Shown here one piece after another: positions 1 through 47,508 of a stretch of DNA of 47,508 nt. This DNA comes from Acidimicrobiia bacterium (GTDB lineage: Bacteria > Acidobacteriota > Vicinamibacteria > Vicinamibacterales > CAVVIG01). Position 1 is the stretch's first letter, and each line of letters opens with the position of its first letter. The notes below the pieces were generated by a model that saw nothing but the letters and a program-made list of their open reading frames with translations, did no database searches and had not been told where the DNA came from. Position numbers and translations under genes: made by a program. Where the stretch lies: positions 1-47,508 of the forward strand of contig VFZL01000033.1 of assembly GCA_016871175.1 (NCBI GenBank). The letters are read 5' to 3'.

Positions 1-127
1 TACAACCGCGAGTGGCTGATCGAGCGACTGGGGTTCCGTCCCCCGGCCCAGGTCCGAGCGGCGTTTGCGGTCAGGCCCGCAGCCTGATTACCATCAACGC
101 GCTGTCCAATCCCCGTGCCGCGGTACA
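1..127 (+). mobile_element. Right end of an IS3-family (IS150-like) insertion sequence, partial
   Basis: Bases 1-87 read in frame as the last 28 residues of an IS3-type transposase OrfB (DDE integrase core). They begin YNREWLIERLGFRPPAQVRA, the usual tail after the catalytic Glu, and end in TGA at 85-87. The element's terminal inverted repeat seems to end at 127. Read inward on the minus strand from there it starts TGTACCGCGGCA and has TTGGAC at positions 19-24, the same layout as the IS150 end as I recall it. The rest of the element lies outside the window. The call rests on the protein tail plus the terminal repeat; the exact boundary could be off by a few bases. Confidence 0.72.
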
Positions 128-637
128 GTGAATCTGCAGCCCATTGTAGTATGTGAGCCGCTGCATCCTGATGATGTTGATGATCCAGGTGAATGTCTTC
201 GAGATGACGGTGCGCGTCACGGTCCGCGACTGCCACATCTCGCGCGTGTGGCCGATGATCACGTCGGCCGTGCCGACCTTCGAGAAGAACTCCCGCAACG
301 TCGCATGGCCCCACGCGTTGTCCCCGTGCACCATGACGATGTGATCCAGCGCCGCTTCTTCGACGCCGCGGCGGTACGACCAGCCGAAGCCGCGGTTCCG
401 ATCGTTCTTGAGCAGTCGCACGGCGAGAAAGCGCGCCGCACACGCCGTCACGATCTCCGCCGTCGTGTCGCGGCTGCCGTCGTCGATGACCAGAATCTCG
501 TGCCGAATCGGCAGCCCGTCGAGGGCCGTCGTGCAGTTCACGAGCGTCGCTTCGATGTTCTCCGCTTCGTTATACGCAGGGATGATGATGGACAGGGAGG
601 GCTGACCATTCGCACCGCGGGTCGCTACGTCCGGCAT
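71..637 (-). pseudogene. GT2 family glycosyltransferase, 3' end cut off by the IS element
   Basis: The N-terminal half is a standard GT-A fold family 2 glycosyltransferase of the dolichol-phosphate-sugar synthase/WcaA kind. It has LSIIIPAYNEAENI near residues 15-28, IDDGSRDTT near 51-59 for nucleotide-sugar binding, and MVHGDNAWG in the place of the acceptor DxD region. After the codons for YYNGLQIH the frame enters the IS terminal repeat at base 127 and adds 18 foreign residues (CTAARGLDSALMVIRLRA) before a stop supplied by the IS. Relatives are normally some 50 or more residues longer, so the C-terminal part is lost. It would have transferred a sugar in the surface-glycan pathway encoded upstream on the same strand. 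Activity of the shortened product is doubtful. Confidence 0.8.
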
Positions 638-704
638 CTATTCGGTCACCCTCGTCATCAAAACGCGGGTGGATTATAGACACAACCGTTAGAAATCTGA
701 CCGA

Positions 705-2423
705 TCAATCCTCGACCGCGATAGTAATCGCGCTGACACGATACGACAGGGGACGCGTGTCGCCGTTCCGCAGGAGATCGTCGGGCACCACAAACCGGCT
801 CGCGACGATGCGGAGTCGGTGCCGCCCGGCTGCACCAGGCGCGGTCCACGCAGGCCGGATCGCCGCGGCCGGCGCGATCGTGACCGCCCCAAGCGGCGCG
901 CCGTCCAGAAACGCCTCGAGTGTCAGGGCCTGCGGCGGCCCCGGGGGCGGCGTCGCGTCGAGGCGCACCACCGCCTTGCCCGCTCGCGCCTCGATCTCGA
1001 CCTCGACCTCGAGCACTGGTCCGGCCCAACCGTCGAGGTGAAGGGCGGTGCCCTGCAGCCACCGATGCGTCTCGAGGGCACGCGCCCACGCGCGCATCAC
1101 GGGCACGCGCCGTGCCTGCCTTACAAGTGGCGCGATCAGGGTCGGCGTGAACTCGGGCGCGAGTGCGATGGCCTGGCTGACGCGGGCGAGCGCCTCGGTG
1201 CGCTTGCCCGCGCGAAACGCGGTTCGGCCGGCGTCGAGCCACGTGTGCGCGAGGGCCCGCCGACGGTCGATCATCACCAGGCGCACACGACGCGCCAGGC
1301 TGGGACGCCGCCGTGCTCCCGCGACCCGCTCGAACACCGCGACATACGCGGCCACCGCCGCGTCCGGCGCCAGGCGCGCCACCCGCCCCTGTCCGGCCCG
1401 TGCCCGCGCGAGGAGTGCGTCGGGGGCCCGCGTCGCCGTCGCAAACGCATCGACCATCGTCCCTGGATCGCGGGCGTCGAAATACAACACGTCTTCGCCC
1501 GCGACCTCGGGCAGGCTCCCCTCCCGGCTGCACAAGACCGGCATGCCGAGATGGAGTGCCTCGAGGACCGGAATGCCGAATCCTTCGTACAGGCTGGGAA
1601 ACACGAGAAACTCCCCGGCACTCCAGAGCGCCTGCATGACCTCGTCTGGCACATAGTCGAGCAGGTGCACGCGCTGGCTGAGCCCCATCCGCTCGACGGC
1701 CGTCCGGATGGTCGCGGCCTCTCCCAGCGGCTCCCCCGTCAGCACAAGGTGCAGCGGCACGTCGGGATGGTCGTGGCAGAACCGCGCGAAGGCGGTCACG
1801 AGCAGACGATGGTTCTTGTGGGGCCAGAAATTCGCCGGATAGAAGGCAAAGCGGCACGGCGGAAGCGTGTGGCGCCCGAGCGCCGCCCACGCGGCGGCCG
1901 CGGGGACGGGCGCCAGACGATGGTGGAGGGCGATGTGCACCGTCGATGCACGCTCGGCTGCGAGCGAAAGGTGCGTGAGCGCGGCCTGACGCGAGAACTC
2001 CGAGATACAGACGACGTGGTCGACGCGCGCGACGAGCTCGCGATAGAACGCCACGCGATGCGCGAGTTCGTCGGCGGAGAAGAACCACGGATACGTGACG
2101 TGTTGCAGGTCGTAGAGCGTGCTGACCGTCGGAATGCCTGTCTCAGCGTAGGTCGGGGCCGTCATCGGGCAGAACAACAGGTCGATGCCGGCGTCCGGCA
2201 GACCGAGGGGCGCGGATCGGCCTGTCACGTCCATCCGTTCGACGTCCACAGCCTCGAAAGACGCGAGCTCGTCGTGATTGTGCGCGGCTGTGAGGAGCAG
2301 GTAGCGGTGCGGCCCGCGCCGCGCCAAACCCTCAATGAGGTCGAGGACAAACCGTTTGGCGCCACCGTTCGCGCCGCCCGGGTGAATCGGCGTCACGTCG
2401 ATGGCGATGCGCAGCGGGGTCAT
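705..2423 (-). CDS. GT4 family glycosyltransferase with C-terminal extension
   Basis: A 572-residue protein if started at the ATG at 2423, eight bases after the upstream gene's stop. The longer open frame upstream overlaps that gene and is unlikely to be used. Residues ~5-370 form a GT-B glycosyltransferase: a glycine-rich loop near 15-20 (GGANGG), the NFWPHKNH strand/loop near 198-205, and the family's EGFGIPVLEAL motif near 280-290, where the Glu contacts the nucleotide sugar. Residues ~380-440 are Ala/Arg-rich with a TPR-like flavour. The last ~130 residues look like a beta-sandwich that I cannot name, perhaps a carbohydrate- or protein-binding module. It likely adds a sugar to a cytoplasmic lipid-linked glycan. 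Operon partner of the gene at 2431-3751. Confidence 0.85.
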   Translation of the reverse strand: MTPLRIAIDVTPIHPGGANGGAKRFVLDLIEGLARRGPHRYLLLTAAHNHDELASFEAVDVERMDVTGRSAPLGLPDAGIDLLFCPMTAPTYAETGIPTVSTLYDLQHVTYPWFFSADELAHRVAFYRELVARVDHVVCISEFSRQAALTHLSLAAERASTVHIALHHRLAPVPAAAAWAALGRHTLPPCRFAFYPANFWPHKNHRLLVTAFARFCHDHPDVPLHLVLTGEPLGEAATIRTAVERMGLSQRVHLLDYVPDEVMQALWSAGEFLVFPSLYEGFGIPVLEALHLGMPVLCSREGSLPEVAGEDVLYFDARDPGTMVDAFATATRAPDALLARARAGQGRVARLAPDAAVAAYVAVFERVAGARRRPSLARRVRLVMIDRRRALAHTWLDAGRTAFRAGKRTEALARVSQAIALAPEFTPTLIAPLVRQARRVPVMRAWARALETHRWLQGTALHLDGWAGPVLEVEVEIEARAGKAVVRLDATPPPGPPQALTLEAFLDGAPLGAVTIAPAAAIRPAWTAPGAAGRHRLRIVASRFVVPDDLLRNGDTRPLSYRVSAITIAVED

Positions 2424-2430
2424 GGCGCGA

Positions 2431-3751
2431 TCAGGCCGTTTCCGAGGCGAGCGCATAGACGTCGCGAAGGGCCGCTGCGCTTCGCGTCCAGGAAAACGTC
2501 GCGGCCCGTGCCCGGGCTGCGGCGCGCTGGGCCTCACGCCGGCCCCGGTCCGTCAGCAGCGTGTACATGGCCTCGGCATATTCGGAGATGCCGTCGATGT
2601 CGACGACCCAGCCGGCGTCGCCGACGACCTCAGGCAGGCTCGTCGATCGCGAGACGATCACCGGTGCCCCACACGCCATGGCTTCGACGACCGGCAGCCC
2701 GAAGCCTTCGTACCTCGACGGATACAGGAATGCGAGGCACGATCGATACAGCGCCGCGAGCTCGATGTCCTCGACAAATCCCAGACACTGGACATGTGCG
2801 TCCAGGCCGAGCCGCTTGATGCGGGGCTCGAGCGACGACTCGAGCCATCCTTTCAACCCGGCGATGGCCAGCGGCGGCAAGGCGCCACCGACGCGTTGTT
2901 GCAGCAGCGCGTACGCCTCGAGCAACGCCGCGTAGTTCTTGCGCGGCTCAATTGTCCCCACCGCGAGCCAGAACGCCTCGCGCTCGAGGCCGAACCGCGC
3001 CAGCATCCGGTCCACGTCGGCGTCCGGGAGATTAACCGTGAGTGACGGGCGGGCAGCGAGCGGCACAACGGACACCCGTGCGGCCGGAACGTGCGGAAAC
3101 CAGTGCAGGAAGCGATCGCGCGACGCCGCGGAAATCGCCACGAACCAGGACGCGCCGAGACTGGCCTCGAACAGGCCGTTCACGCACACCATCCGGTTGT
3201 GCTCGGTGTGATACTGCGCGGCTTCGACCGCGCTCATGTCGTAGACGGTGTACACGACCGGGCACGCGACGGCTCGCGGCCACGCGTAGTTGTTCGCGTG
3301 GACGACATCGGGCGTGCCCAGAAACGCCGCAAAATCCGGCCCGGGCTGATCCCAGGGCGTGACAATCTCAGGCCAGCTCAGGCCGAACTGGCGCGCGTCG
3401 ATGTTGTCGGTGAGCGGTCGCGTCGCCCGCACGAAGTCCGGATGACGATAGTTGCTGAAGACCGGGTAGGGAATGAACGTGTCACCCGGACAGACCTCGG
3501 CCAGATGCCGCAGGAACTGATCGGCCACAATCCCGCAGCCCGCCATGCGCTCGGCCGTCTGGCTGACGTCAAACCCGATCCGCAGTTGCCGGTGTTTCAT
3601 TTGCTGCAGCGAGTCAGTGAGGGCTTCAAGGCGCTGATCACATAAGGAGCATTCCGCACAAACCTGCAGCAACTCTTCGTCTTTTTGCCGAATCACGCCA
3701 ATGCGTGCTTGCCGATCTTGCCCGGAACGCCTCGTAAACCTCTTCGATCAT
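2431..3751 (-). CDS. GT4 family glycosyltransferase; start region frameshifted
   Basis: The main body (from about 3600 down to 2431) is an intact GT4 glycosyltransferase: MKHRQLRIGFDVSQT at the GT-B N-terminus, GTIEPRKNY near the middle, and YEGFGLPVVEAMACG followed by SLPEVVG as the donor-binding Glu motif. Upstream lies a coiled-coil-like leader, RQKDEELLQVCAE and on. The open frame begins only at a GTG at 3696. The best start is an ATG at 3751 with a clear Shine-Dalgarno (GGAGAG, four bases away) encoding MIEEVYEAFRA. One extra A/T at about 3718-3719 separates it from the frame of DRQARIGVIRQKDEE. The span is 3n+1 bases, as one inserted base predicts. Without repair, translation could still begin at 3696 or 3600 and give an active enzyme. 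Confidence 0.8.
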
Positions 3752-3771
3752 TGATCTCTCCGTTTTCTCCG

Positions 3772-4040
3772 TCAAGCTGTGAGCCGGTCCGCGTGCCAGG
3801 TGTCACCAGGCTCGGCACTCGCGCGCGCGGTGTCAACGAGCGCATCGAACGCCAGCGCGCCGCGGTAGCGAACGGCGTCCGCCTGCACGGACGACACCCA
3901 GGCGCGAGCCGGCCAGTCGCGCGGCAATCCGCATCGGCGTCCTCGTCCGCAGCACCTCGAGCGTGTCGTCAGTGCTGCCGCCATCGAAGACCAGGTATGC
4001 GAGGCCATCGATGCCCTGTGACAACACGCTCTACCGTGCG
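3772..4040 (-). pseudogene. Decayed GT2 glycosyltransferase fragment downstream of the ABC ATPase
   Basis: Three reading frames each carry a piece of one GT2 domain. The end of the ATPase frame has TMTVITPSYNQGKFI. The next frame (below 4030) has LSQGIDGLAYLVFDGGSTDD, which holds the GT2 nucleotide-sugar signature DGGSTDD. The third frame (below about 3915) has WVSSVQADAV, resembling the usual WVSEPDRGQADAV with an internal deletion. That gives at least two frame changes, near 4034 and near 3910-3930, plus a lost C-terminal half. Stops lie at about 3833 and 3772. No functional glycosyltransferase can be made from this. The ancestral protein was either a separate GT2 or a Wzt-GT2 fusion. Confidence 0.7.
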
Positions 4041-5477
4041 CGCGATGAACTTGCCCTGGTTGTACGACGGCGTGATCACGGTCATCGTTGGCCACCCTGC
4101 CGGCGCCTCCGCGGCCACGTCCATGCGGCCCGGAAGATTGGCCACGCCGTGATGCAGCAGCTGAACGCCCGCGCCCGGACGACGAAACACGACGGCGAAC
4201 TGGCCCGCGACGGGCACGCCGACAAGGCGCACAATCGCAGAGGCGAGCTCGATGTGCGGAATGCGATCGCGCCGACGATACACGTCGCCGGCCACCATCG
4301 ACAGGCCAATCTCGAACGTGTATTCGCCGGGCGCCAGCTCGAGCGCGATCTCGTGCCGCACGCGCACACGGGTGCCGGAGGCAAGCGCGTCCGGCACGTC
4401 CGTGGCGTATTCGAGCGTGGTCTTGCCGTGCACGGCCGTGCCCTTGTCGCTGTGGATGACGAGCCCCGCGATCGGGACGGCAGTGTGGGTGCGGACGTCG
4501 TATTCAGACCAGAACACGGCAGTGCGTCCCTGCTCGAAGACGTGGCACGCGCGCCCTGCCGCGTCGCACACGGCGACCGCCGTACACTGCGCGAGGCCGT
4601 CGGTGACCTGCGCGCCGTCGGGCGCCACCTTCGGGACACTTTCAGGCCAGGACGCACGTGGCAATCCTGGCGCAGTTGCTGGGGCCACGAGCTCCACCGA
4701 GGTGGCCTCGAGGCGCTCACGGCTCTCGACGAGGTAGTAGCGCTTCACGGCTTCGCTCGCCGCGCCCAGAAACACGGTTTCGCCGTGATCGAGGAGCAAG
4801 GCGCGATCGCAGAACTGCTCGACGTCTCCAAGGCCATGCGAGACGAGGATGATGGCCGTCTCACGCTCGCGCAGGGCTTCGAGGCGCCGATAGCACTTCT
4901 GACGGAAGAACACGTCGCCCACGGCCAGGGCTTCGCCGATGAGCAGCACGTCCGCGTCGATGCTCGTGCCGACGGCAAACGCAAGCCGGACGAACATGCC
5001 GCTCGAGTACAGCTTCACGGGTTGATCGATGAACGGCCCGATGTCCGCGAACGCGGCGATGTCGTCGAACCACGCTTCCATCTCCGCACGTGAGACGCCC
5101 TGAATCGCGCCGTTGAGCATCACGTTCTCGCGGCCGGTGAACTCGGGATTGAAGCCGCTGCCGAGCTCCAGCAGCGCCGCCACGTGCCCCCGCGTCTCGA
5201 CATCGCCCGCGGTCGGCGCAAGCGTGCCCGCGATGATCTCGAGGAGCGTGCTCTTGCCGGATCCGTTCCGGCCAATGACGCCGAACCGCTCGCCGCGCCG
5301 GACGTCAAAGCTGCAGTGCTGCAGCGCCCAGAAGTCGCGGCCGTAGAGACGGCCGAAGACGCGCTCCTTCAACCGATCGTGCGGACGGGCAAAGATGCGA
5401 TACGCCTTGCTGACGTCTCGGACCGCAATCGCCGTCTCTGGCCCGATCGACGACGGGCTCGACTGGCTCGTCATCAC
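3969..5477 (-). CDS. ABC transporter ATP-binding protein, Wzt type (polysaccharide/O-antigen export), with altered Walker B
   Basis: Residues ~15-250 form an ABC ATPase of the polysaccharide-export class: Walker A GRNGSGKS at 69-76, the Wzt-style signature YSSGM at 157-161, the D-loop region ALAVGD, and the switch His in VSHGL near 213-217. Residues ~290-440 match the Wzt C-terminal beta-sandwich that reads the glycan's end. Residue 181, normally the Walker B Asp in LLIDE, is Gly (codon GGC at 4935-4937), which should cripple Mg-ATP handling. The C-terminus runs into a broken GT2 (TMTVITPSYNQGKFI and on). The start overlaps the stop of the permease remnant by four bases, the usual Wzm-Wzt coupling. 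With the permease truncated and Walker B altered, this exporter is probably dead here. Confidence 0.85.
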   Translation of the reverse strand: MMTSQSSPSSIGPETAIAVRDVSKAYRIFARPHDRLKERVFGRLYGRDFWALQHCSFDVRRGERFGVIGRNGSGKSTLLEIIAGTLAPTAGDVETRGHVAALLELGSGFNPEFTGRENVMLNGAIQGVSRAEMEAWFDDIAAFADIGPFIDQPVKLYSSGMFVRLAFAVGTSIDADVLLIGEALAVGDVFFRQKCYRRLEALRERETAIILVSHGLGDVEQFCDRALLLDHGETVFLGAASEAVKRYYLVESRERLEATSVELVAPATAPGLPRASWPESVPKVAPDGAQVTDGLAQCTAVAVCDAAGRACHVFEQGRTAVFWSEYDVRTHTAVPIAGLVIHSDKGTAVHGKTTLEYATDVPDALASGTRVRVRHEIALELAPGEYTFEIGLSMVAGDVYRRRDRIPHIELASAIVRLVGVPVAGQFAVVFRRPGAGVQLLHHGVANLPGRMDVAAEAPAGWPTMTVITPSYNQGKFIARTVERVVTGHRWPRIPGLRWRQH

Positions 5478-5758
5478 ATCACATCTCCGAACGCGCGCCG
5501 CGACCGCATGAACCAGGCGTAGCCGAACACGAGCGTCACCACGCCGACCACAGTCGCCAACGCCAGACCCGCCCAGTCAGGCGTCTGCCCGTGAAAGATC
5601 ACGCGCCGCACGCCTTCGACGACGGCCGCAAGCGGCGCGCGGGCGAGCACGTCGCGGAAGCGTTCAGGAATGATCTGGACCGGATAGAACACCGGGGTGG
5701 CAAAGATCAGGACCTGCCCGACCAGTGTGGCCGCGTAACCGAGATCGCGCACGAACAC
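5474..5758 (-). pseudogene. ABC-2 type permease (Wzm), C-terminal remnant
   Basis: Ninety-four residues match only the last third of a Wzm-type polysaccharide export permease: FVRDLGYAATLVGQVLIF, then ATPVFYPVQIIPE, a helix over LAAVVEGVRRVIF, a transmembrane segment ALATVVGVVTLVFGYAWF and the basic tail RSRRAFGDVM. Full-length relatives have about 260-270 residues and six helices. The missing 5' part is replaced by the 3' end of the DAHP synthase gene, whose stop lies just upstream at 5766-5768. Reading upstream in this frame gives only unrelated sequence. It would have formed the membrane channel for the ATPase next door. Confidence 0.8.
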
Positions 5759-5765
5759 GACCCCG

Positions 5766-6821
5766 CTAGCCCCGGGCCTGCTGAGCGCGCGCCAACTGCT
5801 CGAGAAGCGGCGCCGTCTGCTCGAACGACAAGCACGCGTCCGTGATGCTTTGGCCGTACGCCAACGCCTTGCCCGCCGCGAGATCCTGTCGCCCCTCGAT
5901 CAAGTGGCTTTCGATCATGGCGCCGAAGATCTGACGCGATCCCCCGCGTAGTTGCTCGCAGAGTGCCGAGATCACCGCGGGCTGGTTCGCCGGGTTCTTC
6001 TGGCTGTTCCCGTGCGAGCAGTCGACCAGCACCGATGCCGGGAGATACTTGGCCGCGAGCTGCGCGCAGACCTTGGCGACATGCTCGGCGGAGTAGTTGG
6101 GACCCGTCCGCGATCCCCCTCGAAGGATGACGTGGCAGTCGCGATTACCCGACGTTTGAAAGATCGCTGATACACCCTGCTTCGTCACCGAGGGAAACCA
6201 GTGTCCGGAACTGGCGCTCAAGACGGCGTCGACGGCGATCTGCGTCCCGCCGTCGGTGCTGTTCTTGAAGCCGACCGGGGCGGACAAGCCGGAGGCGAGC
6301 TCGCGGTGCACCTGACTCTCCGCCGTCCGGGCGCCAATCGTGACCCACGAAGTGAGGTCCCCAATATGCTGCGGGATCTGCAGGTCGAGAAACTCCGACG
6401 CGGTGGGCAACCCTAGGTTGTTGATGTCGAGCAGCAGCTGGCGCGCCAGCCGTAGCCCCTTGTTCATGTGGTAGCTCTCATCGAGATCCGGGTCGTTGAT
6501 GAGGCCCTTCCAGCCCACGGTCGTCCGGGGTTTCTCGAAGTACACGCGCATGGCGACGAGCAGCGCGTCGGCGTACCGGTCCGCGAGCGTCTTCAAGCGT
6601 GAAGCGTACTCGCGCGCCGCCACCGGATCGTGAATCGAGCAGGGTCCGACGATGACGGCGATGCGCTGGTCGTCGCCGCGCAGGATCTGTCCGATCATGA
6701 GCCTGGTATCGGCGACGACGTTCGATGCGCGCTCGCTGATTGGGATCTCTTCGTGCAGAATCGCCGGCGGAATGAGAGGACGGACCTCACGAATCCGCAG
6801 GTCGTCAGTTTCACGAAACAT
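5766..6821 (-). CDS. 3-deoxy-7-phosphoheptulonate (DAHP) synthase, class I AroF/G/H type
   Basis: A full-length 351-residue enzyme for the first step of the shikimate pathway, joining phosphoenolpyruvate and erythrose 4-phosphate. Seen motifs: VGPCSIHDP at 59-67 with the metal-binding Cys61, the substrate loop YFEKPRTTVGWKG near 94-106, GFKNSTDGG near 184-192, LRGGSRTGP near 233-241, and the metal His in DCSHGNS at 267-273. The first ~40 residues correspond to the N-terminal segment that mediates feedback by aromatic amino acids in the E. coli isozymes; which amino acid applies here cannot be told. It stands alone rather than in an aro cluster, and its 3' end abuts the broken Wzm gene, which marks a rearrangement point. 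Confidence 0.95.
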   Translation of the reverse strand: MFRETDDLRIREVRPLIPPAILHEEIPISERASNVVADTRLMIGQILRGDDQRIAVIVGPCSIHDPVAAREYASRLKTLADRYADALLVAMRVYFEKPRTTVGWKGLINDPDLDESYHMNKGLRLARQLLLDINNLGLPTASEFLDLQIPQHIGDLTSWVTIGARTAESQVHRELASGLSAPVGFKNSTDGGTQIAVDAVLSASSGHWFPSVTKQGVSAIFQTSGNRDCHVILRGGSRTGPNYSAEHVAKVCAQLAAKYLPASVLVDCSHGNSQKNPANQPAVISALCEQLRGGSRQIFGAMIESHLIEGRQDLAAGKALAYGQSITDACLSFEQTAPLLEQLARAQQARG

Positions 6822-6939
6822 CGATGGGTGACGTCAAGCTTACCGCATTGGCGTGTCTCGTGCGCCGTTCGCGGCAGATTCCTCGTATGATCGGCCGAGA
6901 CGACGGCACGATCACGTGCCATTCAGCATAGAGGATCAG

Positions 6940-7440
6940 ATGCGATACACGGTGCGTGCTCTCGCGTTCACAGCTCTGGCCGCGCTTACCTCGGGCGAAC
7001 CGCTGGCGTTCGCGCAATCGGCTGCACCGCCGGCGCCGAACCTGTTCGGGGCCGGCGGCGACGTCACGGCGCTCATCGCGAAGGCGAAGAGCCAGATCAA
7101 GCCCGATCAGCCAATGGTCGTTCTGCCGATCGTGCAGATGGCGCCGCATCGCGTAAATCTCGAGTATCGGGTGGCGGTGGGACCGGCGTCCATCCATGAG
7201 ACGGAGGCCGAGCTCTTCTATGTTCTGGAGGGGAGCGGCACCGTAGTGACCGGTGGGACGTTGAAAGACGAGCGTCGAACTAACCCTCAGAATCTGACCG
7301 GCTCAGGGATTCAGGGTGGCGACTCCCGTAAGGTGACGAAGGGGGACATCATTCTGGTCCCGGAGAAGACACCGCACTGGTACAGCGCGATCGATGGCAC
7401 TCTTGTCCTGATGTCCATCCACTTGCTGCGTGGACACTGA
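6940..7440 (+). CDS. Exported cupin-domain protein
   Basis: A 166-residue protein from the ATG at 6940, which follows a GAGG Shine-Dalgarno at 6931-6934. Residues 1-27 form a signal peptide ending in LAFAQS. The rest is a single cupin barrel. Motif 1 is seen as HETEAELFYVLEGSG and motif 2 as GDIILVPEKTPHW. The first has one His and two acidic residues instead of the classic HxHxxxxE, so metal binding is plausible but not assured. Periplasmic or lipid-free secreted location is inferred from the signal peptide. Small exported cupins of this kind occur beside oxidative enzymes, and no specific reaction can be assigned. It is divergent from the DAHP synthase gene across a 118-base gap. Confidence 0.8.
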   Translation: MRYTVRALAFTALAALTSGEPLAFAQSAAPPAPNLFGAGGDVTALIAKAKSQIKPDQPMVVLPIVQMAPHRVNLEYRVAVGPASIHETEAELFYVLEGSGTVVTGGTLKDERRTNPQNLTGSGIQGGDSRKVTKGDIILVPEKTPHWYSAIDGTLVLMSIHLLRGH

Positions 7441-7506
7441 AAGGTCGGGTAGGCCCGGAGGCCCGGTCGATCTGGATCGAGGCCAGGTGGGGACAGGTCG
7501 GTTAGA

Positions 7507-8460
7507 TTAGACGGCCTTTTGCTGCTGCCACCCACGGCCCGCGGGCGCCGCCTGGTGCTCGACCGGCGGTGCCGCCAGAAGGTCGGCCGCAAGGAGCACG
7601 TACGCGATCCAGATGGCGTCGGCGACGAGCAGGTGCACGAGTTGAAGCCAGACGGGCGCCAGCAACAGCACGTTCAGGAAGCCGAGCGCGAGCTGCGCGC
7701 CGAGTACGGCAATGAGCAGGTGCGGCACCGGGAGGTGCAGCGGCCGACGGTCAGCGAATCGCCACACGCTGGGCGCGAGATAGAGGGCTGTCATGACGGC
7801 CAGCACGGGATGAATCGTCCGCAGGCGGATGAGGAAGTGCGCCGTCGGTGAGAGATCCGCCGCCAGCGCATCCCGCAGCGACGCACTTGGAAACAGCGTA
7901 TCGCCAAGCGCTGCCACCGCTCCGCTGCAGCTGACGACGAGAATCGCCAGGGCGCCTGCGGCGAGTCGTATTGTGTTGCTCTCCCGACTGGCCAGCCTTA
8001 CACGCCCTCCGCCCGACGCCCACCACGCCGTCAGGGTCATCGAGGCCAGCAGCAGGAACGTGTTCAGCAGATGCGCGGACACGACGATAGCCCGCACGCC
8101 GCTTGCGTTGTCTCCCACGAGGCCGAAGACGACAAGACCGGCGCCGAGGAGCGCCTCGGAGATCATGAAGACGAGCGAGAGGAATGCGCCCGTGCGAACC
8201 GGATGGGTGGGTGGTGTCACCCGCCGGGCCCAGAGAAAGAGCGCGAAAACCGAGACGAGCGCAAGTCCGCTGGTGGCGCGATGCGAGAATTCGACCAGCG
8301 TCTCGACCGCTGCGGCACGCGGGACCACTGTGCCGTTACACAGCGGCCAATGGCTGCCGCAGCCGGCTCCCGACCCCGTGGCGCGCACGTACGCACCCCA
8401 CACGATCACGCCAACGTTGTACGTCAGCACGAACCAAGACGCGCGGGCGAAACCAGTCAC
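7507..8460 (-). CDS. ctaA: Heme A synthase (COX15/CtaA family)
   Basis: A 317-residue polytopic membrane protein that oxidises heme O to heme A for aa3-type cytochrome oxidase. The seen features are those of CtaA: the extracytoplasmic Cys pair in CGSHWPLC at 34-41, the catalytic Glu and heme ligand in VEFSHRATSG (Glu57, His60), a second-half His in TIHPVLAVM, and a His in LVHLLVADA near the C-terminus. About eight hydrophobic segments are visible. Translation appears to start at the GTG at 8460; an ATG start is not available nearby. No ctaB or oxidase subunit gene is adjacent, so it serves an oxidase encoded elsewhere. It is convergent with the cupin gene. Confidence 0.93.
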   Translation of the reverse strand: MTGFARASWFVLTYNVGVIVWGAYVRATGSGAGCGSHWPLCNGTVVPRAAAVETLVEFSHRATSGLALVSVFALFLWARRVTPPTHPVRTGAFLSLVFMISEALLGAGLVVFGLVGDNASGVRAIVVSAHLLNTFLLLASMTLTAWWASGGGRVRLASRESNTIRLAAGALAILVVSCSGAVAALGDTLFPSASLRDALAADLSPTAHFLIRLRTIHPVLAVMTALYLAPSVWRFADRRPLHLPVPHLLIAVLGAQLALGFLNVLLLAPVWLQLVHLLVADAIWIAYVLLAADLLAAPPVEHQAAPAGRGWQQQKAV

Positions 8461-8504
8461 CGACTGATCTTAGCTCGCTTGCCTCACGACCCGAAGACCG
8501 ACGT

Positions 8505-10661
8505 CTAACGTCCAACGATCAACGACCACTCCAGGTTCTTCTGGATTTCCTGCTTGTCTCGCCACACAGGATGCAGCGCCTTGGCGGCCATCAACGGAAG
8601 CTGGTCCCCCAGGTGCGGCGACCCGGGCTGGCTCGAGTTGCCGTAGCCGAGCGTGCAGCGAGCCTGCTGCCTGGGGCCAAACTCCACGGCGCAAACGATG
8701 GTCTCCCCGCTAGTGGCGTAGAGACGATGTCCTTCGCGGCGCGTGAAGGCCACCGTCCGGAAGAGGCCAGACGAGCCCGCGCCGCCGTTGCCGGGAACGT
8801 CCACGTTGCCACTGGCGAAACGGTAGACGTCGCCCCACTTGACGTCCAGCGCACCGTACCGCTTCACGCACTCGTCCGCCGCCCGGGCGAGAGCCGCGAC
8901 CGCGGCATCCGGATCGTTCAACCCGTGCGCAGACTCCAGCGGCCGCGCCGGATCGTACGGCACGCGCAGCTTGGCGGCGATGCCGCCAGGCCCGGTTAGA
9001 TGCTCCTGGACCCAGAGTTCGAAGAGCACGCCGCCCCGGCTGTCAGCTTCAGTCAGCCGGTCCCACCGCTCGAGCACCCGAGCTGCCTCTGTTCGTCCTC
9101 CTGCGGCCTTCAGCAGATCCGGCAGCACTTTGTCCGCGAGCTCCATGCGCGTCGAGTGCTTTTTCGCAATGAGCTGCTCGTAGCTGATCTTCGAATCCTC
9201 GGTAATCATCCGGAGCGATCGCAGCGTCCGCATCTGCGGCAGCGCCTGCCCGGTGGGCGCCACGTAAGGCGCGTACTTCGTCCGGTCGATCTGCGGGATC
9301 GTGGCAAGCCAGGGTGGTTCGTTCGCGTTCTGATTGAAGCCGCTCGGCGGATCAATCGATTTCGGCAACTCGTCGAACGCCAGGTAGTCGGTCCACATCG
9401 TGTCCGAGGTATCGCCGGGCACGAGTTGATTCCAGTAGTCGTAGTCGCGGCCGCTCCGTTTGGGAATCAGTCCGTTGAACACGAACAGCAAGTGTCCCTG
9501 GGCGTCGGCGTAGTTCGCGTGCCACATGGGGACCGACATGAGCCGCAACGCGTCCTTGAACTGGTCGAGGGTTTCCGCTTCGCCCATGCGGAACCACTGC
9601 TCGAGCATGCGCGGGCGATCGAGACCGGCCACACGCATCGCGACCGTGAGTCCGTCGCGGTCGTGGACGACGGGCCCATGCACCGACCGGCGGACCTCGA
9701 CCGTTTCTTCTTTGAACGAGCCGTTGGGCTGTCGAACCTTGAGCGCTTTGGTGGCGCGTTCGAACGCTCGCCACTGACCGTCGTAGAGGTACCGGTTGGC
9801 CTTCGTGGTCAGTTTGAAGAAGTCGACCGTGTCGATGGTGTTGACGGTGCGTCCCCAACCCGACTTCCGGTTGAACCCGACGACCGGCGTGGGGAAGCCA
9901 ATCTGCGGCGCGCCGTAGAGGTCGTAGCCGGGGCCGACCAGGTGCATCTCCATGTAGCGGTAGAACGTGTCGCCCCAAGCCAGATGCGGATTGATGAGCA
10001 ACATCGCGTGACCGCTGGCTGAGCGCGATGGCCCGATCGTCCAGGTGTTCGAGCCGGCTCTCAGTTCCTGCGCCTCGGTCGTCTCGGCGCGCGCCGTGCG
10101 CTCGGCGGTACCGCGCTGCGCCGCGCGCACCTCACGCTCCATGCGCTCCTGGGACCCCATGTAGCCGAAGTGCACGGCACGCAGCGAGTGACCCACGACG
10201 TCGACGCCCGTGATCGGGAGGACGCGCCGAAACTCGGCGCCGGCCGAGGGGTGGTCAGTCGCGTAGTCGTTGATGCCGGCTGCAAACGCGTCAACATAGC
10301 GACGGAAGGTTGGATCCTGTACGTCGTACCACTGACGCGCCCGATCGGGGACTTCGTTCAACTGGACCCAGCGGTCCAACCCGGCATAGGCGGCGCCCCA
10401 GTACTCGGCAGCTCGACCGCGAGACTCGCCGTACAGTCTGAGGAGCAGGTTCGCCTGTGCGTGCATCTGCGCCCAGCCGTTGGCGTAGAACATCGCCTCG
10501 CGGTCCGGTGCGAAGATATGCGGGACGCCGTACCGGTCCCACAGGATCTCCGCCCGACCCGCCGCCGACAGCCGCGCGCCCGTCGTTGTCCCAACGGCGA
10601 CTCCCAGGAGGGCGGCGATACCTGCCGCGCGCGCCCACGACCACGTGCTACCACTTCGCAT
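8505..10661 (-). CDS. Penicillin acylase family protein (exported Ntn-hydrolase)
   Basis: A 718-residue exported enzyme from the ATG at 10661, preceded seven bases away by GGAGGG. The signal peptide spans roughly residues 1-35. The family is made as a precursor that cleaves itself before a catalytic Ser. Here this is Ser204 in AGSNTWTIGP, with the required Gly in front, followed by LLINPHLAW. The ~200-residue alpha part contains WDRYGVPHI and YANGWAQMHAQANL, both typical. Relatives hydrolyse penicillin G, acyl-homoserine lactones, cyclic lipopeptides or other amides; the substrate cannot be told from sequence. It lies at the edge of the exported-redox island, divergent from the NHL protein. 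Confidence 0.9.
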   Translation of the reverse strand: MRSGSTWSWARAAGIAALLGVAVGTTTGARLSAAGRAEILWDRYGVPHIFAPDREAMFYANGWAQMHAQANLLLRLYGESRGRAAEYWGAAYAGLDRWVQLNEVPDRARQWYDVQDPTFRRYVDAFAAGINDYATDHPSAGAEFRRVLPITGVDVVGHSLRAVHFGYMGSQERMEREVRAAQRGTAERTARAETTEAQELRAGSNTWTIGPSRSASGHAMLLINPHLAWGDTFYRYMEMHLVGPGYDLYGAPQIGFPTPVVGFNRKSGWGRTVNTIDTVDFFKLTTKANRYLYDGQWRAFERATKALKVRQPNGSFKEETVEVRRSVHGPVVHDRDGLTVAMRVAGLDRPRMLEQWFRMGEAETLDQFKDALRLMSVPMWHANYADAQGHLLFVFNGLIPKRSGRDYDYWNQLVPGDTSDTMWTDYLAFDELPKSIDPPSGFNQNANEPPWLATIPQIDRTKYAPYVAPTGQALPQMRTLRSLRMITEDSKISYEQLIAKKHSTRMELADKVLPDLLKAAGGRTEAARVLERWDRLTEADSRGGVLFELWVQEHLTGPGGIAAKLRVPYDPARPLESAHGLNDPDAAVAALARAADECVKRYGALDVKWGDVYRFASGNVDVPGNGGAGSSGLFRTVAFTRREGHRLYATSGETIVCAVEFGPRQQARCTLGYGNSSQPGSPHLGDQLPLMAAKALHPVWRDKQEIQKNLEWSLIVGR

Positions 10662-10788
10662 GATGCGTCCCTCCACGCGAGAATGCGGTTCGCGACGCCC
10701 AGCATAGCGGAAACGCTCCTCGCTGCGCGATCAATCCGGACTTGATTGCTCTGGTCACAGGGTGGACAATTTCCCATAGAGGTGTCTG

Positions 10789-11940
10789 ATGGTGCGATCT
10801 CGCCTTCTTCCTGCCACGGTCTTGGCACTCGTCTTCGGCAGTGCTGCGTTCGTCACGCTGACGTCGGTTGATCTCATTGCGCAGCGCGGCGCTTCCGGTC
10901 CGCCGGAGCACGCCAAGGTCACGCCGATTAACAACCTGCCGAATCCATTTGAAACGATTCGAAACTTCGGCCCGTTGCCGACTGGTCGCAGGTGGGGTTC
11001 GGTCAGCGCGATCCACGTGGACATCGACGGCAAGTCGATCTGGGCCGGTGATCGCTGTGGGACCAACTCGTGCGCGGGGTCCGACGTCGATCCAATCGTC
11101 AAACTCGACGCGACCGGGAAGGTCGTCAAGATGTTCGGCGCGGGTCAGATCATCTGGCCTCACGGCATGGATGTCGACAAGCAGGGCAACGTGTGGGTGG
11201 TCGACGCTCGAGTCGCCACCGCGGACGAGCTGAAGAAGTTCCCCAACGCCGCGGGCAAAGGGAACACGGTGCTCAAGTTCAGCCCGGAAGGCAAGTTGCT
11301 GATGACGCTCGGCACGGCTGGCAAGGCCGGCAACCCCGAGCAGGGCGCGTTCACGGAACCCAACGACGTGCTCATCGCGCCAGACGGCAGCATCTTCGTC
11401 GCCGAAGCACACAACGCACAATTCCTCGACGCGCCAGGACCCGAGGCAATCGGACGGATCTCGAAGTTCACGCCCCAGGGCAAGTTCATCAAGAGCTGGG
11501 GATCCTGGGGATACGGGCCGAGTCAGTTCCGCGGGCCGCATTCGTTCGCGATGGACTCTCGAGGGCGCCTCTTCGTGGCCGATCGGGGCAATCGCCGCAT
11601 TCAGATCTTCGACCAAGAGGGCAAGCTGCTCGACACGTGGTATCAGTTCAGCCGGATCAGCGGGCTGTATATCGACAGGAACGACGTGCTGTACGCCATC
11701 GATTCCGAATCCGACGACAACTACAATCCTGGATGGCGCAAGGGCCTGCGCGTGGGAAGCGCCAAGACGGGTGAGGTGTGGTACTTCACGCCCGAGCACG
11801 TCTCGAAGCAGCCGTCGGGCATGGGCGGGTACGGATCGATGGGCGAAGGCGTGACGGCAGACGCGCAGGGCAATGTGTTCGCCGGCGAGGTCGGTCCGAT
11901 CCAAGGTGTCACGAAGTTTGCGCTGAAACTCAAGCGCTAG
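10789..11940 (+). CDS. Exported six-bladed beta-propeller (NHL repeat) protein
   Basis: A 383-residue protein with a signal peptide over about residues 1-32. Its body is made of NHL-type blades: VDKQGNVWVVDA near 125-136, PDGSIFVAEAHNAQFLD near 198-214, and the especially clear MDSRGRLFVADRGNRRIQIF near 251-270. The fold resembles the propeller of peptidylglycine amidating lyase and secreted scaffold proteins. A Cys pair (CGTNSC) could form a disulphide. AGAGG stands about eight bases before the ATG. The stop is nine bases from the next start, so the two genes form an operon. Function is unknown; ligand binding or a lyase role are the two leading options. Confidence 0.85.
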   Translation: MVRSRLLPATVLALVFGSAAFVTLTSVDLIAQRGASGPPEHAKVTPINNLPNPFETIRNFGPLPTGRRWGSVSAIHVDIDGKSIWAGDRCGTNSCAGSDVDPIVKLDATGKVVKMFGAGQIIWPHGMDVDKQGNVWVVDARVATADELKKFPNAAGKGNTVLKFSPEGKLLMTLGTAGKAGNPEQGAFTEPNDVLIAPDGSIFVAEAHNAQFLDAPGPEAIGRISKFTPQGKFIKSWGSWGYGPSQFRGPHSFAMDSRGRLFVADRGNRRIQIFDQEGKLLDTWYQFSRISGLYIDRNDVLYAIDSESDDNYNPGWRKGLRVGSAKTGEVWYFTPEHVSKQPSGMGGYGSMGEGVTADAQGNVFAGEVGPIQGVTKFALKLKR

Positions 11941-11949
11941 AGGAACACC

Positions 11950-13017
11950 TTGAAGGCGCGACGCACGTCTCTCGCGATCGGTCTGATTGTTGCGCTCGTC
12001 GGCGCCGGTGGCGTGGCCGTCTCCGGCCAGGGCGAGGGCACGCGCTTCAACGCGCACCCCTCCACGCAGGAGGCGTCGCGTCTCATCACGCTCGACATGC
12101 TGAAGAAGTGGGAAAAGGAGCTCTCGAACTGGGGCCGTTGGGGCAAGGAGGATCAGCGCGGCCTGCTGAATCTCATCACGCCTGAGAAGACCAAGAAGGC
12201 GCTCGCGCTCGTCAAGGACGCGAAGACCGTCACGCTGCAGATCAATCCGATCAAGAAGACCGGAAGCGATACGGGCGGCTTTGGCGAGAACGTGCACCGC
12301 ATGGCGCGAGTCGACCCGAAGACCGGGGCGATTCTGGGTGCGCTCGACATCATTCAGCTGTCGATTCACGACGGTCTGAGCTCACATCTCGATGCCCTCT
12401 GCCACTATCAGGGACCGATCGGCCGTAAGCCGGGTGAGCCGGCGGTCAGCTACAACGGCTTCCCATTCACGTTGACGGCGGCCGGGTGCATCGAGTCCGC
12501 GGCCGATCGCATGGGCCCGGGCTACATCACGCGCGGCATCTTGGTGGACATGCCGTTGCTCAAGAACGTGAAGTGGCTCGAGCCGAGCACGCCCATCTAT
12601 GTCGAAGACCTCGAGGCCTGGGAGAGGTTCGCTGGCGTCAAGATTGGGGCGGGGGATGCGCTCATTATTCGTACGGGCCGTTGGGCGAAGCGTGCGGCCG
12701 AAGGGCCGTGGCCGTACGGGCAGGCGGGGGCCGGACTGCACGCCTCCGTGCTGCCGTGGCTCAAGAGCCGTGACATCTCACTCCTTGGCGGCGATGCGGT
12801 CAACGACGTCCAGCCGTCGGGTGTGGCCGGCATCAACCGGCCGATTCACCAGCTCACCCAGGTGAACATGGGCCTGCCGATTTCAGACGACATCTGGACC
12901 GAAGACGCTGCGCAAGAGGCCCAGCGTCTGAAGCGCTGGGAGTTCATGCTGACGCTGCACATCTATCAGATTCAGGGCGGCACAGCCTCGCCCTTCAACG
13001 GGCTGGCCACGTTCTAA
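11950..13017 (+). CDS. Exported cyclase family protein (kynurenine formamidase-like)
   Basis: A 355-residue protein, starting at TTG 11950, with a signal peptide over about residues 1-26 (ending near VAVSGQ). The cyclase family holds metal-dependent hydrolases, including bacterial arylformamidase, and cyclases of aromatic polyketides. The family's metal site is recognisable as SSHLDALCHYQG near 145-156, close to the canonical HxGTHxDAPxH but with Ser replacing the first His region and Leu-Cys replacing Ala-Pro. The later motif GAGDALIIRTG and the C-terminal LLGGDAVNDVQPSG also fit. Tight linkage to the propeller gene suggests one exported pathway. The substrate is unknown; a lactone- or amide-opening hydrolase is a reasonable guess. 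Confidence 0.85.
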   Translation: MKARRTSLAIGLIVALVGAGGVAVSGQGEGTRFNAHPSTQEASRLITLDMLKKWEKELSNWGRWGKEDQRGLLNLITPEKTKKALALVKDAKTVTLQINPIKKTGSDTGGFGENVHRMARVDPKTGAILGALDIIQLSIHDGLSSHLDALCHYQGPIGRKPGEPAVSYNGFPFTLTAAGCIESAADRMGPGYITRGILVDMPLLKNVKWLEPSTPIYVEDLEAWERFAGVKIGAGDALIIRTGRWAKRAAEGPWPYGQAGAGLHASVLPWLKSRDISLLGGDAVNDVQPSGVAGINRPIHQLTQVNMGLPISDDIWTEDAAQEAQRLKRWEFMLTLHIYQIQGGTASPFNGLATF

Positions 13018-13330
13018 CGCGAACCGCCGCCAGCAGTCGCAGGAGCCGCATAGTCCTTCGTAAAGCCGTTGCGGCCGTTCGTGACGTTGAACGAGCCATC
13101 TCGCCGGGCGGAGACCTTGATCCAGTGCGCCTGACCGTGGTGGGCAGGAGGTGGAGGCGTCGACGGTCCAGGCGCTGGTGCCGGCATGGCTGCAATCGGC
13201 ATCGCGGAGGTCGGTTCATCCGTCGTGTTCGCGATGAAGAGGCCGGGCACGGTGTACTCCTGGCCGCTCAGCAGCGAGAAGTGGAGTTGCCAGACATCCT
13301 CGAGGCCCGGCGACGAGTCCACGCGTCTGC
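13014..13330 (-). pseudogene. C-terminal remnant of an MBL-fold (ComEC-like) hydrolase
   Basis: About 105 codons on the minus strand keep a recognisable C-terminus: SSPGLEDVWQLHFSLLSGQ, then FIANTTDEP, a Pro-rich linker, and HWIKVSARRDGSFNVTNGRN followed by a few residues and TAG. I recognise this as the tail of acidobacterial metallo-beta-lactamase-fold proteins annotated as hydrolase/competence protein. Upstream of about 13330 the open frame carries no metal-binding HxHxDH or other conserved sequence, so the catalytic domain is gone. The tail overlaps the cyclase stop by four bases. The stretch 13331-13555 that follows has no gene I can support and holds only the leader of the PSD1 operon. 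Confidence 0.6.
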
Positions 13331-13555
13331 CCGCCTTTGCCCGACGAGTGCTGGCGAGAGACCCATCATATAGGGCCCGAGGGACCAAACGGCGAGCGGA
13401 GCTGTCCCTGTTTCTGGGGACGAAAGCTCGCGAACGCTGTATTAGCTGCATTAAGGGTGCATGAGTCATGTTGATCGGGGCGAGAGGCAGTGGTAAGGTG
13501 ACGCTGCTTGGCGTGGTGTCGCTCATCGGGCCGTGGCTCGAGGGCGGGGAGCCTG

Positions 13556-15979
13556 ATGGCCTTTGGTCCCCTGCGACAACTTGGCGTTCCGCTGGCCGCG
13601 ATCGCACTGGTTCTTGGCGCTCGGCTGAGCGGCGCATCGGTTGGCGCTCCCGACACACCAGCCCAAGCGCAGTCCGCTCGCGCGACCCTCGACCGGTACT
13701 GCGTTAGCTGCCACAATCAGCAGCGCAAGACCGCCTCGCTCGCGCTCGACACCCTGGACGTCGCGAAGACGTCGTCGGCCACCGCCACCTGGGAGAAAGT
13801 GGTACGCAAGCTGCGCGGCGGCTCGATGCCCCCGTCTGGTCTCCCGCGGCCGGACCGCGCCACGTACGACAGCCTGATTGGCTGGCTGGAGTCCGACCTG
13901 GACGCGGCAGCCGCTGCACGGCCTGACCCTGGCCGAACCGAGCCCTTCCATCGGCTCAACCGCACCGAGTACCGCAACGTCATCCGTGATCTGCTCGCGC
14001 TCGACGTCGACGTCTCGGCGCTCCTTCCGAGCGACGACGCGAGCTACGGGTTCGACAATATGGCGGGTGTGCTGAAGATGTCGCCGACGCTGCTCGAGCG
14101 GTATCTGGCGGCCGCGCAACGCGTGAGCCGACTGGCCGTCGGCAGCCCGCCTTCGATGCCCAACGTCGACACGTTCCGCGTGCCCGAAGATCTGCCGCAG
14201 GACGAGCGCATCGACGGATTGCCCTTCGGGACGCGAGGGGGCACGCTGGTTCGCCACACCTTCCCGGTCGATGCGACGTACGACATTCGCGTGCGCCTCT
14301 CTCGACTGGGTCTGAGCGGCGGCGCCACTGAGGACATCCCGCGCTTCGCCGAGTCGCACGATCTCGACGTGATGCTCGATGGCGTCCGTATCAAGACGTT
14401 CACGTTAGCGGGCGAAACACTCCCGGCGGGCGTTCGGCAGGATGCCTACCAACAGAATCGCATCACCCTTGACGCGGACTGGAACGTTCGGTTACGGGTC
14501 ACGGCCGGACCGCACGAAGTCGGCGTCGCCTTCGTGAAGAAGTCTTCGGCACTCAATGAAACCGTGCGCCTGCCGTTCCTGCGCCCGTACGCGGGCGCCG
14601 GCGGTGACACTCGTTACCAGCCCTACTTGAGCCGCGTCACGGTCACCGGACCGATCGAGACTGGAGCGGCGGTGGACACGCCAAGTCGTCGTGCGGTGTT
14701 CGTCTGCCGTCCGCGACGCCCGCACGACACCGATCCGTGCGCCCGTCGAATCCTGTCGTCGCTCGCGCGACGTGCCTACCGACGACCGACGACGGAGGAA
14801 GATGTCGCACCCCTGATGGAGTTCTTCCGTCGCGGGCACGCGGCGGGCGGCTTCGACATCGGCATCGAGCAGGCCCTTGGCCGATTGCTCATCAGCCCGC
14901 ACTTCCTCTATCGAGTTGAGCGAGATCCGTCGAGAGTGCCGCCGGCCACACCGTATCGCATCAGCGAGCTCGAGCTTGCCTCACGTCTGTCGTTCTTCCT
15001 CTGGAGCAGCTTGCCGGACGAGGCTCTGATGGCGGCGGCGACGGCGAACCGGTTGCACGAGCCGGCGGTGCTCGAGGCGCTGGTCAAGCGGATGTTGGCG
15101 GATCCGAAGTCCGAGGCGCTCGTCCAGAACTTCGCCTCGCAGTGGCTGTATTTGCGCAACGTTCCGACGTTGTCACCGGACCTCGACGTGTATCCGGATT
15201 TCGACGAGAGCCTGCGTCAGGCGTTTGGTCGCGAGACCGAGCTGTTCGTTGGCAGCATCGTTCGCGAGGACCGCCGTGTGCTGGAGCTGCTCACCGCCGA
15301 CTACACGTTCGTCAACGAGCGTCTGGCGAGGCACTATGGGTGGCCGAACATCAAAGGCAGCCATTTTCGGCGCGTGAATGTGGAGGACCCGGGGCGCCGC
15401 GGTCTTCTCGGACACGGCAGCCTGCTGGCGGTCACCGCGTACCCGCATCGCACGTCGCCGGTTCTTCGCGGCAAATGGATCCTCGAGAACCTGCTCGGTA
15501 CGCCGCCGCCACCGCCACCTCCGAATGTGCCTGACCTCAAGGATCGGAACGCTGAGGGGAAGGTGCTGACGATGCGCGACCGCATGGGCCAGCATCGGGC
15601 GAATCCAGTGTGCGCGAGTTGCCATGCGCAGATGGATCCGCCGGGGTTCTCCCTCGAGACGTTCGACGCCATCGGCCGCGCACGGCGTGTGGACGAGCAG
15701 TTCGTCCCGATCGACGCATCCGGCGTCCTGCCCGACGGCTCGAAGTTCGACGGCCCGAACGGACTGCGCGAGGCGCTCCTTGCGCAGCCCGAGCGCGTGA
15801 TCACGACCTTCACGGAGAAGCTTCTGACATACGCGCTCGGTCGCGGGCTCGAGTCCACCGACATGCCGGCCGTTCGCCGCATCAGTCGGGAGTCCGCAGT
15901 TTCAGACTATCGCTTCTCGACCATCGTGTTGGGCATCGTCAACAGCGTACCGTTCCAGATGAGGAGGGCGGCCGAGTGA
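13556..15979 (+). CDS. PSD1-type cytochrome c protein, DUF1587/1595/1592/1588/1585 architecture
   Basis: An 807-residue exported protein from the ATG at 13556 (GGGGAG upstream). Domains in order: signal peptide (~1-30); a planctomycete-type cytochrome (PSD1) with the heme motif CVSCH at 49-53; DUF1587 around HRLNRTEYRNVIRDLLALD; a carbohydrate-binding-like beta domain; DUF1595 around RRAYRRPTTEEDV; DUF1592 around ISPHFLYRVERD and LSFFLWSSLPDEAL; DUF1588 around TSPVLRGKWILENLLGT; a second CxxCH (CASCH) in ANPVCASCHAQMDPPGF; and DUF1585 around LLTYALGRGLESTDMPA. It is a complete copy. The biochemical role of this family is not established; its hemes point to periplasmic or surface electron transfer. 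It is translationally coupled to the DUF1552 gene. Confidence 0.93.
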   Translation: MAFGPLRQLGVPLAAIALVLGARLSGASVGAPDTPAQAQSARATLDRYCVSCHNQQRKTASLALDTLDVAKTSSATATWEKVVRKLRGGSMPPSGLPRPDRATYDSLIGWLESDLDAAAAARPDPGRTEPFHRLNRTEYRNVIRDLLALDVDVSALLPSDDASYGFDNMAGVLKMSPTLLERYLAAAQRVSRLAVGSPPSMPNVDTFRVPEDLPQDERIDGLPFGTRGGTLVRHTFPVDATYDIRVRLSRLGLSGGATEDIPRFAESHDLDVMLDGVRIKTFTLAGETLPAGVRQDAYQQNRITLDADWNVRLRVTAGPHEVGVAFVKKSSALNETVRLPFLRPYAGAGGDTRYQPYLSRVTVTGPIETGAAVDTPSRRAVFVCRPRRPHDTDPCARRILSSLARRAYRRPTTEEDVAPLMEFFRRGHAAGGFDIGIEQALGRLLISPHFLYRVERDPSRVPPATPYRISELELASRLSFFLWSSLPDEALMAAATANRLHEPAVLEALVKRMLADPKSEALVQNFASQWLYLRNVPTLSPDLDVYPDFDESLRQAFGRETELFVGSIVREDRRVLELLTADYTFVNERLARHYGWPNIKGSHFRRVNVEDPGRRGLLGHGSLLAVTAYPHRTSPVLRGKWILENLLGTPPPPPPPNVPDLKDRNAEGKVLTMRDRMGQHRANPVCASCHAQMDPPGFSLETFDAIGRARRVDEQFVPIDASGVLPDGSKFDGPNGLREALLAQPERVITTFTEKLLTYALGRGLESTDMPAVRRISRESAVSDYRFSTIVLGIVNSVPFQMRRAAE

Positions 15980-17334
15980 TCGTGAAGAAGCTCGCGTTGA
16001 GCCGTCGGACGTTCTTGCGTGGGACGGGCGCGACCCTCGCGCTTCCGCTGCTGGACTCCATGGTGCCCGCCCTGACGGCCCAACGCGCCGCGGCGGCCAA
16101 GCCCGTGCGTCGGGTCGGGTTCATCTACATGGCCAACGGTGTGGCGATGAACGACGCGCTGAACTACTGGAAGCCAACGGTTGATGGTGCGCTCACAGCG
16201 CTCTCGCCGATCTTGTCGCCGCTCGAGCCGTTCCGATCGAAAACCCTCGTCATCAGCGGCCTCGTGCACGCGCAGGCGGAGCCGCTCGGTGACGGCAACG
16301 GCGATCACACGCGTGGCACCGCGACCTGGCTGAACGGCGTCCATCCGCGCTACACCGAGGCGTCGGACGTGCAAGCGGGCACAACCATCGACCAGATCAT
16401 CGCAGAAGCCTGGGCGGGTGAGACGATGCTGCCCTCACTGGAGCTCGGGATCGATCCGAACTTCACCGCCGGCAGCTGCGAAAACGGCTACAGCTGTCTG
16501 TACATGAACACGCTCGCGTGGCGATGGCCGACCTCGCCGCTGCCGATGGAGAACAACCCACGTGTGGTGTTCGAGCGCTTGTTCGGGGAAGGCGGGACGG
16601 CGGCCCAGCGGATCGCACGGGCGCGGCACAAGAAGAGCCTGCTCGACTCCGTGCTCGAGGAAGCGAATCGCCTGCGTCAGACGCTCGGGCCCTCCGACCA
16701 GGTCAAGGTCGCCGACTACTTCGACGCGGTGCGAGAGGTGGAGCGTCGCATTCAGCAGGCCGAGCGTCATACCGCGGAGTCGCCTATTCCAGTGCTGCCA
16801 CAGCCGCTGGGGATTCCCGACAGCTTCGAGGAACACGTGAAGCTGATGTACGATCTCCAATGGCTCGCGTATCAGGCGGACATCACGCGCGTCTTCACGT
16901 TCATGCTCGGACGCGAGGTCAACTCGCGGACGTTTCCGCAGATCGGCGTGAACGAGCCGCACCACGGTGTGTCGCATCATCGCGATGAGCCGGGGCAACT
17001 CGAGAAGCTTGCCAAGATCAACACGTACCAGACGCAGATCTTCCAGTCCTTCGTGGAGCGTCTGCACTCGACTCCAGACGGCGACGGCACGCTGCTCGAT
17101 CACTCGATGCTCCTGTACGGCGCGGGGCTCAGCAATCCGAACACGCACTCGCACCTTGACCTGCCGGTCTCGCTCGTCGGCGGCCCCACCCTTGTCAAGG
17201 GCGGGCGGCACCTCCGCGCGCCGGCGAGCACGCCGATGACGAACCTGCTCCTCGCGCTCGCCGACAGGGCGGGTGTGCCGGTTGAGCGCCTCGGTGACAG
17301 CACTGGCCAATTGAACCTGCTGGCAGATGTATAG
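15976..17334 (+). CDS. DUF1552 family protein with Tat signal
   Basis: A 452-residue protein whose GTG start at 15976 overlaps the PSD1 stop (GTGA). The N-terminus has a twin-arginine motif, SRRTFLRG near residues 9-16, followed by a hydrophobic stretch, so the protein is probably exported folded and may carry a cofactor. The family signature is seen as RRVGFIYMANGVAMNDALNY, then GDHTRGTATWLNGVHP and MLGREVNSRTFPQIG, with many conserved His and Asp (HHGVSHH, HSHLDLP) that could bind metal. The sulfatase/phosphatase-like distribution of these residues is suggestive only. DUF1552 genes are regularly found next to DUF1592 genes, so the two probably act together. Confidence 0.92.
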   Translation: MIVKKLALSRRTFLRGTGATLALPLLDSMVPALTAQRAAAAKPVRRVGFIYMANGVAMNDALNYWKPTVDGALTALSPILSPLEPFRSKTLVISGLVHAQAEPLGDGNGDHTRGTATWLNGVHPRYTEASDVQAGTTIDQIIAEAWAGETMLPSLELGIDPNFTAGSCENGYSCLYMNTLAWRWPTSPLPMENNPRVVFERLFGEGGTAAQRIARARHKKSLLDSVLEEANRLRQTLGPSDQVKVADYFDAVREVERRIQQAERHTAESPIPVLPQPLGIPDSFEEHVKLMYDLQWLAYQADITRVFTFMLGREVNSRTFPQIGVNEPHHGVSHHRDEPGQLEKLAKINTYQTQIFQSFVERLHSTPDGDGTLLDHSMLLYGAGLSNPNTHSHLDLPVSLVGGPTLVKGGRHLRAPASTPMTNLLLALADRAGVPVERLGDSTGQLNLLADV

Positions 17335-18772
17335 GTGGCACCGTCTCGCGATCGGCGTCGGTTTTGTGATCGCGTTGTTCGTGTCGGCGGTTGTGGCGGC
17401 GGAGGCGAGCAGTGCGCTCATAGACGCCGCCAAGACGGGTGATGTCAAAGCGCTGGCGGCGCTCCTGCCCAGGGGAGGAGACGTCAACCAGGCGGATGCG
17501 GACGGGGCGACAGCGTTGCACTGGGCAGCGCATCGGAACGACGGCCAGGCGGTCGAGCTGCTGCTGCGCGCGAAGGCGAACGTGCACGCGCGTAATCGCT
17601 ACGGCGTGACGCCGATTGCGCTGGCGGCCGAGAACGGGGACGCCGCCACGATGCAGCGGCTGCTCGCGGCCGGCGCGAACCCCAACGAAACGGTCGCCGA
17701 CGGGGAGACCGTGCTGATGATCGCCGCGCGCAGCGGTCACGCCCGAGCGGTCGATGCGCTCCTGGCGCGGGGCGCGAACGTCAACGCATCGGAGCTGTGG
17801 AAGCGACAGACGGCGCTGATGTGGGCCGCCGCGGAGAACAACGCGGAGGCGATGCAGGCCTTGATTCGCGCTGGCGCTGATGTTCGTGCGGTGTCTCGTG
17901 GCGGCTTCACCCCGTTCTTGTTCGCCGCGCGGGCCGGACATCTGGCGGCTGCGAACGTGCTCCTCGACGCCAAGGTCGATCCGAACGAGTCGCTTCCCGA
18001 CGGCACCTCCTCGCTCGTTCTGGCCGTGACCAACGCACACTACGAGTTCGCGGCACGCCTGCTCGAGCGCGGTGCCGATCCGAACGCGGCGCGTCAGGGC
18101 TGGACCGCACTGCATCAGCTGGTCTGGACTCGTCGGCCGAATCGTGGCTTTGCAAATCCGGGACCACCAGCGACCGGCACGCTGAGCTCAATCGAGCTGG
18201 TGAAGACACTGGTCTCGCGAGGTGCGGATCCCAACGCCCGGCAGACCAAGGAACCGCGCGACGGTTATCGAAATCTCTTGAACCGTACGGGTGCCACGCC
18301 GTTCTTGCTGGCGGCGAAATCCGCGGACGTGGAGCTGATGCGGGCCCTGATCGCCAACGGGGCCGATCCAACGCTGGCCACCGCCGACGGCACGACGCCG
18401 CTCATGGCGGCCGCAGGGGTGGGCATCTGGGCGGTCGGTGAGAGCCCCGGCACAAATGAAGAGGCGCTCGAGGCCGTTCGTTTCGTCGCCGAGCTTGGTG
18501 GCGAGGTGAACGCCACGAACGAATATGGGTACACCGCGCTCCACGGGGCCGCTCACCGCGGGTCGCCGGACCTGGTCCGGTTCCTGGCAGGAAAGGGGGC
18601 GCGGCTGGACGTCGCGCTGGCGAAGACCGGCGGGGGGCCGCTGGGGTGGAAAGAAGGCTGGACGCCGCTCATGATTGCGGACGGTCTGTTTTACGCCAAT
18701 ACTTTCAAGCGCCAGACGGAGACGGCGGCAGTGCTACGCGAGTTGATGCGAGCCGGCGAGGCAAGCAGGTAG
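17327..18772 (+). CDS. Exported ankyrin-repeat protein
   Basis: A 481-residue protein beginning at ATG 17327 inside the last codons of the DUF1552 gene (eight-base overlap), hence translationally coupled. A signal peptide covers about residues 1-25 (ends VVAAEAS). The rest is about eleven ankyrin repeats, many close to consensus: DGATALHWAAHRNDGQAVE near 58-76, GVTPIALAAENGDAATMQRL, TALMWAAAENNAEAMQALI, GATPFLLAAKSADVELM and YGYTALHGAAHRGSPDLVRF. An exported ankyrin stack most likely binds a protein partner, and the operon makes the PSD1 or DUF1552 protein the first candidates. No catalytic domain is visible. Confidence 0.92.
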   Translation: MYRWHRLAIGVGFVIALFVSAVVAAEASSALIDAAKTGDVKALAALLPRGGDVNQADADGATALHWAAHRNDGQAVELLLRAKANVHARNRYGVTPIALAAENGDAATMQRLLAAGANPNETVADGETVLMIAARSGHARAVDALLARGANVNASELWKRQTALMWAAAENNAEAMQALIRAGADVRAVSRGGFTPFLFAARAGHLAAANVLLDAKVDPNESLPDGTSSLVLAVTNAHYEFAARLLERGADPNAARQGWTALHQLVWTRRPNRGFANPGPPATGTLSSIELVKTLVSRGADPNARQTKEPRDGYRNLLNRTGATPFLLAAKSADVELMRALIANGADPTLATADGTTPLMAAAGVGIWAVGESPGTNEEALEAVRFVAELGGEVNATNEYGYTALHGAAHRGSPDLVRFLAGKGARLDVALAKTGGGPLGWKEGWTPLMIADGLFYANTFKRQTETAAVLRELMRAGEASR

Positions 18773-18808
18773 GAAGCCAAGGGCTACTGAGCGAGGGGGC
18801 TGGGGCAT

Positions 18809-19273
18809 ATGGACACGATACGCGCACGGAAGCGCCAATGGCTCTGGAGGTTCGCCGCGCTGGGCTTGATCGTCGGCTCAACAAGCCTGGGGTTGGCTCA
18901 GGGGCCGGCTCCGGCGCCGCCGCCCAAAGTGGAAACCACCGTCTACGACATGAGCAAGCTGGTTGCGCCGCCCACGCTGGCGCCGAACGAACTCGAAGGC
19001 AAGCGGCTCTTCGTTCAGCGGTGTGCGCTGTGCCATGACCTGCTCGGTCAGCCGGCCTCGACGACGGTCGGACCGTGGGTGGACGGCACGACGGTCAAGG
19101 CTCGAGGTGAGGCTGCGATTCGGCTGAAGATCATGGACGGATCGCGTCGCATGCCAGGCTGGAAGCACACCTTCGACGCGCAGCAAGTGGACGCCGTCAT
19201 TGCGTACATGAAGACCATGACGCCTGAAATGAGGCCAAAGCCTGGTGGGCCCGTCACTGGTCCCATCGAGTAG
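18809..19273 (+). CDS. Exported monoheme c-type cytochrome
   Basis: A 154-residue protein with a signal peptide over about 1-30, a Pro/Ala-rich linker, and one heme site, RCALCH (Cys72, Cys75, His76). A likely distal Met lies in SRRMPGW near residue 114. The C-terminal part has the cytochrome c helix VDAVIAYMKTM. It is small and soluble once exported, and probably a periplasmic electron carrier. The gap from the ankyrin gene is 36 bases and the next gene follows after 59, so it likely belongs to the same transcript. It could carry electrons from the PSD1 or Vgb-like protein to the respiratory chain. Confidence 0.9.
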   Translation: MDTIRARKRQWLWRFAALGLIVGSTSLGLAQGPAPAPPPKVETTVYDMSKLVAPPTLAPNELEGKRLFVQRCALCHDLLGQPASTTVGPWVDGTTVKARGEAAIRLKIMDGSRRMPGWKHTFDAQQVDAVIAYMKTMTPEMRPKPGGPVTGPIE

Positions 19274-19332
19274 GCGGTCAAGCCCGTAACGGGTAGGCAG
19301 GGAAGCGGGTCGGGATCACACAGGAGTCGGTG

Positions 19333-21174
19333 ATGCGAAGCATACGAATCGTTGGGCTTGGAGTGATCGTGCTGATGGCCAGCCTCGCGCGGGTGTACAC
19401 GGCTCCGCCTGTAGACGGCACGGGCGGCCCGATGTTGATGGGCACTGTTCGGTCGGCGACCGGTGAGGCACTGGGCGGTGTGCCGGTATCGGCGCGGGCT
19501 GTCGGCGGCACCGTGACGCGATCCGTCTACACCGACGAGCGTGGAGAGTATGTCTTCCCCGCGTTCGAGGAACCGTTTGCGCCTGGCGCCTACAAGGTGT
19601 GGGCCCAGGCGGTCGGGTTCGCGCGCACCGACGCGGACGTCGACTTGTCGCGGCCAGGCAAGAAAGATCTCGTGCTCAATACGGTCAAGGACTTCAGTAA
19701 TCAACTGTCCGGTTCCGAGTGGCTCGAAGCGCTGCCTAGTGAGTCCCACGAAGACAGGCGCATGAAGGAAATCTTCCGCGTGAACTGCACGGAGTGCCAT
19801 CAGCCTGGACTCGTGCTGCAGAACCGGCTCGACGAGCAAGGTTGGCTTGCGATGATCGAGGTGATGGAACGGGCGACGTATCACGGATGGCCCGGTCCGA
19901 ACGCACCTCTGCGCAGCACCATCACCTACCACAAGCAGGAGCTGGCGAAATGGCTCGCGAAAGTCCGGGGCCCGGAGCCCTATCCGCTCAAGTTCAAGCT
20001 CCACCCGCGTCCGAGTGGCGAAGCGGCGCGCGTCGTCGTGACCGAGTACGACATCCCTACGTCGGTCGGCAAGCAAGAGAGGACCATGCAGGACGGCAGC
20101 GTGTGGACGGACGGCATCATGTCCGGCTTGCACGGCACCGGCGGCATTCACGACGTGCAGATTGACGACGACGGCAACGCGTGGTTGACGGACTCCGTGA
20201 ACAACGACCACCGCACGATTGTGAAGATCGACGTCAAGACCGGAGCGGTCAAGGGCTTCAAGGTGGTTGCACCGAACGGGCGTGCTTCCGCCTCCCACGG
20301 GATTGGGCGCGACAAGAACGGGATCATGTGGTTCGACACTGGCGGCATGTTGGCGCGGGTCGACCCAAAGACTGAGCAGTTCGAGTTCTATCGCACGCCG
20401 TTTGGCTCCCCGACGACCACGTCCGGACAGATCGATATCGCACCCAACGGGAACATCTGGATGTCAGCACGCCGGGGCGCGTTGATGTTCAACCAACAGA
20501 CCAAGAAGTTCACCTTCTACCAGGACAAGACCATTGGCGACGGTCAGACGTACGGCGCGACCGCGGACGCCAATGGTAACGGCTGGTGGACGCAGTTCAA
20601 TATGGACAACGTTGTCCACGCGGACGTCAAAACTGGCGAGGTGTTCGAGTTCCCGATGCGTCCGCCCGACAAGATGGAAGTCGTCCTGACACCGGCGGAC
20701 CGTGAGTTCTACCACAACATCGGCGGCGACCGATTCTCCGGGACGTTCGCTCGACCGGGGTCGCAGGCGCCGCGTCGTCTTTCGACCGACAAGAACGGGA
20801 CGGGCGTCTGGGTAGCCAACTGGTGGGGCGTGAACCTGGCCCGCATCGATGCGAAGACGAAGAAGGTCACGTACCACAAGGTTCCGCTCAACGCGAACCC
20901 GTACAACACCGTCATCGACAAGAACCACATCGTCTGGACGAATCTGACCTCTGATGATGCGGTGGGCCGGTTCGATCCGAAGACGGAGCAGTGGACCATC
21001 TACAAGCTCCCCATCGTCGGGGCCGAGCTGCGCCACATCGCCTTCGACGATGCCCGTGGAGATGTGTGGGTGCCGTATCGCGAGGCGGACCGGGCTGCGC
21101 GCCTGCAGTTCCGCACGCAAGCGCAGATTGACGCGCTCAAGAAGGCGGTCGGCACGCAGGCCGTCGCACGATAG
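19333..21174 (+). CDS. Exported carboxypeptidase-regulatory-like / heme-motif / Vgb-type propeller protein
   Basis: A 613-residue protein from the ATG at 19333 (AGGAG six bases upstream; the GTG just before it is less well placed). Order of parts: signal peptide (~1-24); a carboxypeptidase regulatory-like Ig domain at ~33-115 (GTVRSATGEALGGVPVSA, DERGEYVFP); a short cytochrome-like segment with one CxxCH, NCTECHQPGL (Cys152, Cys155, His156); and a seven-bladed propeller like virginiamycin B lyase at ~245-600 with blades such as DDDGNAWLTDS, DKNGIMWFDTGG, APNGNIWMSARRGA and DKNGTGVWVANWWG. Vgb opens cyclic streptogramins by lyase chemistry, but many relatives have other or unknown roles. The heme motif in front of the propeller is the unusual part. 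Confidence 0.88.
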   Translation: MRSIRIVGLGVIVLMASLARVYTAPPVDGTGGPMLMGTVRSATGEALGGVPVSARAVGGTVTRSVYTDERGEYVFPAFEEPFAPGAYKVWAQAVGFARTDADVDLSRPGKKDLVLNTVKDFSNQLSGSEWLEALPSESHEDRRMKEIFRVNCTECHQPGLVLQNRLDEQGWLAMIEVMERATYHGWPGPNAPLRSTITYHKQELAKWLAKVRGPEPYPLKFKLHPRPSGEAARVVVTEYDIPTSVGKQERTMQDGSVWTDGIMSGLHGTGGIHDVQIDDDGNAWLTDSVNNDHRTIVKIDVKTGAVKGFKVVAPNGRASASHGIGRDKNGIMWFDTGGMLARVDPKTEQFEFYRTPFGSPTTTSGQIDIAPNGNIWMSARRGALMFNQQTKKFTFYQDKTIGDGQTYGATADANGNGWWTQFNMDNVVHADVKTGEVFEFPMRPPDKMEVVLTPADREFYHNIGGDRFSGTFARPGSQAPRRLSTDKNGTGVWVANWWGVNLARIDAKTKKVTYHKVPLNANPYNTVIDKNHIVWTNLTSDDAVGRFDPKTEQWTIYKLPIVGAELRHIAFDDARGDVWVPYREADRAARLQFRTQAQIDALKKAVGTQAVAR

Positions 21175-21324
21175 GTCGCAAAGGCACGAACCGCGGGTCA
21201 CACGAGCGACCGGCGAAGCCGGCTCCGAGGCTGTCCGTGTCTCGTGGCGCCGCTTCGCAGCGCACGCGACGTTCTGAGTGACAAGATGGCCTTCGTGCCG
21301 CGTGTCCTCGTGGCGGACAGCCCA

Positions 21325-23121
21325 CTACGACGTGTGGTGCACGGGCGTCATGCCGTAGACGGGGGTATCGATGCCTTCCAGTCGCGCTTTGAGCTGCAGC
21401 GCAAGGAACGAAGAGTAGTAGCGGGATTGCGCCAGATTGCCGCCGTGAAACCAGAGTCCGGGCTGGTGAGTGGGCTTCCACATGTTCCGCAGCTCTCCCT
21501 CCCACGGTCCGGGATCCTTGGTCGTGTTGGAGCCGAGGCCCCAGCACTTGCCGACTCTATCGGCGACTTCCTGCGAGATGAGCTGGGCCGCCCAGCCATT
21601 CATCGAGCCGTAGCCGGTGGCGTAGACGATGAGGTCCGCTGGAAGCTCGGTGCCGTCGCTCAGCACGGCTGAACGCGCCTTTAGCTCCTTCACTTCGACG
21701 CCGCTCCGGAGCTTGATTCGGCCGTCGGCGACCAGCTCGGAGGCGCCGACATCAATGTAGTATCCGGATCCGCGACGCAGATACTTCATGAACAGCCCTG
21801 AGTCGTCGTCCCCAAAGTCGAGGAGGAATCCCACGTTCCGGAGCCGACCGTAGAGCGCCGCGTCCCGTTTGGCCATCTCCGCATACGCCGGCTTCTGGAG
21901 CTCCGCCATGATGCGATACGGGATGGACGCGAAGATGATGTCGGCCTTGTTGGCCGTGATGCCGACTCGAACGGCCGACTCCGAATAGAGCCCATCGAGC
22001 ACGAGCTCGAGCATCAACTCGGAACGCGCCACCATCGTCGACGAGCGCTGGAGCATCGTCACAGCCGCGCCATGCTCCCAGAGGTCGGCGCAGATGTCGT
22101 GCGTGGAGTTGTTCGATCCCACCACGACGCACTGCTGGCCTCGGAAGCCTTCGCCGCCGGGATGTCGGCTGGAGTGGTGCTGCACGCCTTGGAATTGCTC
22201 GGCGCCCGGGACCTCAGGGACGTTCGGCACGCCGGACATGCCGGTGGCGAGCACGAGCTGTTTCGGCCTCAGCACCACCGTCTCGCTCGCGCGGTCGACT
22301 GTCACCACCCACTCCTGATGCGCCTCATCGTAGGAGGCTTGTTGGCACGTCGTGGAGCCCCAGTAGTCGAGCTCCATCACCCGCGCGTACATCTCCAGCC
22401 AGTCGGCGATCTTGTCCTTCGGGGAGAAGACCGGCCAGCTCTCCGGGAACGGGAGGTAGGGGAGGTGGTCGTGCCAAACCGGATCGTGCAGGCACAACGA
22501 CTTGTACCGTTTGCGCCAGGCATCCCCCGGTCGCTCGTGCTTGTCGATGACGATGGTCGGGACGTCGAGCTGCTTCAGCCGGGCGGCGAGCATGATGCCG
22601 GCTTGGCCACCCCCGACGATGAGGCAGTACGGCTGGCGTGTGCGTCCGAGGTTGGACAGCTCCTCTGTGCGTCGGTCGAGCCACGTCTGCCGGTCGCGAA
22701 ACGCCCCATGGTCAACACCGCGCGGCCGCGAATCGCCGCGCCGCTCCTCGTGGCCCTTCAGCTCCGTTGCGGCGGTCAGCAGGGTCCAGCACTTTCGGTC
22801 GCGAAGGCGAACGTACCCGTTCCCGCGGGTGCGCTCGGTCTCCAGGGTGAGAAACGCCTCCGTGACGCCGTCGGCACCCGCCGGTTCGCCTTCAACAGAC
22901 CATGAGCCTGGTTTGACCGCCGCGAGCCTAGCGGCCAGCATCGATTCGATGCTGGGTCTTCCCTCGCACGTGACGATGTTCCACGTGAACGCGATGAGAT
23001 CGCGCCAGTAGCTCTCCTCGTGAAAGAGCGCCATCGTTGCCGCGACGTCGCCTCGCGCAAGCGACGCGGAAAATGTGTCCAGCCAGTCAGTGATCTCCCG
23101 GGCGCGCTCGCTCTGTGCCAT
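21325..23121 (-). CDS. Flavin-containing monooxygenase with N-terminal SnoaL-like domain
   Basis: A 598-residue protein with no signal peptide, so cytoplasmic. Residues ~1-115 resemble a SnoaL/NTF2-like domain (ITDWLDTFSASLARGDV, TMALFHEESYWRDL). The rest is an FMO/Baeyer-Villiger-type flavoprotein: the FAD site VGGGQAGIMLA at 169-179, WRKRYKSLCLHDPV near 202-215, the linker FQGVQHHS at 310-317 similar to the FxGxxxHxxxY signature, and a second dinucleotide site VVVGSNNSTHD near 332-342 for NADPH. It would insert one oxygen atom into a small nucleophilic or carbonyl substrate. Its stop-to-start distance from the PQQ dehydrogenase is only four bases, so the two are one operon. Confidence 0.9.
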   Translation of the reverse strand: MAQSERAREITDWLDTFSASLARGDVAATMALFHEESYWRDLIAFTWNIVTCEGRPSIESMLAARLAAVKPGSWSVEGEPAGADGVTEAFLTLETERTRGNGYVRLRDRKCWTLLTAATELKGHEERRGDSRPRGVDHGAFRDRQTWLDRRTEELSNLGRTRQPYCLIVGGGQAGIMLAARLKQLDVPTIVIDKHERPGDAWRKRYKSLCLHDPVWHDHLPYLPFPESWPVFSPKDKIADWLEMYARVMELDYWGSTTCQQASYDEAHQEWVVTVDRASETVVLRPKQLVLATGMSGVPNVPEVPGAEQFQGVQHHSSRHPGGEGFRGQQCVVVGSNNSTHDICADLWEHGAAVTMLQRSSTMVARSELMLELVLDGLYSESAVRVGITANKADIIFASIPYRIMAELQKPAYAEMAKRDAALYGRLRNVGFLLDFGDDDSGLFMKYLRRGSGYYIDVGASELVADGRIKLRSGVEVKELKARSAVLSDGTELPADLIVYATGYGSMNGWAAQLISQEVADRVGKCWGLGSNTTKDPGPWEGELRNMWKPTHQPGLWFHGGNLAQSRYYSSFLALQLKARLEGIDTPVYGMTPVHHTS

Positions 23122-23125
23122 GTGC

Positions 23126-24799
23126 TCAGTTCTGACCCGTTCCCCGTGGCACGTCGCCGAGAGCCCACGCGGTCAGCGTCGTCCCGGACGGGACCAGGAT
23201 GTGCTGGCGTCCGTCCACCATGTAGGTGATGGGCGAAGTCCCGTGAAGGTTGGCGCCCATCTGATAGCGCCAGAGCTGCTTGCCGTTCCGTGAGTCGAGC
23301 GCGAAGATATTGCCCTCGTTGTCGCCGCTGAACAGCAGGTTCGAGGCGGTGGTGAGAATACCGGCGCGTGACGGGGTGGGCAGCTTGAATTCCCACTTCA
23401 GCTCGACCGTCTTCGGGTCCAAGGCGCGGATCGCGCCGGACGGACGGTTATCCGCGCGATTCACGAGCTGCTGTGCCCCGCCCGTGAAGCGCTGGCCGGG
23501 CACAAACGGCGTCTCATAGCCGAAGAACGTCGCACACGCCTCCCGCGCGGTGACGTAGAACACCTGCGTTCGCGGATCGAAGGACGGCTGCCAGAAGTTG
23601 GTCGCGCCGAGCGCGTCGGGACATGTGAACTCGCCCTTCTCGTCAGGCGTTTGACCCGGAAGGAGAATCGGACGGCCCTGCGCGTCGATCTCCTTCGCCC
23701 AGGTTGTGTTGACGTACGTCTTTGCGACGAGCAACCGGCCGTTGGTGCGATCCAGCGTATAGAAGAAGCCGTTGCGGTTGGCGAACATCACGGTCTTGCG
23801 GGCCTGCCCGTTGATGGTGAGGTCGGCCAGGATTGGCACCTGCGTCGAGTCGTAGTCATGAACGTCGTGTGGCGTGAACTGATAATGCCATCGCAACTTA
23901 CCGCTGTCCGCGTCGACTGCCACGATCGAATCGCTGTACAGGTTGTCGCCTTCCCGACTGCCCGAGTGATAGTCCGGACCCGGGTTGCCGGTCCCGTAGT
24001 AGAGCAGGTTCAGCTCGGGGTCGTACGCGCCGGTCACCCAGATCCCGGCACCGCCCGTCTTCCACGAATCACCCGACCAGGTGTTGTGCCCGGGTTCGCC
24101 GGGACCGGGGATCGTGTAGAAGCGCCACGCGCGCTTGCCGGTATTGGCGTCGTAGGCCTCGAGGAAACCGCGGATGCCGTACTCCCCCCCGGCGACTCCG
24201 ACGATGACCTTGTCCTTGGCGATGATGGGCGCGATCGTGGCCGCGTAGCCGGTCCTGTAGTCCTCGAGTGTGGCGTCCCAGACGACCGCGCCCGTTTTCG
24301 CGTCGAGCGCCAGCAAGTGGGCATCGAGGGTCGTCATGAAGAGCTTGTCCCCGAGGATCCCGAAGCCGCGGTTGACGAGGCCGCAACAGGCGGTAAGGCC
24401 TGTGAGCGGAAGCTCACGTCGATAGCGCCAGATCTGTCGCCCGCTGCGGGCGTCGAGGGCCCACGCGACGTTCAGCGGACCTGTGACGTACAGGACGTTG
24501 TCCCGCAGCAGCGTCGTGGTCTCGAAGTTGCCGACGGTGGCGGTCTGGAACGTCCACTGCGGCTGGAGGCGATTGACGTTGTCAGGCGTGATCTGTGTGA
24601 GCGGGCTGAATCGGTGGTTGGCGAAGTTGCCGCCGAAGGTGAGCCATTTGCTCCCGTCCTCCTTCAATCCCTCGAGGATCTCCTGGAAGGTGACGAGCCC
24701 GCCGGCAGCGCCGCTCGACTGCTGCGCGAGGACCGTCGCCGCGCCCACAAACGAGAGCAACGCGGCAACCTGGACGAGACGGATGATGGCCTGTCGCAT
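23126..24799 (-). CDS. PQQ-dependent alcohol dehydrogenase (methanol/ethanol family)
   Basis: A 557-residue exported quinoprotein with a signal peptide over ~1-25. The eight-bladed propeller has tryptophan-docking repeats such as DARSGRQIWRY, DAKTGAVVWD and DSRNGKQLWRY. Active-site features seen: the vicinal Cys pair TACCG (138-139), metal-ligand Glu206 in GGEYG, Asn272 in GTGNPGP, and catalytic Asp315 in HDVHDYDST. Asp317, two residues on, is the residue that marks lanthanide-dependent members; calcium enzymes usually have Ala, Ser or Thr there. It oxidises an alcohol or aldehyde in the periplasm and passes electrons to a cytochrome c, most likely the product of the gene 24 bases upstream. 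Confidence 0.93.
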   Translation of the reverse strand: MRQAIIRLVQVAALLSFVGAATVLAQQSSGAAGGLVTFQEILEGLKEDGSKWLTFGGNFANHRFSPLTQITPDNVNRLQPQWTFQTATVGNFETTTLLRDNVLYVTGPLNVAWALDARSGRQIWRYRRELPLTGLTACCGLVNRGFGILGDKLFMTTLDAHLLALDAKTGAVVWDATLEDYRTGYAATIAPIIAKDKVIVGVAGGEYGIRGFLEAYDANTGKRAWRFYTIPGPGEPGHNTWSGDSWKTGGAGIWVTGAYDPELNLLYYGTGNPGPDYHSGSREGDNLYSDSIVAVDADSGKLRWHYQFTPHDVHDYDSTQVPILADLTINGQARKTVMFANRNGFFYTLDRTNGRLLVAKTYVNTTWAKEIDAQGRPILLPGQTPDEKGEFTCPDALGATNFWQPSFDPRTQVFYVTAREACATFFGYETPFVPGQRFTGGAQQLVNRADNRPSGAIRALDPKTVELKWEFKLPTPSRAGILTTASNLLFSGDNEGNIFALDSRNGKQLWRYQMGANLHGTSPITYMVDGRQHILVPSGTTLTAWALGDVPRGTGQN

Positions 24800-24823
24800 G
24801 ATGGCTAGCTCCCAAAAACCGAG

Positions 24824-25630
24824 TTACTTGACTGCCGGATCGAATCCCTTGAGCGTCGCCAGGTAGGCGAGGAGATCGTTCAGGTCGTTCTCGCTGAGGC
24901 GCTCGGGTCCAAACGTCGGCATGGCAGACTGTTTCCCCTTCTCGACCGCGCGTACATCCGACCGCAGGTAGCCCTGGATCCGTTCGCGGCTGTCCATGAT
25001 CTGGACGGAGTACATGTCCTCGTTCTTCGTCACACCGCTGATGGTCTGGCCGTCCTTCGTGGTGACCGTCACCGGTTCGAACCCGGACAGCGACTCCTCG
25101 ACGGCACCTCGGATGCGGCGCACCAGCACCGGGCGAGCGCGTGAGACCCCGACGCGTGAGAGATCTGGTCCCAGCCGACCGCCGCGGCCGTTCGCGCGAT
25201 GGCAGCTCTGACACTGAACTCGAAATACGCGCTCGCCGTTCTGTGCGTTGCCCTTGGCACCGGCCTCCGGGGTTTGGGCCGCGAGTGTTCGGAGGTACGC
25301 GAGGATCTTCCAGACTTCGTCATCTGGGGTCCGCTCGCCGACGGCGGGCATCTCGGTTCCGATGACGCCGGTCCGAAGCGTGTTGAACAAGCCCTCGTCA
25401 CTTCGGCCCGAGGTCCAAACCTGCGTGAGATCGGGCCCGCGGACCCCTTTGGCGTCGATCCCGTGGCAATCCGCGCACCGGGAGCGGTAGAGCCCCATAC
25501 CCGTCTTGATCGCTCCCTGATCGCCATCGTACGGATTCTTCTTGCCCGCTTGCGCATGCACGTGCGGCGCGGCCGCCAGCAGCATCGCGATCGCGATGGT
25601 GACGGACGTCAAGATTCGCAATGTCAGCAT
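24824..25630 (-). CDS. Exported diheme cytochrome c
   Basis: A 268-residue protein from the ATG at 25630, with GGGAG six bases upstream; the longer open frame is not needed. The signal peptide covers ~1-26 (ends HVHAQA). Two heme sites are seen: RCADCH (Cys52, Cys55, His56) and QCQSCH (Cys140, Cys143, His144). The second part, with GRLGPDLSRVG, VTTKDGQTISGVTKNEDMYS and a final cytochrome helix LNDLLAYLATL, matches the heme-binding domain described from Pirellula and Verrucomicrobium proteins. It precedes the PQQ dehydrogenase in the same operon and is the obvious electron acceptor for it. Confidence 0.92.
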   Translation of the reverse strand: MLTLRILTSVTIAIAMLLAAAPHVHAQAGKKNPYDGDQGAIKTGMGLYRSRCADCHGIDAKGVRGPDLTQVWTSGRSDEGLFNTLRTGVIGTEMPAVGERTPDDEVWKILAYLRTLAAQTPEAGAKGNAQNGERVFRVQCQSCHRANGRGGRLGPDLSRVGVSRARPVLVRRIRGAVEESLSGFEPVTVTTKDGQTISGVTKNEDMYSVQIMDSRERIQGYLRSDVRAVEKGKQSAMPTFGPERLSENDLNDLLAYLATLKGFDPAVK

Positions 25631-25793
25631 GGGTTGCTCCCGTTGAACGGCGCCACTAACGGCGCCATTATAGGACTCCGGCTTCGCCAAGGCTACGTCG
25701 GACAGGCCGCCTTGGCCAGGTCTCCGGCGGACCAAGCCTTGCGCTCGCGGCGCGGTTCGGCCATTCTAGGAAGACGTCTTGGACGCCCAAACC

Positions 25794-25882
25794 GCCGGAG
25801 TGGTGAAACTGGCAGACGCGCCGGACTCAAAATCCGGTGGGGTTTACCCCCCGTGAGGGTTCGATTCCCTCCTCCGGCACCA
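25794..25882 (+). tRNA. tRNA-Leu (anticodon CAA)
   Basis: A class II tRNA with all parts visible. The acceptor stem GCCGGAG (25794-25800) pairs with CTCCGGC (25872-25878). The D arm contains the usual AAACTGGCAGACG. The anticodon stem CCGGA/TCCGG encloses the loop CTCAAAA, giving anticodon CAA, which reads the Leu codon UUG. There is a long variable arm and a T arm with GGTTCGATTCC. The discriminator is A and the CCA end is encoded in the DNA (25880-25882). No intron or neighbouring integrase is seen. An MBOAT gene starts 69 bases downstream on the same strand. Confidence 0.96.
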
Positions 25883-25950
25883 GCTTCCTGTCCGTCCGTC
25901 CTGCTCTCCTGCCGTCGGGTGCGAGGTTTCCGTGTAGCATCGACTCGGCC

Positions 25951-27375
25951 GTGCTCCTGACCGAGTCGACGTTCCTCTTTCTCTTTCTCCCCGCGTTCAT
26001 CGTCCTGCATGTGGCCGTCACCGGCGCGGCCACGCCCGATTGGATGCGGGGCATGGTCCCGCTCAAGGCGCTCAACGTCTTCCTGCTGCTCGGGAGTGTG
26101 GTGTACTTCGCCCTGCTGAGTCCGCCGCTGGCCGGTCTGCTCGTGGTCGCGGCGGTATTCACCTACGGCGTCAGCCTTCGAGTGGCCCGAGCCGGCGCTG
26201 GCCGTGCCATTTGGTTGGCGTGCGGCCTCTTGGGGCTGTCCAGCCTCTTCGTGGGAGTGCGCTGGCTGAACGCGACCGCGCAGAACGCGGGCGTGCTGGC
26301 GTTGCCATTGAGCGGGACACCGGGCACGCGCGGCATCGTCGCGATCGTCGTGTCGTTCTTCGTGCTGAGCGCCAGCGCGCACGTGCTCGATGCCTATCGA
26401 ACCCGGTCGGTCGAACAGGATCCGGTGAGGGCGCTCTTGTCGGTGCTCCTGTTTCCCTTTCTCCTGGCAGGACCGATCGTCAAGCGATCGGAGATGCACG
26501 ATCAGTTGGCCCGGCGCGTGGTCAGCGTGGCGAACTTCGCGTATGGCATGCGGCGCTTCCTGATCGGGCTCTACAAGAAGGTGGCGATCGCCGACATTCT
26601 CGGTCAGGTGGCCGACACGATCTTCGCGCTCCCCCCGCAACAGGTGGCTGCAGCGCGGGCCTGGCTGGGCGTCGTGTGCTTTGGGCTGCAGCTCTATTTT
26701 GCGGTATCGGCTTACTCCGACATGGCGCTCGGCCTCGGGCGGATGTTCGGCTTCCGGCTGTCAGAGAACTTCAAGTGGCCTTACGTGACACGGTCGCTCC
26801 ACGAGTTTTGGGGGAGCTGGTTCATGACGCTGGGGCAGTGGCTTCGAGACTACTTGCGACTGCCACTGGGCGGCGGGCCTATCCTGCTGACGCTCTGCGC
26901 ATTTCCGGTAGCGGGCGCCTGGTACGGGGCGCGGTGGCCGATGTTGGTCTGGGCGCTGTATCACGCGGCATTCATACTGTTGGAACGTGCGGGGTTGGCT
27001 CGCTTGCTCCGTCGGCTGCCAGATCCGTTGCCCTACGTGTATGTGGCGGTCGTCGTGCTCGTCGGCTGGCCGCTGTTTCGGTCGGACACCATCCCGGCGG
27101 CGCTCCAGTACCTCTGGTCGATGGCGGGTCGCAATGTGCCGGTCGCCTCTGCGTACTATCTCAATCGGTTCCTGACGACCGAGGTCTGGATCGCGCTCAT
27201 CTGCGGGCTGGTGGGTGCGGCGCCACTGGTTCGGGCCATCGGCAGGTGGCGGGTGGCCATTGACGGCGGCACGACCGCCCTTGCCGTGATGACATTTGCT
27301 GTTCTTGTCTACATCTGGCGGATGGGGGTCCGGTTGGTGACCACGCCGCTGAAGCCTCATCAGCCGTCTGCGTGA
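25951..27375 (+). CDS. MBOAT family O-acyltransferase (AlgI-like)
   Basis: A 474-residue polytopic membrane protein read from the GTG at 25951, since the open frame before it runs through the tRNA. It begins FLFLFLPAFIVLHV like AlgI/DltB-type acyltransferases, which move acyl groups across the membrane onto surface glycans. Conserved blocks: AGPIVKRSEM, GLYKKVAIAD, YFAVSAYSDMALGLGRMFGF, ENFKWPY, and WLRDYLRLPLGGG. The second conserved His is present in LYHAAF. In the block that normally reads FWRRWHISL, this protein has FWGSWFMTL, so the first conserved His is Phe. No partner O-acetyltransferase (AlgX/AlgJ type) gene is adjacent. Activity is therefore uncertain even though the gene is full-length. 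Confidence 0.85.
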   Translation: MLLTESTFLFLFLPAFIVLHVAVTGAATPDWMRGMVPLKALNVFLLLGSVVYFALLSPPLAGLLVVAAVFTYGVSLRVARAGAGRAIWLACGLLGLSSLFVGVRWLNATAQNAGVLALPLSGTPGTRGIVAIVVSFFVLSASAHVLDAYRTRSVEQDPVRALLSVLLFPFLLAGPIVKRSEMHDQLARRVVSVANFAYGMRRFLIGLYKKVAIADILGQVADTIFALPPQQVAAARAWLGVVCFGLQLYFAVSAYSDMALGLGRMFGFRLSENFKWPYVTRSLHEFWGSWFMTLGQWLRDYLRLPLGGGPILLTLCAFPVAGAWYGARWPMLVWALYHAAFILLERAGLARLLRRLPDPLPYVYVAVVVLVGWPLFRSDTIPAALQYLWSMAGRNVPVASAYYLNRFLTTEVWIALICGLVGAAPLVRAIGRWRVAIDGGTTALAVMTFAVLVYIWRMGVRLVTTPLKPHQPSA

Positions 27376-27598
27376 CGGTATCCCGACAAGCTCTTCAGTT
27401 CAGGCTCCAGCATTTCTGGCGACACTCCGCGCGCGGCCGCCGGCCCGGGACTGTCTGCAAACCTCACCCTCAGAAGGGAGTTAACGCACGGTGGGCATCA
27501 AGAAGTCCGCGGAGTGGGGCCCAAAGGGGGGGATAGCGACTCTGCCGGCCCGTTCTGCGAAAAAGGCCGAAAAGCCCCGTATTTCCGGGCGTTTCTCG

Positions 27599-27627
27599 TT
27601 GTGTCGGCCACGGGGGTGCGCTATACT
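27599..27627 (+). promoter_or_regulatory. Candidate sigma70-type promoter of carD
   Basis: TTGTGT at 27599-27604 and TATACT at 27622-27627 are separated by 17 bases. The -10 matches five of six consensus positions. Transcription would begin near 27634, giving a ~50-base leader with AGGGGG six bases before the carD GTG. The gap 27376-27685 between the MBOAT gene and carD holds no other feature that I can support. Confidence 0.45.
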
Positions 27628-27685
27628 CAAGGAACTGCTGGCGGGACATCAGGCCTACCCAAGCGCGCTTCCAACAGGGGGAATC

Positions 27686-28300
27686 GTGACATTTCAAGTC
27701 GGCGATAAGGTTATCTACCCGAATCACGGTCTGGGCATCGTGACGCGCATCGAAGACAAGACCATCCTCGGCACTACTTGTGGTTTCTATCACCTCCGGA
27801 TCGTGGCCAACGAGACGACCGTGCTCGTGCCGGTGAGCAATGTCGATGGCGTCGGGCTTCGCCGAGCGATTTCTGACGACGAGGTGGATGGGCTCTTCGG
27901 ATTGCTCGGGGACGGCAAGATCGACAATCACCAGAACTGGAAAGGGCGGTTCAAGGACAACTCCGACAAGATGCGCAGCGGATCGATTTATGACGTTGCC
28001 GACGTGCTGAAGAGCCTGACGTTCCTCGCCAAGTCCAAGAGCCTGTCGTTCCGGGAGAAGCGGATGCTGGATCGCGCGAAGTTCCTCATCATCTCGGAGG
28101 TCTCCGAAGTGATGCGTGAAGCGGCACCGGCCGTCGAAGCACGCGTGGATCGGGCACTCGAACATTGCTTTACGACCAAGAGTCGGGCGGCAACGACCGT
28201 GGCTGCCGGGTCGTTACCCCGCAAGGTCGCCGCCAAGGCGGCGCCCGCACCGCGAGCCGCTGCGCCGGCTGTGACAACTCGTCGGGCCGCTCGAGTGTAG
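27686..28300 (+). CDS. carD: CarD/CdnL family RNA polymerase-binding transcription regulator
   Basis: A 204-residue protein from GTG 27686, chosen because the conserved domain begins at once (VTFQVGDKVIYPNHGLGIV) and AGGGGG stands in the right place. An upstream in-frame GTG at 27491 would add unconserved sequence. Residues ~1-60 are the Tudor-like RNA polymerase-interacting domain shared with the transcription-repair coupling factor. Residues ~65-155 are the helical DNA-contacting domain (DVADVLKSLTFLAKSKSLSF, LDRAKFLIISEVSEV). The last ~50 residues are an Ala/Arg/Pro-rich basic tail that could bind DNA. CarD stabilises open promoter complexes, notably at rRNA promoters. Confidence 0.93.
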   Translation: MTFQVGDKVIYPNHGLGIVTRIEDKTILGTTCGFYHLRIVANETTVLVPVSNVDGVGLRRAISDDEVDGLFGLLGDGKIDNHQNWKGRFKDNSDKMRSGSIYDVADVLKSLTFLAKSKSLSFREKRMLDRAKFLIISEVSEVMREAAPAVEARVDRALEHCFTTKSRAATTVAAGSLPRKVAAKAAPAPRAAAPAVTTRRAARV

Positions 28301-28322
28301 GGCAAGAGGTGGACTAGCGGAG

Positions 28323-28358
28323 AGCCCCGGCGTCGCGAGTGCGGCGCAGGGGCTTTCG
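28323..28358 (+). terminator. Possible terminator hairpin after carD
   Basis: AGCCCC (28323-28328) can pair with GGGGCT (28349-28354), with further G-C pairing inside, and a short TTTC follows. The T-tract is short, so termination is only suggested. It sits 23 bases after the carD stop and before plsC. Confidence 0.3.
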
Positions 28359-28446
28359 TCTGTACGGAGCCTCGGTTTTGAGGATTGAAGATTTCGCGGC
28401 GGCGGCCGCTTCGCTCGTCGAGCCTCGGCGGGCAAGCTAGCGTAGG

Positions 28447-29232
28447 ATGTTCTCCGGTCCGGTGCTCATTCCAGCGATCCGCTCACTCGCGACGTACGTG
28501 CTCGTTTCCCTCTACGTCCTCGTCGTCGGTCCCATCGGCATGTTGCTCGCCCTGCTCTTCCGATGGAAGGGTCTACTGTACTTACTCGGGCATTTGGGCG
28601 TGCGCCTGGGCGTCGCCTTGAGCGGCGTTCGCTTCACGGTCCACGGTCAGGCGCGGGTTCCAAAGGACCGCGCGGTGGTCTTCTGCTCGAATCACCAGAG
28701 TAATATCGACCCGCCTGTCCTATTCGAGGCACTCCATCCTCGCGTCCACATTCTGTACAAGCACGAGCTCAACTCGCTCCCAATCCTGGCAAGCGCGTTT
28801 CGATTGGGAGGCTTTATCTCGGTCGATCGGCGCAATAGGGACGCAGCGATGCGCTCGATCGAGGCGGGCGCGCGTTCGATACAGGCCGGCAATTCCTTTC
28901 TGATCTTTCCAGAGGGTACGCGGAGCCGAACCGATGCACTGCTGCCCTTCAAGAAGGGCGGCTTCATCATGGCGATCAAGGCGCAAGCGCCCGTGGTGCC
29001 GATAGCGATCCGCGGCGGACACGCCGCGATGCGGCGGGGAAGCTGGCTCATCGCGCCCGCTCAGATTTCGGTGCGGGTGGGTACGCCGATCGAAACGACG
29101 GGGCTGACGCTCGACGACCGGGATGCGCTCATCGCCCAGGTCCGCGCGAGCATTGAATCGTTGATCGGCATCGACGTCGCGGGCGCTCGCGGAGCACTGG
29201 CCGATGCCGCCGAGACGGCTCAAGCGCTCTAG
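28447..29232 (+). CDS. plsC: 1-acyl-sn-glycerol-3-phosphate acyltransferase
   Basis: A 261-residue inner-membrane acyltransferase that makes phosphatidic acid from lysophosphatidic acid. N-terminal hydrophobic helices (~10-60) precede the catalytic domain. The four usual blocks are visible: the His-Asp pair in NHQSNID at 82-88, KHELNSLPILASAFRLGGFI near 105-124, FPEGTRS at 154-160, and APVVPIAIRGG near 175-185. Length is normal. It follows carD at 146 bases and converges with the next gene, with 22 bases between stops. Confidence 0.93.
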   Translation: MFSGPVLIPAIRSLATYVLVSLYVLVVGPIGMLLALLFRWKGLLYLLGHLGVRLGVALSGVRFTVHGQARVPKDRAVVFCSNHQSNIDPPVLFEALHPRVHILYKHELNSLPILASAFRLGGFISVDRRNRDAAMRSIEAGARSIQAGNSFLIFPEGTRSRTDALLPFKKGGFIMAIKAQAPVVPIAIRGGHAAMRRGSWLIAPAQISVRVGTPIETTGLTLDDRDALIAQVRASIESLIGIDVAGARGALADAAETAQAL

Positions 29233-29254
29233 GTGGTGATTGGATTCGGTCCGT

Positions 29255-30412
29255 CTATTGCCCGGTTTCGAAGGTGAGTGTCCAGGGCTTGAGGGGCTGC
29301 TGATCCGTGCCCAGGACGCCCTCGGAGAAGGTGACGCGTACCGTTCGGAACCGTTCCAACGGCTTGGCGAACTTCACTTCGAGCACGCGGGCGGCGCCTC
29401 GATACTCGGTCGCGAAGTCGGTGATAGGGACCGGAACCGCGTTTCCAACAGGTGGGGGCGCGTATTCGACGCGTACCCGCCCCTTGAGCGACCCCGGAGC
29501 GATGTCGCGTGAGAACTGTATCCGGATCGGCCGAGCCGGCTCGACGTCGGTTTCCCCTTCGGTGGGAGTGCTGAAGATCACCTCTGGCGGTGGTGCGGCC
29601 GGCAGGCGAACTGGGACCTCCACGGGCTCGGAATCCGGCGCTTTTGCGAGCTTCAACGATCCCGCTTCGCCATCGAGCCACTGAAGACCGCGGCCCTGCT
29701 GCAAGATACCCGTCACCTCGAGCCAGCGGCCCGTATCGATCCGGGCATCGAGGGCGAGCTCGAAGTCCTTCCCGCGCGGCCGGAGATTGCTGACCCATAT
29801 GGCCGAGTCGGCAGAGCGCAGCACGAAGTCGTAGCGGCTGCGAGCAGGGGCGTCCGGCAGGTCGCCAAGGAGATTACGACCCGCGAACTGACCCACGATG
29901 GTGACCTTCTGATCGCGGTACCGGGCCGGGAAGAGCACCATGTTCCGAATCGACGGCGTGTTCGGCGTGGTCACTGGCGTCACCCCGCTGGCCACCACGG
30001 CCAGCACCTGTCCCGGTCGAGGCCAGGGGCCATCGGGTTCAACCTGGAACGTCGACCGAAGGTCCATGCTTGCCAGCCGCGGGTCGTCGGCGTTCATTCG
30101 GCCCAGATCCCACACCTCGCCGCGCACCTCGGCGAGGCCATCCGGGACATTGCCCTTGTAAATCACCTGGAGGCTGCCGGTCTCGTCCGCCACCTTCTTC
30201 AAGCCCTTGTCATCGGTGGAGAAGGTGCCGACAAGCAGCACGGGCCGGAGCTGATAGAACGCCGGATAGTTCAGGACGGATGCCAGATTCGTGGCGCGTC
30301 GGGTAGTGGATTGTGCGGCCAAGCCGCTCGCCAAGACGCAGAGGGCAACGACCGCGGCCAGCGAACGAACGCCTCGACACGTGCCGATCGCAGGGCGGTC
30401 AGGGGGAGCCAT
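29255..30412 (-). CDS. Exported protein with OB-like region and bacterial Ig-like (SbsA type) domain
   Basis: A 385-residue protein from the ATG at 30412. Residues ~1-33 form a signal peptide (hydrophobic LAAVVALCVLASGLAAQ). The central part contains beta-rich segments that look like OB-fold strands (RDQKVTIVGQFAGRNLL, GRWLEVTGILQQGRGLQWL). The C-terminal ~110 residues match the SbsA/Big_5 Ig-like domain: PPEVIFSTPTEGETDV, RPIRIQFSRDI, VTFSEGVLG and a closing WTLTFETGQ. I know of no defined function. It is likely periplasmic or surface-associated. It is divergent from rex with a 170-base intergenic region. Confidence 0.78.
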   Translation of the reverse strand: MAPPDRPAIGTCRGVRSLAAVVALCVLASGLAAQSTTRRATNLASVLNYPAFYQLRPVLLVGTFSTDDKGLKKVADETGSLQVIYKGNVPDGLAEVRGEVWDLGRMNADDPRLASMDLRSTFQVEPDGPWPRPGQVLAVVASGVTPVTTPNTPSIRNMVLFPARYRDQKVTIVGQFAGRNLLGDLPDAPARSRYDFVLRSADSAIWVSNLRPRGKDFELALDARIDTGRWLEVTGILQQGRGLQWLDGEAGSLKLAKAPDSEPVEVPVRLPAAPPPEVIFSTPTEGETDVEPARPIRIQFSRDIAPGSLKGRVRVEYAPPPVGNAVPVPITDFATEYRGAARVLEVKFAKPLERFRTVRVTFSEGVLGTDQQPLKPWTLTFETGQ

Positions 30413-30564
30413 GGCGGATTCTCGCGGGACCGGACCCAACCATCGACAGGTCCGCCTTGCCCCTTCATTTTTATCACAGCCATTCTAACCAGGGCTCCCT
30501 GACGAGTCACGCGTGCGGCGCGCCACCCGTCATCGGTTTTCCCGCTTGGACGGGCTGATTTTGT

Positions 30565-30587
30565 TACAATTTTTCCACGCTTGTGAA
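30565..30587 (+). promoter_or_regulatory. Candidate -10 element of rex and a Rex-like half-site
   Basis: TACAAT at 30565-30570 is a good -10, although no convincing -35 stands 16-18 bases upstream. TTGTGAA at 30581-30587 overlaps the GTG start and equals one arm of the Rex operator TTGTGAA-N-TTCACAA; the second arm is not seen. Autoregulation is therefore only a possibility. Confidence 0.3.
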
Positions 30588-31272
30588 AGCCGCGAATAAA
30601 GGTCCGCGTTCAGTTGCCCGCCCCCGGCAGACTCCTGAGCAGGTTTCGGAACTGACGACGAATCGGCTGTCGGTGTACCTCCGGTGCCTCAATGAACTGG
30701 AGGACCACGGCGTTCGGACCGTGTCCTCTCAGGCGCTGGCCGAGCAGTTCCACTTGAATGCCGCGCAGATTCGCAAAGACCTCGCGTATTTCGGCGAGTT
30801 CGGTGTGCGCGGCGTGGGCTACTACGTTCGCGATCTGCGTCGGCATCTGCGCCAGATCCTCGGCCTGGACCAGAAGCTTCGCGTGGCTATCATGGGGGCC
30901 GGCAACCTTGGACTGGCGCTTGCTGATTACCCCGGATTTCGACAAGAAGGCTTCGATATCATCGCGCTCTTCGACAACGAGCCGAACAAAATCGGCCTGC
31001 ACTCGCGCAGCGGTGTGCCCATCTGCGATATCGCCGAGCTGAAAAGGCGCGCGAGACGTGACGGCATCAGCATCGCCGTCTTGGCCGTGCCCGCGCAGGC
31101 GGCCCAGCGCGTCGCGGACCTGGTCGTGGCGTCCGGTGTCAAGGCGATTCTGAACTTTTCGCCCGGCGCATTGCAGGTGCCAACTGATGTCAAGGTAAAG
31201 GGCGTGGATCTCACGGTATCGTTAGAGAGTCTCTCGTTCTACCTAGCTCGGGGCGAAAGCGGTGACACGTAA
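30583..31272 (+). CDS. rex: Redox-sensing transcriptional repressor Rex
   Basis: A 229-residue protein from GTG 30583. Residues ~25-85 are the winged-helix DNA-binding domain ([40 protein letters not shown]). Residues ~95-220 are the Rossmann domain with the NAD(H) loop [10 protein letters not shown] (GAGNLG at 105-110), acidic LFDNEP near 129-134, and the C-terminal [10 protein letters not shown] helix that swaps between subunits. Rex represses genes for respiration and fermentation until the NADH/NAD+ ratio rises. It overlaps moaC by 11 bases. The N-terminal extension of ~24 basic residues is longer than in Firmicutes Rex. Confidence 0.95.
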
Positions 31273-31753
31273 GCGAACCACTCCTGCGCGTCGGCTCTCC
31301 CATATCGACTCGCGTGGGCGGATCACGATGGTCGATGTCGGTGAAAAGCCGACGACCGCCCGTGAGGCGATCGCCCGAGGACGAATCACCCTGTCCAAGC
31401 TCGCGCTGGCGCAGGTGCGCAGTGGCGCGGTCAAGAAGGGGGACCCGCTACAGGCGGCCCGGCTGGCAGGCATCATGGGCGCCAAACAGACCTCTCTGCT
31501 CATCCCGCTCTGCCATCCGTTGAACCTTTCTGGGATTGATGTGGAATTGATGCCGACTCCACGTGGTTACGACATCGAAGCCCGCGTTCGGACCACGGCG
31601 CAGACGGGTGTCGAGATGGAGGCGCTGACGGCCGTTGCTGTAGCGGCGCTGACCGTCTATGACATGGTCAAGGCGGTGGACAAACGCATGACCATCGGGC
31701 CGATCCGCCTCATGAAGAAGACGGGCGGCAAGAGCGGCACGTTCGTTCGATAG
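31262..31753 (+). CDS. moaC: Cyclic pyranopterin monophosphate synthase MoaC
   Basis: A 163-residue enzyme that turns the MoaA product into cyclic pyranopterin monophosphate in molybdenum cofactor synthesis. The family blocks are all present: MVDVGEKP near 23-30, [13 protein letters not shown] near 79-91 with the conserved Cys-His, [20 protein letters not shown] near 115-134, and [20 protein letters not shown] near 137-156 with the catalytic Lys and Asp. Normal length. The GTG start lies inside the end of rex, so translation is coupled; moaA is not nearby. Confidence 0.95.
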
Positions 31754-31785
31754 CGTCATGGGTGGCGGCGAGTCACCGTGGTCGA

Positions 31786-31794
31786 TGGCATAAT
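31786..31794 (+). promoter_or_regulatory. Candidate extended -10 promoter for the glutaminyl cyclase gene
   Basis: TGGCATAAT fits the extended -10 pattern TGnTATAAT with one mismatch. Transcription would start about 31801-31803, one to three bases before the ATG at 31804, giving an almost leaderless message. No Shine-Dalgarno is visible in the remaining bases. Confidence 0.4.
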
Positions 31795-31803
31795 GAGGCC
31801 ACC

Positions 31804-32604
31804 ATGCGTCGGAGCGCCTGGCTCGTGATCGTCACCATGCTGCCGTTGGCCCTGGCCCACCGATCGGGTTCGATTCACGCCCAGGTCCCGTTGGCCGCCA
31901 ACGCCACGCTCCCCCTGTACGCCTACACGATCGTCAAGACCTATCCCCACGATCCGAGCGCGTACACGCAAGGACTGCAGTACGTCGGCGGCATCGTCTA
32001 CGAAGGCACAGGCCTCAATGGCCAGTCCTCCATTCGGAAGGTGAAGCTGGAGACCGGCGAGGTGCTCGAGCGGCGCGCCCTGGGCCAAGAGCACTTCGGC
32101 GAAGGCATCGCGCTCTTCAAGGGCACGCTGTACCAGCTGACGTGGAAGTCAGGTCTCGCGCTGACGTACGACGGCCGCACGTTCAAACCACAGCGGACCT
32201 TCTCGTACCGAGGCGAAGGGTGGGGGTTGACGCACGACGGCACGAATCTCATCATGAGCGATGGCACGGACGAGTTGCGCTACCTCGATCCGGTGACGTT
32301 CAAGGAACGGCGCCGCCTGAAGGTCCGGGCGGTCGGCAAGCCCGTGAAGGAGTTGAACGAGCTCGAGTTCGTGAAGGGAGAGATCTTCGCCAACGTGTGG
32401 CAGACCGACTACATCGCGCGCATCGATCCCAAGACGGGCGTGGTCACTGCGTGGATCGACCTGCGAGGCCTGCTGAGTCCCCGCGAGCGCGCGATTACCG
32501 ATGTCCTCAATGGGATCGCCTACGACGCCGCGGGCGACCGTCTCTTCGTGACCGGCAAGCTCTGGCCGAAGCTCTTTCACATCGCGCTTCGGCAAGCACG
32601 ATAG
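31804..32604 (+). CDS. Glutaminyl-peptide cyclotransferase (plant/bacterial type, Glu_cyclase_2)
   Basis: A 266-residue exported five-bladed beta-propeller that cyclises N-terminal Gln to pyroglutamate. The signal peptide covers ~1-27. Family landmarks: the opening strand YTIVKTYPHDPSAYTQGLQY near 40-59, YEGTGLNGQSSIRKV, EHFGEGIALF with the conserved Glu, LYQLTWKSG, EGWGLTHDG, MSDGTDELRYLD, ELEFVKGEIFANVW and LNGIAYD near the end. Length is normal. Exported proteins with N-terminal Gln are its probable substrates. It converges with lepB, seven bases apart. Confidence 0.93.
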   Translation: MRRSAWLVIVTMLPLALAHRSGSIHAQVPLAANATLPLYAYTIVKTYPHDPSAYTQGLQYVGGIVYEGTGLNGQSSIRKVKLETGEVLERRALGQEHFGEGIALFKGTLYQLTWKSGLALTYDGRTFKPQRTFSYRGEGWGLTHDGTNLIMSDGTDELRYLDPVTFKERRRLKVRAVGKPVKELNELEFVKGEIFANVWQTDYIARIDPKTGVVTAWIDLRGLLSPRERAITDVLNGIAYDAAGDRLFVTGKLWPKLFHIALRQAR

Positions 32605-32611
32605 GTGCGCC

Positions 32612-33301
32612 CTAAAACAGTCTCGCCGCCGGCACGGGCCACCAGCGGACCTGCACTTTCCCGATGATGTACTTCTTGGGCACCATGCCCCAGTGGCGGC
32701 TATCGGAGCTGTTGTTCCGGTGGTCTCCCATCACGAAGTAGTAGCCGTCCGGAATGAGCTGAGGACCCCAGTCGTCGTGGCTGCGATAGTCATCGGGGAC
32801 GTAGTCATCATGGAGCGGCACGTCGTTGACGTACACGCGGCCGTCGACAATCCGCACGGTGTCGCTTTCTTCAGCGATGACGCGCTTGACGAATGATTTG
32901 TCGGGGTCGAGCGGGTAGTACAACATGACGATGTCGCCGCGTCGGGGAGCGCCAAGGCGGTACACCAGCTTGTTGACGATCAGCCGATCCTGATCTTCGA
33001 GAGTCGGAGCCATGCTCCGTCCCTCGACACGGGCCACCTGGAAGCCGAACGTCACGATCAGGACGGCATAGACCGCGGCGGACGCCAACGTCTTCATCCA
33101 CGCGACCGCCTCCTCGCGAACTTGCGCCAGGTCGATTCGCGCGCGTTCCCGCGCGGGAGGGCCTGCCAGTTCGCTCACGAGCGCTGGCGGCGCGGTGATC
33201 GCCTCGGATTTCATGACCGCCGGCGCGCGCCTCTCGAAGTACGCGAGGGCCGCTGGCGACTCTGGACTCGTGGTGACGTCCGTCCTCGCAGAGGCGGGCA
33301 T
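32612..33301 (-). CDS. lepB: Signal peptidase I
   Basis: A 229-residue membrane serine/lysine protease that cuts signal peptides from Sec and Tat exported proteins. Counting from the ATG at 33301: one transmembrane helix at ~70-90 (TLASAAVYAVLIVTFGFQVA), the nucleophile Ser96 in GRSMAPTL, the general base Lys139 in FVKRVI, box D within RRGDIVMLYYP, and GDHRNNSSDSR near 192-202. The start is uncertain: no Shine-Dalgarno is obvious, 33214 is an alternative, and the open frame continues to 33451 into the upstream response regulator. A ~65-residue cytoplasmic leader before the helix is longer than usual. Confidence 0.92.
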   Translation of the reverse strand: MPASARTDVTTSPESPAALAYFERRAPAVMKSEAITAPPALVSELAGPPARERARIDLAQVREEAVAWMKTLASAAVYAVLIVTFGFQVARVEGRSMAPTLEDQDRLIVNKLVYRLGAPRRGDIVMLYYPLDPDKSFVKRVIAEESDTVRIVDGRVYVNDVPLHDDYVPDDYRSHDDWGPQLIPDGYYFVMGDHRNNSSDSRHWGMVPKKYIIGKVQVRWWPVPAARLF

Positions 33302-33345
33302 GCGCCAGATGCCGACCGGAGCGTCGGGCCGCGCTGGCTCACCCG

Positions 33346-34158
33346 CTACAGCTTCAAGTAGTCGCGGAGCCGCTTCGTCTGCGCGCGGCTGACGGGTATC
33401 TCCGTCGCCTTCTCGTCTTTCATTCTCAGGATGTAGTTCCGACTGAACCAAGGCACGATCTCCTTGATCTTGTTGATATTGACGAGGTGTGACCGGTGGA
33501 CGCGCCAGAAGACCGCCGGGTCCAGGCGTGCGTGCAGCTCATCGAGCGATCGATAGTTCGAAGTGCCAGCGAGCCCGTCCGTGACGACGGTAATGGACTC
33601 GTCGGCCATCGACGCGCACACGATCTCGTCGGCTTGAACCAGCATGAACCGTTCGCCGAGCTTCACCGCGAGCCGTTCGCGGCGGCTCCGGCGATCGGCC
33701 ACGAGCTGCACAATCCGTTCAAGCTGGTTGGGATCGATCCCGCCGAGGGCCGGTCCCTCGATGGGATCTCGCTCGGGTCGGGCCGACGCGAGGCGCTTCC
33801 GCGCCCGACCCAGCGCGATCTCGAGGCGCGCAGGGTCGACCGGCTTCAGCAGGTAGTCGACCGCGTTGACCTGGAAGGCCTCGATCGCGTGCCGGTCGAA
33901 GGCCGTCACGAAGACGATTTCGGCCGGCGGACCGTCGTCCATCAATTGCCGCGCCACCTCGAACCCGGTCAACCCCGGCATCTGCACGTCCAAGAACACG
34001 AGCTCCGGCTGCAGCCGTTGAATGGTCTCAAGAGCCTGCAGGCCATTGTCGGCTTGACCGACCAGCGCCACGCCGCCGATCTGGCCGAGCAGGTAGGCCA
34101 TCTCGTCGCGCGCGAGCTGTTCATCATCGACGAGCACGGCACGGAGGTCGGCGCTCAC
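33346..34158 (-). CDS. LytTR family response regulator
   Basis: A 270-residue regulator. Residues ~1-120 are a receiver domain: acidic pocket VLVDDEQ at 8-14, phospho-acceptor Asp57 in FLDVQMPG, Thr/Lys switch (VFVTAFD, Lys105 in LLKPVD). Residues ~160-268 are a LytTR DNA-binding domain: RLAVKLGERFMLVQADEIV, NYRSLDELHARLDPAVFWRV, HRSHLVNINKIKEI, LKDEKATEIPVSR-type ending, and RLRDYLKL. Such proteins bind direct-repeat sites and often control cell-surface or transport genes. Its GTG start overlaps the stop of the sensor kinase (GTGA), so the pair is made together. The targets are unknown. Confidence 0.93.
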   Translation of the reverse strand: MSADLRAVLVDDEQLARDEMAYLLGQIGGVALVGQADNGLQALETIQRLQPELVFLDVQMPGLTGFEVARQLMDDGPPAEIVFVTAFDRHAIEAFQVNAVDYLLKPVDPARLEIALGRARKRLASARPERDPIEGPALGGIDPNQLERIVQLVADRRSRRERLAVKLGERFMLVQADEIVCASMADESITVVTDGLAGTSNYRSLDELHARLDPAVFWRVHRSHLVNINKIKEIVPWFSRNYILRMKDEKATEIPVSRAQTKRLRDYLKL

Positions 34159-35477
34159 GCGGTCACCCGCTCCGCAGCCATCAACTCGGGGATCTCCAGG
34201 CTGGCGCAGGTGCCTTTCCCAGGCTCGCTCGTCAACCTGATCGCGCAGCCGGCGCCGTAGATCGTCCGAAGCCGTTCATTGACGTTGTTGAGGCCGATGC
34301 CGACGCCAAACGCCCGCTCCAATCGGTCTTCGCTCATGCCCAGCCCATTGTCACGAACGTCGATGATCGTGCACCCGCCACGGAGAGTCGTCGTGATCGT
34401 GATGCGTCCGCCCCCGACTTTTCGGGACAGGCCATGCTTGATCGAGTTCTCGATGAGGGGCTGCAGGATCATGCTGGGAACGACGACGTCGAGTGTGTCG
34501 GGGCTGATCTGTTTCTCGACGCGGAGCTGTGGCCCGAAGCGCACGACCTCGATGGCGAGATACTCGTCGACCGATGCCAGCTCCTCGCGAAGCGTGACGA
34601 AGTGATCCGTGCTGCGCATCAGTCGCCGGAGCAGCCCGGACAACTTGGTGATGAGCATGCGAGCGGCCTCGGGCTGCGTGCGGATGAGCGAGGAAATCGA
34701 GGTCAGCGTGTTGAAGAGGAAATGGGGGTTGATCTGGCTGGCCAGGGCCTCGATCTTCGCGGCGAGCAGGAGCTTCTCTTGCTCATGCAGTCGATGCTCG
34801 ATCCGCGCGTTGTTCCAGATCTTGATGGGCGTCGCCACGCCGAGCACGGTGGCGAGGAGCACGGCCGTGAGCGTCCACACCGAGTTGGGCGGCAGGTGGA
34901 ACAGGCGGTGGTGTTCGCTCCCCCGCGCGCCGAGGGCCTGGCGAAGCAGTTCGAGCGCGATGGGCGCCACGAGCAGCACGACCTGCCAGTCTACCTGGAA
35001 CCGAGTGAGCATCCGCCACGCGCGTTTGTGCAGACCGCTGAACACGAAGGGGGAGAAGTGCCAGATCGCTTCCTTGGGGCACAGCTCACGGAGACCGCCG
35101 CCGGCGAACCCGCAGCCGATGGCGAAGGGCAACGCGATGAACTCGCCGTTGAACAACGGTGAGAGTCCGGCCATGGCGCCGACCGTGGCGCCCGCGTACG
35201 GCCCGGCGATGAGCCCCGCCAGAAACGCCCCTTCCAGGCTGAGATCTGCCGCGGAGTAGTTCAGCAGCAACCGAGAGGCGACACCCGCCGCCAGCGGAAC
35301 TCCCAGCGCTAACGCGAAGACGAGCCGATCGGGCAAGTCCCGGCGCTCGAAGATCAGAATGTGACGAAAGCGCCGGTACCGGACCAGCATCGTTGCGAGC
35401 GCTGCCATGACGGCGAGCTTCACGACGAGGGTCGTGAGCAGCACCTGCTGGGCGGTGAGAAACGTCGGTCCTGGCAT
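34155..35477 (-). CDS. LytS/YehU-type sensor histidine kinase
   Basis: A 440-residue membrane sensor. Residues ~10-215 hold about six hydrophobic segments and resemble the 5TM-LytS sensor (GAFLAGLIAGPYAGATVGAM, a typical LytS glycine-rich repeat). Residues ~235-320 are the His_kinase phospho-acceptor domain with His252 in INPHFLFNTL. The ATPase follows, with LIENSIKHGL as the N box, DNGLGM as the G1 box and GIGLNNVNERL as the G2 box. It pairs with the LytTR regulator encoded downstream. The ligand is unknown; LytS-type sensors have been linked to membrane potential or small carboxylates such as pyruvate. Confidence 0.92.
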   Translation of the reverse strand: MPGPTFLTAQQVLLTTLVVKLAVMAALATMLVRYRRFRHILIFERRDLPDRLVFALALGVPLAAGVASRLLLNYSAADLSLEGAFLAGLIAGPYAGATVGAMAGLSPLFNGEFIALPFAIGCGFAGGGLRELCPKEAIWHFSPFVFSGLHKRAWRMLTRFQVDWQVVLLVAPIALELLRQALGARGSEHHRLFHLPPNSVWTLTAVLLATVLGVATPIKIWNNARIEHRLHEQEKLLLAAKIEALASQINPHFLFNTLTSISSLIRTQPEAARMLITKLSGLLRRLMRSTDHFVTLREELASVDEYLAIEVVRFGPQLRVEKQISPDTLDVVVPSMILQPLIENSIKHGLSRKVGGGRITITTTLRGGCTIIDVRDNGLGMSEDRLERAFGVGIGLNNVNERLRTIYGAGCAIRLTSEPGKGTCASLEIPELMAAERVTA

Positions 35478-35518
35478 TCAGTCCCCGTGACGGCCCGTAA
35501 GTCCGGACAGCCTGGCGA

Positions 35519-35547
35519 TTTACTTGATATTACCGGCCGAGTAAACT
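35519..35547 (+). promoter_or_regulatory. Candidate promoter giving a leaderless nuoI transcript
   Basis: TTTACT (35519-35524) and TAAACT (35542-35547), 17 bases apart, match consensus at four of six positions each. The usual start point, seven or eight bases after the -10, falls on the A of the nuoI ATG at 35555. No Shine-Dalgarno precedes that ATG. Confidence 0.35.
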
Positions 35548-35554
35548 GTGTTCA

Positions 35555-36019
35555 ATGGCTGTGATTCAATCCTTCCTGATCGGCTTCGCGACGACCTTCA
35601 AGTATCTGTTCCGAAAACCCGTCACCGTCAACTATCCCGAGCAGAAGGTGCCGGTCTTTCCCAAGTATCGGGGGAAGCAAGTGCTGATGCGGGACGAAAA
35701 CGGCCTGGAGAAGTGTGTCGCCTGCGGCCTGTGCTCGGTGGCCTGCCCGGCGGACGCCATTTACCTGGAAGCCGCTGAAAACGACGGCACGGTGCAAGCG
35801 GGACCGCGGTACGCCTCAGTCTACCAGATTCACAAAACCCGGTGCATTTTCTGCGGGTACTGCGAGGAGGCCTGTCCGGTCGGTGCCATCTTCATGGGGA
35901 AGGACTACGAGCTCGCCGTGTACAGCAAAGACGACTTCGTCTGGGACAAGGCCGAGCTGCTCGTGCCAGCCACGGCGACGGCCACGCCAGCACAGCAGGA
36001 GGGGCGGGACGCGCGCTGA
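35555..36019 (+). CDS. nuoI: NADH-quinone oxidoreductase subunit I (two [4Fe-4S] ferredoxin)
   Basis: A 154-residue complex I subunit. It begins with an amphipathic membrane-associated segment (SFLIGFATTFKYLFRKPVTV), as NuoI does. Two cluster motifs follow: Cys54-Cys57-Cys60 with Cys64 (CVACGLCSVACP) and Cys97-Cys100-Cys103 with Cys107 (CIFCGYCEEACP). They carry clusters N6a and N6b on the electron path to quinone. The C-terminal tail is Ala/Thr-rich. No other nuo gene is in the window, so this is a stand-alone copy; it may serve a complex I encoded elsewhere or another ferredoxin-linked enzyme. Confidence 0.9.
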   Translation: MAVIQSFLIGFATTFKYLFRKPVTVNYPEQKVPVFPKYRGKQVLMRDENGLEKCVACGLCSVACPADAIYLEAAENDGTVQAGPRYASVYQIHKTRCIFCGYCEEACPVGAIFMGKDYELAVYSKDDFVWDKAELLVPATATATPAQQEGRDAR

Positions 36020-36058
36020 CGCGCGTGTCCGTCACGCCGACCGGTCCGGTCACCGCTC

Positions 36059-36754
36059 ATGCACATCGGAGCGCTCGGCGACATTCACGGTGCGTTTGAC
36101 ACGGTGCAGCAAATCATGGACCGGCACGCAGACGTGCCGTTGTGGGTTCAAGTGGGCGACGTCGCCAGCAACGATGGGGAGTACTTCACGCCCTTGCGCC
36201 CACTCTATTGGATCAAAGGGAACAACGAAGACTTCGACGTGATCGCCGAGGCCTTGGACGGGCGTCCGCCTTCGCCCACGCTGCACTACCTTCGCAATGG
36301 TGGACCCCATCTGGTCGGTCCCTGGACGGTGGCGGCTCTCGGCGGCACGTTCGCCCCGAGCTGGTATCACACGCCAGCGTCGGCGTTGCCGCCCTCGCGA
36401 GGACGTTGGGTGGCTGGGGCCTCGGTCAAGCTGGGCAAGAGTCGCGACGATAAGCGCAGGCATTTCGTCCGCGACGAGGTGACCGCCTGCAAGACGTTGA
36501 CAAAGATCGACGTCTTCCTCACCCACGAAGCGCCGCGGCCGTTCCACCCCGCCGGCCGGCGCATCGACGCGGGGAAGACCGTCATCAACGAAGTGCTCAC
36601 TTCGATGTGTCCCCGGCTGCACCTCTTCGGCCATCACCACGAATTCACCGATTCGGTGCGACAGGGTGTTCGGTCCATCGGCCTCGATGTCGTCACCAAG
36701 TCATACCTGCTCATCGACGCCGAGTCCTTCAAGTGTGAGCGGCTCGACACCTGA
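36059..36754 (+). CDS. Calcineurin-like metallophosphoesterase
   Basis: A 231-residue protein with the whole dimetal phosphoesterase signature: GALGDIHGAFD near 4-14, VQVGDVASNDG near 30-40, IKGNNED near 52-58, FLTHEAPRPF near 158-167, and FGHHHEF near 194-200. It has no signal peptide, so it is cytoplasmic. The family covers protein phosphatases, nucleotide phosphodiesterases and nucleases; this sequence resembles the group around the lariat-debranching-type fold, but the substrate cannot be named. It starts 39 bases after nuoI and ends four bases before the best start of the next gene, so they could share a transcript. Confidence 0.88.
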   Translation: MHIGALGDIHGAFDTVQQIMDRHADVPLWVQVGDVASNDGEYFTPLRPLYWIKGNNEDFDVIAEALDGRPPSPTLHYLRNGGPHLVGPWTVAALGGTFAPSWYHTPASALPPSRGRWVAGASVKLGKSRDDKRRHFVRDEVTACKTLTKIDVFLTHEAPRPFHPAGRRIDAGKTVINEVLTSMCPRLHLFGHHHEFTDSVRQGVRSIGLDVVTKSYLLIDAESFKCERLDT

Positions 36755-36758
36755 GGCC

Positions 36759-38606
36759 GTGCCAAAGCCTTCATTGCTCGACGCGTTGAATGACCGCGTC
36801 CTCGTCTGCGACGGCGCGATGGGGACGATGCTGTACTCGAAGGGCGTATTCATCAACAAGAGCTTCGACGCGCTCAACCTGCAGCGGCCGGACCTGGTGG
36901 CCGAAGTCCACACCGAGTACGTGCAGGCGGGCGCCGACATCCTCGAAACGAATACCTTCGGCGCCAATCGCGTGAAGCTCGGCACATTCGGTCTCGTGGA
37001 GTCGCTGCGCGCGATCAACGTTGAGGGTGCGCGGATCGCGCGCCGTGCCGCGGGCGAGGCTGCGTACGTGGCCGGCTCGGTCGGGCCGCTCGGCATCCGG
37101 ATCGAGCCCTGGGGTAAGACCGGCATCGACGAAGCCAAGGAGTATTTCCGGGAGCAAGTCCAAGCGCTGCTCGAAGGGGGCGTCGACCTCATCATCCTCG
37201 AGACGTTTAGGGACCTCAATGAGATCGGGGCGGCAATCGATGCGGTCCGCTCCCTTTCGGATCTGCCGGTGATCGCCCAGATGACCACGGAGGAGGACGG
37301 CAACTCGCTGGACGGGACGCCACCGGAGCGTTTCGCTCCCGAGCTCGAGCGACACGGCGCGACCATCCTGGGTGTGAACTGCGCCGTGGGGCCCGCTCCC
37401 ATGCTCGAGACCATCGAGCGGATGGAGGCGGTGACTCGGCTGCGGCTGTCCGCGCAGCCCAACGCCGGTAAGCCGCGGGACGTCGAGGGTCGCAACATCT
37501 ATCTCTGCTCACCGGAGTACATGGCCACATACGCGAGACGCTTCGTGCAGCACAACGTGCGCGTTGTCGGCGGGTGCTGCGGTACCACGCCCGAGCACAT
37601 TCGGCAAATCAAGGCGGCGGTTCGCGGGTCGACTCCTGTCGCCGGGAGAGTCGTGATCACCCCCGTGCCGGCGGGAGGGAGCGCCATCGCCGGTGGGGCC
37701 GAGCCAGTCCCGCGCGCACAGAAGTCGAAGCTCGCCGGCGCGCTGGCGGCCGGTCGGTTCGTGCTCGGCGTTGAGCTCTTGCCGCCGCGAGGCTATGAGG
37801 CGGACGCGGTGGTGACGCGCGCCAGACAGCTCAAAGCGCACGGCATCGACTTCGTCAATATTCCCGACGGTGTACGCGCTGGCGCCCGGCTGAGCGCGAT
37901 GGCCTTGGCCGTGCTGGTCGAGCAGCAGGCCGAGCTCGAGACATTGCTCCACTACGCGTGTCGAGATCGCAATTTGTTGGGCATCCAGTCCGATCTGCTC
38001 GGCGCGCACGCGCTGGGGCTGCGCAATGTGCTGCTCATTACCGGCGATCCGGGTCGCGTCGGCGACTATCCGGATGCGACCGCCGTGTTCGACGTCGACT
38101 CGATCGGGCTGACGAACCTGGTCGCCCGCCTCAATCGCGGGTGCGACGTCGGTGGGCAAGACATCGGCCGTCCAACCGCGTTTCACGTGGGCGTCTCTCT
38201 GAACGCCTCGGCACCCAGCCTCGACGAGGAGCTCCGACGCTTCGCGTACAAGGTCGAAGCCGGTGCGGAGTTCGTGTTGACCAGACCCGTATTCGACATC
38301 GCGGGATTCGAACGTGTCACCAAGGCTCTCGAATCGTCGCGTCTGCCGGTTGTCGCCGGCATCGTGCCGTTCGAGAACGCCCGGAACGCCGAGTTCTTGG
38401 CCAACGAGGTGCCGGGTGTGCGCGTACCGGAGCCCTTGCTCGAGCGGATGCGTCGAGCGGACCGACCGAAGGCCGCAATCGAGGAGGGAATACGCATCGC
38501 CCGCGAGCTGGCGATCGCCTTGCGACCGATGGTCCAGGGCCTGCAAGTTTCCTCGGCCTCAGGGAATGCGGAGTCGAGCTGGGCTGTCCTTGATGGACTT
38601 CGCTGA
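36759..38606 (+). CDS. Bifunctional homocysteine S-methyltransferase / methylenetetrahydrofolate reductase (YitJ type)
   Basis: A 615-residue two-domain enzyme. Residues ~1-295 are a homocysteine methyltransferase barrel: DGAMGTMLYSKG, ILETNTFGANR, GVNCAVGPAPM with the first zinc Cys, and VVGGCCGTTPEHIR with the zinc Cys pair. Residues ~325-600 are a MetF-like flavin barrel: GVELLPPRGYEAD, VNIPDGVRAGARLS, NVLLITGDPGRVGDYPDAT and EFVLTRPVFD. Bacillus YitJ has this layout and both activities; it couples methyl-group reduction to methionine synthesis without cobalamin. GTG at 36759 starts the conserved sequence, with a weak GAGG close by; GTG at 36735 would overlap the phosphoesterase. Confidence 0.92.
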   Translation: MPKPSLLDALNDRVLVCDGAMGTMLYSKGVFINKSFDALNLQRPDLVAEVHTEYVQAGADILETNTFGANRVKLGTFGLVESLRAINVEGARIARRAAGEAAYVAGSVGPLGIRIEPWGKTGIDEAKEYFREQVQALLEGGVDLIILETFRDLNEIGAAIDAVRSLSDLPVIAQMTTEEDGNSLDGTPPERFAPELERHGATILGVNCAVGPAPMLETIERMEAVTRLRLSAQPNAGKPRDVEGRNIYLCSPEYMATYARRFVQHNVRVVGGCCGTTPEHIRQIKAAVRGSTPVAGRVVITPVPAGGSAIAGGAEPVPRAQKSKLAGALAAGRFVLGVELLPPRGYEADAVVTRARQLKAHGIDFVNIPDGVRAGARLSAMALAVLVEQQAELETLLHYACRDRNLLGIQSDLLGAHALGLRNVLLITGDPGRVGDYPDATAVFDVDSIGLTNLVARLNRGCDVGGQDIGRPTAFHVGVSLNASAPSLDEELRRFAYKVEAGAEFVLTRPVFDIAGFERVTKALESSRLPVVAGIVPFENARNAEFLANEVPGVRVPEPLLERMRRADRPKAAIEEGIRIARELAIALRPMVQGLQVSSASGNAESSWAVLDGLR

Positions 38607-38710
38607 GCTGACGGATGTATAGTCGGGAACCGATTCAAAAAGTCGTTGATCGTCACGGTGGCGTGCCAACAAGGGTCCGGCCTGTTGAGCCGGCACCACA
38701 GAGGCTTCTG

Positions 38711-39412
38711 ATGCCACTATTCGAGCCCACGAGCACCTCCTCCACCGACGAACTGCTTGGGTCCGATGTGGCCACCCGTGCGCTGTCGGTCACGGCCGTT
38801 GAAACCGATTTCGTCAACTCGGTGTACGACAAGTTGGCGAAGGTCTACGATTTCACCTTTGGACCGACGCTCCACCCGGGTCGCGTCCAGGCCATTCAGC
38901 GCATGGGGGTTCAGAGCGGCGACCGGATCCTCGAAGTCGGTGTCGGGACCGGCATCAACGCCGGCCTCTACCCGAGGGACTGCGCCGTGACGGGCATCGA
39001 TCTCTCGAGCTCGATGCTCGAGAAAGCCCACGATCGCATCGCTCGCAAGGAGATCCGCAACGTCCGGCTGCTCGAGATGGATGCGTCTGACATGGCGATC
39101 GAGAACAACTCATTCGACATCGTCTATGCCCCCTATCTCATCAGCGTCGTGCCGGATCCGGTCGCCGTGGCCCGGGAAATGCGGCGCGTCTGTCGGCCTG
39201 GCGGCCGGATCGTGATCCTCAATCACTTCCGCAGCTCGAACGGGTTCGTCGCGTGGGTCGAGCGAGCGATCTCGCCGTTCACCGTGCACATCGGCTTCAA
39301 GTCCGACCTCGATCTCCCAGCGTTCCTGGCTCAGGCCGAGCTGTCCCCCGTGTCGATCGAAAAGGTCAACATCCCGCGGATTTGGTCGCTTGTCACATGC
39401 GTCAAGGACTGA
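38711..39412 (+). CDS. Class I SAM-dependent methyltransferase, PmtA-like
   Basis: A 233-residue protein from the ATG at 38711, which has GAGG six bases upstream; the open frame back to 38615 is not supported. The SAM site is ILEVGVGTGINAGLYP near 77-92, followed by VTGIDLSSSML and VRLLEMDASDM. The N-terminal block VYDKLAKVYDFTFGPTLHPG is characteristic of the Rhodobacter-type phosphatidylethanolamine N-methyltransferase, which makes phosphatidylcholine. Membrane association and lipid methylation are inferred from that likeness; a ubiquinone-type methyltransferase is the alternative. Its end overlaps the start of the next gene by 23 bases. Confidence 0.85.
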   Translation: MPLFEPTSTSSTDELLGSDVATRALSVTAVETDFVNSVYDKLAKVYDFTFGPTLHPGRVQAIQRMGVQSGDRILEVGVGTGINAGLYPRDCAVTGIDLSSSMLEKAHDRIARKEIRNVRLLEMDASDMAIENNSFDIVYAPYLISVVPDPVAVAREMRRVCRPGGRIVILNHFRSSNGFVAWVERAISPFTVHIGFKSDLDLPAFLAQAELSPVSIEKVNIPRIWSLVTCVKD

Positions 39413-41269
39413 CCGGAGCCTGTCGGCGCTTCTAGCAAGCTCGGTCCTCCGACGGCTGCTCGAGCTCGCATCCGTCGGCGGCGGACTGCTGGCCCTCCTC
39501 ATCTTTCTCACTGGTGGCACGACGCTGCAGTTGGGCGCGCTCCGACTCCGCGCGCACGATGCGACCCTTCCTCTTGCGTTGGCGCTGGGCGGCGGAGCCG
39601 TGTCAGTCCTGGCAGGCGGGTGGCGTGCGATGGCATCCGACGGGCGAGCGCTGTGGCGCGAGCTTGCACGCCGCGGAGGAGCGGTGTTGTGCCTCGCCAC
39701 CCTGGCAGCCGGTCTTGGCCTGGGCACGTTCACGGCCTGCGGCGCCGACTCCTCCGGGTATCTCAACGAAGCGGACCTCTTCGCATCGGGTCGAACGCGG
39801 GTCGACCTGCCGCTCGCACGCGCAGCGCTCTGGCCGCACCCCGACTGGCTGTTCACTCCGTTCGGCTTCAGGCCTGGGGTCGCACCCGCCACGATGGTGC
39901 CGACCTATGCACCCGGGTTTCCGTTGACCCTTGCGATGGTGCAGGTGTTGGCGGGGCGCGGGGCGAGCTTCGTTGTCGTTCCGATCCTGGGTGCCTGCGG
40001 TGTCTGGTTGACGTTCTGGTTAGGACGCCGCCTGGCGGGTGTTGGCGAAGGCGTCATCGCAGCGACGCTCCTCGCCAGCAGCCCACTCTTCCTTTTTCAG
40101 CTCAGCCAGCCCATGAGCGACGTGCCGACGATGGTGTGGTGGTTGGCGGCGATCGCGCTGGCCACCTGTCCCACGGCCCGGACGGCTGCGGGCGCGGGTG
40201 CTCTGGCAAGCGTCGCGGTGTTGACGCGCCCGAATCTCGCGCCGCTCACCGGCGTGATGGGGCTTTACCTGTGGCGGAACGCGCACTTGATTCAAGGCGC
40301 ATCGCCGACGGCGTCACCCAGCCGCCTGCTGGCGTGGTTTGCGGCGACAGGCGCGCTTGGTCTCGTTGCCATCGCTGGTGGCACGTGTGGGCCTATGGCT
40401 CGCCCGTTCGGTCTGGCTACGGGGCCGTCGATGAGTTATTCAGTTTGAGATTCGTGTGGCCGAACCTGCAGCGATACAGCGCGTGGTTGGTCCAAACACA
40501 CACGCCACTCATTGGGTTGGCGCTCTTCGCTCCGTTCGTTCTGAATACCAGGCCCACGCGAGTCGAGGACGGGGTGGATCGTGTACTGGTGAGGCGATTC
40601 TCGTGGTTCGCACTTGCGTTCAGTGGCGCCGTGCTGGTGGCGTACCTGGTCTACGCACCGTTCGAGGACTGGACGTTCCTGCGATTCTTGTTGCCCGGGT
40701 TGCCGCTGCTCTTCGTCCTGGTCGGTCTGACCTTCGGGCGACTCGTGCACTGGCTGCCTGAACCGAGCCGAGCCCCCGTGCTCTTTCTGTCGGTTGGGGC
40801 GATCGTGTGCGTCTACCTGACGATCGGGAACGAGCGAGGCGTATTTGGTTTTCGCGATCATGAGCGTCGCTATCGGGCGGTGGGAGAGTATCTCTCGGCG
40901 CAGTTGCCGGACGAGGCCATCATCGTGACGGTTCAGCACAGCGGGAGCGCTCGGTACTACACCGGTCGCCCCGTTCTTTGTTGGGACGCGATCGAATCGG
41001 CTAGGCTTGACGAGACGTTGACCTGGGTGCGCCAACAGGGCCATCGGCCGTTCATCGTGCTCGAACGATGGGAGGAGCAGGCATTTCGCCAACGATTCGC
41101 AGCCGGCAGCCGAATCGGGGGGCTCGATTGGCCGCCGCTGGCGCAGCACCGCGCAGGCGTCGTCGTGTACGACCCAGATCAACGCGCCCTGTTCGCCGCC
41201 GGACGGCCGGTTGAGACCGACCGGATCGTGGACGGGCGCGAGAGGTCCAAGCGGAGCCTGCGCCGGTGA
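39390..41269 (+). pseudogene. GT39-like membrane glycosyltransferase, copy 1, one frameshift
   Basis: Two frames together encode one ~625-residue polytopic protein. From the TTG at 39390 to about 40380: many transmembrane helices, a luminal Asp after ADSSGYLNEADLFA (the acidic residue typical of GT-C enzymes), FTPFGFRPG, YAPGFPLTLAM, QLSQPMSDVPTMVWWLAA and LTRPNLAPL. From ~40372 in the -1 frame: YGSPVRSGYGAVDELFSL, WTFLRFLLPGLPLLFVL, and a soluble C-terminal domain (PDEAIIVTVQHSGSARYYTG). The total length is 3n+2, as one lost base predicts, within 40371-40385. GT39/ArnT enzymes take sugars from polyprenyl phosphate outside the membrane. No single intact product can be made unless the base is a sequencing error. 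Confidence 0.75.
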
Positions 41270-41288
41270 CCCTCGAGGGCGCCGCGCC

Positions 41289-42942
41289 GTGAGTCAGGGG
41301 TTGGACGTGTCGTCGCGCCAGGCCAACCGACTCGCGGCGTTGATCGCCGTCCTCGCAACACTCGTGGGTGTGCGCTGGAACACGTATGCGGCCGGCGGAT
41401 CCGACTCCCACTGCTATCTGCAGTAAGCGCGTAGCCTTGCAAGTGGTACCACGGTGCTGCGAGAACCACTCGGCCTGCAGGTGCCCTGGCCCGCCGCGGA
41501 TCTCACCTTCGCGCCGGCTGGCTTCATCCCATCGTCGGCGGAAGCCGGCGCGAGCGCGCCCATCTGTCCACCGGGCCTCGCCCTCGCGATGGCACCATTC
41601 GCTCTGCCGGGCACGTTTGGTGTCTTCGGTTCTCTTGGCGACCGGCTACCGTTTCTCGTCGTGCCGCTGTTTGGCGGTTGGGCGGTGTGGTTGACGTGGG
41701 TGATCGGTCGGCGGGTCGGCGGATCGCCAGTGGGACTCTCGGGGGCCGCGCTCCTGGCATGCAGTCCGATCTTCCTCTATCAGATCGTCCAGCCCATGAG
41801 CGATATACTTGCCGCAGCACTGTGGCTGGCCGCTATCGTCGCTCTTATGCATTGGACCGAGGCAGGCAGCATGCGCGGTGGGCTCGCGGCAGGTATCGCG
41901 CTGCTGGTTCGACCGAACTTGCTGCCGCTGGCGATCACGCTCGGCGTCTTCGGCACCGTGGCGGCCTTTCGCCTCAACGGACCGCGTCGCGCGCTCGCGG
42001 CTGCCGGAGGGTTCGCGGTCGGGCTCGTGCCGGGTGTCGTCGCGATCCTGGCATTGCAGTGGATGGCGCATGGATCGCCCCTGCGGACCGGTTATGGTGA
42101 TCCTGACGTGTTGTTCTCCATCGACCACGTCATACCAGACCTCCGCCGGTACGTGCAGTGGCTCTATGAGGCGCACGGGCCGGTGCTCGGGCTGGCGTTG
42201 ATTGCGCCGTTGGTCGCTCATGGTGAGCGTGCCGATGCCGCTCGTGCACCGGCCACCGGGCTCGGACTTCGCTGGGTGGTTGCCCTGTTGTGTGTGCAGT
42301 CTTGTCACGCTCGGCTGCTACCTGCCTTATATCGAGTTCGACGTCTGGTGGTACATCAGGTTTCTCCTGCCGGCCATTCCGCTGCTGCTCGTGTTGGCCA
42401 TGGCGACGCTGTGGCGGGCAGTGCGATGGGCGCCGTCTCACGCTCGTGGGGTGGCCATGACTGCTGTGGTCGCGGCAGTCGGGGCGACGTGGCTCGGCGG
42501 GCCTGAGGCACAACTGGCCCTGCAACTCCAGCGCCTCGAGCGGCACTTCGTCGATGCTGGTCATGTCGCGTCTCGTTTGCCTGAGTCCGCGGTGGTCTTG
42601 ACGGTCGCTGATAGCGGAGGCGTTCGCTTTCATGGCCGTCGATCGACACTCCTGTGGGAGAGTCTCGAGCCACAGTGGTTCGACCGCGCGCTTGACGCGC
42701 TGCGCCAGATGGGGCGGCAGCCGTATTTGCTCCTTGAAGCGGGCGAAGTCGAGACGTTCAAATCGCGGTTTCGAGATCGAACCGCTATTGCGGAATTGGA
42801 CTGGCCGCCGACAGTTCAGGTGGGCACTTCAATCCTGCTCTACGACCCGGCCGATCGCGCTCGCTTTCTCGCCGGCGCGCGCGTTGCGACCGAACGACTC
42901 TGGTCGCCGGTTCCTCCCGAACCTCGGAGCGACGCCCGATGA
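41289..42942 (+). pseudogene. GT39-like membrane glycosyltransferase, copy 2, in-frame stop and frameshift
   Basis: Paralogue of the preceding gene with the same run of motifs: YAAGGSDSHCYLQ at the N-terminus (catalytic-type Asp), FAPAGFIPS, PPGLALAMAPF, YQIVQPMSDILAAALWLAA, LVRPNLLPLA, HGSPLRTGYGD, WYIRFLLPAIPLLLVL and a C-terminal PESAVVLTVADSGGVRFHG. The open frame from GTG 41289 stops at TAA 41424-41426 but continues at once in the same frame with ARSLASGTTVLREP; CAG-CAA becoming CAG-TAA is the simplest change. A +1 shift follows within about 42283-42298 (TGTTGTGTGTGC). The end overlaps the next start (ATGA). Two lesions make it inactive as written. Confidence 0.75.
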
Positions 42943-44945
42943 CAGTGGGCGCGGCCGGAGCAGCTGAGACGCGTGCGCGCCTGACCGCGCCGATGGCGGC
43001 GGCTGCGTACCTCGTCATCGCGCTGCTCTACACGTGGCCGCTTGCTCGCGGGCTCCACCGCGACGTCCCCTGGGATATGGGCGACCCCGTTCTGAACATC
43101 TGGATTCTCGGTTGGGTCGCGGAACACTTGCTGCGGCTCCTGACCGGTGACCTCGGGGCCTGGTCGGAGTTCTGGCACGCGAACATCTTCCATCCAGAGC
43201 CGCTGACCCTGGCGTACTCGGAGCACCTGGTGGCGCAGGCGATTCAGATCCTGCCCATGTACGCGATGACGAGGAACCTGATTCTCTGTTACAACCTGCT
43301 CTTTCTGTTGACGTTTGTGCTGGCGGGCGTCGGTATGTTCCTCTTCGTGCGGCAGCTCACTGGGAGCGTCGTTGGCGGGTTCGTCGCGGGGCTCGTGTTC
43401 GCGTTCATGCCAATGCGCGTGCCGCAGTTCTCCCACCTGCAGGTCATGTCCTCGCAGTGGATGCCGTTCGTGCTGTTCGGCCTGCGGCGCTACTTCGACA
43501 CGGGCTCGGGAAAGGCGCTGATGGGAGCAGCCGTCGCGCTGATCGCGCAGAACCTGTCTTGCGGCTACTTCGTCCTCTACTTCGCACCCTTCGTCGGCCT
43601 CTACGCGCTCTATGAGATCGCAGCCCGCCACCGGGAGCGGGACTTCGTTGTGTGGCGAGACCTGATTGCGACGGCCCTGCTCGTGACGGCCGCCACGGTC
43701 CCGTTCCTGCTGCCGTACCTCCAACTGCGCGCGCTGGGGTTTCCGCCGCGTCCTCTGGCTGAGGTCAAGGCGTTCTCGGCCGACGTCTACAGCTACCTGA
43801 CCGCACCAGCTGAGTCGTGGCTGTGGGGACGGTGGCTACCGCTGCGATTCTTTCCGAAGCCGCAAGGCGACCTGTTCGCGTCGTTCGGCGCCTTGTTGTT
43901 GGCGTCATCGGGGCTGGTCGCAAGCGTTCGATCGGCGTGCTTCAGGACCAGGGTGTCGGACGGGAGCGTGCCGCGCGGCCCTTTCGCATGGCTGGCGCGT
44001 CTGCTTGCTGTCATCGCGGCTCTCTACGGGCTCCTTGCCCTGGCCATCCTTTTGGGCTTCGGGTTCACACACATAGGGCGCGTACGTGTCCGCGTGACCG
44101 ACGTCGTTCGTATGACGGGCGTTGCCGTCGTTGCTGGTGCCATCCGGCTCGCCTTGGTACCGCGTGACCGGCGATGGCTCGCCTACTGGCTGCGTGAGTG
44201 GCCGGCCTTTTGTACGCTGGCCGCGGCACTCGCGCTGATGCTGTCGCTTGGCCCGAGCGCCGAGGCATGGGGTGAGGCCGTGCTCGACGCTGCGCCGTAC
44301 AGAAGCCTCTATGACCATGTGCCGGGCTTCGACGGTCTCCGCGTCCCGGCACGCTACGGCGTTGTGGTGATGGTGTTCGTTGCCGCGCTGGCCGGCGAGG
44401 GTGCGCGTGCACTGCACCAGTGGTGGCCCAGGCGGGGGTCCACTGTGGCACTCGTGGGCGGCGCGCTCGTCGTGGTCGAGGCGCTCGCGGTGCCGATCTC
44501 CCTCAACGGTGCGACTTCCGATTCCGGTGCGGCCGCCCGGTCGGTACGCCTGGGGCGGGGTCCGGACGTGCCCGCCGTGTATCAGTTTGTGCGGACGCTG
44601 CCACCTGACGCCGTGATCGCGGAGTTCCCTTTCGGGCGCATAGACCTGGAGATCCGGTACATGTACTACTCGACCGAGCACTGGCGGCGTCTCATCAACG
44701 GCTACAGCGGCACGTTCCCGCAAAGCTACGACGAGCGCGTACCTCTGCTTCGGGCCCCGGAGCAGGATCCCGAACGCAGTTGGGCATCACTGCTCGCGTC
44801 TGGCGCGACGCACGCCATCGTGCACACCGACATCTTCGACACGCCGACGCACGCCGCGGCGCTGGAGCAGTGGCTTACCGATCATGGTGCGCGCATGGAC
44901 GCGGACGTGCCGGGGGGGAAGGTGTTCTCGCTGCGCGCCCAGTAG
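42939..44945 (+). CDS. Large polytopic membrane protein of unknown function
   Basis: A 668-residue protein, intact, with about eleven to thirteen hydrophobic helices and a soluble C-terminal ~150 residues. Its N-terminal half has landmarks I recognise from uncharacterised acidobacterial membrane proteins: GDPVLNIWILGWV, HANIFHPEPLTLAYSEHL, GSVVGGFVAGLVFAFMPMR, PQFSHLQVMSSQWMPF and AQNLSCGYFVLYFAPFVGLY. The Asp after GDPVLN and the membrane layout suggest a GT-C type glycosyltransferase or YfhO-like protein, but this is not proven. It starts inside the stop of copy 2 (ATGA), so it belongs to the same operon of surface-sugar membrane proteins. Confidence 0.8.
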   Translation: MTVGAAGAAETRARLTAPMAAAAYLVIALLYTWPLARGLHRDVPWDMGDPVLNIWILGWVAEHLLRLLTGDLGAWSEFWHANIFHPEPLTLAYSEHLVAQAIQILPMYAMTRNLILCYNLLFLLTFVLAGVGMFLFVRQLTGSVVGGFVAGLVFAFMPMRVPQFSHLQVMSSQWMPFVLFGLRRYFDTGSGKALMGAAVALIAQNLSCGYFVLYFAPFVGLYALYEIAARHRERDFVVWRDLIATALLVTAATVPFLLPYLQLRALGFPPRPLAEVKAFSADVYSYLTAPAESWLWGRWLPLRFFPKPQGDLFASFGALLLASSGLVASVRSACFRTRVSDGSVPRGPFAWLARLLAVIAALYGLLALAILLGFGFTHIGRVRVRVTDVVRMTGVAVVAGAIRLALVPRDRRWLAYWLREWPAFCTLAAALALMLSLGPSAEAWGEAVLDAAPYRSLYDHVPGFDGLRVPARYGVVVMVFVAALAGEGARALHQWWPRRGSTVALVGGALVVVEALAVPISLNGATSDSGAAARSVRLGRGPDVPAVYQFVRTLPPDAVIAEFPFGRIDLEIRYMYYSTEHWRRLINGYSGTFPQSYDERVPLLRAPEQDPERSWASLLASGATHAIVHTDIFDTPTHAAALEQWLTDHGARMDADVPGGKVFSLRAQ

Positions 44946-44958
44946 GCCAGCGGCAGGT

Positions 44959-46085
44959 CTACCCGGCCTTCCAGGCGTGAAGGATGGCGTCCGCCGCGAC
45001 GTCTGCACCGTTGACCATCGGCGTGGCCGGAGGCGGTGGTTGCGCGCGCAGCGCCTCGACCGCATCGGACCATTGACCCGCCAGTAACTCGCGTTGAGGG
45101 ATGTACCGGCATCGGAGTATCCGCGGCATGGCCTCGACGAACACGTCGTACTCGATCATCCGGCCGCGCGAGGTGTAGAGCAGCGCCGCGTCGTTGGCGA
45201 TGCACTCGGACACAATGCCATAGCCCGGCTTGCTGACGACGACGTCGGACGCCGCGACGAGGTCTTCGTAGCGCAGGTCGCCCTCGATGAGTTCGGGTTG
45301 TGACACCCAGCGGACGTGCGAGGAGCTCCTTACGAGCTCGTCGTTCTGTCGGGCCTCGAAGTCCGTCAGGAGAATCAGGAGTCGGCTCCCGCTGGCCGCT
45401 TTCTCGTACGGCATTCGAACACCGTGGCCACCAAACGAGCCGAGCACGATGATACGATCCCCGGTCAGTCCGAGCGCGGCGCGAGTGGCGTCTCGTCCAC
45501 GTCCGCTGCGCCGCGCAATGAACGGGATATCGCGGACGACCGACGCCATCGGCCCGAACCCGCCGTGCATCGGGAGTCGGAGCGCGTGCGTCGTTGAGGC
45601 GTATGCGTCCCGGATTGTCCGCAGCACGCCGGGCGCCTCCTTGTCGAAGTGGTCGAGCCCCTGGTAAATCCAGTCCCACGTGAAGTTCGCCACCACGAAA
45701 GAGGGCAACCGCGCGCGGGCGTCCGCCGCCGAGGCTAGTGGAGGGGCGTCAGAGACGATCAGTTGAGCGCCAGCCCCCCCCGTAGCCAGGACGCTTCGGC
45801 GGCGACGCGTTCGCCGAAGTTCTCGTAGAAGCGGGCCGCACGACGAGCTGTCTCACTCTCGTCGATGTTCAGGCTGTCGATCTGCGCGAGGCCGGTGTCC
45901 ACGTCTACCGATACGACTTCGATTGGTTGGTGCGCGACCGCATGCAAGAACCACGGCGGGGCCGAGGTGCGCACGATCACGCGGAGGTCCGGTACTCGCC
46001 GACGGAGCGCTCGGATCAGCTCGATACTGCGGGACGCGTGGCCGAACCCGTGTCCCGAGATGTAGAAAACGAGCGCCGACGCCAC
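44959..46085 (-). pseudogene. GT-B glycosyltransferase-like protein (L-arabinokinase N-domain type), frameshifted at a C8 tract
   Basis: The N-terminal frame (46085 down to 45759) encodes ALVFYISGHGFGHASRSIEL, whose glycine/His-rich loop starts predicted GT-B transferases and the N-domain of plant L-arabinokinase. The C-terminal frame (45708 and below) has FVVANFTWDWIYQGLDHFD, RIIVLGSFGGHGVRMPYE, and SDVVVSKPGYGIVSECIAN, the donor-binding Gly-rich turn. They are joined if the run of eight C at 45774-45781 had nine: then ...LRGGAGAQLIVSDAPPLASA runs on in frame. Length is 3n+2, consistent with one lost base. Restored, the protein has ~375 residues. It would transfer a sugar from a nucleotide donor; the acceptor is unknown. 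Confidence 0.75.
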
Positions 46086-46115
46086 AGTCAGGGCCTGAAC
46101 CTCCGAGCCCGGAGC

Positions 46116-46828
46116 TTATACCAGCGCAGCTTCGAGCGGCTCCGGATCCGGGGAGGCTGAGGCGGTCCGGGGGCCTGCGGCCTCTGCCCGCGCGAGCGGG
46201 CGAGGCGAACGCGCGAACGCCTCGACGACGTCGGCGTCGAATGCACTGCCCGCGTAGCGCCAGAGTTCGGCCATGGCGGAGGCGTCCGAGTGGTGCGCCC
46301 GTTTTGTACCCGTGCTCGTCATCGTGTCGTACGTGTCCGCCACATGAACAATTCGCACACCGAGAGGCGTCACGTCGGGCTGCAAGCCGTACGGATAGCC
46401 TTGTCCGTCGGGCCGTTCGTGATGGAGCTCCACGATGGGGATCTGGGGCGCGAGAAACGGCGCCGAGCGCAGAACGCGGGCGCGGAGAAGGGGATGTTGT
46501 CTGATCTGCACCTGCTCGGACTCGGTCAGCGGTTCCGGTGTTTGCAGCGCGGAGTCGGGCACACCGATCTTGCCGATGGCGTGCAAAGGGCCCCCAGCCG
46601 GAGCACTTCCAGTTCGTGGTCGCTGAGCCCCATGGTCTGACCGATCGACACTGCGAGCGCACTCACTCGCTCTGAATGGCCCGTCGTGTGCGAATCGCGG
46701 GCATCAAGGGCTGCCGCCAGCGCACGGAGTGCGCCCGTGTACGCCGTTTCCGTGCTGCGCTCGGCCACAGACAGGGGTTGCTGATGACAGCGGCTGCGAC
46801 GGGCCGCGTCTATTGCCCGCGTCTGCAC
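46116..46828 (-). pseudogene. HD-GYP domain protein, N-truncated and frameshifted, HD pair altered
   Basis: Two frames form one HD-GYP phosphodiesterase domain, the type that degrades cyclic di-GMP. From 46828: LRALAAALDARDSHTTGHSE then EVLRLGAL. After a one-base loss at the A-run 46585-46587: LHAIGKIGVPDSAL, VELHHERPDGQGYPYGL (the GYP motif), VRIVHVADTYDTMTS. The central motif should read LHDIGKIG; here the metal-binding Asp is Ala (GCC at 46578-46580). A stop lies just upstream of 46828, so no sensory input domain is attached. The C-terminal ~35 residues are low-complexity. Enzyme activity is very unlikely even with the frame repaired. Confidence 0.75.
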
Positions 46829-46866
46829 GTCCTTGCCAGAAGCGGTCTAGACGGAGCTCGATCACA

Positions 46867-47127
46867 CTACGTGGGCTTATCGGCGCTCAACGGTGGCAGC
46901 GGCACCCGGAGGACCTCTTCGAGGGCCCGCACCGGGACGAATTGCATATCCTGGCGCACCTCGGGCGGTAGTTCTGCGAGGTCCGGTTCGTTCCGTGCCG
47001 GCAAGATGAAGGTTTTGATTGTGATCGTCGGCCGTTCGGAGAGATTCGAGGTCAGTCCCGTGTAATAGCGCGGCGGCGTCTCGAGGTTTTTAAAAACGTA
47101 GACGATGCGTTGAAGTTGGCGCTCCAT
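46867..47127 (-). pseudogene. Chimeric remnant: GIY-YIG nuclease N-terminus joined to Lon protease C-terminus
   Basis: An 86-codon open frame made of two unrelated pieces. Residues ~8-32 (RIVYVFKNLETPPRYYTG, then LTSNLSER) are the start of a small GIY-YIG nuclease, with VYV and YYTG in the places of GIY and YIG; its catalytic Arg/Glu region is missing. From about residue 36 the sequence is the last ~45 residues of an ATP-dependent Lon protease: IKTFILPARNEPDLAELPPE, MQFVPVRALEEVL, then a Pro-rich tail. Lon's catalytic Ser-Lys dyad region is absent. The join lies near 47015-47035. Neither part can act. It marks a deletion, a recombination event or an assembly join. Confidence 0.65.
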
Positions 47128-47508
47128 GCCGCGGTAGGAGCAATTCGAAGGCCGCTGCAGTTAGTCGTGGACATCTCAAGAATCTGGTTTACGCCGGTTG
47201 CCAAGGGCGCAGAAATTGAGCCGAGAGAAATCCGTTCGAATAGCGATTCCTGCCGCGGTGAGAACCGGCTTGTACGGGGAAGGCTGGCCTGCCATCCGTA
47301 GCTCGTTCGCCATCGAGCGGCAGCCCACCTCCGCGTCGCCAGAATTCAGAGCGATGCTACGGTGGGCATCCTTCGCCTGAAACACGAGCGAAGGATGGTG
47401 GACCAGAACATCGTGAGTTGGAACCAGCTCGACCAGTGGTTGCGGCATGTCAACCTACTCAGGCGGGCAGCCTAGCGCACACCCGGACCTTCGTTGCGCT
47501 GATCGGGC
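47128..47508. other. Terminal stretch without a supportable gene
   Basis: Open frames of up to ~90 codons exist on both strands, but none shows a family motif, a Shine-Dalgarno or a plausible start. No repeat, tRNA or terminator was noticed. The plus-strand tail before TAG at 47472-47474 (VDQNIVSWNQLDQWLRHVN) is protein-like in composition but I do not recognise it. Confidence 0.5.

What the first reader, a model, noticed from the sequence alone, without database searches (positions are those of the whole stretch)
8505..25630. A 17-kb island of exported redox and hydrolytic proteins, candidate undescribed extracellular oxidation system
Acylase, NHL propeller, cyclase, PSD1 multidomain cytochrome, DUF1552 Tat protein, ankyrin protein, monoheme cytochrome, heme-motif Vgb-like propeller, FMO, PQQ dehydrogenase and diheme cytochrome lie side by side. 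Eight or more appear exported and four carry CxxCH. No transporter or regulator intervenes. The layout suggests stepwise attack on an amide- or ester-linked aromatic or polyketide-like compound outside the cell, with electrons gathered by cytochromes. The substrate is speculation.
Basis: inference. Interest (0 to 1): 0.7.

Follow-up and report, generated by a model that had tools for sequence, protein, structure and literature searches.

The report
Repeated exported cytochrome-ankyrin gene trio
The stretch is not one 11-gene machine but a mosaic: two resident genes, an acylase and a 12.8-kb block built around a three-gene exported redox unit of unknown function that this bacterium carries about 33 times.

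Summary
They lie in three transcription units, and the only held congener has NHL–cyclase joined directly to tRNA-Leu–MBOAT: the 12.8 kb between (PSD1 to diheme cytochrome) is absent there. Sub-sets are conserved. (1) PSD1–DUF1552–ankyrin: 33 PSD1–DUF1552 pairs in this genome, 31 with ankyrin alongside; 30 of 37 listed ankyrin frames flank such a pair; 43 of 45 informative same-subfamily pairs in other genomes; same order in Novosphingobium. (2) Cytochrome + Vgb-like: adjacent or fused in 23 of 23 informative fetched loci. The cyclase is a recurrent, not fixed, neighbour: 5 of 6 copies here, 0 of 40 closest and 4 of 20 next relatives elsewhere. DUF1552 folds like sulfatases/alkaline phosphatases. 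A shorter PSD–DUF1552 pair sits beside steroid-catabolism genes in sphingomonad plasmids; no glycoside hydrolase is among the 25 commonest families near 32 of the trios. Best guess: a multi-copy periplasmic heme-dependent oxidation module for small hydrophobic organics. The pair is in print as function unknown; my searches found no printed trio.

The parts
8505..10661 (-). Exported penicillin-amidase-family (Ntn) acylase; non-syntenic slot, probably unrelated to the trio
   Evidence: PF01804 421.9 bits; PvdQ model 232 bits, cut-off 950; congener has another gene here
10789..11940 (+). Exported NHL propeller; backbone gene shared with congener
   Evidence: PF01436; 749 bits to the window query in L075; synteny
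11950..13017 (+). PF04199 putative cyclase/hydrolase; backbone gene
   Evidence: 54.6 bits, cut-off 23.1; 84% identical in congener
13020..25793 (.). 12.8-kb block absent from the congener, ending at tRNA-Leu
   Evidence: blastn synteny break and resumption
13556..15979 (+). PSD1-type diheme protein (cyt c / DUF1587 / jelly roll / DUF1595 / DUF1592 / DUF1588 / DUF1585); trio member 1
   Evidence: one of 33 copies; model pLDDT 88.1
15976..17334 (+). DUF1552 (HXXSHH) twin-arginine protein, sulfatase/alkaline-phosphatase-like fold; trio member 2, 4-nt overlap with member 1
   Evidence: PF07586 313.8 bits; VIA Z 17.1
17327..18772 (+). Exported ankyrin-repeat protein; trio member 3, 8-nt overlap with member 2
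   Evidence: PF12796 276 bits; adjacency 31 of 33
18809..19273 (+). Monoheme cytochrome c, partner of the Vgb-like protein
   Evidence: PF13442; adjacent to or fused with Vgb-like in 23 of 23 informative fetched loci
19333..21174 (+). CarboxypepD_reg + CxxCH + Vgb-like propeller
   Evidence: PF24684 44.7 bits, under its cut-off of 50; relatives of any degree in 21 of 120 order genomes
21325..23121 (-). FMO-like flavoprotein with N-terminal extension, no signal peptide seen
   Evidence: PF13738, PF00743
23126..24799 (-). PQQ alcohol dehydrogenase (methanol/ethanol family)
   Evidence: TIGR03075 563.8 bits, cut-off 480.05; alignment to 1kv9
24824..25630 (-). Diheme cytochrome c, probable partner of the PQQ dehydrogenase
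   Evidence: PF13442 two stretches; TIGR02603 94.8 bits
25794..25882 (+). tRNA-Leu(CAA) at the right end of the block; inverted in the congener

Best explanation
The 17-kb stretch is a mosaic. Its core is one copy of a three-gene periplasmic redox unit, PSD1-DUF1552-ankyrin ('the trio'), here inside a 12.8-kb accessory block with a cytochrome-Vgb-like pair and an FMO / PQQ-dehydrogenase / diheme-cytochrome unit, placed between resident NHL-cyclase genes and a tRNA-Leu. SHOWN: the trio's conservation and copy number, the cytochrome-Vgb fusions, the block's absence from the congener, the predicted fold class of DUF1552. INFERRED: PSD1 binds the substrate (jelly-roll domain) and carries electrons through its two hemes; DUF1552, a sulfatase/alkaline-phosphatase-fold protein with invariant histidines, provides a metal site that works on the substrate; the ankyrin protein scaffolds the two in the periplasm; electrons leave through small c-type cytochromes to the respiratory chain. 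Each of the ~33 copies would serve a different small, probably hydrophobic or polycyclic, organic substrate, with its own neighbours. The block was more likely gained in this lineage than lost in the congener.
For: Trio: 33 PSD1-DUF1552 pairs, 31 with ankyrin within 500 bp (frame to frame) in three layouts; 30 of 37 listed ankyrin frames flank such a pair (counted by hand; binomial 1e-33 for 2-kb neighbourhoods); 43 of 45 informative same-subfamily pairs elsewhere; same order and overlaps in Novosphingobium sp. KACC 22771. Cytochrome-Vgb: 23 of 23, 9 of them fused. Block absent from congener; PSD1's nearest relatives are outside the family, while cyclase (84%) and MBOAT (74%) are closest in the congener. 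Fold: DUF1552 Z 17.1, rmsd 3.8-4.0 A over 267-270 residues, Foldseek E 4e-6. Substrate: KshA, a BphC-type dioxygenase, and genes annotated FadE30 and hydroxysteroid dehydrogenase near sphingomonad PSD-DUF1552-cytochrome genes; 133 neighbours of 32 trios are led by PQQ dehydrogenases, cytochromes, metallo-beta-lactamase fold, MFS transporters, amidohydrolases and polyketide-cyclase/lipid-binding proteins, with no glycoside-hydrolase family in the top 25 of 148.
Against: The sphingomonad steroid-linked pairs are a distant, shorter subfamily without ankyrin (PSD1 160-175 bits), and one of them (L158) has neither cytochrome nor steroid genes named beside it. The jelly roll in PSD1 resembles CBM35/36 (Z about 8, weak), and the DUF1587-bearing Cbp2D of Cellvibrio is tied to cellulose (PMC8981238), both pointing to glycans. 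No activity is known for any member. Ankyrin is missing at 2 of 33 pairs here, at 2 of 45 same-subfamily pairs elsewhere (both just above my 550-bit line, L135 and L137) and at 5 of 5 below it. Loss in the congener is not excluded; only one congener is held. Export, heme and metal were not measured.
Confidence: 0.5

Rival explanations
1. Glycan-oxidation module: PSD1 is a CBM-bearing electron-transfer hub like Cellvibrio Cbp2D, feeding or draining an oxidative polysaccharide enzyme; DUF1552 is a sulfatase-like desulfating or dephosphorylating partner.
For: Jelly roll 199-370 matches CBM35/36; DUF1552 fold closest to carbohydrate sulfatases; Cbp2D has DUF1587, CBM2 and cytochrome domains, and loss of the Cbp2D and Cbp2E genes slows growth on cellulose (PMC8981238, passages); He et al. 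suggest carbohydrates for PSCyt genes with CBMs (PMC5615132, passages).
Against: No glycoside-hydrolase family among the 25 commonest Pfam families of 133 neighbours of the trios (the other 123 families are not shown, so single ones may exist); steroid clusters in sphingomonads.
Confidence: 0.3
2. One reading: one 11-gene extracellular oxidation pathway acting stepwise on an amide- or ester-linked compound.
For: Physical adjacency; 10 of 11 look exported; paralogous locus L057 (contig 51) holds cyclase, ankyrin, PSD1, DUF1552, diheme cytochrome and PQQ dehydrogenase within about 15 kb; 5 of 6 cyclases of this genome lie within 10 kb of a PSD1 (p 2e-4); elsewhere a cyclase of the next-nearest kind lies near a PSD1 in 4 of 20 loci, twice directly upstream on the same strand (L177, L178), and in loci fetched for other reasons (L123, L127, L131, L146).
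Against: Synteny border inside it; three transcription units; 0 of 40 loci of the nearest cyclase relatives show a PSD1, though 10 of the 40 are contigs under 12 kb; mapped relatives of the window's PSD1 lack cytochrome-Vgb; PQQ dehydrogenases over the cut-off near PSD1 2 of 8, as by chance.
Confidence: 0.1
3. Passive hot spot: exported redox genes gather beside a tRNA by repeated insertion, with no shared function beyond the trio and the two cytochrome pairs.
For: tRNA-Leu at the block edge; different neighbours at each of the trios; Vgb-linked PSD1s are scattered on the tree (at least 4 changes forced by starred branches).
Against: None of the block's scanned proteins is an integrase and there are no att-like repeats (best 11 bp); Vgb-like lies within 14 kb of a PSD1 in 9 of 22 informative loci, against 15-20% in my rough hand estimate from copy density (one search gives tails of 0.002 and 0.014 for 9 of 21; loci are not independent).
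Confidence: 0.35

Closest known systems
PSCyt/PSD ('Planctomycete-specific') cytochrome genes of Verrucomicrobia and Planctomycetes (He et al. 2017, PMC5615132; Rhodopirellula, PMC2754498; passages of both)
   Same: Same PSD and PSCyt1/PSCyt3 domain set; many copies per genome; PSCyt3 genes usually next to one family of unknown genes (the search listing counts DUF1552 three times in that record, the main text as held has none)
   Different: Here a third gene, exported ankyrin, is nearly fixed beside the pair; the one Verrucomicrobia contig mapped (L012) has the pair without ankyrin
Cellvibrio japonicus Cbp2D (PMC8981238, passages)
   Same: DUF1587 region and c-type cytochrome domains in a secreted multidomain protein
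   Different: Cbp2D carries CBM2 and a YceI-like quinone domain; window PSD1 shows neither by Pfam
Sphingobium plasmid clusters PSD-DUF1552 with cytochrome c' and/or cytochrome b561 (NZ_CP020539.1, AP027342.1, AP027331.1)
   Same: PSD3/PSD5/PSD4/PSCyt3/PSD2 protein followed at once by DUF1552
   Different: Shorter PSD protein (536-564 aa), one heme motif, no ankyrin; steroid genes around
Sulfatase / alkaline phosphatase superfamily
   Same: Predicted fold of DUF1552
   Different: About 10% identity; canonical nucleophile not recognisable by eye; invariant His-rich HxxSHH segment
PQQ alcohol dehydrogenases, methanol/ethanol family, and NCBI's 'acido-empty-quinoprotein'
   Same: TIGR03075 over cut-off; TIGR04528 534.6 bits
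   Different: Under the TIGR04528 cut-off of 650; residues aligned with the active-site Glu, Asn and Asp of 1kv9 are kept (roles recalled)

Membership tests
PSCyt3/PSD group with DUF1552 neighbour | PSD3, PSD5, PSD4, PSCyt3, PSD2 in this order, with cytochrome motif(s) | tested here: met
   All five over cut-off, plus PSCyt1; 2 CxxCH
PSCyt3/PSD group with DUF1552 neighbour | DUF1552 gene next door | tested here: met
   Window; all 33 copies of the genome
PSCyt3/PSD group with DUF1552 neighbour | Heme actually bound; redox activity | not testable with these tools
   Needs expression
PSD1-DUF1552-ankyrin trio (proposed here) | Ankyrin gene within 1.5 kb of the pair | tested here: met
   31 of 33 own; 43 of 45 informative pairs with PSD1 at 550 bits or more elsewhere, 4 uninformative, 6 rows set aside by my distance rule; 0 of 5 under 550 bits
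Sulfatase/alkaline phosphatase superfamily (DUF1552) | Superfamily fold | tested here: met
   Z 17.1, rmsd 3.8-4.0 over 267-270 residues; 422 of 812 chains at Z 8 or more
Sulfatase/alkaline phosphatase superfamily (DUF1552) | Canonical nucleophile and paired-metal ligands | tested here: inconclusive
   Invariant His111 and near-invariant Asn54 where I would expect nucleophile and Asp by eye (motif recalled); profile comparison with E. coli PhoA not significant
Streptogramin (virginiamycin B) lyase | Curated Vgb models | tested here: not met
   PF24684 44.7 under 50; VgbB 30.9 under 600, VgbA 26.8 under 600
PQQ alcohol dehydrogenase (TIGR03075) | Curated score | tested here: met
   563.8 over 480.05
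PQQ alcohol dehydrogenase (TIGR03075) | Cofactor made by the host (not required if PQQ is imported) | tested here: not met
   No PqqC match in G000, 96.8% complete; positive control: over cut-off in 14 of 120 order genomes. Other pqq genes not searched
PvdQ quorum-quenching acylase | Equivalog score | tested here: not met
   232.3 under 950; general penicillin-amidase family met
Cbp2D-type LPMO electron donor | CBM2 and YceI-like domain | tested here: not met
   Neither reported by Pfam at E 1e-3
Steroid-catabolic PSD-DUF1552 cluster | Steroid genes (KshA, HsaC-like) beside the pair | tested here: not met
   None among the 20 window proteins scanned; seen in sphingomonad plasmids only

The most novel reading that the evidence does not exclude
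PSD1-DUF1552-ankyrin is an undescribed class of periplasmic oxidoreductase: a diheme receptor protein plus a sulfatase-fold partner whose catalytic nucleophile was replaced by a histidine-rich metal (perhaps copper or iron) redox site, held on an ankyrin scaffold. It has radiated into some 33 paralogues in one genome to oxidise different steroid-, terpenoid- or polyketide-like natural products outside the cytoplasm, and it moves between phyla (presumed Acidobacteriota, and Pseudomonadota).
Probability: 0.2. Interest if true: 0.8.

Novelty: new variant of a known kind. Interest (0 to 1): 0.55.

Why it matters
A gene trio present some 33 times in a 4.4-Mb genome, with partners and order kept across distant genomes, is likely to be a main way in which this lineage feeds or respires, yet I found no member with a known activity. 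Naming ankyrin as a nearly fixed third partner, placing DUF1552 in the sulfatase/alkaline-phosphatase fold, and pointing to a named Novosphingobium strain with the full trio and to steroid clusters with the short pair makes the function of the PSCyt/PSD families, named in Rhodopirellula and still unassigned, directly testable.

Tried and rejected
Rejected: the minus-strand frame 10648-12369 as the NHL gene; it had no Pfam match and is antisense to the real one. Rejected: streptogramin lyase for the Vgb-like protein. Not supported: att-site integration at tRNA-Leu, no repeat over 11 bp. Not resolved: gain or loss of the block, since one congener is held and MBOAT relatives (18 of 27 family genomes with a match) are at most 45% identical outside the genus, so no outgroup junction was found. 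Not conclusive: enrichment of PQQ proteins near PSD1 (2 of 8 over cut-off; 11 of 50 in all, p 0.06). Profile comparison of DUF1552 with PhoA gave nothing usable. For PSD1 only the jelly roll (199-370) was matched in the structure searches; the helical remainder was not folded alone and stays untested. Sequence search of DUF1552 in the PDB: no match; of PSD1: one cytochrome at E 0.46.

Rescanning the 40 nearest cyclase loci with stop-to-stop frames again gave 0 of 40, but 20 further loci, taken in list order from PSD1-rich family f8, gave 4 of 20.

Literature: searches for DUF1552; DUF1592/1588/1585/1587 with ankyrin or PSD1; PSCyt/DUF1501; HXXSHH; Vicinamibacter with ankyrin; PSCyt1/DUF1549/DUF1553 listed no description of the trio; the library is open-licence PMC only. 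Papers: passages only of PMC5615132, PMC2754498, PMC12124388, PMC8981238, PMC6004670, PMC11495043 and PMC10653915; none read whole.

Counts and dropped rows: gene starts come from my own simple codon-usage caller, which found few genes in four loci (L107, L110, L124, L131); these were rescanned. In one search six PSD1 rows (L119, L123, L126, L130, L132, L133) were set aside because the partner frame lay outside my distance rule or at a region end; the 550-bit line is my choice. The ankyrin list was truncated, so 37 frames is a minimum; counted by hand. Vgb-like: one search lists 29 places at E 1e-93 or better; 24 were mapped, 23 were long enough, five were not fetched. In one search, 133 of 145 neighbour proteins of 32 trios were scanned; the 12 longest and the window's own neighbours were left out. 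The tree is the quick kind; the Verrucomicrobia row is a long branch.
Full report
WHAT IS THERE. The order is acylase (-); then seven plus-strand genes, NHL, cyclase, PSD1, DUF1552, ankyrin, monoheme cytochrome, Vgb-like; then FMO, PQQ dehydrogenase and diheme cytochrome (-); then tRNA-Leu. PSD1, DUF1552 and ankyrin overlap by 4 and 8 bases. Four proteins hold six CxxCH motifs. By eye ten of eleven have signal-like starts, DUF1552 with twin arginines; the FMO has none. G+C shows no clear step across the region.

A BORDER INSIDE THE ISLAND. The window lies in a 4.44-Mb, 85-contig genome, 96.8% complete. The one held congener, G108, is syntenic: COX15-type gene, NHL, cyclase, tRNA-Leu, MBOAT and on to window 37,811, where the fetched stretch ends, at about 70-82% nucleotide identity. 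Synteny stops at 13,019 and resumes at 25,794. PSD1 to diheme cytochrome is therefore a 12.8-kb block absent there; the acylase slot holds another gene, and tRNA-Leu is inverted. Cyclase (84%) and MBOAT (74%) are closest in the congener, but its best PSD1 is 55% and its best Vgb-like 36%. The best PSD1 matches by score (up to 64%) lie in another family of the order, and the quick tree puts the window copy beside one from a third family (support 93, under the tool's 95 line). This favours gain in the window's lineage; loss in G108 is not excluded.

THE TRIO. PSD2 hits 33 places in the genome. All 33 PSD1 genes have DUF1552 beside them, and 31 have an ankyrin frame within 500 bp: downstream on the same strand, upstream on the same strand, or upstream divergent. 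Some ankyrin genes stand between two pairs and count for both. One copy (contig 20) is split by frame breaks. The two without ankyrin are a tandem on contig 9. Of 37 distinct ankyrin frames in the truncated list, 30 flank a pair (hand count); 4.7% of the genome lies within 2 kb of a PSD1, and the binomial tail is 1e-33. In other genomes, fetched by PSD1, DUF1552, Vgb-like or cyclase and never by ankyrin, 43 of 45 informative pairs with PSD1 at 550 bits or more have ankyrin; four more are cut by region ends; 0 of 5 below that line have it, the Verrucomicrobia contig L012 included. DUF1552 itself is found in 23 of 149 genomes of a phylum sample. The trio, in the same order and, with my start calls, the same overlaps, is on a megaplasmid of Novosphingobium sp. 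KACC 22771.

THE CYTOCHROME-VGB PAIR. Relatives of the Vgb-like protein, some partial, occur in 21 of 120 order genomes. Of 29 strong places, 24 were mapped; one contig is too short; in the other 23 the cytochrome is the neighbouring gene (14) or fused to it (9: eight N-terminal, one C-terminal). Several loci come from one genus, so they are not independent. A PSD1 is within 14 kb in 9 of 22 loci long enough to tell; in L018, L019/L062 and L020/L063 the order trio, other genes, cytochrome, Vgb-like on one strand is kept. These PSD1s are not close kin of the window's; the Vgb-linked label needs at least four changes on the tree. With a hand estimate of 15-20% by chance the tail is 0.002-0.014 (for 9 of 21), suggestive only.

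OTHER MEMBERS. Five of six cyclases in the genome lie within 10 kb of a PSD1, where 13.4% of the genome lies (p 2e-4). Elsewhere the picture is mixed: 0 of 40 loci of the nearest cyclase relatives (10 of them contigs under 12 kb) show a PSD1, but 4 of 20 of the next ones do, and in L177 and L178 the cyclase stands directly before PSD1-DUF1552 on the same strand; L123, L127, L131 and L146, fetched for other reasons, have one too. So the cyclase is a recurrent partner, and the block may have landed behind one. Distant NHL-type propellers (about 40-220 bits) lie near several trios (L040, L046, L055, L058, L059; L118-L120, L125, L126; L145, L147); I did not test this against background. Two of eight PQQ dehydrogenases over the cut-off lie near a PSD1, as by chance; the contig-51 locus L057 nevertheless repeats cyclase, trio, diheme cytochrome and PQQ dehydrogenase, and L133 of another genome has PQQ and diheme genes near a trio. 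One acylase match lies near a trio (L153); the FMO showed no tie.

COFACTOR PROBLEM. The PQQ dehydrogenase passes TIGR03075 and keeps the residues aligned with the active site of 1kv9 (roles recalled), yet no PqqC is found in the genome, while 14 of 120 order genomes have one over cut-off. PMC12124388 (passages) reports PqqU importers in class Vicinamibacteria without PQQ synthesis, so scavenged PQQ is a likely answer if the class is right. I did not look for PqqU.

STRUCTURE. DUF1552 (pLDDT 85.5, 47 sequences) matches sulfatases, phosphonate hydrolases, NPPs and PafA (Z 16-17) at about 10% identity. Invariant residues include histidines 111, 330, 334, 335 and 391 and cysteines 168 and 174. 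By eye the canonical nucleophile is not evident; a test against PhoA failed to align, so this is a lead. PSD1 (pLDDT 88.1) has a central jelly roll like CBM35/36 at Z about 8, which the tool warns may be a common arrangement.

WHAT IT DOES. For glycans speak the jelly roll, the sulfatase-like fold, and Cbp2D (DUF1587, CBM2 and cytochromes; loss of the Cbp2D and Cbp2E genes slows growth on cellulose; PMC8981238, passages). For small hydrophobic organics speak the sphingomonad plasmids: PSD-DUF1552 with cytochrome c' and cytochrome b561 and a TonB receptor, next to KshA, a BphC-type dioxygenase and an acyl-CoA-dehydrogenase-like flavin monooxygenase in Sphingobium herbicidovorans, and near genes annotated FadE30 and hydroxysteroid dehydrogenase in Sphingobium TomTYG65, where only the cytochrome b561 is annotated. 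PMC10653915 (passages) describes alpha-tomatine-degrading isolates of this set. Those pairs are the far subfamily without ankyrin, and another copy in TomTYG74 (L158) lacks cytochrome and named steroid genes. A census of 133 of 145 neighbours of 32 trios gives PQQ dehydrogenases (10), cytochromes (4), metallo-beta-lactamase fold (4), MFS transporters (3), amidohydrolases (3), polyketide-cyclase/lipid-binding (3) and no glycoside hydrolase among the 25 commonest of 148 families. I lean to small organics, at modest confidence.

VERDICT. The PSCyt3 gene with its unknown neighbour is in print without a function (PMC5615132, passages); six literature searches showed no description of the trio.

Noticed in passing
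L156:11479-16626 (NZ_CP117882.1): Full PSD1-DUF1552-ankyrin trio on a Novosphingobium megaplasmid, with no features there in the plasmid collection's gene table.
   Followed up: yes
L157, L162, L163: Short PSD-DUF1552 genes with cytochrome c' and/or cytochrome b561 and a TonB receptor near steroid-catabolism genes in Sphingobium plasmids.
   Followed up: partly
G000 whole genome: About 50 places match the PQQ dehydrogenase model, eight over TIGR03075's cut-off, but no PqqC was found.
   Followed up: partly
L177:5208-10219 and L178:7048-16297: Cyclase directly upstream of PSD1-DUF1552 on the same strand in two other genomes, in L178 with ankyrin after and a weak Vgb-like match before.
   Followed up: partly
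L009 / L016 (VFZH01000119.1): A contig titled Acidimicrobiia bacterium has the same length and the same matches as contig C119 of an order-mate genome (G036), so the title is probably a wrong assignment.
   Followed up: no
L036:9882-12632 (contig 20): One PSD1 copy is split into three frames: decaying gene or assembly error.
   Followed up: no
G000:C53:5738-6667: A DUF1552 gene with a high score lies on a contig without any listed PSD2 match.
   Followed up: no
window:25794-25882 and L075:7164-7251: tRNA-Leu(CAA) is inverted relative to its neighbours between the two congeners.
   Followed up: partly
L092, L093: In two genomes of another genus of the family the cyclase lies divergently beside a close relative of the window's PQQ dehydrogenase (616-624 bits).
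   Followed up: no
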